DNA of 44,008 nucleotides, taken from positions 1 to 44,008 of the forward strand of contig ONWR01000013.1 in NCBI GenBank assembly GCA_900321605.1, in the 5' to 3' direction. The notes under the pieces were generated by a model that did not search any database, was not told where the DNA came from, and saw nothing but the letters and a program-made list of their open reading frames with translations. Position numbers and translations under genes: made by a program. Positions 1 to 44,008 of this stretch are shown here, piece by piece (position 1 is the stretch's first letter; each line of letters opens with the position of its first letter). The stretch is from an uncultured Bacteroidales bacterium. Lineage in GTDB: Bacteria > Bacteroidota > Bacteroidia > Bacteroidales > Paludibacteraceae.

Positions 1-1
1 A

Positions 2-1666
2 AGAGTGTTAGGGCTTTTGGTCCTTTCTATTTTCAGTTTCCTTTTTTCTACTCGTGCATGGGCTCGGGACACGGTCTATGTGAGCGGAGGTATAGAGCAC
101 GAGGGCTTGTTCCCGACGCGAGATGCCGCTACTCTGCGTTCCAAACCGCGTCCCCAATGGGCGAAGATAGACCATCTGAGCAATTCGTATCTGGACTTGT
201 CGCTGCACTATGTCAACGACTCCAACAAGGCGCATTTCCGCGAACTAAGGGTCTCCACGCGTGCTGAGCTGACCGAATGGCCGTTACCCGGTTTTGAATA
301 CGATTTCGGAGGTCACGGCATCAGCCATCTGAGCGCCGAAGCCTCGTTCGACTGGGGTTCAGTTGCCATCGGCGATGTGTATGACCAGTTCGGCTCAGGA
401 CTGATCTTGAACCTCTATGAGGATCGTTTGCTCGGTGTGGACAACCCCCTACGCGGTGCAAAAATCGACTTGACGCCTATCGAGGGTCTGCACATGGTAG
501 CCATAGGCGGCAAACAAAGACGTAACTGGGAGTGTTACGACGATGGTGCATGGGGTTGGAACTACCGCCAAGATGCAGCCATCGGCGGAGACGTGGAGAT
601 CGATGTCGGCGCATGGTCCAAACGGATGAAGGACTTGGAGATGCACCTCCTTTTCGGCGGCAGTTATGTCTCGCGATACGAAGCACCGGACACCATCCTC
701 ACCATCGTCAATAACGAGTTGTACCTATACCGTTTGCCCCGATGGGTGGGAGCCGGAGACATACGTGCCGAATGGCAGATGAAAGGTTGGCACGTGCTTG
801 CCGAATATGCCCGCAAAGCCAATGACCCGACTTTTGAGAACGGGTTCAGTTACCGCGATGGAGACGCATGGCTGTTGTCGGCTGGCTATTCCCGCAAAGG
901 CTTGGCAGTCTTGGCGCAGGTCAAACGGTCGGAGAACATGTCTTTCCGTTCGCAACGTGAGCGTATGGGCATAGCCGGACGGCTGAACTACATGCCGCCC
1001 TTCGCACAGCAACACACCTATTCCCTTGCTACCCATTATTCCTATGCCACCCAATACACCCTCGGCGAATGGGCGTTCCAAGGGCAGGTCTATTACACGT
1101 GGGCACGCAAGACACGCATGGGCGGTAAATACGGTACTACGCTCAAGCTGAACGGCGCACATATCCGCGGTGTTCACAAAGAAGGCGAGTACTACACGGA
1201 CGTCAACCTTGAGCTTAACAAACGTATCAGCAAACGGTGGTGGCTCAATGCCATGTTGATGTACCAGCGTTTCAACCAAGCCGTAGTCGAAGGTGAAGGA
1301 GGCATGATCCGTTCGGGCATAGCGGTGGTGGACGCACGTGTGCAGGCTACCAAAGAGCTCTCCGTACGCGGTGAGTTGCAATACCTCTACACGCCCGACG
1401 ACAAGGGACAATGGTGCTTCGCTTTGTGCGAGATCAGTCTCTTCAAACGCCTTATGATCAGCGGACAATGGATGTACAACATCGGCGGAACGGCGAAAGC
1501 GGATCATGAACATTACTACTCCGCCTCGGTCACCTATTCGCGCAACGCACACCGGATCATGGCAGGCTACACCAAGACCATTGATGGCTTCAACTGCTCC
1601 GGAGGCGTGTGCCGATACGTGCCTAAGCAGGAAGGCGTGCATATAACGTATAACTTCACGTGGTAA
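2..1666 (+). CDS. DUF6029-like outer-membrane barrel protein (5' end probably cut)
   Basis: About 553 residues are visible. The frame is open to the window edge; the first usable codon is a GTG at position 5, directly before a hydrophobic stretch ending in A-W-A that reads as a signal peptide whose charged start is probably missing, so the true start is likely just outside the window. The rest is rich in alternating aromatic and polar strands and ends in Y-N-F-T-W, as outer-membrane beta-barrels do. The overall pattern recalls the Bacteroidales DUF6029 family, often found beside Omp28-type lipoproteins as here; that assignment is from memory. The stop overlaps the GTG start of the next gene, so the two are translationally coupled. 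Role unknown, presumably an envelope barrel working with the lipoproteins. Confidence 0.7.
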   Translation, partial: RVLGLLVLSIFSFLFSTRAWARDTVYVSGGIEHEGLFPTRDAATLRSKPRPQWAKIDHLSNSYLDLSLHYVNDSNKAHFRELRVSTRAELTEWPLPGFEYDFGGHGISHLSAEASFDWGSVAIGDVYDQFGSGLILNLYEDRLLGVDNPLRGAKIDLTPIEGLHMVAIGGKQRRNWECYDDGAWGWNYRQDAAIGGDVEIDVGAWSKRMKDLEMHLLFGGSYVSRYEAPDTILTIVNNELYLYRLPRWVGAGDIRAEWQMKGWHVLAEYARKANDPTFENGFSYRDGDAWLLSAGYSRKGLAVLAQVKRSENMSFRSQRERMGIAGRLNYMPPFAQQHTYSLATHYSYATQYTLGEWAFQGQVYYTWARKTRMGGKYGTTLKLNGAHIRGVHKEGEYYTDVNLELNKRISKRWWLNAMLMYQRFNQAVVEGEGGMIRSGIAVVDARVQATKELSVRGELQYLYTPDDKGQWCFALCEISLFKRLMISGQWMYNIGGTAKADHEHYYSASVTYSRNAHRIMAGYTKTIDGFNCSGGVCRYVPKQEGVHITYNFTW

Positions 1667-2490
1667 AACAGATTATATCCATAGTACTAACGACCCTCCT
1701 GCTGACAGGCTGCGAGGTGATCAAGGAGAAGGACAGGCTTATCCCTGTTCCGGTCGGTGATGGTAGTAAGACCCATCTGTTGGTTGAGTACACGGGTTTC
1801 CGTTGCGTGAACTGCCCCACAGCCGCTCAAACGGCTCAGGACCTGCAACAGTTGTACGGCGACAAACTGGTGGTGGTAGCCATGCATCCGGCGAGCAATC
1901 CGTTTACGCAAGGAGCATTCGACTACACCTGTCCGGAAGCTGATATCTGCTATAAGCACATGGGCGGCAACGCCTCTACTCCTTTCCCGACAGGCAACAT
2001 CGACCTTGCGCAAGGCGACGGAGAGTGGTTCTTCGATCCCATCGAATGGGCTACATGTTTGCTGCAGAACGATGACGACCTGTTTTCTCCGTCGCTCAAA
2101 GTCCAAGCGACGGTGGACACGATCACGCGGAAAGTGCATTTCACCATCTCCGCCGTAGCCTTCGATCATACGGAAGCACGGCTCGCTATCTGGCTGACGG
2201 AAGACAGCGTCATGGGTGCGCAAGCGATGCCGGATGGGTCGGTGGAGACCGCTTATTACCACCGTCATATGCTCCGCGGAGCTGTCCAAGGAAAGCCTTT
2301 CGGCTGGGACGTGGAGATCAGCTTCACCACGCAGTGGTTCACCGCCGATTATACCCTGCCCGACCAATGGAACATCCATCATTGCCATGCGGTCGTGCTC
2401 CTTTTGGATAGAGATAACTATAAGGTATTACAGACATATGAAACGAAACTGGATGGTAGCAGCCCTGTTGCTGCTCTTCGTGAACGCTAA
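1660..2490 (+). CDS. Omp28-like lipoprotein with thioredoxin-type CxxC
   Basis: 276 residues. It starts at a GTG overlapping the previous stop by 7 nt. A short signal peptide ends in a lipobox (L-L-T-G-C, Cys18), so the mature protein should be lipid-anchored. Residues 40-90 look like a thioredoxin-like fold: L-V-E-Y-T-G-F-R-C-V-N-C-P with the CxxC at 49-52, followed by a strand like V-V-V-A-M-H-P. This matches the Omp28-related family, which has a redox-like motif but no proven substrate. The second half would be the beta-sandwich of that family. It overlaps the next gene by 53 nt. The close spacing in this four-gene group suggests one envelope operon; redox function is inferred. Confidence 0.75.
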   Translation: MVKQIISIVLTTLLLTGCEVIKEKDRLIPVPVGDGSKTHLLVEYTGFRCVNCPTAAQTAQDLQQLYGDKLVVVAMHPASNPFTQGAFDYTCPEADICYKHMGGNASTPFPTGNIDLAQGDGEWFFDPIEWATCLLQNDDDLFSPSLKVQATVDTITRKVHFTISAVAFDHTEARLAIWLTEDSVMGAQAMPDGSVETAYYHRHMLRGAVQGKPFGWDVEISFTTQWFTADYTLPDQWNIHHCHAVVLLLDRDNYKVLQTYETKLDGSSPVAALRER

Positions 2491-2992
2491 CGCGCTCATT
2501 GTGAATATCGATGGTCATGGAGACATTCCCGAAGGCGGAATGGAGATCACCGTGACCGATGCGGAACTGGACATCCTCAGCGGTAAGATGCAAATGAAAC
2601 TGCAAGGCTCGCTGCTCTGCACCGCTCCTCTGACCGTACAGATCACCCGCTCAGCAACGGGACTTGAGGACGAGTTCTGCTGCGCTGGTAACTGCCTTTC
2701 CGGCAACGGAGAGACCGCTCAAACACTGAACTATTCGCCGGAAGGCATTGCCTCTTGGTTTGTGCATTATTCGCCGGTCGCTGATTCCGACGAGACCATG
2801 ACCTATGTCTTCACCGACGCCTCTGAGAGCCGTACACTCACCGTGCATTTTCAATACACCGCTGAGGGAATGGACGATGGACAATGGACAAAGGACAATG
2901 GACAATGGACAAAAGTGCTGCGGGACGGGCAACTCTATTTGATGCACAAAGGACAGATGTACGATGTACAAGGAAAAGAAATCAATAAATAA
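2438..2992 (+). CDS. Small secreted protein of unknown function
   Basis: 184 residues when started at the ATG at 2438, which gives a clean signal peptide (M-K-R-N-W-M-V-A-A-L-L-L-L-F-V-N-A). The longer upstream frame overlaps the lipoprotein gene and is not plausible. The body is beta-rich with two Cys pairs (F-C-C-A-G-N-C). The end, reading R-D-G-Q-L-Y-L-M-H-K-G-Q-M-Y-D-V-Q-G-K, is the style of C-terminal tail common on secreted Bacteroidales proteins, possibly a degenerate sorting tail for type IX secretion. Six copies of the heptamer TGGACAA (2871-2912) are translated just before this tail as a Q-W-T-K-rich insertion. No function recognised. Confidence 0.65.
   Translation: MKRNWMVAALLLLFVNANALIVNIDGHGDIPEGGMEITVTDAELDILSGKMQMKLQGSLLCTAPLTVQITRSATGLEDEFCCAGNCLSGNGETAQTLNYSPEGIASWFVHYSPVADSDETMTYVFTDASESRTLTVHFQYTAEGMDDGQWTKDNGQWTKVLRDGQLYLMHKGQMYDVQGKEINK
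2871..2912 (+). repeat. Six tandem heptamers (TGGACAA) inside a CDS
   Basis: Units read TGGACGA, TGGACAA, TGGACAA, AGGACAA, TGGACAA, TGGACAA with no gap. The total of 42 nt keeps the reading frame and adds 14 residues. The same word occurs at 19079 in the barrel gene on the other strand. Confidence 0.9.
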
Positions 2993-3001
2993 CACACCAA
3001 T

Positions 3002-4483
3002 ATGAAAAAGAACTTTATTATTTGGACTTTAGCAGGTCTCGTTCTGAGCCTTGCGTTCACCGCTTGTAAGAAAAACGATCCCAAGCAAGAACCCACACCG
3101 CAAGTAAATCCCGCGGACACTACGCAACCCACTCCGCCGGACACCATTCCGGCTTCGTTCCCCAAGAAACACCTCATCGAGGAGTTCACCGGACAGACAT
3201 GCGGTTATTGTCCGGAGGGCATGAATAGTATCAGCGATTTCACCAAAGGCGAGTCCAACTGGGTACTTATTCTCCACCACTACGGCTACGGAACGGATAA
3301 TTTCTCCGTTGCCGGCAGTCAAATCATTCAGAAGGCATTAAGCGAGAATGGAGCACCGAAAATATGTATCAACCGTGCAAGCACGAATTACGGCAAAGGA
3401 AACGACATCCTTTTCCATCCGGGCTATCTGCCTCAGACGAGCAAGTCGCAGTTTGCGACAGAGACCTATGCCTCTGTGGTCATTGACAACACGTACGATC
3501 CCGCCACACGGCAACTGAACGTGACCGTTTCCGGCGCGTTGTGCAAAGAGGACTACCCTGCTCTCCAACTGACCGTTCTGGTCAAGGAGTCCGGCATGAT
3601 TGACACCCAAGAGGATTATTATTATACCTTCGGCGGATGGGAGCAGTTCCGCCATACGAATGCCGTTCGTCTCTATCTGTCCAACGCCAAAGGAGACGCT
3701 ATTTCCGTGGATTCCACGCGTCATTATACCGCTACCTATACCGCTACCCTCAACGACCAATGGGTTCCCGAGAACTGCATGGTAGTAGCTTTCCTGAGCG
3801 AGGCATTCAAGCCGGTCATCCAAGCGGAGCAACAACCCGTTGTAGCCGGTTCTGCCGGTGGCGCAGACATTACCCATGGCGGCATCAAAGCGGCAGAAGT
3901 GCCGGATTACTACCCCGAGGTGGACGCCACCAGCGGACCGGGCACCTTCTCCGGCAATGAGACAGAAAGTCTGGCAGTTACCAATGCCTTCTACAAAGAC
4001 TTTCCGGAGCAAAACGCCCGTTTTTGGCAGTTACAGACGTACAGCGCAACCATAGTAGCTACCATCGACAAAACCCCATGTGCGCCTTTTGCGGATCTCT
4101 ATGTGATCACGGATATAGGTGTGGACTCTATACCCGCAGGGGATTATCCTCTCAACCTCTCCGAGCAACCCGGCACAGCCTATGCGGGATACCGAGATAA
4201 TGAAAAAATAGAAATGGGCGGAAGCGTATTCTATTTTGTTAGCTATTCTTACCTCGTGGAAGGTTATGTAAACCCCGTTTGCCAGTGGCTGATTGTGAAC
4301 GGTACACTGACCGTTGATAAAGACCGCAAATGGTCATTAACAGGTCGTACACTAAACGGCAGCAGGATTTCGTTAAAAAGCACTTCCGCCATCAAAGTCT
4401 CCGGAGCGGTGAATGCCCCGATGCATAAAGCCAGAAAAGCAGCACTCAAATCCGAAAAATTCAAATTAGAACAAAATTCATAA
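3002..4483 (+). CDS. Omp28-related outer-membrane lipoprotein
   Basis: 493 residues, ATG start 9 nt after the previous gene. A signal peptide ends in a lipobox (A-F-T-A-C, Cys22), then a Pro/Thr-rich tether to about residue 52. A thioredoxin-like segment follows with L-I-E-E-F-T-G-Q-T-C-G-Y-C-P, CxxC at residues 67-70, and a beta-sandwich-like middle. This layout is that of the Omp28 family known from Porphyromonas and Bacteroides as surface lipoproteins. The C-terminal 150 residues (about 320 on) look like an extra domain with a metabolite- or carbohydrate-binding feel, but I do not recognise it. It is the last gene of the four-gene envelope operon. A redox or adhesin role is possible; neither is shown. 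Confidence 0.8.
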   Translation: MKKNFIIWTLAGLVLSLAFTACKKNDPKQEPTPQVNPADTTQPTPPDTIPASFPKKHLIEEFTGQTCGYCPEGMNSISDFTKGESNWVLILHHYGYGTDNFSVAGSQIIQKALSENGAPKICINRASTNYGKGNDILFHPGYLPQTSKSQFATETYASVVIDNTYDPATRQLNVTVSGALCKEDYPALQLTVLVKESGMIDTQEDYYYTFGGWEQFRHTNAVRLYLSNAKGDAISVDSTRHYTATYTATLNDQWVPENCMVVAFLSEAFKPVIQAEQQPVVAGSAGGADITHGGIKAAEVPDYYPEVDATSGPGTFSGNETESLAVTNAFYKDFPEQNARFWQLQTYSATIVATIDKTPCAPFADLYVITDIGVDSIPAGDYPLNLSEQPGTAYAGYRDNEKIEMGGSVFYFVSYSYLVEGYVNPVCQWLIVNGTLTVDKDRKWSLTGRTLNGSRISLKSTSAIKVSGAVNAPMHKARKAALKSEKFKLEQNS

Positions 4484-4518
4484 AGATTCACATTTTTTAT
4501 ATAAAAATATAAAATCTC

Positions 4519-4549
4519 TTGCATATATCAAAAATTATTTGTATCTTTG
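4519..4549 (+). promoter_or_regulatory. Bacteroidota promoter upstream of ppdK
   Basis: TTG at 4519-4521, 20-nt spacer, then TATCTTTG at 4542-4549, fitting the Bacteroidota sigma-ABfr consensus. It is followed by CAGCCG, the same extension seen at the tRNA-Pro and bactofilin promoters. It predicts a leader of about 220 nt before the ppdK start. Confidence 0.8.
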
Positions 4550-4609
4550 CAGCCGAATTGTGCAAGTACCGCTACTTTGCAACGCAATCTGCTCTCTATC
4601 GCATCAAGA

Positions 4610-4653
4610 CCGCAACGAGAGCGCAACGGGAGCGCAACGGGAGCGCAACGAGA
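4610..4653 (+). repeat. Four 11-nt tandem repeats in the ppdK leader
   Basis: Consecutive 11-mers: cCGCAACGAGA, GCGCAACGGGA twice, GCGCAACGAGA. They lie in the transcribed leader between the promoter and the ppdK start. Function unknown; a direct protein- or RNA-binding site array is possible. Confidence 0.8.
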
Positions 4654-4688
4654 GTAACACGAGGTTTTAACGTATCTTGCACCACCCT

Positions 4689-4710
4689 ATATATATTATA
4701 TAATATATAT
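4689..4710. repeat. 22-nt perfect AT palindrome in the ppdK leader
   Basis: The alternating A/T sequence is perfectly self-complementary around 4699/4700 and sits 66 nt before the ppdK start. It could be a weak hairpin or an operator; with only A and T it may also be chance in an AT-rich spacer. Confidence 0.45.
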
Positions 4711-4775
4711 CCCGTGATTTTAGAATAATACCATAAAAATGTCTAATATATTAAAACAATAAATAATTTACACAA

Positions 4776-7505
4776 ATGGAAAAGAAAAAAAGAGTTTACA
4801 CCTTCGGTAACGGTAAGGCTGAAGGTAACGCACAAATGCGCGAACTGCTGGGCGGTAAGGGCGCTAACTGTGCTGAGATGAACTTGGTCGGTGTGCCCGT
4901 TCCTCCGGGATTCACCATTACCACCGAAGTCTGCAACGAGTACTACCAGGTTGGTCAGGAGAAGATCGTAGCTGAGTTGACCGAAGAGGTAAACGCAGCT
5001 GTCGCTCATGTAGAGGGTCTGATGAACTGCAAGTTCGGCGATCCGAAGAATCCTCTCCTTGTTTCTGTACGTTCGGGTGCGCGTGCATCCATGCCGGGTA
5101 TGATGGATACCATCCTCAACCTTGGTCTGAACGACGTAGTAGCAGAGGGTATGGTGGCTAAGACCAACAATCCGCACTTCGTTTACGACTCCTATCGCCG
5201 TTTCGTACAGATGTATGGTGACGTAGTGCTCGGAATGAAGCCGGTGAACAAAACCGATATCGATCCGTTCGAGAAGATCATCGACGAGGTAAAAGAGATC
5301 CGTGGCGTGAAGCTCGACAAGGACCTCAACGTAGAGGAACTCAAAGAGCTCGTAAAACGTTTCAAAGCTGCTATCAAGGCACAGACCGGAAAAGACTTCC
5401 CGGATGATCCTATGGAGCAACTCTGGGGCGCTATCTGCGCTGTATTCCGCTCTTGGATGAACGAGCGCGCTATCCTTTATCGTAAGATGGAAGGAATTCC
5501 TGACGAATGGGGTACCGCTGTTTCGGTTATGGCAATGGTATTCGGTAACATGGGCGAGACCTCCGCAACGGGTGTTTGCTTCAGCCGTGACGCCGGTAAC
5601 GGTGAGAACCTCTTCAACGGTGAGTACCTTGTGAATGCACAAGGTGAGGACGTGGTTGCAGGTATTCGCACCCCGCAACAGATCACCAAGATCGGTTCGC
5701 AGCGTTGGGCTGAGCGTGCCGGTATCAGCGAGGAAGAGCGTCTGGCTAAATATCCGTCTATGGAAGAGGCTATGCCGGAGATGTACGCTGAGCTGAACGC
5801 TATTCAGCAGAAACTCGAGGATCACTACCGCGACATGCAGGACATGGAGTTCACCGTACAGGAAGGCAAGCTCTGGTTCCTCCAGACCCGTAATGGTAAA
5901 CGTACCGGTACAGCTATGGTGAAGATCGCCATGGATATGGTTCGTGAGGGCAAGATCACCGAGAAAGAGGCGATCATGCGTTGCGAGCCGCAGAAACTCG
6001 ACGAACTGCTCCACCCTGTCTTCGATAAGGACGCTTTGAAGAAAGCAAAAGTGATCACCCAAGGTCTGCCTGCTTCTCCGGGAGCTGCTTGCGGTCAGAT
6101 CGTCTTCCACGCTGACGACGCACAGGAGTGGCACGCAAACGGTCACAAAGTGGTTATGGTTCGTATTGAGACCTCGCCGGAGGACCTCGCAGGTATGTCT
6201 GCTGCAGAAGGTATCCTCACCGCTCGTGGTGGTATGACCTCGCACGCTGCCGTAGTGGCTCGTGGTATGGGTAAATGCTGCGTATCCGGAGCAGGTGCTA
6301 TCCTCGTGGACTACAAGGCTAAGACCGTGAAGATCGAAGACGTTACCTACAAAGAGGGCGACTACATCTCTCTCAACGGTACTACCGGACAGGTGTACGC
6401 AGGTGAGATCCCGACCAAGGCTGCTGAGCTCAGCGGTGACTTCAAGGCACTCATGGATCTTTGCGACAAATATACTCACCTCCAGGTACGTACCAACGCC
6501 GACACTCCGCACGACGCAGCTGTAGCTCGCGCTTTCGGTGCTAAGGGTATCGGTCTGACCCGTACCGAGCATATGTTCTTCGACGACCAGAAGATTCTCG
6601 CTATGCGTGAGATGATCCTCGCTAAGGACAGCGCAGGACGTGAGAAAGCATTGGCTAAACTGCTGCCGTACCAAAAGGCTGACTTCAAAGGTATCTTGGA
6701 CGCTATGGACGGCCTGCCTGTGAACATCCGTCTGCTCGACCCGCCTTTGCACGAGTTCGTTCCGCATGATCTGAAGGGACAAGAGCAGATGGCGAAAGAG
6801 ATGGGCGTTTCCGTAGAGGAGATCCAGACCCGTGTAGCTCAGTTGGCAGAGAACAACCCGATGCTCGGTCACCGTGGTTGCCGTCTGGGTATCACCTTCC
6901 CGGAGATCACCGCTATGCAGACACGCGCTATCCTCTCCGCCGCTTGCGAACTCAAGAAAGAGGGCAAGAACCCGATGCCGGAGATCATGGTTCCGCTGAT
7001 CGGTATTCTCTATGAGCTCAAACAGCAGAAAGAGATTATCCAAAAAGTCGCTAAAGAAGTATTCGCTGAGTATGGCGTAGAGGTAGAGTTCGAGATCGGT
7101 ACAATGATCGAGATCCCGCGTGCCGCTCTGACCGCAGACCGCATTGCTACGGAAGCTCAGTACTTCAGCTTTGGTACCAACGACTTGACCCAGATGACCT
7201 TCGGTTACAGCCGTGACGACATCGCTTCCTTCTTGCCGGCTTACCTCGAGAAGAAGATCCTGAAAGTCGATCCGTTCCAGGTTCTTGACCAGAATGGTGT
7301 TGGTCAACTGATCAAGATGGCAGTAGAGAAAGGTCGTGCCGTTCGTCCGGGACTCCGTACAGGTATCTGCGGCGAGCACGGTGGTGAGCCTTCATCTGTT
7401 AAGTTCTGTGCCCGTGTCGGCATGAACTACGCATCCTGCTCACCTTTCCGCGTGCCTATCGCACGCCTCGCAGCAGCTCAAGCAGCCGTTGAGGACGAGC
7501 AATAA
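4776..7505 (+). CDS. ppdK: Pyruvate, phosphate dikinase
   Basis: 909 residues, the usual family length. It interconverts pyruvate, ATP and phosphate with phosphoenolpyruvate, AMP and pyrophosphate in the cytoplasm; in anaerobic Bacteroidales it links glycolysis and gluconeogenesis. Domain order is visible: N-terminal ATP-grasp part (M-E-K-K-K-R-V-Y-T-F-G-N-G, then G-G-K-G-A-N near residue 25), a central swivelling domain with the phosphohistidine motif G-G-M-T-S-H-A-A-V-V-A-R (His about 490), and a C-terminal PEP/pyruvate TIM barrel with the catalytic Cys in G-I-C-G-E-H-G-G (about 865). The ATG is preceded by A-rich sequence without Shine-Dalgarno. Codon use is strongly biased (GGT, CGT, CTC), suggesting high expression; this probably also explains a long stop-free antisense frame. 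It has its own promoter and leader and a strong terminator. Confidence 0.97.
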   Translation: MEKKKRVYTFGNGKAEGNAQMRELLGGKGANCAEMNLVGVPVPPGFTITTEVCNEYYQVGQEKIVAELTEEVNAAVAHVEGLMNCKFGDPKNPLLVSVRSGARASMPGMMDTILNLGLNDVVAEGMVAKTNNPHFVYDSYRRFVQMYGDVVLGMKPVNKTDIDPFEKIIDEVKEIRGVKLDKDLNVEELKELVKRFKAAIKAQTGKDFPDDPMEQLWGAICAVFRSWMNERAILYRKMEGIPDEWGTAVSVMAMVFGNMGETSATGVCFSRDAGNGENLFNGEYLVNAQGEDVVAGIRTPQQITKIGSQRWAERAGISEEERLAKYPSMEEAMPEMYAELNAIQQKLEDHYRDMQDMEFTVQEGKLWFLQTRNGKRTGTAMVKIAMDMVREGKITEKEAIMRCEPQKLDELLHPVFDKDALKKAKVITQGLPASPGAACGQIVFHADDAQEWHANGHKVVMVRIETSPEDLAGMSAAEGILTARGGMTSHAAVVARGMGKCCVSGAGAILVDYKAKTVKIEDVTYKEGDYISLNGTTGQVYAGEIPTKAAELSGDFKALMDLCDKYTHLQVRTNADTPHDAAVARAFGAKGIGLTRTEHMFFDDQKILAMREMILAKDSAGREKALAKLLPYQKADFKGILDAMDGLPVNIRLLDPPLHEFVPHDLKGQEQMAKEMGVSVEEIQTRVAQLAENNPMLGHRGCRLGITFPEITAMQTRAILSAACELKKEGKNPMPEIMVPLIGILYELKQQKEIIQKVAKEVFAEYGVEVEFEIGTMIEIPRAALTADRIATEAQYFSFGTNDLTQMTFGYSRDDIASFLPAYLEKKILKVDPFQVLDQNGVGQLIKMAVEKGRAVRPGLRTGICGEHGGEPSSVKFCARVGMNYASCSPFRVPIARLAAAQAAVEDEQ

Positions 7506-7510
7506 CCCCG

Positions 7511-7605
7511 CATCGTGCATTGATGCACGATGATAACTCCATCCGCCAATTTTGGCGGATCAAAAACCACCAACGCACTCTCATCCGGGAGTGCGTTGGT
7601 TCTAT
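7511..7605 (+). terminator. Three hairpins in series after ppdK, last one a strong terminator
   Basis: Hairpin 1 has a 10-bp stem (CATCGTGCAT at 7511-7520 with 7523-7532). Hairpin 2 has an 8-bp stem (7541-7548 with 7553-7560). Hairpin 3 has a 12-bp stem (ACCAACGCACTC at 7569-7580 with 7589-7600, 8-nt loop), followed by TCTATAT. Hairpin 3 is the best intrinsic terminator candidate. Confidence 0.75.
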
Positions 7606-7655
7606 ATCCACTAATTGCCGATTTTAAGAAAATTTGCAAAAAACATTAGAAAAAC

Positions 7656-7686
7656 TTGCATATGTGCGATTTTTGTAGTACCTTTG
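7656..7686 (+). promoter_or_regulatory. Bacteroidota promoter for the purine permease gene
   Basis: TTG at 7656-7658, 20-nt spacer, TACCTTTG at 7679-7686. The start codon is 35 nt downstream, leaving too short a leader for a purine riboswitch. Confidence 0.8.
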
Positions 7687-7721
7687 TACGCTAATTTGTG
7701 ATGAACAATAATTGAGGAATT

Positions 7722-9035
7722 ATGTTAAAGAAACTATTTGGGTTTGACGCTACGCAACATAGCGTACGTACGGAGATTTACGCAGGTATCACTACCTTTT
7801 TGACCATGGCGTATATTCTGGCTGTGAATCCGGGCATATTCAGTGCCTTGGAGTCGCAGGGAATGCCGAAGGATGCGGTCTATACCGCCACGATTTTAGC
7901 TTCCGTGGTAGGTACTTTGATGATGGCATTCTATGCCAAGAAACCTTTTGGTTTGGCGCCGGGCATGGGAATCAACGCCTTTTTTGTCTTCGGCGTTTGT
8001 TTGGGTATGGGGCATAGTTGGCAGTTTGCGCTGACAGCTGTGTTTATTGAGGGTTTGATTTTTATTTTCCTGTCGCTATTCAAGGTGCGAGAGATAATTG
8101 CTCACGCTATTCCGGCGAGTATCAAAGCGGCTATCGGAGCCGGTATCGGTCTGTTCATCGCTTTTATCGGTTTGCAGAACTGCGGCATTGTGGTAGCCCA
8201 TGAGAACACACTGGTCAGTTTGGCAAAATTCAACACACCATCGGTCATTTTGGCGCTTATCGGCATCTTCATTTGCGGATTGATGGTGGTAAGAAAGATC
8301 CCAGGAGGACTGCTTTGGGGAATCCTTCTGACCGCGGTAATAGGTATTCCGATGGGAGTGACCCACTGGGACAAGATCGTCTCTACTCCACCCTCGATAG
8401 CACCTATATTCATGAAGTTTGAATGGAGTCAGATCTTCTCGTGGGATATGTTGATTGTCGTTTTCACGTTCCTGTTCGTGGATTTCTTCGACACGGTAGG
8501 CACCGTACTTGGTGTTTCGATGAAGGCGAATATGGTGGATAAAGACGGCAAGGTGGATGGTATCGGAAACATGCTGATGGCGGACGCGGTAGCTACCACA
8601 GCGGGTGCTTGTCTGGGTACCTCGACCACGACTACGTATGTGGAGAGTATCGCGGGTATCGCGGTAGGCGGTAGAACGGGATTGACGGCAGTTGTGATAG
8701 CTATTTGTTTTCTGCTATCTTTGTTCTTTGGTCCGTTGTTCCTCGCTATTCCGATGTCTGCGACTGGTCCGGCGTTGGTGATTGTCGGTGTGATGATGGT
8801 TTCCAACACGACTGCAGTAAATTGGGAGGACTTCTCCGAGGCTATTCCTGCTTTTGTTACCCTGCTCATGACTCCGCTGTGTTATAGTATCAGCGATGGA
8901 ATCATGTTGGGTATCATCATGTACGTACTGATGAAACTGACCAAGGGTAAAGAGGGCATTCGTCAGATCAGTCCCGCCGTGTGGGTATTGTTTGTGCTCT
9001 TCGTGATTCGATACGCGCAGCAAGCCCTTAATTAA
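7722..9035 (+). CDS. NCS2-family purine (guanine/hypoxanthine/adenine) permease
   Basis: 437 residues, an inner-membrane transporter with about 12-14 hydrophobic segments. It starts M-L-K-K-L-F-G-F-D with the family's typical E-I-Y-A-G-I-T-T-F-L-T-M-A-Y-I-L early helix, and has the substrate-site signature A-P-G-M-G-I-N-A-F-F near residue 88 and the F-D-T-V-G-T segment near 260 that mark the AzgA/PbuG/GhxP branch. Members import nucleobases with protons. The exact base cannot be told. It has its own promoter and is followed 20 nt later by the dehydrogenase gene, so the two may be co-transcribed. Confidence 0.92.
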   Translation: MLKKLFGFDATQHSVRTEIYAGITTFLTMAYILAVNPGIFSALESQGMPKDAVYTATILASVVGTLMMAFYAKKPFGLAPGMGINAFFVFGVCLGMGHSWQFALTAVFIEGLIFIFLSLFKVREIIAHAIPASIKAAIGAGIGLFIAFIGLQNCGIVVAHENTLVSLAKFNTPSVILALIGIFICGLMVVRKIPGGLLWGILLTAVIGIPMGVTHWDKIVSTPPSIAPIFMKFEWSQIFSWDMLIVVFTFLFVDFFDTVGTVLGVSMKANMVDKDGKVDGIGNMLMADAVATTAGACLGTSTTTTYVESIAGIAVGGRTGLTAVVIAICFLLSLFFGPLFLAIPMSATGPALVIVGVMMVSNTTAVNWEDFSEAIPAFVTLLMTPLCYSISDGIMLGIIMYVLMKLTKGKEGIRQISPAVWVLFVLFVIRYAQQALN

Positions 9036-9055
9036 GGTGAAAGGTGAAAGGGAAA
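9035..9055 (+). repeat. Three heptamers flush against a start codon
   Basis: AGGTGAA, AGGTGAA, AGGGAAA run from the last base of the permease stop codon to the base before the ATG of the dehydrogenase gene. The array decides for the ATG at 9056 rather than the in-frame GTG at 9044. Confidence 0.75.
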
Positions 9056-11977
9056 ATGGAAATACTAACTGATAGTTTGCATAAGATAGCGTACGCGACG
9101 GATGCGAGCGTGTACCGCGAGATCCCGTACGGGGTAGCTTACCCGAAGGACGAGGAGGAGATCGTGACGTTAATAGGGGAAGCCCGCTGTCGCCACACGA
9201 ACCTCATCGCTCGTGCAGGCGGTACATCCATCGCCGGACAGGTCGTTGGCAACGGTATCGTAGCGGACATCAGTAAGCATATGAACCGGATCCTTGAGAT
9301 CAACGCTGAGGAACGGTACGCTTGGGTTGAACCCGGTGTGGTACGCGACGAGCTGAACATCGCCTGCAAGCCGTACGGTCTGTTTTTCAGTCCTGAGACC
9401 TCCACTTCGAACCGATGCTGCATCGGCGGTATGGTGGGCAATAACTCCTGTGGAACGCACTCCTTAATATACGGAAGCACGCGCCCGCACGTATTAGAAG
9501 CCGATGGCATCCTTGCTGATGGCAGCAAGGTGCATTTCCAAAAATACACCCTCGCGGAACTCGAAGAGCGGTTCGGTAAAGCGTTTTGGGAAGATGTACA
9601 AGGAACAAAGAGTTTGGAAGAACGTATCTACGCACAGTTGATCCGTTGGGCAAAAGACGAGAAGACGCGGCAGCTCATCGAAGATACTTATCCGGACAAA
9701 GAGCTCACACGCCGCAGCTGCGGATATGCTATTGACGAGACGATAGAAGATATTATCCAAGATGGTTCTATCAACCTCTGCAAGCTGATAGCCGGAAGCG
9801 AAGGCACACTCGCTTTTCTGACACGGATCAAGGTGTCGTTAGACCCCCTGCCGCCGAAAGAAGTGATGGTCGTTTGTGCGCATTGCGTGAGTATAGATGC
9901 GGCTTTTGAAGCGAATCTGACCGCCTTGGCGCAACACCCGACGGCTATCGAACTGATGGACGGAGAGATATTGGAACTCAGCAAACAGACCCCTTCCGTA
10001 GAGCGGTTCTTCGTACAAGGCGACCCTGCGGCTCTCCTGATAGCCGAACTACGAAGCGAGACACGCGAGGACTTAGACCGGCAAGCCGAAGCGATGGAGA
10101 AAGCGCTGTCAGACACCGGTCTCGTCACCCTCTGCACACGAGTCTATGGAAGCGAAGTAGCCAAGGTGTGGAACCTGCGCAAAGCCGGTCTCGGTATCTT
10201 AAGCCGCATGAAAGGCGATGCCAAACCGACCGGCGTGATCGAAGACACCGCCGTAGCACCCTCTCGTATGCCTGCTTACATGCGGGATTTTAGGGAAATG
10301 CTACAGCGACTCGGTACCTCCTGCGTCTTCTACGGACATATCAGTACGGGCGAGCTTCACCTGCGTCCGATTTTAAACCTCAAGACCAAGGAAGGCAAAC
10401 AGCTCTTCCGAACAATCGCACACGAGACGACCCTCCTTGTGCGCAAACACCGAGGCACCATCAGCGGCGAACACGGAGACGGAAGGTTACGAGGCGAGTT
10501 CATCCCCTTGCAGTACGGCGAAGAGACCTACGAACTGATGCGGCAGGTCAAATACTGCTGGGACCAAGATAATATCTTTAATCCCCATAAGATCGTTGAC
10601 ACGCCTAAGATGGACGAGTACCTGCGTGCCGACCGTTCAAAGACCGGCGATGAGCTGCTCTGCCGTGTGGAGCAATGCAACGGTGCCGGAGACTGCCGCA
10701 AGTCGCAAGTCATAGGCGGTACGATGTGTCCGACCTACAAAGCGAGCCGCGATGAGTTGCAGACCACCAGAGCAAGAGCGAATGTGTTGAGGGAGTTCTT
10801 GACCAAGAGCCAAGGACAGAGGACGAAGGACGAAATACAACAAGTAAAAGAGGTGTTGCTCTCTTGTCTTGCCTGCAAAGCCTGCCGGAAAGAGTGCCCT
10901 TCGGGTGTCGACATGACTCGCATGAGAGCGGAAGCCCTGCAACGCATCTACGACGAAGAAGGTACTCCCTTGCGCACATGGATGATAGCAAACAACGCTT
11001 CCGTTCAACGATTAGGCTCTTTGGTACCGCATATATACAATTTCTTTGCATCGAACAAACTCACCTCTACCCTCCTCAAAAAGATAGTGGGCTTTGCTCC
11101 GGAACGCCATATACCCTTAATCCATCATACATCCTTACATCATACATCCTTCTTACATCATACATCCTTACATCATACATCCTTCTTACATCATACATCC
11201 TTCCATCATACATTCAAAATCTATCTTTTTCTCGATGAGTTCACGCGGTACAATGAACCAAGCTTGGTTCAGACGTTCATCGAGCTGATGAACCGTTTGG
11301 GCTACGAGGTGATCATCCCGAGACATACGGAGAGCGGTAGAGCCGCTATCTCCAAAGGGTGCCTGCGTCAAGCTAAACACCTTGCGGAGAAGAACATCCG
11401 TTTACTCAAAGACCTGATTACTGAAGAGACGCCGCTTGTCGGTATCGAGCCTTCGTGTATCCTCACCTTCCGGGACGAATATCCGGACATCGTGAGCGAC
11501 GGTTATCGTGAGGAGGCAAAGCGATTAGGACAAAACTGCCTGCTCTTCGATGAGTTTCTGATGCGGGAAGTGGAAGCCGGAAGAATACGTAAAGAGGCAT
11601 TCTCCAACATGAAAGCGGAGATTTGGCTTCATGGGCATTGCCATCAGAAAGCCTTGGTAGGAGTAGAGAAAACCGCTGCCTTGCTCAACCTGCCGGAGAA
11701 CACCACAGTGCATGTGATTCCTTCGGGTTGCTGCGGTATGGCAGGTTCGTTCGGATATGAGAAAGCGCACTACAAGACCTCCCTTGCTATCGGCGAGATG
11801 ATCCTTTTCCCTGCCGTTCGCGAAGCTGTCAAAGCCCACACAATCGATCATCCGGTCTTCATTGCTGCTCCGGGTGTCTCGTGCCGCACGCAGATACTGG
11901 ACGGTACCGGCATACAAGCTTATCATCCCATTGAGATCCTGTACAAAATGCTGAACGACTCACACGTACTGCAATAA
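9056..11977 (+). CDS. FAD-linked oxidase / 4Fe-4S / CCG fusion dehydrogenase (D-lactate or D-2-hydroxy acid type)
   Basis: 973 residues from the ATG at 9056. Domains in order: FAD-binding PCMH domain (R-A-G-G-T-S-I-A-G-Q near 50, G-G-M-V-G-N-N-S-C-G-T-H near 125); FAD-oxidase C-terminal domain to about 510; a ferredoxin-like region with C-N-G-A-G-D-C-R, G-G-T-M-C-P and C-L-A-C-K-A-C-R-K-E-C-P (530-615); and a C-terminal cysteine-rich CCG region with G-I-E-P-S-C and P-S-G-C-C-G-M-A-G. This GlcD+GlcF-like layout is that of the YdiJ/Dld-like oxidases of D-lactate or D-2-hydroxyglutarate; substrate not determinable. Two repeat-derived insertions lie between the clusters and the CCG part: three heptamers at 10812 and the His-rich stretch at 11123-11215. 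The 3' end overlaps the convergent HAD gene by 18 nt. Confidence 0.9.
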   Translation: MEILTDSLHKIAYATDASVYREIPYGVAYPKDEEEIVTLIGEARCRHTNLIARAGGTSIAGQVVGNGIVADISKHMNRILEINAEERYAWVEPGVVRDELNIACKPYGLFFSPETSTSNRCCIGGMVGNNSCGTHSLIYGSTRPHVLEADGILADGSKVHFQKYTLAELEERFGKAFWEDVQGTKSLEERIYAQLIRWAKDEKTRQLIEDTYPDKELTRRSCGYAIDETIEDIIQDGSINLCKLIAGSEGTLAFLTRIKVSLDPLPPKEVMVVCAHCVSIDAAFEANLTALAQHPTAIELMDGEILELSKQTPSVERFFVQGDPAALLIAELRSETREDLDRQAEAMEKALSDTGLVTLCTRVYGSEVAKVWNLRKAGLGILSRMKGDAKPTGVIEDTAVAPSRMPAYMRDFREMLQRLGTSCVFYGHISTGELHLRPILNLKTKEGKQLFRTIAHETTLLVRKHRGTISGEHGDGRLRGEFIPLQYGEETYELMRQVKYCWDQDNIFNPHKIVDTPKMDEYLRADRSKTGDELLCRVEQCNGAGDCRKSQVIGGTMCPTYKASRDELQTTRARANVLREFLTKSQGQRTKDEIQQVKEVLLSCLACKACRKECPSGVDMTRMRAEALQRIYDEEGTPLRTWMIANNASVQRLGSLVPHIYNFFASNKLTSTLLKKIVGFAPERHIPLIHHTSLHHTSFLHHTSLHHTSFLHHTSFHHTFKIYLFLDEFTRYNEPSLVQTFIELMNRLGYEVIIPRHTESGRAAISKGCLRQAKHLAEKNIRLLKDLITEETPLVGIEPSCILTFRDEYPDIVSDGYREEAKRLGQNCLLFDEFLMREVEAGRIRKEAFSNMKAEIWLHGHCHQKALVGVEKTAALLNLPENTTVHVIPSGCCGMAGSFGYEKAHYKTSLAIGEMILFPAVREAVKAHTIDHPVFIAAPGVSCRTQILDGTGIQAYHPIEILYKMLNDSHVLQ
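10812..10832 (+). repeat. Three heptamers (AAGGACR) inside the dehydrogenase CDS
   Basis: AAGGACA, GAGGACG, AAGGACG add exactly 21 nt (seven residues) in a hydrophilic loop before the second Fe-S motif. A related word occurs at 22491. Confidence 0.7.
11123..11215 (+). repeat. CATCATA/CATCCTT heptamer-pair array inside the dehydrogenase CDS
   Basis: Six CATCATA words, the first five each paired with CATCCTT, are joined by 1-nt (A or C) or 4-nt (CTTA) spacers, giving periods of 15 or 18 nt, both multiples of three. It encodes a His-His-Thr-Ser-Leu/Phe-rich insertion of about 30 residues between the Fe-S region and the CCG domain. Confidence 0.92.
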
Positions 11978-12685
11978 CTCAGGCAGGGAGGTGATGACGA
12001 TGAGGTTAGAACGGGACAGATCCTCCGGCAAAGCGTCCCCACGGCGGGAGAAAAAGACAGTTGCTAAACCCGCATTCTGTGCACCGATGATGTCCGTGGT
12101 CATTGAGTCTCCGATCATCAGCACTTCCGAAGGCTTGAGTTGACACCGACGCAATGCCTCTTCATAGAAACGAACATCGGGTTTGTCATAGCCAATATCC
12201 ATCGATATATACGTGTCTTCAAAGAAATGCAGGATACCTGCTTGCTCCAAACGGCTGCGCTGCAGGTGACCGAAGCTGTTCGATGCCGCAAAAAGCCGAT
12301 AGCCCTTTTGCTGCAAAGCTTCGAGCGTCTCTACGGCATACGGCACAAGGGTGTGCGTCAGACCCCATGCGGCTCGAAAAGCCTGTTTGAAAGGCTCTAC
12401 AGCTTGAGGCGGATAACCCGCTTTCTCGCAGAACTCCGCCGGATAGAGTTCCATCACTTCAGCTATCGTGTGCAAACCATGTTTGGCTTCCGAGAACAAT
12501 CTGCCGCTGATTTCGAAGAAAAGGGAGAAGAGCTCGTCTCTGGTGTACGGTGTAGAGTGTACGGTGTATGGTGTATGGTGGACGGTGGACAAAACATCCA
12601 TCGCAGCCTCGAAAGCTTCCCTACAACAGGGGATATAATCGAGCAAAGTGTCGTCTATATCTATAAAAATCGCTTTATATTGCAT
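11960..12685 (-). CDS. HAD-superfamily phosphatase, YjjG-type noncanonical nucleotidase
   Basis: 241 residues from the ATG at 12685; eight further upstream residues are possible but M-Q-Y-K-A-I-F-I-D fits the family start. HAD motif I is D-I-D-D-T-L-L-D, motif II is A-A-S-N-S near residue 130, the lysine lies in Y-D-K-P-D, and motif IV is M-I-G-D-S-M-T-T-D. The helical cap lies between motifs I and II. The family hydrolyses nucleoside monophosphates or other small phosphates in the cytoplasm (YjjG/YfnB-like). The cap carries a T-V-H-H-T-P-Y-T-V-H insertion made by seven heptamers (12544-12592). The 3' end overlaps the converging dehydrogenase gene by 18 nt. Confidence 0.85.
   Translation of the reverse strand: MQYKAIFIDIDDTLLDYIPCCREAFEAAMDVLSTVHHTPYTVHSTPYTRDELFSLFFEISGRLFSEAKHGLHTIAEVMELYPAEFCEKAGYPPQAVEPFKQAFRAAWGLTHTLVPYAVETLEALQQKGYRLFAASNSFGHLQRSRLEQAGILHFFEDTYISMDIGYDKPDVRFYEEALRRCQLKPSEVLMIGDSMTTDIIGAQNAGLATVFFSRRGDALPEDLSRSNLIVITSLPELLQYV
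12544..12592 (-). repeat. Seven heptamers (TGTAYGG on the plus strand) inside the HAD CDS
   Basis: Plus-strand units: TGTACGG, TGTAGAG, TGTACGG, TGTATGG, TGTATGG, TGGACGG, TGGACAA. Translated on the minus strand they give a His/Thr/Tyr/Pro-rich loop in the cap domain. The last unit is identical to the word at 2871. Confidence 0.9.
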
Positions 12686-12700
12686 TTTTTTGCCAAATAA

Positions 12701-12732
12701 TTTGCACAATTCATAAAAAAGTAGTACCTTTG
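12701..12732 (+). promoter_or_regulatory. Promoter of tRNA-Pro
   Basis: TTTG at 12701-12704, 20-nt spacer, TACCTTTG at 12725-12732, followed by CAGCCG as at two other promoters here. The leader to the tRNA is about 65-70 nt and holds stacked palindromes: GGGTATTTATACCC (12751-12764) and CCCCGTTTAACGGGG (12785-12799), the latter enclosed by GGAGG/CCTCC. Confidence 0.8.
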
Positions 12733-12806
12733 CAGCCGTTTTTGAGAAGCGGGTATTTATACCCCTTCCGGCGGAGGCCGGTTTCCCCGTTTAACGGGGA
12801 CACCTC

Positions 12807-12881
12807 CGGGTAGTAGTTCAGCCCGGTTAGAATGCCTGCTTTGGGAGCAGGAGGTCGTGAGTTCGAATCTCGCCTACCCGA
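12807..12881 (+). tRNA. tRNA-Pro (anticodon TGG)
   Basis: The acceptor stem CGGGTAG (12807-12813) pairs with CTACCCG (12874-12880), then discriminator A. The anticodon stem CCTGC/GCAGG encloses loop TTTGGGA, anticodon TGG. The T arm is GTGAG-TTCGAAT-CTCGC. The sequence after the discriminator is CCG, so CCA is not encoded. Confidence 0.97.
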
Positions 12882-12888
12882 CCGGTTT

Positions 12889-14349
12889 TTAGAGAGTGAC
12901 GATTTCGCCTTTTTGCGGAATCGTCACTTCTTTGAATCCCGCTTCTTCCAGATGACCTTTATACGCCGTTGCTGCCTCTTCCTGACCGTGTACGACAAAC
13001 ACTCTTTGCACCTGATTAACCGTCAGGCTGCGCGTGATATAATTGATCATCTCCTTATAATCACCATGACCGGAGAAGCCCTCGATCTTCGTAATCTGCG
13101 CTTTGATACGCCGGTCGAGACCGAAGATGGATATCCATTGGAGTCCGGGTTGCTGAATACGTGCTCCCAAAGTGGAGGGTTCGCAATAACCAACGATGAG
13201 GATCGTACACCTCGGGTCGGATATATGGTTTGCCACATGGTGCTTGATTCGTCCTGCCTCCAACATGCCGCTGGCAGAGATGATGATACAGGGTTCGTCC
13301 TTATGATTAAGCGCCTTGGACTCGCGGATGTCCGTAATATACCGGAGGGTATTAAATCCAAAGGGATCCGGGTCAAAACGCATCGTGTCGCGTACCTCTT
13401 CACTCAGTTCCTCGGGGTACATTCGGAAGATCTGGGTCGCGTTGGTGGACATAGGCGAGTCCACATAGACCGGTATATGCGGCAAACGACCGTCGTTATA
13501 GAGCTGGTTGAGTACATAGACGATCTCTTGCGTACGACCGACCGAGAAAGAAGGGATGAGCAACTGTCCTTTGCGATAAACACAGGTGTCCTCCACTACG
13601 CCCAAGAGTTCCTCTTCGGTCACCAACTGCTCGTCATGCAAACGGTCTCCATAAGTGGATTCGCAGATGAGGTAGTCGCATTGCGGGAAGAGCTGCGGTT
13701 CGGGCAGAATATGGCTCTTGGCTCTACCTATATCACCGGTATAGGTGACGCGTTTCCAACGGAACCCCTCACCCTCTAATCCGCTCATCCTCTCATCCTT
13801 TTCATACACTTCCAGCGAACAGATAGCGCCGCCGAGCATATGACCGGAGTTGGTGAAGGTCAGCAGCACATCATCAAACAGACGGAAACGACGGTCGTAG
13901 CTATAAGTCACGAAATGCCGCATCGCCTTATTGACATCTTTCTGGTCATAGAGAGGATCGATCTTGTATTTCTTGCCTTTCTCCTTATGAGGATGCTGTT
14001 TGTCTATCTTCTTGTTATAGGTACGCACATCCTGCTCTTGGATAAAAGCGGTGTCCGCTAACATGAGTGCGCACAAGTCACGGGTCGCGGGGGTACAGTA
14101 TATATCACCCTTAAAACCAATCTTCACAATATACGGAATCAAGCCCGAGTGATCAATATGCGCATGACTCAACACCACGCAATCGATCTTAGATGGATCA
14201 AAACCCAAGTCTCTGTTGGCAGCATCCGTCTCCATTCCTTTACCTTGATACATACCGCAATCCAGAAGAATCGTGTGTCCTGAATCGGTTGTAATCAGAT
14301 GTTTGCTTCCGGTCACCTCGCGGGTGGCTCCTAAGAACTGTATTTTCAT
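12889..14349 (-). CDS. Beta-CASP metallo-beta-lactamase-fold RNA hydrolase
   Basis: 486 residues from the ATG at 14349 (M-K-I-Q-F-L-G-A-T-R-E-V-T-G-S), the standard family start; a further upstream start would pass through the promoter. The zinc motif S-H-A-H-I-D-H-S-G lies near residue 61, a second histidine site in T-N-S-G-H-M-L-G-G near 170, D-I-G at about 200, and beta-CASP motifs P-S-F-S-V-G-R-T-Q-E, S-A-S-G-M-L-E-A-G-R-I and S-G-H-G-D-Y follow. The family comprises cytoplasmic RNA endo/exonucleases related to CPSF-73. The substrate here is unknown. A run at 13783-13806 resembles CTCATCC-type repeats and falls in a short Glu-rich loop. Confidence 0.92.
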   Translation of the reverse strand: MKIQFLGATREVTGSKHLITTDSGHTILLDCGMYQGKGMETDAANRDLGFDPSKIDCVVLSHAHIDHSGLIPYIVKIGFKGDIYCTPATRDLCALMLADTAFIQEQDVRTYNKKIDKQHPHKEKGKKYKIDPLYDQKDVNKAMRHFVTYSYDRRFRLFDDVLLTFTNSGHMLGGAICSLEVYEKDERMSGLEGEGFRWKRVTYTGDIGRAKSHILPEPQLFPQCDYLICESTYGDRLHDEQLVTEEELLGVVEDTCVYRKGQLLIPSFSVGRTQEIVYVLNQLYNDGRLPHIPVYVDSPMSTNATQIFRMYPEELSEEVRDTMRFDPDPFGFNTLRYITDIRESKALNHKDEPCIIISASGMLEAGRIKHHVANHISDPRCTILIVGYCEPSTLGARIQQPGLQWISIFGLDRRIKAQITKIEGFSGHGDYKEMINYITRSLTVNQVQRVFVVHGQEEAATAYKGHLEEAGFKEVTIPQKGEIVTL

Positions 14350-14369
14350 GGCTTTACGAATTTGTGGTG

Positions 14370-14400
14370 CAAAATTAGTAAAATTTTTCAATATATACAA
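14370..14400 (-). promoter_or_regulatory. Minus-strand promoter of the beta-CASP gene
   Basis: Read on the minus strand: TTG at 14400-14398, 20-nt spacer, TAATTTTG at 14377-14370. The start codon lies 20 nt further on, which supports the ATG at 14349. Confidence 0.75.
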
Positions 14401-14460
14401 GTAAAATCGCTAATTTTTTATAAATTCTTGCATGTATGCAAGTTTTTCTTGCTTGTTTTA

Positions 14461-14491
14461 TTGCATAATTCAAAAAAAAGCTGTACCTTTG
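14461..14491 (+). promoter_or_regulatory. Promoter of cdsA
   Basis: TTG at 14461-14463, 20-nt spacer, TACCTTTG at 14484-14491, start codon 19 nt downstream. Confidence 0.8.
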
Positions 14492-14510
14492 TGGCAAATT
14501 TTGGAATACT

Positions 14511-15377
14511 ATGTCGGAATTGGTAAAACGAACCCTGAGCGGAATAGTTTTTGTCGCTTGTATTGTAGGGTGTATTTTATGGAGTCAATGGGCAGTCATG
14601 GGCTTGCTTCTCTTCGTCAGCATGATGGCTGTCGATGAGTTTCACCGGTTAGTCAAGTCGCATATTTTGCAGCGCATATGCGCCGGTTTGGGCGTGTTAG
14701 TGCTGTGGTTTCTCACGGTTTGTCTGACGTACGAGCATCCGGAGGGAGATCTCTCTGCCTTGGTTTTTCCGATGCTGATGGCGTACCTGCCGGTGATGAT
14801 CGTAGCGCTGCTGGATGAAATCTGGAATCGCTCTGAGATGCCGTTAGCGCATTGGGGAAATATGCTGATCTCGCAAGCGATGATTGCTCTTCCGTTACTG
14901 ACGATGATGGTGTTATACCGTTTGGATCATATGCTGCTGTTGGCATTGTTCGTCTTCATTTGGGTGAACGACACAGGCGCTTACTGCGTCGGTAGTCTGA
15001 CCGCCAAAAGACCGCAAGGCAACCATAAGATGGCACCTCATGTGAGTCCCAAGAAAAGTTGGGAAGGTCTCATCGGGGGCGTGGTATTCGCTTTGACAGC
15101 CGCTTTTGTGCTGTGGGAATGCGGATGGTTTAGGATCTTCGGAACCGGTAACGTTTCGCTGATCATGACGATTATCTTTGCCGTCGCGACAAGTCTTTTC
15201 GGTACTTTGGGCGACTTGATGGAGAGCCTCTTCAAACGCTCTATAGGTGTGAAAGACTCCGGTCATTTTCTGCCGGGACACGGCGGAGTGTTAGACCGTT
15301 TTGACAGTATTTTATTAGCCGCTCCTGTGATCACTTCTTATTGCTGGTTATGCTACTTTCTTGTACCTCTTTTCTGA
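14511..15377 (+). CDS. cdsA: Phosphatidate cytidylyltransferase
   Basis: 288 residues, integral inner-membrane protein with about eight hydrophobic segments. It makes CDP-diacylglycerol from phosphatidate and CTP, the branch point of phospholipid synthesis. The C-terminal family signature is clear: S-P-K-K-S-W-E-G-L-I-G-G near residue 180, D-L-M-E-S-L-F-K-R near 240, and K-D-S-G-H-F-L-P-G-H-G-G-V-L-D-R-F-D-S near 255. It has its own promoter and overlaps the acyltransferase start by 28 nt, so the two are coupled. Confidence 0.96.
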   Translation: MSELVKRTLSGIVFVACIVGCILWSQWAVMGLLLFVSMMAVDEFHRLVKSHILQRICAGLGVLVLWFLTVCLTYEHPEGDLSALVFPMLMAYLPVMIVALLDEIWNRSEMPLAHWGNMLISQAMIALPLLTMMVLYRLDHMLLLALFVFIWVNDTGAYCVGSLTAKRPQGNHKMAPHVSPKKSWEGLIGGVVFALTAAFVLWECGWFRIFGTGNVSLIMTIIFAVATSLFGTLGDLMESLFKRSIGVKDSGHFLPGHGGVLDRFDSILLAAPVITSYCWLCYFLVPLF

Positions 15378-16213
15378 GCCGATTGCCGTTGAGCGTGTTG
15401 TACTGGTTCGCGGACTACCTGATCTATCCGGTGATGTATCATCTGATGCGTTACCGCCGGAAGTTAGTAGCCAAGAACCTGCGTAACTCGTTTCCGGACA
15501 AGAGCGAAGCGGAGCGCAAAACCATCGAGAAGGCGTTCTACCATCAGTTCTGCTCCACCATCGTGGAGACGATCTACGGCTACCGTTGCTCTGAAGAACA
15601 GATGCGCCAACATGTGACTTTTAAGAACATGGACGAGGCCAACCGTCTCGTTCACGAAAAGGGAGGATGCATCTTCATGTTAGCGCATATGGGCAACTGG
15701 GAATGGTTAGCCGAGGTGCAACATAGTTTGGACGAGGGTATCACGGAAGTGAATGTCTATCGTCAGCTCAAGAACCCAAAGATGGACGCGTTGATGTTGG
15801 CTATCCGAGCCCAACGAGGTGGTACATGCGTAGAGAAGAGACGCATCTTACGAGAGATGGTTCGTTTCCGCGCAGAGAAAAAGAAAGTGACCATCGGTCT
15901 GATCTGCGACCAGAAACCTCGTCCCGAAGTGACCCGTACGTGGGTTGAGTTTCTGCATCAAGACACCGGTTTCTTGGACGGCGGCGAAGTTTTGGGTACG
16001 AAGTTCGGTTATCCGGTATTCTATGCTTATGTTCGCAGGCCAAAAAGAGGATGCTATGAAGCGGAACTGCAACTCCTGACAGCCGACCCCAAGAGCTGCG
16101 CAGAAGGAGAGATCACCAAAGCCTATGCACAGGCTTTGGAACGCAATATATTGGAGCAACCGGAGTTGTGGCTATGGACTCACAACCGGTGGAAATGGAA
16201 AAGGGACATTTGA
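15350..16213 (+). CDS. LpxL/HtrB-type lysophospholipid (lipid A) acyltransferase
   Basis: 287 residues from the ATG at 15350; an in-frame TTG at 15341 is less likely. The N-terminal hydrophobic segment (L-P-L-S-V-L-Y-W-F-A-D) is followed by R-R-K-L-V-A-K-N-L-R-N-S-F-P, typical of the family, and the catalytic HX4E-type motif is H-M-G-N-W-E-W near residue 113. It likely adds a secondary acyl chain to lipid A at the inner face of the membrane. The last codons and the stop are formed by the heptamer GACATTT array that runs into the next start. The cdsA/acyltransferase/glycosyltransferase order recurs in this phylum (recalled, not checked). Confidence 0.88.
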   Translation: MLLSCTSFLSRLPLSVLYWFADYLIYPVMYHLMRYRRKLVAKNLRNSFPDKSEAERKTIEKAFYHQFCSTIVETIYGYRCSEEQMRQHVTFKNMDEANRLVHEKGGCIFMLAHMGNWEWLAEVQHSLDEGITEVNVYRQLKNPKMDALMLAIRAQRGGTCVEKRRILREMVRFRAEKKKVTIGLICDQKPRPEVTRTWVEFLHQDTGFLDGGEVLGTKFGYPVFYAYVRRPKRGCYEAELQLLTADPKSCAEGEITKAYAQALERNILEQPELWLWTHNRWKWKRDI

Positions 16214-16239
16214 CATTTGAGATTTGAGATTTGACATTT
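16205..16239 (+). repeat. Five heptamers spanning a stop codon and ending at the next ATG
   Basis: GACATTT, GACATTT, GAGATTT, GAGATTT, GACATTT fill exactly the space from the third-last codon of the acyltransferase to the base before the ATG of the glycosyltransferase. The stop TGA (16211-16213) is made by the junction of two units. Confidence 0.95.
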
Positions 16240-17199
16240 ATGAAGTGTAGCGTCGTTATATTGAACTGGAATGGAGCTGAGATGCTGAGAAAGTATCTTC
16301 CTTCCGTTGTGCAATACTGTCCGGCTATGATCTTAGGAAACACTTCCGCAGCAGGTATAGAGACCGAGGTCATTGTTGCTGATAACGGTAGTACCGACGA
16401 GAGCCTACAAGTGTTGGCAAAGGAGTTTCCGACCGTCAAGACGATTGTGTTAGATCGCAATTATGGTTTTGCAGAAGGCTACAATCGAGCAATCGATCAA
16501 TTACTCGAAGGAGAAAGGGGAAAGGCGAAAGGTGAAAAGAGTCCGGAGTATGTCGTTCTGCTCAACAGCGATGTAGAAGTGACGGAAAACTGGTTAACAC
16601 CCCTACTCGATTACTTAGAGACGCATCCGGACACCGCAGCCGTACAGCCGAAAATACGCAGTTGGGTTCACAAAGACCGGTTTGAACATGCCGGAGCGGC
16701 AGGCGGTTTTGTCAATGCCTTGGGTTATCCGTACTGCCGAGGACGAGTGCTTTGGAATGTAGAGGAAGACAAAGGGCAATACGACACTATCGTGAACGTC
16801 CATTGGACAAGCGGTGCATGTATGTGCGTGCGTACGCAAGTCTATAAGGAGTGCGGAGGACTCGATGCCGCTTTCTTTGCGCATATGGAAGAGATAGACC
16901 TCTGTTGGCGGATGAGGAATGCAGGCTATTTATTGGCATGTGTGCCTCAGAGCGTGGTGTACCATTTGGGAGGCGGCAGTCTGAACTACGAGAGTCCGCG
17001 TAAGACGTACCTCAACCATCGGAATAACTTACTGATGATCTATAAGAACCACAAACACCCGTTTGGCGTGTTGTTCGTGCGTTTCTTCCTCGATTATGCA
17101 GCAGCATTCTTCTATCTGCTGCAAGGCCGTTGGGGCGCTTTCAAAGCTGTCTTCCAAGCGCGGTGGGACTACTGGAAGATGAGAAAGGCGTATTATTAA
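16240..17199 (+). CDS. Family 2 glycosyltransferase
   Basis: 319 residues from the ATG at 16240; the in-frame TTG nine bases upstream is inside the heptamer array. GT-A fold motifs: V-V-I-L-N-W-N-G at the start, D-N-G-S-T-D-E near 47, and the D-x-D-like L-N-S-D-V-E-V near 110. The C-terminal half has G-A-C-M-C-V-R and E-E-I-D-L-C-W-R, typical of rhamnosyl-type GT2 enzymes acting on cell-surface polysaccharide. Sugar and acceptor unknown. A four-unit GGNGAAA heptamer array (16510-16537) inserts G-E-R-G-K-A-K-G-E-K just before the D-x-D region. The gene ends against a bidirectional terminator-like hairpin. Confidence 0.92.
   Translation: MKCSVVILNWNGAEMLRKYLPSVVQYCPAMILGNTSAAGIETEVIVADNGSTDESLQVLAKEFPTVKTIVLDRNYGFAEGYNRAIDQLLEGERGKAKGEKSPEYVVLLNSDVEVTENWLTPLLDYLETHPDTAAVQPKIRSWVHKDRFEHAGAAGGFVNALGYPYCRGRVLWNVEEDKGQYDTIVNVHWTSGACMCVRTQVYKECGGLDAAFFAHMEEIDLCWRMRNAGYLLACVPQSVVYHLGGGSLNYESPRKTYLNHRNNLLMIYKNHKHPFGVLFVRFFLDYAAAFFYLLQGRWGAFKAVFQARWDYWKMRKAYY
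16510..16537 (+). repeat. Four heptamers (GGNGAAA) inside the GT2 CDS
   Basis: GGAGAAA, GGGGAAA, GGCGAAA, GGTGAAA: the fixed word varies only at its third base. It encodes a charged loop between strand 3 and the D-x-D motif. Confidence 0.92.
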
Positions 17200-17240
17200 G
17201 ACCGCTGCGCTGAAAGAGTAAAGACCAGCGGTCCTTACTC
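17200..17240. terminator. Bidirectional terminator-like hairpin carrying a dispersed repeat
   Basis: GACCGCTG at 17200-17207 pairs with CAGCGGTC (8 bp) around an insert containing GAAAGAGTAAAG, followed by CTTACTCCTTGTTTT. It lies between the convergent GT2 and barrel genes. The sequence belongs to the GACCGCTnCGCTaaa family also seen at 19134-19165, 22470 and 42384. Confidence 0.65.
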
Positions 17241-17246
17241 CTTGTT

Positions 17247-19112
17247 TTAGAATCCAAAGCTGAGTCCGCAGGAGAGCGTGAGGTTTGTGCCTTGCGTGAA
17301 GACGGGCGAATACTTATTCAGATAATAGTTTTTGAGTGCATCTCCTTCAAGGTTCTGCGAGCTACCGTCCGGATTCCAACCTCGGTCTTCTCCGTCTATA
17401 CGCGCAGAGGACGGCGCATAAGCGCGGGTCTGGTTAAAGCACACATCCACATGTGCATAGCAGTTATTGAAGACTTCATACACGGCGTGGAAAGTAACTT
17501 GATTATTGCGCCAGATCTTCTCGCTGAAAGGCTTCTGGGCGATAATCGGCGTAGAAGTGTTACGCTGACCGGCTATATACGCACGCACATAATCGTACGC
17601 ACGGTATTTGGTGTCCTGCGTGAAATCCAAGGAGAGACGAAGACTACGACTTGGACGATAAGAGAGTTGCACAAAGATGCTTTGCGAGTTATCACCCATG
17701 TAATGACCCATCTTGTAGGAGTTAGAGGTGAACTCTAACACGCTGATAGAGTGCGTGTAACAAGCGATATACGAACGCATAAACTCAGCCCTTAACGACA
17801 ATCCGCGTACAGGCCACCCGCTCCAGTTGAAGCCCACCAAGTACGAAATGGGGTTGTTCTCCTTATTGGATTTCTTGAGACGCGAGAACTTGAACTCATC
17901 GAGGAAGAACGAGCCGTAGAGCCTCAGATGATCCGTTGGACGAAGCGTCAAGGTCGCAAAGAACTGCGAGTTCTGGTTCTCCGAGTTCACCCCTTTGGTG
18001 AAGAGGTGATCGAGCGATTTGAAGAAAGCAATCGGAATGAAGAACTGTGCCTGCGGATTGCGTTCGGCATAGACGATCGAGTTACCGAAACCGAACTGCA
18101 GATACTTGCAGGGAATGAAGGTGAACATATTCGCCGCCATGAATTTATTATGGGGACGATAGTTGATCTTCGTGCTATCTTCGGTGTAGCGCTCTACGTA
18201 ATAATACGTAGAATCGATTACGTTACTGGGCAACCACGCATGAAAATAATCGAACTGGAACCACTTGCAAGGCGTCAGTTGCAGCGTCAGCATCGGAACA
18301 GCCGGATTATGAGCAGAGAGGATGTTCGAGCAATGCTGCGCGTCACCCCATTGGATGCGTTCACGCTGAATGCCTATACTACCCCACCACATGTAAAGCG
18401 AGATTCCGCCTCGCATATCCGAGTAGTCTCCGCCGTATTCCGCTTCTTTGTATTGTGCGCCGGGCAGGTTGTTCAGATAACTCGGTTGCGCCAGACGCGC
18501 ACCGTTGATCTTATCATAGGTGGAAGGATAATACTTGTCCTTGAGAAAACCTTTGCCCGTTCCTTTCCAGCTGTTGTCTCGGATAGAACCCCAGATAGAG
18601 AGGTGTCCGGCGATGTCCATCTGGATCTCAGCTCCGTACCATCGATGGGTGATCATTCCTTTTTTGACATTATAGTTAATGTCCATGCCAAGTATCGGAC
18701 GGATACGCATCTTGAAGATCTTCTTCTTGGTGAGCATGTGGAGCGAAGGATCCGCCAAGGAGAGGTTCGAGATCTTTGTGATCCATTGGGTCACGTGTCT
18801 GTGTCCGTACGAATAGTAAACCGGCAAGGTGTCGCACTCCAAGGCGTAGTCCTGCAGATAGAACTGCAGATCCTCCCGTTGACGACGATTGAGCAACGAG
18901 TCTTTCGTCTGCGCCTCCATCAACACCTTAGCGATATAATCACGCGTATAAGGCTTGATAGCGGCATTCGTCTCGATGATACCATCCGTAGTCAGCTCTT
19001 CGAGGAAATCATAGATCTCCGTGTACTCGATCGCCTGAGGAATACGCTGAGCGTATAGGGACAATGGAAGAAGGACAGTGGACAATAGACATATTACAAT
19101 TCGTCGGATCAT
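17247..19112 (-). CDS. Outer-membrane beta-barrel, Wzi/RemB-like
   Basis: 621 residues with a signal peptide ending L-S-L-Y-A-Q. Near the N-terminus a helical segment (Y-D-F-L-E-E-L-T-T-D-G-I-I) precedes K-P-Y-T-R-D-Y-I-A, a pattern I associate with Bacteroidota capsule-assembly Wzi-like and gliding RemB-like barrels. The rest alternates aromatic strands and ends in G-L-S-F-G-F, a terminal aromatic typical of barrels. A role in surface polysaccharide anchoring is inferred from the family only. It is the last gene of a minus-strand group (small membrane protein, OmpH-like, this). The signal peptide region itself is spanned by five imperfect heptamers (19058-19092). Confidence 0.75.
   Translation of the reverse strand: MIRRIVICLLSTVLLPLSLYAQRIPQAIEYTEIYDFLEELTTDGIIETNAAIKPYTRDYIAKVLMEAQTKDSLLNRRQREDLQFYLQDYALECDTLPVYYSYGHRHVTQWITKISNLSLADPSLHMLTKKKIFKMRIRPILGMDINYNVKKGMITHRWYGAEIQMDIAGHLSIWGSIRDNSWKGTGKGFLKDKYYPSTYDKINGARLAQPSYLNNLPGAQYKEAEYGGDYSDMRGGISLYMWWGSIGIQRERIQWGDAQHCSNILSAHNPAVPMLTLQLTPCKWFQFDYFHAWLPSNVIDSTYYYVERYTEDSTKINYRPHNKFMAANMFTFIPCKYLQFGFGNSIVYAERNPQAQFFIPIAFFKSLDHLFTKGVNSENQNSQFFATLTLRPTDHLRLYGSFFLDEFKFSRLKKSNKENNPISYLVGFNWSGWPVRGLSLRAEFMRSYIACYTHSISVLEFTSNSYKMGHYMGDNSQSIFVQLSYRPSRSLRLSLDFTQDTKYRAYDYVRAYIAGQRNTSTPIIAQKPFSEKIWRNNQVTFHAVYEVFNNCYAHVDVCFNQTRAYAPSSARIDGEDRGWNPDGSSQNLEGDALKNYYLNKYSPVFTQGTNLTLSCGLSFGF
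19058..19092 (-). repeat. Five imperfect heptamers within the barrel signal-peptide codons
   Basis: Plus-strand units GGGACAA, TGGAAGA, AGGACAG, TGGACAA, TAGACAT. On the minus strand they encode the hydrophobic core C-L-L-S-T-V-L-L-P-L-S. Less regular than the other arrays. Confidence 0.55.
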
Positions 19113-19165
19113 TTTTGTCTTTTGTCTTTTAGTGAAACGGTCTTTTGACTTTTAGCGTAGCGGTC
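19113..19165 (-). repeat. Heptamer plus GACCGCT-type spacer before the barrel gene
   Basis: On the minus strand the spacer reads AAGACCGCTACGCTAAAAG, then TCAAAAGACC, then ACTAAAA, GACAAAA, GACAAAA directly before the ATG. It combines the dispersed GACCGCTnCGCT core with a heptamer array flush against the start codon. Confidence 0.8.
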
Positions 19166-19795
19166 TTATTTCTTATACCGTGCGTTGAGAGCATCAATCA
19201 CCTCGTTGGTAATGTCGTAACCGGCTACTTTATTCATCAGCACGGCATCGTTGAGAACGAGGTGGTAACGACCATCGGCATTGTACTCACGCAGATAAGC
19301 TTGCACGGAGTCCTGGAGCTGCTGGGTCAGATCAGCCTGTTCCTGCATGAAATCAGCAGAGAGCTTTTGACGAAGATTCTCCAAATCCTGCTGTTTCGCC
19401 ATGAGTTGCTGCTCTTTCTTCTGCAAACGAGCCTGTTCGCTCTCTGCACGCTCACGACTCAAGAAAGCGTTTGCCTCTAACTTACGCTGGAAATCCACCA
19501 CGTCACGCTGGAACGTCTCTACCTCGCCTTGAAGCGATTTCGCTTTGGTATCCAGTTTGACGGTCGATTCCTCATAACGGCTCATGAGTTTCTCAGAAGC
19601 CTCTACAGCGAGAGTGTAGTGCTTGAGGATCGAATCGGTGTTGATGACAGCAATCGGCATCAACTCGCCGGACGCCTGAATCTCCTGAACTGCAGGTTGT
19701 TTCTTAGCACCCGGAGTAACAGTAAAGAAAAGAATAAACAAGGCAACTACAGCAGCTGCCAAAATCGAATCAACGATAATTGAAATTTTGTTCAT
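19166..19795 (-). CDS. OmpH/Skp-family coiled-coil protein
   Basis: 209 residues. The N-terminus (residues 5-27) is a long hydrophobic segment without a clear cleavage site, so it may be a membrane anchor rather than a signal peptide. It is followed by I-A-V-I-N-T-D-S-I-L, the standard OmpH/Skp strand, a long Gln/Glu/Arg-rich coiled coil (about 65-165) and a C-terminal strand with Y-H-L-V-L-N-D-A-V-L. Skp-type proteins hold unfolded outer-membrane proteins in the periplasm. It lies between a small membrane protein and a large barrel gene, a fitting context. A membrane-anchored variant is inferred. Confidence 0.85.
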   Translation of the reverse strand: MNKISIIVDSILAAAVVALFILFFTVTPGAKKQPAVQEIQASGELMPIAVINTDSILKHYTLAVEASEKLMSRYEESTVKLDTKAKSLQGEVETFQRDVVDFQRKLEANAFLSRERAESEQARLQKKEQQLMAKQQDLENLRQKLSADFMQEQADLTQQLQDSVQAYLREYNADGRYHLVLNDAVLMNKVAGYDITNEVIDALNARYKK

Positions 19796-19832
19796 GATCT
19801 TATATGTTTTTTATATCTATTTACTTGTTTTA

Positions 19833-20042
19833 TTAGAGGTTATCCACATCTATTTGCTTGTTTTTCTTGCGTTGCTCGAGCTTGTCTTCGCTGATGGCGC
19901 AATGGATCTTGTCCTCTTTCATCTTCTTGTTTTCATGAATATGCTGCGACCGAAACGAGTGATCTTTGCGCAGGATAACTCCCACACAAAGCAGCAGCAT
20001 AGCCGCCGTCACAACTCCTATTGCTAAAAGTATCTCGCGCAT
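19833..20042 (-). CDS. Small single-pass membrane protein
   Basis: 69 residues. One N-terminal transmembrane helix (I-L-L-A-I-G-V-V-T-A-A-M-L-L-L-C-V-G-V) is followed by a charged cytoplasmic-type tail with H-C-A-I-S-E-D-K-L-E-Q. I recall similar short proteins in Bacteroidales, function unknown. It has a good promoter 20 nt upstream and is the first gene of the minus-strand group. Spacing of 37 nt to the OmpH-like gene contains two copies of a CTATTTRCTTGTTTT word. Confidence 0.7.
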   Translation of the reverse strand: MREILLAIGVVTAAMLLLCVGVILRKDHSFRSQHIHENKKMKEDKIHCAISEDKLEQRKKNKQIDVDNL

Positions 20043-20061
20043 ATATACACAAAATCCGGTG

Positions 20062-20092
20062 CAAAGGTACTACAAAAAAAGGACATACGCAA
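20062..20092 (-). promoter_or_regulatory. Minus-strand promoter of the small membrane protein/OmpH/barrel group
   Basis: Minus-strand reading: TTG at 20092-20090, 20-nt spacer, TACCTTTG at 20069-20062. The start codon is 19 nt downstream. Confidence 0.8.
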
Positions 20093-20460
20093 ATAAAAAT
20101 AGATTTTTTTATAAAAAAAATGAATGAAGCAGGTAAAATGGGTGTTTTTGTATGGATATTTTGCCAAAGAGCGCACAAAAAGTATATATACTACGTATAT
20201 ATAGTATAAAGCACTATTTTGCCAAAAAAGAGGTTCTATCCTATGGGTATCCTTTGGGTATGTTTGGGGTAACATTTGGCGCGATATCGAGATTGATACG
20301 TGTTTACTCCGATTTGAGAATTTGAAGATTTGAAGATTTGAAGATTTGAAGATTTGAAGATTTGAAGATTTGAAGATTTGAGGATTTGAAGATTTGAAGA
20401 TTTGAAGATTTGGCACGAGAGGATAAAAATGGGAGAAAATTATAAAATTATGCGTTAAGA
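20093..20460. other. Divergent non-coding region with several repeat types
   Basis: No credible gene. It contains a run of T and A after the minus promoter, a near-palindrome around TATATACTACGTATATA (20182-20206), two copies of TTTTGCCAAA (near 20159 and 20218), three 11-mers at 20237-20269 (TATCCTATGGG, TATCCTTTGGG, TATGTTTGGGG), and the octamer array at 20311-20413. Confidence 0.6.
20311..20413. repeat. Array of about 13 octamers (GATTTGAA)
   Basis: Nearly perfect tandem GATTTGAA with single-base variants GATTTGAG and AATTTGAA. This is the longest array here and has an 8-nt rather than 7-nt unit. It lies 50 nt upstream of the bactofilin promoter. An antisense frame across it is a shadow. 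Confidence 0.97.
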
Positions 20461-20492
20461 TTTGCGTATGTCAAAAATTTTTAGTATCTTTG
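20461..20492 (+). promoter_or_regulatory. Promoter of the bactofilin gene
   Basis: TTTG at 20461-20464, 20-nt spacer, TATCTTTG at 20485-20492, then CAGCCG. It predicts a leader of about 135 nt containing ATGCG/CGCAT inverted repeats and the GGAAATA/ACCAAAA array. Confidence 0.8.
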
Positions 20493-20563
20493 CAGCCGAT
20501 TTTATGTGCCTATGCGTATGTATGCGCATAACACGCATATAATAAGAAGAATATAAGCAAAAC

Positions 20564-20620
20564 GGAAATAACCAAAAGGAAATAACCAAAAGGAAATAAC
20601 CAAAAAGGAAATAATAAAAA
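20564..20620 (+). repeat. Four 14-nt double heptamers in the bactofilin leader
   Basis: GGAAATA-ACCAAAA twice, GGAAATA-ACCAAAAA, GGAAATA-ATAAAAA. It lies in the transcribed leader and ends 11 nt before the start codon. Confidence 0.92.
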
Positions 20621-20631
20621 CTGAATAGATT

Positions 20632-21003
20632 ATGGCAAATGACAAACAAGGCGGATTGATGTTTAACGCATTGACCGCAGGCAGCAAGATTGTAGGAAAC
20701 ATTACCGCCGACAGCGATTATCGCATCGATGGTTTGATAGAAGGCGAGTTGAATTGTACAGGCAAGGTAGTGATCGGCGAAGCCGGTCGCGTCAAAGGAA
20801 CGATCGTATGCGCTAACGCAGAGATCATGGGAATGATGGACGGCAAGATCACCTGCCATCAGCAGCTGAGCCTGCGTGCAAGCGGCAAGATACAAGGCGA
20901 TGTACATACCAAGACCCTGATCGTTGAACCGGGTGCTCAGTTTAACGGTACATGCGCGATGGGAAGCAATACGCTTTCTTCGGCAGAACCGAAGAAAGCT
21001 TAA
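20632..21003 (+). CDS. Bactofilin (polymer-forming cytoskeletal protein)
   Basis: 123 residues. The central right-handed beta-helix with repeated hydrophobic/Gly pattern (I-V-G-N-I-T-A-D-S-D-Y-R-I-D-G-L-I-E-G, then C-T-G-K-V-V-I-G and V-K-G-T-I-V-C) is diagnostic of bactofilins (DUF583), which polymerise without nucleotide at the membrane and organise the wall or polarity. Short disordered ends are normal. It has its own promoter and long leader. It begins a plus-strand series of genes reaching porD. Confidence 0.93.
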   Translation: MANDKQGGLMFNALTAGSKIVGNITADSDYRIDGLIEGELNCTGKVVIGEAGRVKGTIVCANAEIMGMMDGKITCHQQLSLRASGKIQGDVHTKTLIVEPGAQFNGTCAMGSNTLSSAEPKKA

Positions 21004-21140
21004 TTAACAATGAACAATTATCAATTAACAAAGCGTTCTATTGGGTTTTGTACAAACTGAAGAGTTCGTAGAGATCTTAAAACATTGTACAAAACTCCTT
21101 CAGCCCTTTGTGAATTGTTAATTATAAATTGTGAATTATT
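21002..21140 (+). repeat. Heptamer arms around a nested inverted repeat
   Basis: Left arm AATTAAC, AATGAAC, AATTATC, AATTAAC (21002-21029) begins in the bactofilin stop. Right arm GTGAATT, GTTAATT, ATAAATT, GTGAATT (21110-21137) ends 3 nt before the next ATG. An inner 11-bp perfect inverted repeat GTTTTGTACAA (21045-21055) / TTGTACAAAAC (21085-21095) is nested in an outer 12-bp one (21022-21033 / 21106-21117, one mismatch). Confidence 0.88.
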
Positions 21141-22469
21141 ATGAAGATAAAACCTTTTAGAGGAATACGTCCGCCGAAAGAGCTGGTGGAGCAAGTGAGC
21201 AGCAGACCGTACGACGTGCTCAATAGTGAAGAGGCACGTCAGGAGGCTGCGGGTAACGAAAAGAGTTTATATCACATCATCAAACCGGAGATCAATTTTG
21301 AGCCGGGAACAGATGAACATGATCCGCGGGTATATGAAGCTGCTGCGGAGCAGTTTAAGCTGTTCAAGAAGAAAGGCTGGCTTGTGCAGGATGCCGAAGA
21401 GAAGTACTATGTCTATGCACAAAGTATAGTTGAGAGTGGAGAGTTGAGAGTTGAGAGCAGTCCTGAGGTTGAAAGTAAAAAGTTAAAAGGAACTGTCAAG
21501 ACCCAATACGGTTTGGTGGTAGGAGCGTGGGTAGATGATTATCTGGAAGGACGCATCAAAAAGCATGAGTTGACCAGACGCGATAAAGAAGAAGACCGAA
21601 TGAAACATGTGCGTGTACTGAATGCGAACATGGAGCCGGTGTTCTTTGCTTATCCGCATCGGGAGGACTTGGATGCGATCGTTGCGGAAGTGACCAAGGG
21701 TGAGCCGGAATACGACTTTGTGGCTGCTCCGGAAGGCTTCCGTCACACGTTCTGGGTGATTAACGACAAGAAGACCATCGACCGAATCACGGAAATCTTT
21801 GCCGAGATACCGGCGATGTATATTGCGGACGGACACCATAGATCTGCCGCCGCTGCGGGAGTCGGAAGGGAATTAAAAATTAAAAATGAAAAATTAAAAA
21901 TTAATAATCCCGAGTACGAGTATTTCTTAGCGGTGTGCTTCCCGGATAATCAGTTGAACATCATCGATTATAACCGCGTAGTGAAGGATCTGAACGGACT
22001 GACGGAAGAGGAGTTTTTGAAAGCCCTTGAGGAGGACTTTGAAATTAAAAATTACGAATTAAAAAATCAAAATGACTTCTCTGAGGTGAAGCCGAAAGGA
22101 TTGCATAATTTCTCGTTATACTTAGGCGGAAAATGGTATTCCTTGACTGCCAAAGAAGGAAGGTACAACGATGCGGATCCAATAGGCGTGTTGGACGTGA
22201 CGATCTCCAGCAACCTGATCTTGGATAAGATCTTGGGCATCAAGGATCTGCGTTCGGACAAACGGATCGATTTTGTGGGCGGTATTCGCGGACTCGGCGA
22301 ACTCCAACGCAGAGTAGATAGCGGCGAGATGAAGATGGCGTTAGCACTCTACCCCGTTACCATGCAACAGATCATCGACATCGCCGACAGCGGAAACATT
22401 ATGCCGCCGAAGACCACATGGTTTGAGCCGAAGCTGAGAAGCGGATTAGTGGTACACGAGTTAGATTAA
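21141..22469 (+). CDS. DUF1015 family protein
   Basis: 442 residues, cytoplasmic. It begins M-K-I-K-P-F-R-G-I-R-P-P as the family does, and has K-H-E-L-T-R-R-D-K-E-E-D-R near 145, the conserved A-D-G-H-H-R-S-A-A-A near 232, and a C-terminal N-I-M-P-P-K-T-T-W-F-E-P-K. In many bacteria DUF1015 genes neighbour serine biosynthesis (serA/serC), but no such genes are here; its activity is unknown to me. Three separate heptamer arrays (21429-21488, 21871-21905, 22043-22077) add Lys/Asn/Glu-rich insertions in what should be surface loops, making this the most heavily repeat-laden protein in the window. Confidence 0.9.
   Translation: MKIKPFRGIRPPKELVEQVSSRPYDVLNSEEARQEAAGNEKSLYHIIKPEINFEPGTDEHDPRVYEAAAEQFKLFKKKGWLVQDAEEKYYVYAQSIVESGELRVESSPEVESKKLKGTVKTQYGLVVGAWVDDYLEGRIKKHELTRRDKEEDRMKHVRVLNANMEPVFFAYPHREDLDAIVAEVTKGEPEYDFVAAPEGFRHTFWVINDKKTIDRITEIFAEIPAMYIADGHHRSAAAAGVGRELKIKNEKLKINNPEYEYFLAVCFPDNQLNIIDYNRVVKDLNGLTEEEFLKALEEDFEIKNYELKNQNDFSEVKPKGLHNFSLYLGGKWYSLTAKEGRYNDADPIGVLDVTISSNLILDKILGIKDLRSDKRIDFVGGIRGLGELQRRVDSGEMKMALALYPVTMQQIIDIADSGNIMPPKTTWFEPKLRSGLVVHELD
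21429..21488 (+). repeat. GTTGAGA heptamers inside DUF1015 CDS
   Basis: GTTGAGA, GTGGAGA, GTTGAGA, GTTGAGA, then 11 nt, then GTTGAAA, GTAAAAA, GTTAAAA. The same GTTGAGA word fills an array in tex at 27078. Confidence 0.9.
21871..21905 (+). repeat. AATTAAA heptamers inside DUF1015 CDS
   Basis: AATTAAA, AATTAAA, AATGAAA, AATTAAA, AATTAAT, encoding L-K-I-K-N-E-K-L-K-I-N right after the G-H-H-R segment. Confidence 0.92.
22043..22077 (+). repeat. AATTAAA/AATTACG heptamers inside DUF1015 CDS
   Basis: AATTAAA, AATTACG, AATTAAA, AAATCAA, AATGACT, encoding I-K-N-Y-E-L-K-N-Q-N. Confidence 0.85.
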
Positions 22470-22507
22470 GGACCGCTTCGCTAAAGGAATAAGGACAAAA
22501 GACTTAA
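22470..22507 (+). repeat. GACCGCTTCGCT core with AAGGACA heptamers before porE
   Basis: AAGGACCGCTTCGCTAAAG follows the DUF1015 stop, then AAGGACA, AAAGACT and TAA directly before the ATG. It is the same core family as at 17200, 19134-19165 and 42384. Confidence 0.8.
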
Positions 22508-24589
22508 ATGAATCGACTAATCATAAAATATTCTTTATTGGGATTGCTGGTAGCGATCCTCTTACTGCCGGGTTGTAGCGTGCAGAAAAAGATCAAACGG
22601 GCAGATCGTAAGTTCGCTATCGGCGAGTATTACACCGCCGGAGACATCTACAAACAATGTTACAGCCGTTTGAGCACCAAGAAAGACCGCGAGTTGAAAG
22701 GCTATGTGGCTTACCGTCAAGGTGAGTGCTACCGTCTGATTAACAACCAGCGCGCTACCAACGCCTATAACAACGCCCTGCGTTGCAAATACCAGTTGAA
22801 GGACTCAACGGTCTATCTGCACTATGCACAGGCTTTGCAATACCAAGGCAAATACAAAGACGCGATCAAGAACTACGAGCTCTATTTAGAGAAACATCCG
22901 GACAACTACGTAGCTCAGGCTGGCAAATACGCGTGCGGTAAGATAGATGAATGGAAGAAACAAGGCTCGCGGTACAAGACCTCGGAAGCCAAGGAGTTCA
23001 ACCAGAAGCGTACGAGTAACTTTGCGCCTATGTTCATCGGTTCCAATACCGATGCGCTCATGTTCACCAGCAACCGTCAGGAGAAACAGAAAGGCGGCAC
23101 GAAGAAACTGAAACGTCCGAGTAACGTAACAGGTCAGCAGCTTTTCCAACTCTACCAGACGCGTAAGAACGCCGCAGGAGAATGGGAAGACATCGTCTTG
23201 GCGGAAGGTCTCTATGGAGAGCAAGGCGGCGAAGGCGATCAGCAGAACGACTCCACGGAGGAGAAAGGCGGAAAAACAAATGCCGAAATGGGTGTTTGTT
23301 CCTTCAGCCGAGACGGACGAATGATGTTCTTCACCTATTCCAAGCCCATCAACGGCAAGGATTTAGGAGCAAAGATCTACTCCAGTGAACGAGCCAGCGG
23401 CGAATGGAGTGAAGCGCAGGAAGTGAAGCTCTTTGCCGACAGTTCGATTACCGTGGGACATCCGGCTCTCAATAACACCGGAGACACGCTCTATTTCGTG
23501 AGCGATGCTCCCGGAGGAGTCGGCGGCAAGGATATATGGTTTGCGGAGTTAGAAGGGGACGAATGGATCAACCCGCAGCCCCTTGGACCCGGTATCAACA
23601 CCACCGCCGATGAGATGTACCCGTATGTTCACGAAGATGGTACGCTCTATTTCTCCAGTAACGGTCAACCGGGTTACGGCGGTCTCGACATCTTCAAAGC
23701 CACACGCGACACGACGTACAAAGACAGCGTCGTGTGGGTGATTTTTAACATGGGCGCACCGTTCAACGGCATAGGAGACGATTTCGGAATCACCTTTGCC
23801 GGTAACACGCAGAACGGATTCTTCTCGTCCAACAAAGGCGATCAGAAAGGATTTGACAAGATCTACCAGTTCTGGTTGCCGGAGATGGAGTTCATCGCCG
23901 AAGGAACGGTTCGGGACGAACAAGGCGAACCGATAGCGGACGCTAAGTTGCGTATCGTGGGTAGCGATGGAACAAACAGCCGTGTGAACGCACGACGAGA
24001 TGGAACGTATAAGATCAAACTGAACAAAGAGGTCAAATACGTCATGTTGGCTACCGCACGCGGTTACCTCAACGCCAAAGAACAATGGGACACCAAAGGG
24101 CTGAAAGACAGCAAGACCTATACTCTCGATTTTGCACTCAGCCCCATTAGCCGTCCGGTGAAGATGGAGAACATCTTCTATGAGTTCGGTCGCTGGGAGT
24201 TGACGCAGGCTTCGGAGAAAGAGATGGATGGCTTGATCAAACTGCTGAACGACAACCCCAATATCACCATTGAGCTCAGCGCGCACACGGATATGAAAGG
24301 TAACGAAGAGTTCAACCAAGAGCTGTCTCAGAAACGTGCGCAGGCTTGTTGCGACTACCTCATTAAGAAAGGTATCGAGAAAGAGCGTCTGACGCCGGTG
24401 GGTTACGGAAAGAGCAAACCGGTCATTGCGGACAAAGCGCTGAACAAACAATATCCGTTCATTCCGGTAGATCAGGCTCTGGACGAAGAGTTCATCCTCA
24501 AACTGAAATCCGACCAACAGGAGATCTGCAACCAGATCAACCGACGGACAGAGTTTAAGGTAATTAAAACGACGTACAAACTTTATTAA
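22508..24589 (+). CDS. porE: PorE-like type IX secretion protein (TPR, propeller, CRD, OmpA)
   Basis: 693 residues. Lipobox L-L-P-G-C at Cys23, so an envelope lipoprotein. Domains in order: TPR-like helices (about 30-150, A-D-R-K-F-A-I-G-E-Y-Y-T-A-G-D), a PD40/beta-propeller (about 175-430, blades such as F-S-R-D-G-R-M-M-F-F-T and T-L-Y-F-S-S-N-G), a carboxypeptidase-regulatory-like domain (about 455-540, E-G-T-V-R-D-E-Q-G-E-P-I) and an OmpA C-terminal peptidoglycan-binding domain (about 565-690, with A-H-T-D and N-x2-L-S-x2-R-A). This order is that of PorE, which ties the type IX secretion machine to peptidoglycan. Related OmpA/PD40 proteins also exist, so the exact orthology is inferred. 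It implies a type IX system elsewhere in the genome. Confidence 0.8.
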   Translation: MNRLIIKYSLLGLLVAILLLPGCSVQKKIKRADRKFAIGEYYTAGDIYKQCYSRLSTKKDRELKGYVAYRQGECYRLINNQRATNAYNNALRCKYQLKDSTVYLHYAQALQYQGKYKDAIKNYELYLEKHPDNYVAQAGKYACGKIDEWKKQGSRYKTSEAKEFNQKRTSNFAPMFIGSNTDALMFTSNRQEKQKGGTKKLKRPSNVTGQQLFQLYQTRKNAAGEWEDIVLAEGLYGEQGGEGDQQNDSTEEKGGKTNAEMGVCSFSRDGRMMFFTYSKPINGKDLGAKIYSSERASGEWSEAQEVKLFADSSITVGHPALNNTGDTLYFVSDAPGGVGGKDIWFAELEGDEWINPQPLGPGINTTADEMYPYVHEDGTLYFSSNGQPGYGGLDIFKATRDTTYKDSVVWVIFNMGAPFNGIGDDFGITFAGNTQNGFFSSNKGDQKGFDKIYQFWLPEMEFIAEGTVRDEQGEPIADAKLRIVGSDGTNSRVNARRDGTYKIKLNKEVKYVMLATARGYLNAKEQWDTKGLKDSKTYTLDFALSPISRPVKMENIFYEFGRWELTQASEKEMDGLIKLLNDNPNITIELSAHTDMKGNEEFNQELSQKRAQACCDYLIKKGIEKERLTPVGYGKSKPVIADKALNKQYPFIPVDQALDEEFILKLKSDQQEICNQINRRTEFKVIKTTYKLY

Positions 24590-24682
24590 TTAAAAATGAA
24601 TAATTAACAATGAATATTTTTCCGATGACGCACCTATTCGCTCCGCGAGATATTCATTATTCATTAATCATTATTCATTGAT
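24588..24682 (+). repeat. Inverted heptamer arms around a GC-rich core
   Basis: Left AATTAAA, AATGAAT, AATTAAC, AATGAAT (24588-24615) starts within the porE stop. Right ATTCATT, ATTCATT, AATCATT, ATTCATT (24652-24679) is the reverse complement of the left word and ends 3 nt before the thyA ATG. The core between contains CGCTCCGCGAG. Confidence 0.92.
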
Positions 24683-25477
24683 ATGAAACAATATTTGGAT
24701 TTGTGTAAAAGAGTGCTGGAGGAAGGCACGGTGAAACATGACCGTACGGGAACAGGGACGATCTCTGTTTTCGGACATCAGATGCGCTTTAAGATGGAAG
24801 ATGGTTTTCCGCTCTTGACCACCAAGAAACTGCATCTGAAATCGATTATCTATGAACTGCTGTGGTTCCTTCAAGGCGATACGAACGTGAAGTATTTGCA
24901 GGAACACGGCGTGCGTATTTGGAACGAATGGGCTGACGAGAACGGCGAGTTGGGACCTGTCTATGGACATCAATGGAGATCGTGGCCCGATTATAACGGC
25001 GGTACGATAGACCAGATTGCCAATATCGTGAAGATGATTAAGGAAAACCCCGACAGCCGCCGGATGATGGTGAGTGCATGGAATGTGGCGGAAGTGGAGA
25101 AGATGGCTCTGCCGCCGTGTCATTGCCTGTTTCAGTTCTATGTGGCGGACGGGAAACTGAGTCTGCAACTCTACCAGCGTAGCGCGGATATTTTCCTTGG
25201 CGTACCGTTTAATATCGCTTCGTATGCCCTTCTGCTCCAGATGATGGCGCAAGTGACAGGTCTCCAATGCGGCGATTTTGTTCACACGCTCGGCGATGCA
25301 CATATCTATCTTAACCACCTCGAGCAAGTCAAACTGCAACTGACACGTGAGCCGAGACAACTGCCAAAGATGGTGATCAATCCCGAGGTAAAGGATCTGT
25401 TCGGTTTTCAGTATTCAGATTTCAGCCTTCAGGACTACGACCCGCATCCGCACATTGCCGGTGTCGTGTCGGTTTAA
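24683..25477 (+). CDS. thyA: Thymidylate synthase
   Basis: 264 residues, the same length as the E. coli enzyme. It converts dUMP and methylene-tetrahydrofolate to dTMP and dihydrofolate. Visible motifs: H-D-R-T-G-T-G-T near the start, the active-site segment [10 protein letters not shown] with the nucleophile Cys near 146, [15 protein letters not shown], and H-I-Y-L-N-H near 207. The next gene, folA, recycles its dihydrofolate product; the pair is 24 nt apart and surely co-transcribed. Confidence 0.98.
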
Positions 25478-25501
25478 TTTTTAATTTTTAATTCGTAATT
25501 T
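25474..25501 (+). repeat. Four heptamers (TTAATTT) flush against the folA ATG
   Basis: TTAATTT, TTAATTT, TTAATTC, GTAATTT fill the whole thyA-folA gap, starting within the last codons of thyA and ending at the base before ATG. Confidence 0.93.
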
Positions 25502-25996
25502 ATGATAAGTATTATAGTAGCAGTAGCAGAGAATTATGCGATCGGCAAGAAAGGCGATTTGTTGTGTCACCTGCCTGCGGATTTGAAACACTTCAAGGAG
25601 ATAACAAGCGGCAAGACGGTAATGATGGGCGAGCGAACGTTCTTCTCGCTGCCCAAACATCCGCTGCCCAATAGGCGCAACATCGTTTTGACGGACGTGG
25701 CAGGCAAGACCTTCGAAGGCGCAGAAGCTGTCTATTCCTTGGACGAGATGGAAGCGAAAGTGCAAGGCGAAGAAGAGGCTTTTGTGATCGGAGGCGGCAT
25801 GGTCTATCGGCAGATGATGGAGCGTGCTGACAAACTGTATATCACCCATATTCACCATAGTTGGGACGATGCCGACACGTTCTTCCCCGAGATCAAAGAG
25901 GAAGAATGGACTTTGGTTAGTTCCGAGAAACACCAAGCAGACGAAAAGAACCCGTATGACTTTACCTTTTGCACATATAATAGGCGGCAGCACTAA
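25502..25996 (+). CDS. folA: Dihydrofolate reductase
   Basis: 164 residues. It reduces dihydrofolate with NADPH. It begins I-S-I-I-V-A-V-A-E-N-Y-A-I-G-K-K-G-D-L, with the L-P-A-D-L-K-H-F-K substrate site, T-V-M-M-G-E-R-T-F (usual G-R-x-T cofactor site) and V-I-G-G-G-M-V-Y-R-Q. Catalytic acid is the Asp of P-A-D. It overlaps the tex start by 41 nt. Confidence 0.97.
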   Translation: MISIIVAVAENYAIGKKGDLLCHLPADLKHFKEITSGKTVMMGERTFFSLPKHPLPNRRNIVLTDVAGKTFEGAEAVYSLDEMEAKVQGEEEAFVIGGGMVYRQMMERADKLYITHIHHSWDDADTFFPEIKEEEWTLVSSEKHQADEKNPYDFTFCTYNRRQH

Positions 25997-28052
25997 TATC
26001 AGCGAACGGCAAGTGGATGCCGTGCTGACTTTGCTGGACGAAGGAGCAACGATTCCTTTTATTGCGCGTTACCGTAAGGAGAAAACCGGCAGTCTGGACG
26101 AAGTGCAGATAGCCGCTATTCAGGCGCAGTACGGTAAGTTGCAGGAATTAGCCAAACGCAAAGAGACCATCTATGCGCGTTTGGACGAATTACAAATTAC
26201 GAATGACGAATTACGGCAACGTATAGCCGATTGTTGGGATGCCACAGAGTTGGAGGACATCTACCTGCCCTATAAACCGCATAGGAAGACCCGTGCCGAC
26301 GTAGCTATCGAGAAAGGTCTGCTGCCTCTGGCAGAAGAGATACTCAAACAACGTCCGATGAAACTGCCGGATGAGGAATCGCTGCAAGGCGCACGGGATA
26401 TTATTGCGCAACGGATAGCGGAAGACGAGAAGAGCCGTAACGCTATACGGCGCGAGTTCAGTTATACGGCGATGCTGAGTTGCAAGGCGGTGAAGACCAA
26501 ATGTGACAGCCCCGAGGCGCAGAACTACAAGGATTATTTTGATTTCAAGTGTCCGCTGAAACATATCAAGAGCCATCAGTTATTGGCTATCCGTCGTGCG
26601 GAGAGTGAAGGGTTTCTGCGTGTGGACATCTCGCCGGACACAGAGAAAGCACTGGATAAATTGGCAAACCTCTGGTTGCGTGCCAATAACGACACAGCTT
26701 ATCAAGTGGAGTTAGCAATGGAGGACGGCTATAAACGTCTTCTGAAACCGGCTATCGAGACCGAGTCTGCGGCACTCTCCAAAGAGAAAGCCGACGAAGA
26801 AGCTATTCGCGTCTTTGCGGATAACTTACGGCAGCTGTTATTAGGTGCGCCCTTAGGTCAGAAACGTGTGTTGGCTCTCGACCCGGGTTTCCGAACAGGC
26901 TGCAAGACCGTGGTTCTCAACGAACAAGGCGACCTGCTGACGCACGATGTCATTTTCCTTCATAACCTGCAAAGCACAGAAAAACTGCAAAAACTCATTG
27001 AGCAATACAAGATCGAGGCGATCTCCATCGGCAACGGAACAGCAAGTCGTGAATGCGAGGAAATGGCACGTGTAGTAGTTGAGAGTTTAAAGTTGAGAGT
27101 TGAGAGAATTCCACAGATCTTTGTGGTGAGTGAAGCCGGAGCTTCGGTATATAGTGCCAGCAAGATTGCAAGGGAGGAGTTTCCCGATGAGGACGTGACC
27201 GTACGCGGCGCGGTGAGCATCGGAAGACGGTTGATTGACCCGCTTGCGGAGTTGGTGAAGATAGAACCGAAGTCCATCGGTGTGGGACAATACCAGCACG
27301 ATGTGGATCAGACCGAGCTGCGTGAGAGCCTGCAACAAACCGTAGAGAGCGTGGTAAACTACGTGGGTGTGGATGTCAATACCGCCAGCAAGCACCTCTT
27401 GACCTATATCTCCGGTTTGGGACCGATGTTGGCGCAGAACATAGTGGACTACCGTGCCGAACATGGCGCTTTTGGCAGCCGCAAAGAGTTGCTCAAAGTG
27501 CCGAAATTGGGAGCAAAGACCTTTGAACAGGCGGCTGGATTCTTGCGTCTGAAAGGTGCTAATCCGTTGGATAACAGCGCCGTTCACCCCGAGAGTTACG
27601 GCATCGTGGAGAAGATGGCGAAAGATCTGAGATGTTCTGTCTCGGACTTGATAGCCAAGAAAGAGTTACGCGATCAGATCGATCTAAGCAAATACGTAAC
27701 CGCAGAAGTGGGACTACCGACGCTGACGGATATCATGAAGGAGTTGGCGCAGCCCGGACGAGACCCGCGTGGCGAGACCGAGGAGTTTCATTTTGACGAA
27801 CATGTACACACGATAGACGACCTGCAGGCAGGTATGATTCTGCCGGGTATCGTAACGAACATCAGCGCGTTTGGCGCATTCGTGGATTTAGGCGTACACA
27901 AAGATGGACTGATTCACATCTCCGAGATGGCAGACCGACGTATAAGCAACCCGCAGGAGGTCGTCAAACTGCATCAACACCTCAAAGTACGCGTCGTAGA
28001 TATTGACCGCGCACGAGGAAGAATACAGTTGAGCCTGAGGCACATTAATTGA
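25956..28052 (+). CDS. tex: Tex-family RNA-binding transcription accessory protein
   Basis: 698 residues from the ATG at 25956, inside the 3' end of folA; upstream frame is folA antisense-frame noise. Tex N-terminus S-E-R-Q-V-D-A-V-L-T-L-L-D-E-G-A-T-I-P-F-I-A-R-Y-R-K is immediate, then the YqgF-like domain (L-A-L-D-P-G-F-R-T-G-C-K near 306), helix-hairpin-helix (Y-I-S-G-L-G-P-M-L-A-Q-N-I near 488) and a C-terminal S1 domain (G-I-V-T-N-I-S-A-F-G-A-F-V-D-L). Cytoplasmic; binds RNA/DNA and influences transcription. Two in-frame heptamer arrays at 26188-26215 and 27078-27105. Confidence 0.95.
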   Translation: MTLPFAHIIGGSTNISERQVDAVLTLLDEGATIPFIARYRKEKTGSLDEVQIAAIQAQYGKLQELAKRKETIYARLDELQITNDELRQRIADCWDATELEDIYLPYKPHRKTRADVAIEKGLLPLAEEILKQRPMKLPDEESLQGARDIIAQRIAEDEKSRNAIRREFSYTAMLSCKAVKTKCDSPEAQNYKDYFDFKCPLKHIKSHQLLAIRRAESEGFLRVDISPDTEKALDKLANLWLRANNDTAYQVELAMEDGYKRLLKPAIETESAALSKEKADEEAIRVFADNLRQLLLGAPLGQKRVLALDPGFRTGCKTVVLNEQGDLLTHDVIFLHNLQSTEKLQKLIEQYKIEAISIGNGTASRECEEMARVVVESLKLRVERIPQIFVVSEAGASVYSASKIAREEFPDEDVTVRGAVSIGRRLIDPLAELVKIEPKSIGVGQYQHDVDQTELRESLQQTVESVVNYVGVDVNTASKHLLTYISGLGPMLAQNIVDYRAEHGAFGSRKELLKVPKLGAKTFEQAAGFLRLKGANPLDNSAVHPESYGIVEKMAKDLRCSVSDLIAKKELRDQIDLSKYVTAEVGLPTLTDIMKELAQPGRDPRGETEEFHFDEHVHTIDDLQAGMILPGIVTNISAFGAFVDLGVHKDGLIHISEMADRRISNPQEVVKLHQHLKVRVVDIDRARGRIQLSLRHIN
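26188..26215 (+). repeat. AATTACG heptamers inside tex
   Basis: AATTACA, AATTACG, AATGACG, AATTACG, encoding Q-I-T-N-D-E-L in the N-terminal helical part. Confidence 0.85.
27078..27105 (+). repeat. GTTGAGA heptamers inside tex
   Basis: GTTGAGA, GTTTAAA, GTTGAGA, GTTGAGA, encoding V-E-S-L-K-L-R-V-E-R after the YqgF-like helix. Same word as in DUF1015 at 21429, 5.6 kb away. Confidence 0.88.
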
Positions 28053-28189
28053 CGATTTGACGATTGACGAGGTACGATTGATTGACGATTGATTATAATT
28101 GACGATTGTCAGCCACGTAAATCGTAAATTACCGCAAAGCGGCAAATCGTCAATAAATCGTAAATGGTAAATGAATAAATCGTAAATCA
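28051..28189 (+). repeat. Large GACGATT/GTAAATC element between tex and ettA
   Basis: Left side has GACGATT words (28051, 28059, 28084, 28101) plus variants; right side has AATCGTA-type words (the reverse complement sense) reaching the ettA ATG. GACGATTTG (28051-28059) and CAAATCGTC (28143-28151) are perfect reverse complements, and ACCGCAAAGCGG (28131-28142) is a small hairpin. Could act as terminator or attenuator. Confidence 0.85.
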
Positions 28190-29863
28190 ATGGACGATAA
28201 GAAGATTATTTTTTCGATGGTGGGGCTGAATAAGAGTTTCGGTCCGCAAAAACAGGTATTGAAGAACATCTACCTGAGTTTCTTTTATGGCGCCAAGATC
28301 GGTATCATCGGTCTGAACGGTGCCGGTAAATCGACCTTGCTCAAGATCATCGCCGGTATTGAAAAAGAGTACCAAGGCGAGGTCGTTTGGTCTCCCGGCT
28401 ACTCGGTCGGCTATCTGGAGCAAGACCCGAAGCTCGATCCGAACAAGACCGTGCGCGAGGTTGTTCAGGAAGGTGTGCAACCGATCATGGACATGCTCAA
28501 AGAGTACGACGAGATCAACATGGCGTTTGGTGAACCCGATGCCGATTTCGATAAGCTCTTGGCTCGTCAAGCGGAGTTGCAGGACAAGCTGGATGCCGCT
28601 GACGCATGGAACATCGACCAGAAACTTGACCGCGCGATGGACGCTCTTCGCTGTCCGCCCGATGAGGCGAGTGTCACTACCCTCTCCGGAGGTGAACGCC
28701 GCCGTGTAGCCCTCTGTCGTCTGTTGCTCCAACAGCCGGATGTGCTGCTCTTGGATGAGCCGACGAACCACTTGGATGCCGAGTCCATCGATTGGTTAGA
28801 GCAACACCTGCAGCAATATGCCGGAACGGTCATCTGTATCACGCACGACCGTTATTTCCTTGATAATGTGGCAGGTTGGATTCTCGAACTGGATCGTGGA
28901 GAAGGTATTCCTTGGAAAGGCAACTACTCGTCTTGGCTCGAGCAGAAGACGAACCGTATGGCGCAGGAGGAGAAACAGGCTTCCAAACGTCGCAAGACCT
29001 TGGAGCGCGAGTTGGAATGGATCCGTATGGCGCCTAAAGCACGTCACGCGAAGCAGAAAGCCCGTTTGGACGCATACGACCGAATGCTCAACGAGGAGCA
29101 GAAAGAGCGTGAGGAACGCTTGGAGATCTTCATCCCGAACGGTCCGCGTCTGGGAAATAAAGTCATCAACGCCGAAGGCGTAGCCAAGTCGTTTGGTGAC
29201 AAGTTGCTCTTCGAAGACCTCAACTTCACGTTGCCGCCGAACGGTATCGTGGGTGTCATCGGTCCGAACGGAGCCGGTAAGACGACACTCTTCCGCATGA
29301 TCATCGGTTCCGAGAAAGCCGACAAAGGAACGTTCTCGGTCGGTGAGACCGTGAAGATCGGTTATGTCGATCAGCAGCATACGGATATAGACCCCAATAA
29401 ATCCGTTTTTGAGACCATCAGCGGCGGCACGGAGTTCATCCGTGTGGGCGGCAAGGAGATCAACGCTCGTGCGTACCTGAGCCGTTTCAACTTCACCGGC
29501 GCAGACCAAGAGAAGAAATGCGGCGTCCTCTCCGGTGGTGAACGCAACAGGCTCCATCTGGCGCTGACACTCAAATCAGAAGCGAACGTGCTTTTGCTCG
29601 ATGAGCCGACCAACGATATTGATGTCAACACCTTGCGTGCCTTGGAGGAAGGATTAGAGAACTTCGCCGGTTGTGCGGTGGTCATCTCCCACGACCGTTG
29701 GTTCCTCGATCGTATATGCACGCATATACTCGCATACGAAGGAGACGGTAAAGTGTTCTGGTTCGAAGGCAGTTATTCCGAGTACGAGCAGAACAAGAAG
29801 ATGCGTCTGGGCGAAGAAGCGTGCGAACCGAAACGTGTTCGGTACCGCGGCTTAACGGATTAA
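28190..29863 (+). CDS. ettA: EttA-type ABC-F ATPase (translational throttle)
   Basis: 557 residues, close to the 555 of E. coli EttA. Two soluble ABC domains without membrane segments: Walker A G-L-N-G-A-G-K-S-T and G-P-N-G-A-G-K-T-T, signatures L-S-G-G-E-R-R-R and L-S-G-G-E-R-N-R, Walker B L-L-L-D-E-P-T-N-H and L-L-L-D-E-P-T-N-D. The linker carries the arm and the K/R-rich P-site-tRNA-interacting region (about 240-310). It binds the ribosome E site and gates elongation by energy state. Confidence 0.95.
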   Translation: MDDKKIIFSMVGLNKSFGPQKQVLKNIYLSFFYGAKIGIIGLNGAGKSTLLKIIAGIEKEYQGEVVWSPGYSVGYLEQDPKLDPNKTVREVVQEGVQPIMDMLKEYDEINMAFGEPDADFDKLLARQAELQDKLDAADAWNIDQKLDRAMDALRCPPDEASVTTLSGGERRRVALCRLLLQQPDVLLLDEPTNHLDAESIDWLEQHLQQYAGTVICITHDRYFLDNVAGWILELDRGEGIPWKGNYSSWLEQKTNRMAQEEKQASKRRKTLERELEWIRMAPKARHAKQKARLDAYDRMLNEEQKEREERLEIFIPNGPRLGNKVINAEGVAKSFGDKLLFEDLNFTLPPNGIVGVIGPNGAGKTTLFRMIIGSEKADKGTFSVGETVKIGYVDQQHTDIDPNKSVFETISGGTEFIRVGGKEINARAYLSRFNFTGADQEKKCGVLSGGERNRLHLALTLKSEANVLLLDEPTNDIDVNTLRALEEGLENFAGCAVVISHDRWFLDRICTHILAYEGDGKVFWFEGSYSEYEQNKKMRLGEEACEPKRVRYRGLTD

Positions 29864-29865
29864 GG

Positions 29866-29911
29866 TTTTTAACAATTTAACGTGCGAAGCACATTTTAAC
29901 AATTTAACATT
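29866..29911 (+). repeat. Octamer pairs flanking a short GC hairpin before the LuxR-type gene
   Basis: TTTTTAAC, AATTTAAC, then hairpin GTGCGAAGCAC (29882-29892), then ATTTTAAC, AATTTAAC, then ATT and the ATG. A compact example of word-hairpin-word. Confidence 0.9.
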
Positions 29912-30793
29912 ATGTATAAGGCGCAGGACAAGATGTGTGACCTAATGGCACACGAAGAGGAAGCGATACAGATTATCAGTCGTTTCGGGTTGAATATGGG
30001 TGTTGGAGATCAGACAATTGAGTCTGTATGTGAGACGCATGGTGTCCATACGCCCACGTTCTTAGCGGTGGTGAACTACAAGGTCTTTCGGCAACACCCG
30101 TCGATGGCAGACATCGATCTCAACACCCTTCACCGCTATCTGTTGCACGCACACACGTATTTCCTTGAGTTCCGGTTACCGCGTTTGCGCAAAGCCTTGG
30201 AAGAAGCAGTTATGCCTGCCGCCAAGGACAGCCAGATACCGATGCTGATCTTACAGTGCTACGACGAGTTCGTGCAGGAGATCAAGACGCATATCGAGCA
30301 TGAGAATGCCGGTCAGTACGAGGAGCACGAGCATGACGATGAACGAATAACGGATAAACTGAGTGAGATCAAGAAACTGATTATCAAGTACTTTCCGGCG
30401 GACACTACGCAGACCTCCAACGACGAGAGCCTGCATCTGCATGTGAGCTATCCCCTGATCGGTGTGATGAGCGATCTTTGGCACACGGAGCAGGATTTTG
30501 CGGACCATTGTGCCATCGAGGATGAGATCCTTCGTCCGGCAGCGGCTCATAAACGGCATCGTCATACGGAGGAGCCGGAGACCGAGGAACTGAGCGAACG
30601 CGAACAAGACGTGCTCATCCAGTTGGTCAAAGGATTGAGTAACAAAGAGATAGCAGACGTACTCTGTATCTCCACGCACACGGTAATCTCGCATCGCAAG
30701 AACATTGCCCGTAAGCTGAATATTCACTCCACAGCGGGTCTGACCATCTATGCTATCGTTCATAAATTGGTCGATATCAAAACCTTGAAATAG
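29912..30793 (+). CDS. RIC/hemerythrin-like sensor fused to LuxR-type HTH
   Basis: 293 residues. Residues 8-55 resemble the ScdA_N/DUF542 start of RIC (YtfE) di-iron proteins, with the usual Cys pair replaced (F-G-L-N-M-G-V-G). A hemerythrin-like part follows: H-A-H-T-Y-F-L-E-F-R-L-P-R-L near 80, T-H-I-E-H-E-N near 129, and D-F-A-D-H-C-A-I-E-D-E-I-L-R-P near 196, i.e. HxxxE-type ligands in RIC order. The C-terminus is a LuxR/GerE HTH (L-S-E-R-E-Q-D-V-L-I-Q-L-V-K-G-L-S-N-K-E-I-A). By analogy it may sense oxygen, NO or iron-centre damage and regulate transcription; target genes unknown. The stop adjoins the tilS start. Confidence 0.78.
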   Translation: MYKAQDKMCDLMAHEEEAIQIISRFGLNMGVGDQTIESVCETHGVHTPTFLAVVNYKVFRQHPSMADIDLNTLHRYLLHAHTYFLEFRLPRLRKALEEAVMPAAKDSQIPMLILQCYDEFVQEIKTHIEHENAGQYEEHEHDDERITDKLSEIKKLIIKYFPADTTQTSNDESLHLHVSYPLIGVMSDLWHTEQDFADHCAIEDEILRPAAAHKRHRHTEEPETEELSEREQDVLIQLVKGLSNKEIADVLCISTHTVISHRKNIARKLNIHSTAGLTIYAIVHKLVDIKTLK

Positions 30794-30794
30794 A

Positions 30795-31676
30795 TTGTTA
30801 CGACGAGTGAGTACATATATCCGCCAGCGGGAGTTGCTGAATAAGAATCAGCCCGTACTGGTGGCATTGAGCGGCGGAGCGGACAGCGTAGCGCTGCTGG
30901 ACGTGCTCGTTCGGGCAGGCTATCCATGCATAGCCGCGCATTGCAATTTTCAGCTCAGAGGCGAGGAAAGCAACCGAGACGAACGGTTCGTACGGGACTT
31001 ATGCAGCCGTCTGAACGTACCGCTGGAGGTCAAGATCTTTGACACACGCGCTCATGCGCACGCGAACCATATTAGTATAGAGATGGCAGCACGCGATCTG
31101 AGGTACGCTTGGTTTGACGAGATAGCCCGTACACATGGCTGTCAAGCGGTAGCAGTAGCGCACCATCAGAACGATCAGGCGGAGACCGTTCTCCTCCATC
31201 TCAAGCGAGGAACAGGGCTCCGCGGTTTGGCGGGAATGCGTCCCAAAAGTGCGAACCCCATGGCACCGGAAAGCCTGCCGATCGTGCGTCCGCTGCTTTG
31301 CACAACCCGTGACTATATTGAACATTATTTGCGGGACAAAAGAGGCATTTCGTGGGTGAACGACAGTACGAATAGCGACACCTCTATCAGCCGAAATGCG
31401 ATCCGCGAGCAGCTTCGTTCGTACACCAAAACGGAGATCGAGCACATCGCCCAAACGGCGGAATATATGCAAGGATACATAGATATCTTAGAGGGCAGGC
31501 ATTCGCGCGAAGCGGGTATTGTGCAGTTGTATGAAGATATTCGCGAATATGGATTCGCGGAAATAGATAAGATTTACGATGCGTTGCAACGAGGAGAAGG
31601 AGGCAAAGTTTTCACCTCCAAAACCCATCGGGCAACTATAAAGAAAGGAAAATTATGCGTCACTTTGGTATCATAG
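30795..31676 (+). CDS. tilS: tRNA(Ile)-lysidine synthetase, short form
   Basis: 293 residues. N-type ATP pyrophosphatase with P-loop L-S-G-G-A-D-S-V-A-L-L near 25, H-C-N-F-Q-L-R-G-E-E-S, H-H-Q-N-D-Q-A-E-T and N-D-S-T-N near 190. It modifies C34 of the CAU tRNA-Ile to lysidine. It ends at the Y-G-F-A-E-I-D segment followed by G-K-V-F-T-S-K-T-H-R, so it lacks roughly the last 100-130 residues (C-terminal TilS domain) of the usual ~430-residue form. Start is TTG at 30795 (1 nt after the previous stop) or GTG at 30807; no ATG is suitable. The end overlaps aroE by 22 nt. Confidence 0.9.
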   Translation: MLRRVSTYIRQRELLNKNQPVLVALSGGADSVALLDVLVRAGYPCIAAHCNFQLRGEESNRDERFVRDLCSRLNVPLEVKIFDTRAHAHANHISIEMAARDLRYAWFDEIARTHGCQAVAVAHHQNDQAETVLLHLKRGTGLRGLAGMRPKSANPMAPESLPIVRPLLCTTRDYIEHYLRDKRGISWVNDSTNSDTSISRNAIREQLRSYTKTEIEHIAQTAEYMQGYIDILEGRHSREAGIVQLYEDIREYGFAEIDKIYDALQRGEGGKVFTSKTHRATIKKGKLCVTLVS

Positions 31677-32371
31677 GATTTCCGCTGTTGCACTCTTTCT
31701 CGGCGAAGTTCTTCAACGAGAAATTTGCAACACAAAAAATAGATGCGGAGTACTCGTTGTACCCGATGAAGGAGTTAACGAGTGAACGAATGAACGAGTT
31801 GCTGGACACCTTGAGCGGCATGAATGTCACGATGCCGTACAAGCAGGCAATCATCCCGTTTCTGGATCGTTTGGACGAAACGGCAGAAGCTGTCGGAGCG
31901 GTCAATGTGGTGCATAAACGCATCGGCTACAACACCGACTGCATCGGGTTCATGGACTCTATCCGTCCGCTCTTGAACGCCGATGACCGCAAAGCCTTGG
32001 TTCTCGGAACAGGCGGTGCCTCGAAAGCCGTTTGCTTCGGTTTGCGCAAATTAGGCGTCTCCCCGACCCTCGTCAGCCGTACGCCGAAAGCAGGCATGTT
32101 ATCGTACGACCAACTGACCGAAGAGCATCTGAGCGAATACACTGTGATCGTCAACTGTACGCCATTAGGCATGACGCCGGAGGAAGACACTTTCCCGCCT
32201 ATACCGTACGAGTATATTTCGGCACGACAATTGTTGTTCGACTGCGTGTACAACCCCGAAGAGACCCTTTTCCTCAAGAAAGGCAAAGCGCAAGGCGCAC
32301 GCACCCGAAACGGCATGGAGATGCTCTACGGACAAGCCAAAGCAGCGTGGAAAATTTGGAATAATGAATAA
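31655..32371 (+). CDS. aroE: Shikimate dehydrogenase
   Basis: 238 residues, slightly short for the family. It reduces 3-dehydroshikimate with NADPH in aromatic amino-acid synthesis. Motifs: G-I-I-G-F-P-L-L-H-S-F-S at the start, N-V-T-M-P-Y-K near 55 (Lys catalytic), N-T-D-C-I-G-F near 86, nucleotide-binding G-T-G-G-A-S-K-A near 112, and G-M-E-M-L-Y-G-Q-A near 224. Octamers GTTAACGA, GTGAACGA, ATGAACGA at 31774-31797 lie in frame. The last residues N-N-E and the stop are formed by AATAATG repeats. Confidence 0.95.
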   Translation: MRHFGIIGFPLLHSFSAKFFNEKFATQKIDAEYSLYPMKELTSERMNELLDTLSGMNVTMPYKQAIIPFLDRLDETAEAVGAVNVVHKRIGYNTDCIGFMDSIRPLLNADDRKALVLGTGGASKAVCFGLRKLGVSPTLVSRTPKAGMLSYDQLTEEHLSEYTVIVNCTPLGMTPEEDTFPPIPYEYISARQLLFDCVYNPEETLFLKKGKAQGARTRNGMEMLYGQAKAAWKIWNNE

Positions 32372-32401
32372 TGAATAATGAATAATTAATATTTCAGAGA
32401 T
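32360..32401 (+). repeat. AATAATG heptamers running through the aroE stop to the next ATG
   Basis: AATAATG three times, AATAATT, AATATTT and CAGAGAT end at the base before the DUF4831 ATG. The aroE stop (32369-32371) is inside the array. Confidence 0.92.
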
Positions 32402-33472
32402 ATGAAAAAGATCTTTTTGATGCTCATTGGAGCAATGACGATTTGCGCAGTACGTGCGCAAGTGGTAGAACAAGGCGAACCCGCTTTGGTGTATTACAGT
32501 CCGAAGACCTCTCTCGTGCTGGAGTTTAAATACACGGTAGAGACCGAGAAACCCGGTATCTTTGCGGCTTACGCGGAGTCGATGATCGGCGCTAAGAACG
32601 CCATAAAGGAAACCAAAACGACGTACACGCTCAAAGATGCGTTGGTTCGTACCTCGACCCGGACCGACTACGCCCGTCCTCACAAAGTGACCGCAGAAGC
32701 CGGTTTCCCCTTACTGCTCACCATCAGCGAGAAAGGCTTGCTCAAAGGCTATAACCTGCCTCGCGAGGAGAAAGAGAACATCTATTCGTCCAACAAAAAG
32801 GACGAGACACCTTGCGCCAAAAACGCCCTCAAAGCAGTGCCGTTCCCCGAAGAAGTGCTCAAAGCATCTACTCCTTCCGCACAAGCCGCAGCAGCTGCTA
32901 AGCAGATCTTCCACATCCGCGAGACACGTATGTACCTCCTCAACGGCGAAGTGGAGCACGCGCCGGCAGACGGCGAGGCGATGCGTCTTGTCTTGGAGGA
33001 GTTGAACAAACAAGAGAAAGCGCTTACTGATCTCTTCCTCGGCAAGAGAAGCAAACGCTTCGAAAGCAAACGCGTCCGTTTGACTCCCGAAATGGCGGCT
33101 CAAGCCAACACCAAAACGCAGAAGAGCGTCTATTATTTCTCGGAGGAGAACGGATTTACGGACGCAGAGAACATCGATGCAGACACCATCGGCGTGACGA
33201 TGGTTCTGAATCGGGCTATCTTGGCCGAACCTGCCGAGAACGGCAAGAAGAGCAAGAAACATGCTCCGCAGCTTTCGCAACTGACATATAATCTGCCGGG
33301 TAACGCTTGCATCCAAGTGAACTACAAAAACCGTTCGCTGACCGAGCGTACCGTGCCTGTAGCTCAATTAGGAGCCGACGTGCCTCTCTCTAAAGACCTC
33401 TTCTCCGGCAACGACCTGCCCGTCATCGTCTTCAGCGAGAAAACCGGAAACATTGTGTCCATTAGCAAGTAA
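32402..33472 (+). CDS. DUF4831-like secreted protein
   Basis: 356 residues with signal peptide ending A-V-R-A-Q. The body shows V-Y-Y-S-P-K-T-S-L-V-L-E-F-K-Y-T-V-E-T-E-K-P-G near the N-terminus and ends L-P-V-I-V-F-S-E-K-T-G-N-I-V-S-I, which I associate with the Bacteroidales DUF4831 family; no activity is known. It stands between aroE and porD and is probably periplasmic or surface-associated. Confidence 0.75.
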   Translation: MKKIFLMLIGAMTICAVRAQVVEQGEPALVYYSPKTSLVLEFKYTVETEKPGIFAAYAESMIGAKNAIKETKTTYTLKDALVRTSTRTDYARPHKVTAEAGFPLLLTISEKGLLKGYNLPREEKENIYSSNKKDETPCAKNALKAVPFPEEVLKASTPSAQAAAAAKQIFHIRETRMYLLNGEVEHAPADGEAMRLVLEELNKQEKALTDLFLGKRSKRFESKRVRLTPEMAAQANTKTQKSVYYFSEENGFTDAENIDADTIGVTMVLNRAILAEPAENGKKSKKHAPQLSQLTYNLPGNACIQVNYKNRSLTERTVPVAQLGADVPLSKDLFSGNDLPVIVFSEKTGNIVSISK

Positions 33473-33481
33473 TGGACATTG

Positions 33482-33592
33482 GAAATTTGAGATTTGAGAT
33501 TTGAAAATTCGCTCTGCGTAAAAATCGTGCCCCTTAGGGCTAAGAATAATCGTTCGAGCGAAGCGAGATAAGAAATTTGAAATTTGACAAAC
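33482..33592 (+). repeat. GAGATTT/GAAATTT arms around a hairpin-rich core before porD
   Basis: Left GAAATTT, GAGATTT, GAGATTT, GAAAATT (33482-33509); right GAAATTT, GAAATTT, GACAAAC (33572-33592) ends exactly before the GTG start. The core has GCCCCTTAGGGC (33529-33540) and CGTTCGAGCGAAGCG. Confidence 0.88.
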
Positions 33593-34507
33593 GTGAAAAG
33601 AATAACTTTCATCCTATTTTGTCTGTTGACATTAGCTGTACGCATCACAAGCGCACAGGAACTGCGTTGTACCGTTACCATCAATTCCGATCAGGTAGAG
33701 GGTTCCAGCAAAGAGATGTTCGACATTCTCAAGACCTCCATCGAGAGTTATATGAACGACAACCGCTGGACGAACATGACCTTCGCCGAGCACGAGAAGA
33801 TCGAATGTAGCATGTTGATTGTGGTCAAGAGTGTGGACGTGAACCATCTCTTCAACTGCGAGATGACCCTCCAGAGCCGCCGTCCTGTGTACGGCACTAC
33901 GTACACCACTACCCTGCTCAATTTCAAGGACAACGCCTTTAACTTCACGTATCAGGATTACGACCGCATCGAGTATCAGCAGAACCAGTTTACCACCAAC
34001 TTAACGGCAATGCTCGCGTACTACTGCTACCTCATCATCGGTCACGATATGGACAGCTATCAGCGTTTGGGCGGCACGCCTGCTTTCCAGCAATGCGAAG
34101 AGATCGCCAACGTCTGCCAAACGGCTTCTATGGAAGGCTCCGAGCAGAAAGGTTGGTTAGCGTTCGAGAGCAACAGAAACCGTTATGCGCTCATCAATAA
34201 CCTCTTGGACGAAGCCTTCAAGGCTTATCGTAATTTCTACTACGAGTACCACCGTTTAGGCTTGGACGAGATGACCTCCAACGTCACCAACGGTCGTGCC
34301 CGCATAGCAGAAGGTATACCCGTGCTCAAAGAGGCATACCGTTCCCGTCCTGCAACATATGTCATCAACACCTTCCTCGATGCCAAATGCGATGAGTTGG
34401 TGGATATCTTCAGCAAAGGAACGGACAAAGAGAAGAAAACTGTCCACACCATCCTCAACGACATCGACCCCACCCGTCAAGAGAAATACGATAAGATCAT
34501 GCAGTAA
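33593..34507 (+). CDS. porD: PorD-like (DUF4835) type IX secretion protein
   Basis: 304 residues from the GTG at 33593, chosen because it gives a clean signal peptide (M-K-R-I-T-F-I-L-F-C-L-L-T-L-A) ending I-T-S-A-Q and because the heptamer array stops there. E-L-R-C-T-V-T-I-N-S-D-Q and the long conserved R-P-V-Y-G-T-T-Y-T-T-T-L-L-N-F-K-D segment are typical of DUF4835, named PorD in type IX secretion annotations; exact function is unclear. With porE it supports a type IX system. Only 13 nt separate it from hsdM. Confidence 0.85.
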   Translation: MKRITFILFCLLTLAVRITSAQELRCTVTINSDQVEGSSKEMFDILKTSIESYMNDNRWTNMTFAEHEKIECSMLIVVKSVDVNHLFNCEMTLQSRRPVYGTTYTTTLLNFKDNAFNFTYQDYDRIEYQQNQFTTNLTAMLAYYCYLIIGHDMDSYQRLGGTPAFQQCEEIANVCQTASMEGSEQKGWLAFESNRNRYALINNLLDEAFKAYRNFYYEYHRLGLDEMTSNVTNGRARIAEGIPVLKEAYRSRPATYVINTFLDAKCDELVDIFSKGTDKEKKTVHTILNDIDPTRQEKYDKIMQ

Positions 34508-34520
34508 GATTGAAAATACT

Positions 34521-36071
34521 ATGGCAACATCAACGCAACAGAAACAAGAGTTATTCAAGTCTATTTGGGCTATCGCGAATGAGTTACGCGGGTCGGTAGA
34601 TGGTTGGGATTTCAAGCAGTATGTGTTAGGCATGCTGTTCTATCGGTATATATCCGAGAACATCACCAATTACATCAACGCGCTCCAGCGTAAGGCGGGG
34701 TATCCGGATTTCGATTATGCGGCGTTTGATGATGCGCAAGCGGAGTCCGCTCGTGAGAGTATCGTGATGGAGAAAGGTTTCTTTATCCTTCCATCGCAAC
34801 TCTTCTGCAATGTGCGCAAACGCGCTGCGAAAGATGAGAACCTGAATATGACGCTTGCGGCTGCGTTCAAGTCCATCGAGGCTTCGGCTATCGGAACAGA
34901 CAGCGAGGATGATATGAAGGGTCTGTTTGATGACCTTGATGTCAACTCGTCCAAACTCGGTTCATCGGTTGCCAAACGTAATGAGCGGTTGGTGAAGATC
35001 TTGGATGCCGTGGGAGACATGAACCTTGGTGGTCCGCAGGATAATAAGATTGATGCTTTCGGCGATGCGTATGAGTTCCTGATGAAGATGTACGCAGGCA
35101 ATGCAGGCAAGAGCGGTGGTGAGTATTTCACGCCACAGGAAGTGAGCGAACTGTTAGCCCGTATCGCTACGTATGGCAAGCAGAAAGTGCGCAAGGTCTA
35201 TGACCCGGCTTGCGGTAGTGGTTCGCTGCTGATGCAGGTAGCCAAGGTCATCGGCAAAGAGAACGTGCAGCAAGGATTCTATGGTCAGGAGATCAACCAG
35301 ACCACCTATAACCTCTGCCGAATAAACATGTTCCTCCATGACATCAACTTCAACCATTTCGATATAGCTTTAGGCGATACTTTGTTAGACCCCAAGCATT
35401 GGGATGATGAGCCGTTTGATGCCATCGTCTCCAATCCCCCGTATTCGATCAAATGGAAAGGTGACGAAGACCCTGTGCTGATCAACGATGAGCGTTTTGC
35501 GCCAGCCGGAGTGCTTGCGCCTAAGAGCAAGGCGGACTTGGCTTTCACCATGCACATGCTCAGCTGGCTCTCTGCCGATGGAGCAGCGGCTATCGTTGAG
35601 TTCCCGGGTGTGCTCTATCGTGGCGGAGCGGAACAGAAGATACGTCAGTATTTGGTGGATAACGATTACGTGGATGCGGTCATCCAACTGCCGCAGAACT
35701 TGTTCTTCGGTGTGTCGATAGCTACCTGTATCATCGTCATCCGCAAGAACAAACGCGATAACAAAGTGCTCTTTATTGACGCCTCGAATGAGTTTGTACA
35801 CGAGGGCAATAAGAACAAACTGTCCGAGGAGAATCTCCGGCATATTCTTGATCTTTATACCAACCGTGAGGACGTAGCACATCAAGCCGCCCTTGTGCCG
35901 CAACGCACGATTGCGGATAACGGTTTCAACCTCTCTGTGAACTCATACGTCGAGCAAGAGGACACGCGTGAGCATATAGACATTGACAAACTCAATGCCG
36001 AACTGAAGCAGATTGTAGCACGCGAGAATGAATTACGTGCACAGATTGACGAACTGATTGCTAACCTCTAA
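34521..36071 (+). CDS. hsdM: Type I restriction-modification DNA methyltransferase subunit
   Basis: 516 residues from the ATG at 34521; the longer in-frame extension upstream lies in porD. N-terminal helical HsdM domain (W-A-I-A-N-E-L-R-G-S-V-D-G-W-D-F-K-Q-Y-V-L-G-M-L-F-Y-R-Y), then the N6-adenine methylase with SAM motif D-P-A-C-G-S-G-S-L-L (about 228) and catalytic N-P-P-Y-S (about 305). It methylates the target adenine and forms the M2S core with HsdS. No promoter is visible in the 13-nt gap, so transcription probably comes from upstream genes. Confidence 0.96.
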   Translation: MATSTQQKQELFKSIWAIANELRGSVDGWDFKQYVLGMLFYRYISENITNYINALQRKAGYPDFDYAAFDDAQAESARESIVMEKGFFILPSQLFCNVRKRAAKDENLNMTLAAAFKSIEASAIGTDSEDDMKGLFDDLDVNSSKLGSSVAKRNERLVKILDAVGDMNLGGPQDNKIDAFGDAYEFLMKMYAGNAGKSGGEYFTPQEVSELLARIATYGKQKVRKVYDPACGSGSLLMQVAKVIGKENVQQGFYGQEINQTTYNLCRINMFLHDINFNHFDIALGDTLLDPKHWDDEPFDAIVSNPPYSIKWKGDEDPVLINDERFAPAGVLAPKSKADLAFTMHMLSWLSADGAAAIVEFPGVLYRGGAEQKIRQYLVDNDYVDAVIQLPQNLFFGVSIATCIIVIRKNKRDNKVLFIDASNEFVHEGNKNKLSEENLRHILDLYTNREDVAHQAALVPQRTIADNGFNLSVNSYVEQEDTREHIDIDKLNAELKQIVARENELRAQIDELIANL

Positions 36072-36082
36072 TGTAACGCCTT

Positions 36083-37282
36083 ATGACACATATAGAGCAA
36101 ATGATACAGGACATGTGTCCTAATGGCGTGGAGTTCAAGACGCTGGGAGAGGTGTGCGAAATGAAGCGTGGCTCTACTATTACTGCCAATCAAGCAGAAG
36201 ATGGAGATATTCCGGTTATAGCCGGAGGACAAAAGCCGGCATATTTCCACAATCAGAGTAATAGAGAAGGCAAAAATATCACAGTTGCAGGTTCGGGCGC
36301 TTATGCAGGCTATGTCGCATATTGGGAGCAACCGATATTTGTGTCTGATGCCTTTACTGTTACACCCAAAGAAGCCTTTCATGATATTAAGTTTGTGTAT
36401 TACTTTTTGACTAACATACAAGATAAGATATATCACACAAAAAAAGGAAGTGGTGTCCCTCATGTACATCCGTCTTCAATAGCTGATTTTGAAATCCCCC
36501 TTCCTCCTCTTGAAATTCAAAAAAAAATCGTCGAGTGCCTCGATAAATTCTCGGCACTCGCAGCGGAGCTGCAAGCGGAGCTGCAAATGCGTCGTAAGCA
36601 GTATGAGTACTATCGTACCCAACTACTTACGCCACACTCGGATTGCAATTCTGCTGACAAAACCGATGATGCGCAATGGGAATGGAAAACACTGGGGGAG
36701 ATTTGCGAAAATTGCTACGCAGGTGCGACACCTTCTACCTCAAGAAAAGATTTTTGGGAGAATGGTACGATACCATGGATGAGTTCGGGTGAGGTTCATC
36801 AGGGACACGTAACTAGCGTTGAGAAATATATTACGGAATTAGGATTCCAAAATAGTTCAACCAAATGGGTTCCTGAAGATTCTGTGGTAATTGCTCTAGC
36901 CGGACAAGGAAAAACTCGTGGGTGTGTTGCCCTGACTAAGATTAGATTGTGTACAAATCAGTCTTTGTGTGCCCTTATTCCAAAGAAAGATTTAATACTA
37001 CCGGAATACCTATATCAGTATCTTAAAACACAGTATATGCAATTGCGTAATGTTTCTGCTGGTGATGGGACACGAGGAGGCTTGAACTTAAAGATGATTC
37101 GTGAATTCCCAATTGCATACCCATCTATCAAAGAACAAATTCGAATTGTTGAGTTACTCGATAAATTTGATAAACTCACGACAAGTTTAGAGGAAGGAAT
37201 CCCAGCGGAGCAGATTCGTCAGCAAAGACGCTATGAGTATTACCGAGATCTATTGCTAACCTTTGATCGTAAAGCCGTATGA
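36083..37282 (+). CDS. hsdS: Type I restriction-modification specificity subunit
   Basis: 399 residues. Two target-recognition domains each start with a similar phrase (F-K-T-L-G-E-V-C-E-M-K-R-G near 16 and W-K-T-L-G-E-I-C-E-N-C-Y-A-G near 200) and each is closed by a conserved helix (I-Q-K-K-I-V-E-C-L-D-K-F near 145 and I-R-I-V-E-L-L-D-K-F-D-K-L near 350). Both recognition domains are AT-richer, with different codon use from hsdM and hsdR, as expected for exchangeable domains. The central linker carries two perfect 12-bp repeats. It overlaps hsdR by 4 nt. The recognised sequence cannot be predicted. Confidence 0.95.
   Translation: MTHIEQMIQDMCPNGVEFKTLGEVCEMKRGSTITANQAEDGDIPVIAGGQKPAYFHNQSNREGKNITVAGSGAYAGYVAYWEQPIFVSDAFTVTPKEAFHDIKFVYYFLTNIQDKIYHTKKGSGVPHVHPSSIADFEIPLPPLEIQKKIVECLDKFSALAAELQAELQMRRKQYEYYRTQLLTPHSDCNSADKTDDAQWEWKTLGEICENCYAGATPSTSRKDFWENGTIPWMSSGEVHQGHVTSVEKYITELGFQNSSTKWVPEDSVVIALAGQGKTRGCVALTKIRLCTNQSLCALIPKKDLILPEYLYQYLKTQYMQLRNVSAGDGTRGGLNLKMIREFPIAYPSIKEQIRIVELLDKFDKLTTSLEEGIPAEQIRQQRRYEYYRDLLLTFDRKAV
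36563..36586 (+). repeat. Two 12-bp repeats in the HsdS central linker
   Basis: GCGGAGCTGCAA twice, encoding A-E-L-Q-A-E-L-Q between the two recognition domains. In EcoR124-type systems the number of a similar 12-bp (T-A-E-L) repeat sets the spacer length of the recognised site. Confidence 0.85.
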
Positions 37283-40200
37283 AACTAATTGCTGAAAATA
37301 CTGAATCGACGGTTGTTCTGCGCTACGAGCATAAACAATCGCAACGCATCGCTTACCAAAGCGAAGCGCAATTGGAGGACGCGCTGATTGAGCAGTTACA
37401 GGCGCAAGGATATGAGTATCTCGATATTCATACCGAGGAAGAACTGATTGCCAATCTCCGCAAGCAGCTGGAGAAACTCAATCACATCGAGTTTACCGAC
37501 AATGAGTGGAAGGGTTTCTTCCGTACGAAACTCGCAAACACAGGCGCATCTATTGCCGACAAAGCCGAACTGCTGCAAGACGATCGTACTGCACAACTGC
37601 AATACATCAAAGAGGATAACTCCGGCTTTCAGAACGTCAAACTGATTGACAAAGCGCATATCTTTGAGAACAGCCTGCAAGTCATTCATCAGTACACGCC
37701 CACAGAAGGCAAACACCGCACAAGGTATGACGTGACGATTCTCGTTAATGGTCTGCCGATGGTACATATCGAACTCAAGCGTAGAGGTGTGGCGGTTCGT
37801 GAGGCTTTCAATCAGATCAAGCGATACAGCAATGATTCGTTTTGGGCGGATAGCGGACTGTTTGAGTATATCCAGTTGTTCGTCATCTCCAATGGTTCGG
37901 ACACCAAGTATTACTCCAACACCACGCGTAACAAAGCGCAGATAGAGAACCGCAAACGGACGAACAAGACCGGCGAGGAGCAGATCAAGAAATCCACCAA
38001 ACGATGCGATTCGTTTGAGTTCACTTCCTATTGGGCAGATGGCGAGAATAATGTCATTCGGGACTTGGATGATTTTACGGCTACGTTCTTTGCCAAACAT
38101 ACGATTCTCAATATCCTCACGCGGTATTGTGTCTTCACGGCAGACCGCGAACTGATGGTGATGCGACCGTATCAGATTGCAGCAACCGAAGCCATCATTC
38201 AGAAGATACGCATCGCTTCCAACCAACGTGTGTTGGGTACGATAGATGCTGGCGGATATATTTGGCACACAACAGGTAGCGGAAAGACGCTCACGTCCTT
38301 CAAGACCGCGCAACTATGCACGCAGTTAGATTATGTGGACAAAGTGCTTTTTGTGGTGGACAGAAAGGATCTGGATTATCAGACCGTTCGCGAATATGAG
38401 AAGTTCAAGAAAGGCTGCGTCTCGTCCAATAAATCCACAGCGGTTCTGACCAAGCAGATGGGCAACGACAACGACCGTATCATCATCACCACCATTCAGA
38501 AACTCAACTCCTTCTGCAAGAAAGAGAAAGAGCATTCGGTCTATGGCAGGCATGTGGTGATCATCTTTGATGAGTGCCACCGTTCGCAGTTCGGAGAGAT
38601 GCACAATCAGATCGTCAAACGGTTCAAACGCTATCATATCTTCGGTTTTACCGGCACGCCTATCTTCCCGGACAATGCATCGAACAAACTCTTTACAACA
38701 GAGAAGATCTTCGGTCAACGGCTGCATACTTATACCGTTATTTCGGCGATAGCGGATAATAACGTGCTGCCGTTCCGCGTGGAGTATATCAAGACCGTAG
38801 ATAGCAAGTCCGGCATTGAGGACCAGAAAGTCTCTGCGATAGATATAGAGAAAGCACTGCTTGACCCGAAGCGTATCACGAATATCACGGAGTATATCTT
38901 GACCCACTACGACCAAAAGACCTTCCGCAATCATGTCTATACGCTCAAAGACAAACGTGTGAGCGGTTTTAACTCGATCCTTGCTACAGCTTCTATCGAG
39001 GCGGCAAGGCTCTACTACTCGGAGTTCAAACGCCAGCAAGCTGCGTTGCCCGAAGACGAGCGGCTGAAGATAGCGTTGATCTACAGCTACGGCGTGAATG
39101 ATGATGATCCGGAGGCAAATGGATTGCTGTTGGAGGAAGACAGCGAGGGTACATCGCAGCTCGACCAGACCGACCGCGATTTTCTGGATAATGCGATAGC
39201 GGACTACAATGCGATGTTCGCCTGCAATTTCGATACGGGAGACCAGTTTGCCAACTACTACAAAGATGTGTCCGAACGCATGAAGAAACGCGAGTTGGAT
39301 ATGCTCATTGTGGTGAATATGTTCCTTACCGGCTTTGATGCGACCACGCTCAATACTCTTTGGGTGGATAAGAACCTGCGTCAGCACGGACTGATGCAAG
39401 CATACAGCCGAACCAACCGCATCCTCAACACCATCAAGCAGTTTGGTATGATCGTTTGTTTCCGCAATCTGGAGAAAGAGACCAACGATACTATTGCGCT
39501 CTTTGGCGATAAGGATTCGAAAGGCTTGGTACTCCTCAAGACATACGACGAGTACGTCCATGGTTACACCGATTCGAAAGGCAAGTATCACATGGGCTTT
39601 GAGGAGTTGGTAGAGGCGATGAAAGAGCGTTTCCCGTTGGATAACCCGCAAGCGCTACACATGATGGGCGAGGAAGCAGAGAAAGATTTCATTCGTGTCT
39701 TCGGTACGTATGTGCGGCTGAATAATGTGCTCTCTACGTTTGACCGTTTCGAGGAGGAGAAAGAGACCTTCATCACTCCGGCGGAAGAGCAGGATTACCG
39801 TTCGCTTTACCTCAATCTGCATGACAAATACCGCAGTGTGCATGATGGGGACAAAGTGGAGATCAATGATGATCTGGTCTTCGAGATGGAACTCATCAAA
39901 CAGGTGGATATCAATATCGATTTCATCATTCAACTCATTGAGCAACACCGCGCAAAGAAAGAGAAAGACAAAACCGAACTGATGATTCAGATTCAAAAGG
40001 CTGTCGGCTCCAGTCCGTTGCTGCGTAATAAGTCCGAATTGATTGAGGAGTTTGTCCGTCGCTATGCGATGGATCGCGAGGTCAGCCAGCAATGGGCTGC
40101 TTATGTCTCCAATCAAGCACACAAGCAACTCGACGAACTGATTGCGGACGAGAACCTGAATCCGGAGCAGACGGAAGATTTCATGCGTCATGCGTTCCAT

Positions 40201-40392
40201 ATTGGCGAAGTAGAGCGCAACGGTGACCGCATCACCAAATGCCTTCCGCCGCTTCCGCTCTTTGATATGTCTTTGTCGGATGCTTCGGGCATCAGACCGA
40301 AGACTAACAACCGTGCAGAAACCAAACGCCGCGTCCTTGACCGCCTCTGCGATTGGTTCGACCGCTTCTTTGATATCTTTAAGTTTGAATAG
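37279..40392 (+). CDS. hsdR: Type I restriction endonuclease/translocase subunit
   Basis: 1037 residues. N-terminal nuclease region with the V-T-I-L-V-N-G-L-P-M-V-H-I-E-L-K-R-R segment near 150 (E-x-K catalytic motif), then SF2 helicase motifs: Walker A T-T-G-S-G-K-T-L near 332, D-E-C-H-R near 431, F-T-G-T-P near 456, and a motif VI-like Q-A-Y-S-R-T-N-R-I-L near 710. The C-terminal helical part binds the M2S core. It translocates DNA and cuts away from unmodified sites. Overlaps hsdS by 4 nt, so the three genes form one unit. Confidence 0.96.
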   Translation: MKLIAENTESTVVLRYEHKQSQRIAYQSEAQLEDALIEQLQAQGYEYLDIHTEEELIANLRKQLEKLNHIEFTDNEWKGFFRTKLANTGASIADKAELLQDDRTAQLQYIKEDNSGFQNVKLIDKAHIFENSLQVIHQYTPTEGKHRTRYDVTILVNGLPMVHIELKRRGVAVREAFNQIKRYSNDSFWADSGLFEYIQLFVISNGSDTKYYSNTTRNKAQIENRKRTNKTGEEQIKKSTKRCDSFEFTSYWADGENNVIRDLDDFTATFFAKHTILNILTRYCVFTADRELMVMRPYQIAATEAIIQKIRIASNQRVLGTIDAGGYIWHTTGSGKTLTSFKTAQLCTQLDYVDKVLFVVDRKDLDYQTVREYEKFKKGCVSSNKSTAVLTKQMGNDNDRIIITTIQKLNSFCKKEKEHSVYGRHVVIIFDECHRSQFGEMHNQIVKRFKRYHIFGFTGTPIFPDNASNKLFTTEKIFGQRLHTYTVISAIADNNVLPFRVEYIKTVDSKSGIEDQKVSAIDIEKALLDPKRITNITEYILTHYDQKTFRNHVYTLKDKRVSGFNSILATASIEAARLYYSEFKRQQAALPEDERLKIALIYSYGVNDDDPEANGLLLEEDSEGTSQLDQTDRDFLDNAIADYNAMFACNFDTGDQFANYYKDVSERMKKRELDMLIVVNMFLTGFDATTLNTLWVDKNLRQHGLMQAYSRTNRILNTIKQFGMIVCFRNLEKETNDTIALFGDKDSKGLVLLKTYDEYVHGYTDSKGKYHMGFEELVEAMKERFPLDNPQALHMMGEEAEKDFIRVFGTYVRLNNVLSTFDRFEEEKETFITPAEEQDYRSLYLNLHDKYRSVHDGDKVEINDDLVFEMELIKQVDINIDFIIQLIEQHRAKKEKDKTELMIQIQKAVGSSPLLRNKSELIEEFVRRYAMDREVSQQWAAYVSNQAHKQLDELIADENLNPEQTEDFMRHAFHIGEVERNGDRITKCLPPLPLFDMSLSDASGIRPKTNNRAETKRRVLDRLCDWFDRFFDIFKFE

Positions 40393-40420
40393 CATCCCTG
40401 TCCACGTAAAGAGTAACAAA

Positions 40421-40816
40421 GTGTCTAAACCTCATCCCGAAATAGAATCCCATCTTGCTTATTCGGACAAACTAAGCGGATTAGTAGCCGGACACCAGCA
40501 AGAGAGTGCGCAACTGCTCAATCATATAGAGGAGTTGCGTGCTGACGTGGGTATGCTCATGGATGAGAACGAAGCACTGCGTGAGGCGATCAAAGCCAAG
40601 AATGCCAAAATGGCTGAACTGGAAGCACACATCGCCGAATTGGAGAAGAGACCGAACATCGGTCAGTACGTCGCCGTTCAGAACGTGCAGAGGCAAGAAG
40701 TGGGCAAGCAAGCAGTGGATTATCCGCAGCATAAAATCACCCGCACAAGAGGAAAAAACAAATACATCAACCTAACCAACCAATTAGATATATGGGCAAA
40801 CACGACTGCATCTTAA
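40421..40816 (+). CDS. Coiled-coil protein of unknown function
   Basis: 131 residues from a GTG at 40421 (M-S-K-P-H-P-E-I-E-S-H); a longer upstream frame would overlap hsdR. Residues 20-75 form a heptad-rich coiled coil (L-L-N-H-I-E-E-L-R-A-D-V-G-M-L-M-D-E-N-E-A-L). The basic tail T-R-T-R-G-K-N-K-Y-I could bind nucleic acid. The start codon choice is uncertain. It overlaps the next gene by 25 nt and so is probably translated with it. No family recognised. Confidence 0.6.
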   Translation: MSKPHPEIESHLAYSDKLSGLVAGHQQESAQLLNHIEELRADVGMLMDENEALREAIKAKNAKMAELEAHIAELEKRPNIGQYVAVQNVQRQEVGKQAVDYPQHKITRTRGKNKYINLTNQLDIWANTTAS

Positions 40817-41238
40817 TAGCCGGTGATTTCATTGCACGTCAGGACATCGGCATACAGTACATAGGCGGCACGCACACGCATGTGGAGCAGTCAGCCACCA
40901 GCAATCAGCCATCAGCATTCAGGGTCACGGAGGATGTTGATTTTGAGGAGGTGACGCCTCGGGAGAACAAATCGCAAGCGGAGCATTTCCCTTTTGTAGT
41001 GGCGGATAAATTAGCGGAGTTGCAGCTCTATACCCTGCCCGAGTTTGAGATGAAATACCGCGAGGCGGCGGGCAAAGAAGCACCGGCTTTCGCTAAGTTT
41101 CTCAAACAATATCGTTCGCTTGGAATACTGGATTTTGAGGACTTGGACATGAAACAGATCTTTGCCGAACTGAAGGCATTCTTTCCAGCCGAGATCAAGT
41201 ACCAATATCGCAATTTTGCTACCTATTTTTCACTTTGA
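40792..41238 (+). CDS. Hypothetical protein with repeat-coded linker
   Basis: 148 residues. The N-terminal part (I-L-I-A-G-D-F-I-A-R-Q-D-I-G-I-Q-Y-I-G-G) is separated from a Phe/Tyr/Lys-rich C-terminal part (L-Y-T-L-P-E-F-E-M-K-Y-R, ending I-K-Y-Q-Y-R-N-F-A-T-Y-F) by a Ser/Gln-rich stretch produced by five heptamers (40888-40922). I do not recognise a family; the C-terminal helices might be DNA-binding. Two terminator-like hairpins follow. Confidence 0.6.
   Translation: MGKHDCILIAGDFIARQDIGIQYIGGTHTHVEQSATSNQPSAFRVTEDVDFEEVTPRENKSQAEHFPFVVADKLAELQLYTLPEFEMKYREAAGKEAPAFAKFLKQYRSLGILDFEDLDMKQIFAELKAFFPAEIKYQYRNFATYFSL
40888..40922 (+). repeat. Five heptamers (CCATCAG type) inside a CDS
   Basis: CAGTCAG, CCACCAG, CAATCAG, CCATCAG, CATTCAG, encoding Q-S-A-T-S-N-Q-P-S-A-F-R. 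It shows that the accessory region shares the heptamer habit. Confidence 0.88.
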
Positions 41239-41271
41239 GTGATTGCATTGACATTGCATTCATTGCATTGA

Positions 41272-41297
41272 GAGCCGCCTATTTCGGGCGGTTCTTT
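41272..41297 (+). terminator. Hairpin after the hypothetical gene
   Basis: GAGCCGCC (41272-41279) pairs with GGCGGTTC (41287-41294), 8 bp with one G-T, followed by TTTG. Preceded by CATTGCATT word repeats (41244-41270). Confidence 0.55.
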
Positions 41298-41333
41298 GCA
41301 TTCTGATTGCTCCTGTTTCATTCTCATTTCATT

Positions 41334-41365
41334 AAGGGCTTCTCATCAGCGAGGAGTCCTTTTTT
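41334..41365 (+). terminator. Intrinsic terminator before the HNH gene
   Basis: AAGGGCTTCTC (41334-41344) pairs with GAGGAGTCCTT (41351-41361), 11 bp with two G-T pairs, followed by a run of T. Separates the hsd-side transcripts from the HNH gene. Confidence 0.7.
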
Positions 41366-41370
41366 ATGTC

Positions 41371-41378
41371 TAACTTTG
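41371..41378 (+). promoter_or_regulatory. Possible -7 promoter element for the HNH gene
   Basis: TAACTTTG fits TAnnTTTG and lies 65 nt before the start, just after a terminator. No TTG is present at the usual upstream distance, so it is weak. A CACCTC-GCGTT-GAGGTG hairpin (41399-41415) lies in the presumed leader. Confidence 0.4.
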
Positions 41379-41442
41379 CATCGCTTTTCGGTCCAAGACA
41401 CCTCGCGTTGAGGTGCTCTCAATCCCTCCGAGAAGCGAGCAA

Positions 41443-41994
41443 ATGAAAACAGATTCTTTATTATTGATCCATCCTGCGGAAGTGGAGCTTGAGGATGGAA
41501 CGGCAGTGAGATTAGTGCAGCCTATAGAGCGCACAGGCAACAGACCTCTGTATGTGTCTGCCGACGGACGGGCGTTCTCGCATATCCGGGTACGCGACAA
41601 AAAGACAGGCGAACCCTGCTGGATCTTTCGGAAGCAAGTGCCTATCTTTGACACCTCGCCCGTTAACCGGTTTAATGGTCACCGCAAACAACGCTACTAC
41701 AAGATGAGTAATTTCGGGAACATCTTTCTCTCGCATGCCGTAGCGCTGGCGTGGTTAAGTCCGCAACCGGTAGATGAAAAAGGAAACAACTTTGAGTGCC
41801 ACCATCTCAACGGCATTGTGGTGGATAACCGAGCCACAAACCTGATTTGGTTGTCCCGCCAAGAGCATCGCCTTTTCAACACGGTGCAACGCGCACTACG
41901 CATGGCTGGGCGAGACCTCACGAAAATGTCCCGAGAAGAAATCATCTCCACCACACACAAGTACACATTAACTAACCTTCAAAACATTGACTAA
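41443..41994 (+). CDS. HNH-type endonuclease-like protein
   Basis: 183 residues from the ATG at 41443; an upstream in-frame GTG falls inside a hairpin. The C-terminal half has F-E-C-H-H-L-N-G-I-V-V-D-N-R-A-T-N-L-I-W-L-S-R-Q-E-H near residues 118-142, which is the His-His...Asn...His pattern of HNH homing-type nucleases of phages and mobile elements. The N-terminal part (Y-V-S-A-D-G-R-A-F-S) resembles the NUMOD4-like lead-in seen before such domains. It may be a free-standing mobile or phage nuclease; cleavage is not shown. Followed 2 nt later by the next gene. Confidence 0.75.
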   Translation: MKTDSLLLIHPAEVELEDGTAVRLVQPIERTGNRPLYVSADGRAFSHIRVRDKKTGEPCWIFRKQVPIFDTSPVNRFNGHRKQRYYKMSNFGNIFLSHAVALAWLSPQPVDEKGNNFECHHLNGIVVDNRATNLIWLSRQEHRLFNTVQRALRMAGRDLTKMSREEIISTTHKYTLTNLQNID

Positions 41995-41996
41995 TC

Positions 41997-42383
41997 ATGA
42001 AATATTCCCATTTATCCGAATTGCGCGAACTGCGCATCCAAGAGAAAGCCATTAAGGCACGTATTGACGAAATCAGCGGTAAGGCTACAGAAGAAGCGGT
42101 AGCTATCCTTGCGGCAAAGGGTCTGGAGAAAGGTGAGTTTGAAGTGGAAGGTGTTGGTAAGTTCCAGCTTCAACGGACAGAGTCCTTCGACTTCTCAGAT
42201 TACCGCCGTTACCCGCAGGAACAGGCGGTCAAATGGCGCGAGAACGCAAAAGAAAAGACCAAAGAGCAGAACCTCGTCAAAGCGCGTACGGCGGTCATGA
42301 ACGGCTATGTCAAGACCTTTGTGGAACTCTACCCCGACAAAGAGCCGGACGAGATCAAGCTGACGGTGAAATTCATAGAATAG
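41997..42383 (+). CDS. Hypothetical small protein (phage/island type)
   Basis: 128 residues, charged and mostly helical (E-L-R-I-Q-E-K-A-I-K-A-R-I-D-E-I near the start), with a possible C-terminal sheet (I-K-L-T-V-K-F-I-E). Two nucleotides after the HNH gene, so co-translated. I do not recognise it; the size and composition recall accessory genes of phages, but this is only an impression. Confidence 0.6.
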   Translation: MKYSHLSELRELRIQEKAIKARIDEISGKATEEAVAILAAKGLEKGEFEVEGVGKFQLQRTESFDFSDYRRYPQEQAVKWRENAKEKTKEQNLVKARTAVMNGYVKTFVELYPDKEPDEIKLTVKFIE

Positions 42384-42447
42384 ACCGCTGCGCTAAAAGA
42401 GTAAAGACCGCTCGTTGCACTCGCTAAAAGAGTAAAGACAAAACACC
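42384..42447 (+). repeat. GACCGCTGCGCT core with AAAGAGT/AAAGACA heptamers
   Basis: GACCGCTGCGCTA, AAAGAGT, AAAGACC, then GCTCGTTGCACTCGCTA, AAAGAGT, AAAGACA, AAACACC. Two core copies in tandem; fourth locus of this dispersed family in the window. Confidence 0.88.
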
Positions 42448-42524
42448 TTCGGTCGGGTGTAACAGGCGGTTGGAACTCTAAAAGAACAAAAAGAAAAAAG
42501 AAACAAAAAAGAATAAAAAAGAAA

Positions 42525-42576
42525 GCCTGCCTGCCATATATATCTGCATAGCATAAGGCATAAATGGCAGGCAGGC
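42525..42576 (+). promoter_or_regulatory. 13-bp perfect inverted repeat just before a small gene
   Basis: GCCTGCCTGCCAT (42525-42537) pairs with ATGGCAGGCAGGC (42564-42576) around a 26-nt AT-rich loop, preceded by a long A-rich tract (42481-42524). The next ATG is 13 nt after it. May be an attenuator, terminator, operator or processed RNA. Confidence 0.6.
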
Positions 42577-42589
42577 GGGTTTCAAAATT

Positions 42590-42919
42590 ATGGATTCTTT
42601 TCAATGGATATGGCAATTACTGGCGCCGCAAGGCGAATTCTGCCGACGCATGGCGGCTTGCAGGCGGCTTTGGGATAGTTTTGACTTGGAAAAGCAAAGG
42701 GCTATCTACAGAACTATCCGTGACAAGTTGGCGGCTGGCGAGTTCGTAAGCGAAAATCCTTATTATGCCATTTATGACAACGCTTATCCGCCGCGCAAGA
42801 AACAGCAACGCGTGTTATCCTATGCCGACTACTACGCCAAATACGGCACAACGCTGGAGCGTGACGGCTGGCAAATGGCAAACCCAACCGGCAATCAAGT
42901 TATTTACGTTAAAAATTAA
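42590..42919 (+). CDS. Hypothetical small protein
   Basis: 109 residues, helical and basic (F-D-L-E-K-Q-R-A-I-Y-R-T-I-R-D-K-L-A-A-G-E-F), then N-P-Y-Y-A-I-Y-D. The tail (V-L-S-Y-A-D-Y-Y-A-K-Y-G-T-T-L-E-R-D-G-W) looks globular. I have the impression of similar small proteins on Bacteroidales mobile elements, but cannot name a family. Co-directional with the next gene, 5 nt apart. Confidence 0.6.
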   Translation: MDSFQWIWQLLAPQGEFCRRMAACRRLWDSFDLEKQRAIYRTIRDKLAAGEFVSENPYYAIYDNAYPPRKKQQRVLSYADYYAKYGTTLERDGWQMANPTGNQVIYVKN

Positions 42920-42924
42920 GAAGT

Positions 42925-43218
42925 ATGGATTATCCTTTATATGACGTACCGTGGTTGGTACGAGACCCGAATGCGTATCGGATGTCCGCAAAACGGCATC
43001 AGATAGAGGTGAGAAATCAAGCAGTGGTGGATGATTATTTTGTGGCGAGGGCAAACGGCGCTTCGGCTCGCGAAGCCCGAGAGGCGGTCGCTATCAAGCA
43101 CAACATCACAGAAAAGCGGTTTCACAATATCTTCGTTTGGTTCTACCGAGAAGCGAAAAAAAGAGGGAAATACGATTTTTGTGAAAAATTTTTCACTCCC
43201 GATGGAACACTAAAGTAG
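42925..43218 (+). CDS. Hypothetical small protein, possible HTH
   Basis: 97 residues. The segment G-A-S-A-R-E-A-R-E-A-V-A-I-K-H-N-I-T-E-K-R-F-H-N resembles a helix-turn-helix; the rest is basic and aromatic. Not recognised. It ends before a clear intrinsic terminator, so it is the end of a two-gene unit. Confidence 0.55.
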   Translation: MDYPLYDVPWLVRDPNAYRMSAKRHQIEVRNQAVVDDYFVARANGASAREAREAVAIKHNITEKRFHNIFVWFYREAKKRGKYDFCEKFFTPDGTLK

Positions 43219-43238
43219 GTTTTGATATTACCTTTGCG

Positions 43239-43271
43239 CCGGATTTCAGAAATAAGAAGTCCGGTGTTTTT
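43239..43271 (+). terminator. Intrinsic terminator after the small-gene pair
   Basis: CCGGATTTC (43239-43247) pairs with GAAGTCCGG (43256-43264), 9 bp with one G-T, loop AGAAATAA, followed by TGTTTTT. Confidence 0.75.
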
Positions 43272-43383
43272 ATAGGGACGATACGGGGACGTACGCGATG
43301 ATCGCCCTGTTTATGTCCTGCTTATATCCGTCCAATAACCATCCAAACAGCCACTCTCGCGCCACTACCGCGCCACTACCGCC

Positions 43384-43426
43384 TCCCTCTTTGTCGGGTG
43401 CTCGGCGCGTTAGAGCCGAGGTATGT
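43384..43426 (+). repeat. 43-nt repeat, copy 1
   Basis: Begins TCCCTCTTTGTCGGG and ends GCCGAGGTATGT; contains the stem CTCGGC/GCCGAG around GCGTTAGA. Only 6 nt separate it from copy 2. Confidence 0.95.
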
Positions 43427-43432
43427 ACCGCA

Positions 43433-43475
43433 TCCCTCTTTGTCGGGTGCTCGGCGCGTCAGAGCCGAGGTATGT
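43433..43475 (+). repeat. 43-nt repeat, copy 2
   Basis: Differs from copy 1 by one base (GCGTCAGA for GCGTTAGA, still compatible with the stem). It continues into TCTTTCCGTCCGCATT...GTATTAACC (43476-43512), a flank shared with copy 3 but not copy 1. Confidence 0.95.
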
Positions 43476-43532
43476 TCTTTCCGTCCGCATTCAATGCGGA
43501 CATAGTATTAACCCTTTAAACCAACCTTAACT

Positions 43533-43916
43533 ATGGCACGTTACGAACCCATTGACATGGTGAACCACTACCGTGGAAAGATCTGTTCTCATTCGGACAC
43601 CTATTTCCAGAAACGTGGTAACACTCTTTGTACCGGTCGCATCTGCAACCCGCGTGACCTTTCCAAGCACCCTCTCTCCGCTGACGAGATTGCAGTGCGT
43701 GACAAGTTCCGCCAAGCTCGCGCCGCTGTCCTCGCCCTCACCTCCGAGCAGCGCTCCGCGTACGAAACGGCTTTTGCGATCCATCTCAAATCTCCTCATC
43801 CGAAGTACCAAACCCTCGCCGGTTTCATCTTCGCTCCTCCCTCTTTGTCGGGTGCTCGGCGCGTTAGAGCCGAGGTATGTTCATTTCGTCCGCATTGGAT
43901 GCGGACATTGTATTAA
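43533..43916 (+). CDS. Hypothetical small protein, 3' end formed by the 43-nt repeat
   Basis: 127 residues. The first about 102 residues (Y-F-Q-K-R-G-N-T-L-C-T-G-R-I-C-N-P-R near 25, then A-A-V-L-A-L-T-S-E-Q-R-S-A-Y-E) look like a compact small protein; I recall vaguely similar small proteins in Bacteroidales that end soon after a G-Y-x-F-A-type phrase, comparable to A-G-F-I-F-A here. The remaining about 25 residues are translated from repeat copy 3 and its flank, so the real or ancestral end may be nearer residue 102. No function assigned. Confidence 0.6.
   Translation: MARYEPIDMVNHYRGKICSHSDTYFQKRGNTLCTGRICNPRDLSKHPLSADEIAVRDKFRQARAAVLALTSEQRSAYETAFAIHLKSPHPKYQTLAGFIFAPPSLSGARRVRAEVCSFRPHWMRTLY
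43838..43880 (+). repeat. 43-nt repeat, copy 3 (inside the last CDS)
   Basis: Identical to copy 1. Followed by TCATTTCGTCCGCATT...GTATTAACC and AACCTTAAC, matching the flank of copy 2 with a small deletion; loop bases of the GTCCGCAT stem differ while the stem is kept. Confidence 0.95.
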
Positions 43917-43950
43917 CCAACCTTAACCCCTCTCAATCGGCATAGAGGGT

Positions 43951-43974
43951 CCCCGCAAATTTTAATTTGTGGGG
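43951..43974 (+). other. Hairpin near the right edge
   Basis: CCCCGCAAAT (43951-43960) pairs with ATTTGTGGGG (43965-43974), 10 bp with one G-T, 4-nt loop. No T-run follows. The remaining bases to the window end hold no visible gene. Confidence 0.5.
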
Positions 43975-44008
43975 AGAGCGGAGGCATCGGTCGCCCCTCC
44001 ATTTAGCG

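Follow-up and report, generated by a model that had tools for sequence, protein, structure and literature searches.

The DNA examined here (the window) is positions 1 to 44,008 of contig ONWR01000013.1, from the genome of a gut bacterium (the source genome, GCA_900321605.1). It contains many short arrays of tandem 7-nt words, and the words differ from place to place. How did so many different words come to be arrayed with one period? An earlier note on this DNA argued that such arrays are not ordinary slippage of one sequence and suggested a copying or expansion process with a 7-nt step. We suggest, with a probability of roughly 0.6, that these arrays are members of a pool of short repeat cassettes found across the genome and exchanged by recombination, extended by slippage, and perhaps driven by genes of the S23/IVP family (PF05635). 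The pool is made up mostly of tandem 7-nt words, with some 8- or 11-nt arrays or palindromes.

We found that period 7 is in excess. For each lag we counted the stretches in which 17 or more of 21 positions matched. The 44-kb window had 15 at lag 7, 3 at lag 8, and none at lags 6 and 9; the lag-7 mean in 20 second-order Markov controls was 0.0. Another 400 kb of the source genome had 83 at lag 7, 26 at lag 8, 19 at lag 11, 11 at lag 9, and 3 at lag 6, and one Markov-3 control gave 0 at lag 7. Since the controls stayed at zero, the excess is beyond chance. The earlier note's expectation that period 7 would lead periods 6, 8, and 9 against controls is thus borne out, and the contrary outcome, no excess, did not appear. 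Genome-wide, tandem 7-nt units exceed other unit lengths, as in heptanucleotide STRR/LSSR repeats, and period 7 was foremost in all groups examined, including loci of Bacteroides and Parabacteroides. Among 178 genomes of the same genus (the comparison set), one 7-nt skeleton had 7172 matches, a figure that counts overlapping units of one word family, and its 6-nt version had 12. The load of skeleton matches ranged from none to hundreds per genome.

Most of the individual arrays could be confirmed. Of the 27 places claimed to hold 7-nt arrays, 21 had a period-7 row in TRF (minimum score 30). The other six had period 14 (24588 and 20564), a 15/33-nt repeat (11123), or no period-7 row (22491, 19058, and 42396); the place at 42396 is a member of a GACCGCT..CGCTAAAAG family. 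Two of the three claimed 8-nt arrays are present (20311 and 31774), but the third (29866) shows up as a weak row of 2.4 copies at 29891. The array at 2871 is also real, but rough gene calls place it between genes rather than in one, where the earlier note had it. The claimed sharing of words between distant places held for those checked (GTTGAGA, AATTAAA, GGACAAT, and ATTTGAG).

The arrays lie between genes, over gene edges, and within genes (coordinates of arrays, slots, and the DUF1015 gene are on the plus strand). GACAATG (2866..2915) is in a gap by the gene calls, AAGGTGA (9034..9062) spans the stop codon of a permease gene, and CATTTGA/GATTTGA (16201..16243) covers the end of one gene and the start of the next. 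TTTAATT (25473..25506) precedes a start codon, AATAATG (32353..32398) spans a stop codon, and ATTTGAG is at 33471..33510. Arrays inside genes include GGTGTAC in a minus-strand gene (12542..12590, gene calls), AAGGAGA in a glycosyltransferase gene (16507..16541), and ACGAATT (26185..26215) and GAGTTGA (27077..27106) in tex. The slot between the bactofilin gene (PF04519, 20632-21003) and the DUF1015 gene (21141..22469) holds an AATTAAC array, a core of ~80 nt, and an inverted array (21004..21140). A similar element (24588..24681) has AATAATG arms around a GAATATTTT...GCGAGATA core, and a composite of ATTGACG and TAAATCG arrays carries the dispersed skeleton ACGATTGACGAGGTACGATTG (28048..28191). 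The DUF1015 gene itself has three multi-allelic loop sites, with arrays of GAGTTGA (site 1, 21426..21460), AATTAAA (site 2, 21871..21908), and AATTAAA type (site 3, 22042..22073). At site 1 the second unit is changed to AGAGTGG where the frame would hit TGA, and at site 2 TAA is avoided by a third unit, AATGAAA. Selection in such coding slots would maintain the frame and purge stop codons.

Dispersed arrays in one genome have word families in common. The 98 arrays of the source genome fall into 46 word classes, and 567 pairs of arrays are within one mismatch of each other, compared to a mean of 208.5 and a maximum of 227 in 10 letter shuffles. Words also form genome-specific dialects, which we followed in ten genomes for a single word family: the fraction of same-dialect pairs within genomes was 0.33, versus 0.10 when shuffled (0/2000 shuffles reached the observed value). 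Composite skeletons reappear at distant loci. Words may move between slots by ectopic copying, in which similar arrays undergo gene conversion or template switching, and such copying would explain both the dialects and the shared skeletons.

At many slots, entire cassettes rather than single units differ among sister species. We aligned 117 kb of a close relative (G128) with the source genome at 95.94% identity and found 30 unalignable gaps, 18 of which had a 7-, 8-, or 11-nt array on at least one side. A second pair (G126 and G055, 93.67% identity) had 11 gaps, 7 with such an array. By the criteria used, neither array nor palindrome was present in 7/30 and 3/11 gaps, respectively. At matching slots the filler was often unrelated: a different 7-mer word, an array of 8-mers, or a palindrome. 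G128 has a different word in the 25473..25506 slot and a palindrome at DUF1015 site 2. Relatives have CAGCCAT, AAGTCGA, or palindromic inserts at the tex 27077 site, and other species have unrelated fillers in the bactofilin/DUF1015 slot. Compared to a mobile element of the MITE type, slots were seen occupied, differently filled, or shorter. Arrays at orthologous slots are therefore often not identical, and the alternative named in the earlier note, identity everywhere, was not found. At a few sites the only difference is in copy number, of roughly one or two units (+7 nt at L015 11534, +13 at L019 7531, and +8 at L019 12824). The proposed 7-nt step alone is insufficient, given the many whole-filler swaps that include 8-nt arrays and palindromes.

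Could each array simply have grown in place? A polymerase prone to 7-nt misalignment could extend local sequence independently at each locus, with point mutation varying the units. The lead of period 7 in every group and some differences of about one or two units between sisters are in its favour, and some words do extend the local flank, for example GAGGTTACGGGTTACGG and GATGTGGAATGTG at DUF1015 site 3. However, the sharing of words between loci far exceeds that in letter shuffles, dialects are specific to genomes, composite skeletons recur at distant loci, palindromes replace arrays, and one 48-nt cassette is identical in two strongly diverged copies of a gene (below). We consider slippage in place unlikely, and as the sole cause it is disfavoured. 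Within the cassette pool, new units would still arise through slippage with its known 7-nt preference. The earlier claim of something beyond slippage of one sequence is supported to this extent: the 7-nt preference is genome-wide and involves many words.

The DUF1015 gene indicates how cassettes arrive. Between the source genome and G126, 0 of 75 compared positions differ in the two bins holding the site-2 cassette, compared to 4-5/60 beside it and 7 to 26/60 in most other bins; the identical cassette is 48 nt long and lies within a strongly diverged gene. Short imported tracts would leave just such an identical cassette in otherwise diverged copies. The comparison with G128 is the reverse: the cassette bins differ at 26/45 and 17/30 positions and the adjoining bins at 6-8/60, versus 0-5/60 in most bins elsewhere (one far bin has 8). 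For site 3, another pair (G021 and G151) has mostly 0-1/60 differences, and 6-7/60 adjoining the site. We conclude that at sites 2 and 3 cassettes arrived with flank tracts of ~200-300 bp, as recombination would bring. For site 1 the adjoining bins include part of the site and are of little help.

These linked flank differences indicate homologous exchange, and they argue against short-patch replacement within a genome, in which tens of bases would be copied via microhomology, without homologous flanks, by template switching or illegitimate recombination. Short-patch double illegitimate recombination is known in Acinetobacter, where RecJ suppresses such events; RecJ is present in the source genome, which also speaks against it. 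On the other side, words are shared across dispersed loci, and the tex 26185 site has equal length in other species, several of them without an array. Divergence pooled over the flanks of all replaced sites did not rise towards the sites: for G128 all distance bins gave 3.1-4.4%, and for G126/G055 a trendless 5.5-8.1%. Because the pooled divergence is flat, recombination tracts are evident at individual sites only. Taken together, short-patch replacement seems rather improbable to us as the general explanation.

The arrays favor particular positions: recurrent slots are the strips that adjoin start or stop codons and the codons of permissive protein loops. By rough gene calls on the source genome, the 98 arrays are 43 intergenic, 37 coding, and 18 at gene edges, versus 13.0, 82.8, and 2.2 expected from random placement. 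Like STRR/LSSR repeats, they are thus mainly non-coding (43 intergenic plus 18 edge). A gene end is within 15 nt in 40 of the 57 non-coding arrays that have called genes on both sides. Between same-strand genes, 29 arrays are purine-rich on the sense strand, 11 pyrimidine-rich, and 7 balanced. Both the proximity to start and stop codons and the purine bias would suit binding sites for a translation or RNA regulator, as proposed for TAACTGA repeats of Beggiatoaceae (PMC4679880). However, a single-motif binder could not read 46 word classes in 98 arrays that are replaced wholesale at the same genes in sisters and lie within genes in 37 of 98 cases, and we regard this reading as very improbable. 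Hardly credible, too, is a metagenome assembly artefact, in which false joins from short repeats and mixed strains mimic filler swaps: the source assembly (64 contigs, bin 95% complete) and those of relatives (tens to hundreds of contigs, partial completeness; the named close relatives mostly titled MAG or uncultured) are fragmented, but flanking gene order and reading frames are preserved on both sides of swapped slots, and the same heptamer word swapping between isolates B. stercorirosoris DSM 26884 and B. oleiciplenus YIT 12058 (91-94% identical) largely refutes it. A chimera could still underlie individual instances in which two bins share a cassette.

How does the cassette pool compare with known systems? 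Rickettsia RPE are palindromic elements in frame inside proteins, and small dispersed repeats of Nostoc are tied to heptamer arrays; the likeness to our arrays (short in-frame protein repeats, a tie to heptamers) is one of description only. Heptamer bias in bacteria is already known. Heptanucleotide simple sequence repeats (STRR) occur notably in cyanobacteria (Mrazek 2007 and Mazel 1990, via PMC4679880 and PMC4692102), and a polymerase preference for 7-nt misalignment was proposed by Mrazek 2007, as reported in the same two papers. Heptamer repeats have been noted in bacteria for decades, and polymerase slippage is the sole mechanism offered in the literature consulted. Our arrays resemble STRR in that heptamers lead among long repeat units and come as several words; they differ in the 46 word classes among 98 arrays, the dialects, in-gene loop slots, filler swaps between sisters, and palindrome exchanges.

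The earlier note knew of no equivalent in Bacteroidales. That has to be qualified: TAACTGA direct repeats near start codons also occur in five Bacteroidetes (MacGregor 2015, PMC4679880), though as one word. By the same report, the intergenic regions concerned also contain repeats of other heptamers in two of the five, while heptamers related to TAACTGA seldom or never form repeats in the genome mainly studied there. Direct heptamer repeats near starts are alike in both systems, but TAACTGA in two tandem copies (TAACTGATAACTGA) is absent from either strand of 444 kb of the source genome. GGGAATC in Xanthomonas and GGGGA(T/C)T in Nostoc vary extensively in length and sequence at the same genes in close species (PMC4692102), as our arrays do; there, one G-rich word type is found per genome, and swapping for other words is not described in the part of the paper available. 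Borgs, extrachromosomal archaeal elements, have fast-evolving tandem repeats between and within genes, a similar placement, but those repeats are reported to arise independently (PMC9879509). Small variable segments at bacterial backbone sites (Touzain 2010, PMC2884548) are likewise short, variable, and so located, but tandem-word cassettes with dialects are not described in the available part of that paper. We found no report in the literature of swapping, dialects, or an S23 link in Bacteroidales. Conserved proteins can carry exchangeable repeat-built loop inserts.

S23/IVP genes might be what drives the pool. PF05635 matches occur in 149 of the 178 genus genomes at E<=0.001, 141 of them over the Pfam cut-off (S23 counts here take in matches below it). 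The source genome has four, none in the window. Identity was confirmed for single proteins at three loci (L040, L068, and L214). In L040 and L068 the gene lies in the bactofilin/DUF1015 slot, between two protein genes and not in 23S rRNA, and an element of the 24588..24681 type adjoins it; the L132 copy is in a slot between aligned gene regions. Measured against 100 control genes, all from the source genome, inverted arms exceeded the 95th percentile at 15 of 27 S23/IVP loci; 12 were not above it. All four genes of the source genome have inverted arms, and one has a stronger direct match. Ten S23-free genomes had 1 array in 258,225 bases, versus 229 in 1,336,278 bases of 40 others. An underpowered tree-aware test with only 5 well-supported pairs gave 3.1 agreeing, 0 opposing, and 1.9 undecided (median p 0.25).

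Exceptions exist. G019 and G103 have no PF05635 match and yet 67 and 41 skeleton matches, and B. stercorirosoris lacks such a match but has 4 arrays in a 21-kb locus. In G041 there are 9-10 PF05635 matches, 1 array in 60 kb sampled, and 90 skeleton matches genome-wide. In only 12/23 cases (p = 0.14) were words flanking S23 genes commoner elsewhere in their own host genome than the mean for other genomes. S23 number correlates with a reversed-pattern control too (0.41), but that control is itself a 7-nt array pattern and thus no clean null. Inverted partners (score at least 14, within 450 bp) are about as frequent as direct ones (10 and 9 of 98 arrays), so inverted arms are not the rule among arrays. 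As for REP/RAYT, the source genome (bin 95% complete) has no match to PF01797 (Y1 transposase) at E<=0.001.

The association makes S23/IVP genes framed by inverted arrays the best candidate for a self-spreading member of the pool, with gene-less elements as derivatives; we consider this step less likely than not. More speculatively, these four-helix-bundle genes might drive selfish elements of a new class, with ends defined by no fixed sequence but by inverted arrays of the copy's own short word, the protein or the arm stem promoting copying or extension of the word elsewhere. Such a driver would account for the rarity of arrays in S23-free genomes as well as for the 7-nt step, the dialects, and the gene-less elements of array, core, and inverted array. 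In Coxiella, a PF05635-type ORF lies in a stem-forming element within 23S rRNA, with tandem GACAGAT heptamers just before the ORF, 2-3 copies by strain (PMC4990558). The ORF, the inverted-repeat frame, and the heptamers are shared with our loci, but ours, where checked, have protein genes on either side, and the words of their inverted arms vary. The S23 family has no known function according to the same paper; a causal link would point to a role for this widespread family. The range of loads across 178 genomes, sister pairs with differing fillers, and a correlated gene family make the origin and spread of heptamer arrays testable. Finally, the 8-nt array GATTTGAA (20311..20412, 12.8 copies) has related sequence at many places in the source genome, and its word is the arm word of one S23/IVP gene (C28:82384).

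We found that the tandem arrays of short words are real and that their main period is 7. An earlier note had described about 25 arrays of differing 7-nt words in the 44-kb window and proposed copying in 7-nt steps as their origin; the description of the arrays was sound, and they extend further than it reported. Of the 27 places listed there as 7-nt arrays, TRF assigned period 7 to 21, period 14 to two, and another period or nothing to four. With at least 17/21 matches required, 15 windows were scored at lag 7, three at lag 8 and none at lags 6 and 9; the lag-7 mean in 20 Markov controls was 0.0. Contig C18, one of 64 in a 2.3-Mb genome (95% complete), makes up the window; we refer to this genome as the study genome. 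A further 400 kb of this genome gave 83 at lag 7, 26 at lag 8, 19 at lag 11, 11 at lag 9 and 3 at lag 6, and one Markov control of that set gave 0 at lag 7. Period 7 exceeds periods 6, 8 and 9 both in the window and in the additional 400 kb.

The close relatives that carry a name are bins of Bacteroidales/Paludibacteraceae, many of them ruminant-derived (RUG in their names presumably denotes rumen genomes). The nearest of the 178 genomes in the genus set is G128 (97% identity over two genes). Array density dropped with distance: close relatives had 71 in 301 kb, the next set 21 in 320 kb and the remaining genomes 30 in 772 kb, and period 7 was foremost in each set. The skeleton (AATTNAN)x3 had 7172 matches in the 178 genomes (overlapping units counted), and its 6-nt version 12.

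The arrays tend to occupy particular positions, which we call slots. Of 98 arrays in 444 kb of the study genome, 43 lay between genes, 37 within coding sequence and 18 over gene edges, compared to 13.0, 82.8 and 2.2 expected from random placement (gene calls were from a simple ORF scorer rather than a full gene finder). Among the 57 non-coding arrays flanked by called genes on either side, 40 were no more than 15 nt from a gene end. Within the genes examined, arrays were found at positions that accept insertions or other changes in relatives. Three of these sites are in the DUF1015 gene (21141-22469); outside the array-rich relatives, most members of this family have fixed short versions of them (15, 45 and 33 nt). 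In the two DUF1015 arrays inspected by eye, one unit is altered (AATGAAA, AGAGTGG) where the frame would otherwise run into a stop. Of the 37 coding arrays, 10 had a consensus word with a sense-strand stop triplet and 18 one with an antisense-strand stop triplet, a difference for which we claim no significance. Among intergenic and edge arrays between same-strand genes in the 444 kb, 29 had a purine-rich sense strand, 11 a pyrimidine-rich one and 7 a balanced one.

We found that the contents of a slot (the cassette) are replaced between relatives. The three DUF1015 sites hold unrelated inserts in different genomes, including arrays of the 7-mers AATTAAA, GAGTTGA, CAGCCAT, GGTGAGC, GGTTACG, AATGTGT and AAATGCA, arrays of the 8-mers GAATATCG or GATCACGA, and palindromes. 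Inserts were likewise unrelated at position 27077 in tex; at 26185 in tex, all 16 listed sequences had a single length, and the array was present in some and absent in others. Across 117 kb aligned between the study genome and G128 (95.94% identity), 18 of the 30 unalignable gaps contained a 7-, 8- or 11-nt array on at least one side, as did 7 of 11 gaps between the relatives G126 and G055 (93.67%). One slot contains GATTTGAA arrays in the study genome and AATTAAA arrays in G128. Because two cultured Bacteroides, 91-94% identical, also have differing words at the same places, replacement is not merely an artefact of binning, and assembly error as the cause of the swaps is weakened.

Divergence around individual sites has the appearance of short imported tracts, a claim we make for DUF1015 sites 2 and 3 only. 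At site 2, the study genome and G126 had 0/75 differences in the two bins holding the cassette, and the surrounding gene was strongly diverged; G128 was close to the study genome except around the cassette, where it resembled G055. In a third close pair (G021 and G151), divergence was raised beside site 3. The bins at site 1 overlap the site itself and decide little. Flank divergence did not rise when all replaced sites were pooled, so the tract claim is confined to single sites; a pooled flank signature of recombination is absent.

Words are shared between loci within a genome. Among the 98 arrays, 567 pairs were within one mismatch, compared to 208.5 in letter shuffles, and composite skeletons such as ATTGACGATTTGACGATTGACGAGGTACGATTG reappear at distant loci. 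Genomes also have their own dialects of the skeleton word: among the matches listed, G068 had mostly AATTGAG, G065 AATTGAC/T and G071 AATTGAA. For 80 places among these matches in ten genomes, the fraction of within-genome pairs with the same dialect was 0.33, compared to 0.10 after shuffling, and none of 2000 shuffles reached 0.33 (overlapping matches and those from G026, G029, G056, G061, G066 and G072 were excluded). Local slippage alone does not predict such dialects. The diversity of words opposes a sequence-specific regulator as the explanation. Loss of RecJ was rejected with a RecJ match in 21/21 genomes searched (20 over the cut-off), and a Y1/RAYT transposase with zero matches in the study genome.

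Our results are most likely to reflect a pool of cassettes in recurrent slots. Slippage, which is known to prefer 7 nt, would lengthen the cassettes; they would also be homogenised within a genome and pass between species. A literature search, mostly without subscription papers, found no account of multi-word heptamer cassettes being swapped in Bacteroidales, or of a general link between heptamers and S23/IVP genes (PF05635).

Some S23/IVP genes are framed by arrays. One four-helix-bundle gene of the S23/IVP type in B. oleiciplenus (PF05635 match) lies between inverted heptamer arrays, and its relative carries other sequence in that slot. An S23 element in Coxiella is reported to have tandem heptamers ahead of its ORF (PMC4990558). 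PF05635 matches were present in 149 of the 178 genomes (141 over the cut-off). We compared flanks at 27 of 30 S23 loci (L231, L233 and L237 lacked a clear ORF at the expected place) to those of 100 control genes, all from the study genome. Inverted flanks exceeded the control 95th percentile at 15/27 loci, and at 9/27 a locus's own flanks matched better than any mismatched pair. All four copies in the study genome exceeded this percentile, one having a still stronger direct match. Inverted pairing as a general anatomy was unsupported, as most arrays have no inverted partner; so was a general enrichment of S23-flank words in the rest of the same genome, across the genomes tested.

The slot before DUF1015 contains a PF05635 gene in G004 (locus L040) and at locus L068, both identified with Pfam; searching L266 and L068 for an S23 motif gave no match. 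The study genome and some others have gene-less elements there, consisting of an array, a core and an inverted array. The core of the window element (24588-24681) is of the same type as those beside the L040 and L068 genes. Three near-identical AATAATG array-core copies lie in different gaps within 5 kb in L068 (8969, 9495 and 13449), which suggests recent local copying.

Array load increased with S23 number. Ten genomes without PF05635 matches had 1 array in 258 kb, and 40 others had 229 in 1336 kb (Spearman 0.51, kinship ignored). S23 counts existed for 61 genomes, of which this sample covered 50, mostly by one stretch of up to 20 kb each; the S23 counts varied slightly between two rounds for a few genomes (G030, G041, G044). 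Over all 178 genomes, median skeleton counts were 2, 10, 18, 30, 39.5 and 70 for S23 numbers of 0, 1, 2, 3-4, 5-6 and at least 7 (Spearman 0.48; 0.37 when restricted to the 71 genomes with completeness of 90% or more; kinship ignored in both). A correlation of 0.41 was also obtained with the reversed pattern, which is an array pattern in its own right. In a tree-based test on 49 of the 50 sampled genomes, five well-supported pairs gave 3.1 in agreement, 0 opposed and 1.9 undecided (median p 0.25). Further loci from 42 genomes had arrays in 2/13 S23-free cases and 15/29 others (Fisher p = 0.041), but at least 5 of these 42 coincide with match places known from the genus listing, so the comparison is not independent support. 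Exceptions occurred in both directions (G019, G103, B. stercorirosoris, and G041 in the stretch sampled). S23 genes could thrive where slots turn over fast, rather than drive the arrays. We regard S23/IVP elements as a testable candidate driver of the cassette pool.

Other sequences were also seen. A second repeat grammar, with units like GACCGCTTCGCTAAAAGAATAAA (~18-24 nt, containing a small palindrome), occurs at 42379-42451 in the window, in sampled stretches L016 (16800), L025 (3996) and L011 (13153-18061), and next to S23/IVP genes, in their flanks. Two tandem copies of a 49-nt unit (43377-43475, 96% matching) are unlike the short-word arrays. The window encodes a Type I restriction enzyme R subunit at 37279-40392 (HSDR_N, EcoR124_C). 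A promoter-like sequence of 35-47 nt (..TTGCGTATGTCAAAAA....TATCTTTGCA) at 20457-20503 recurs at many places in the genome and resembles the usual promoter type of Bacteroidetes. Similar small genes of one family are found at five places in the 444 kb (L026 1074, L010 1975, L027 73, L028 16201 and L013 17488), and those in L026 and L028 have an AATTCAC-type array element shortly downstream.
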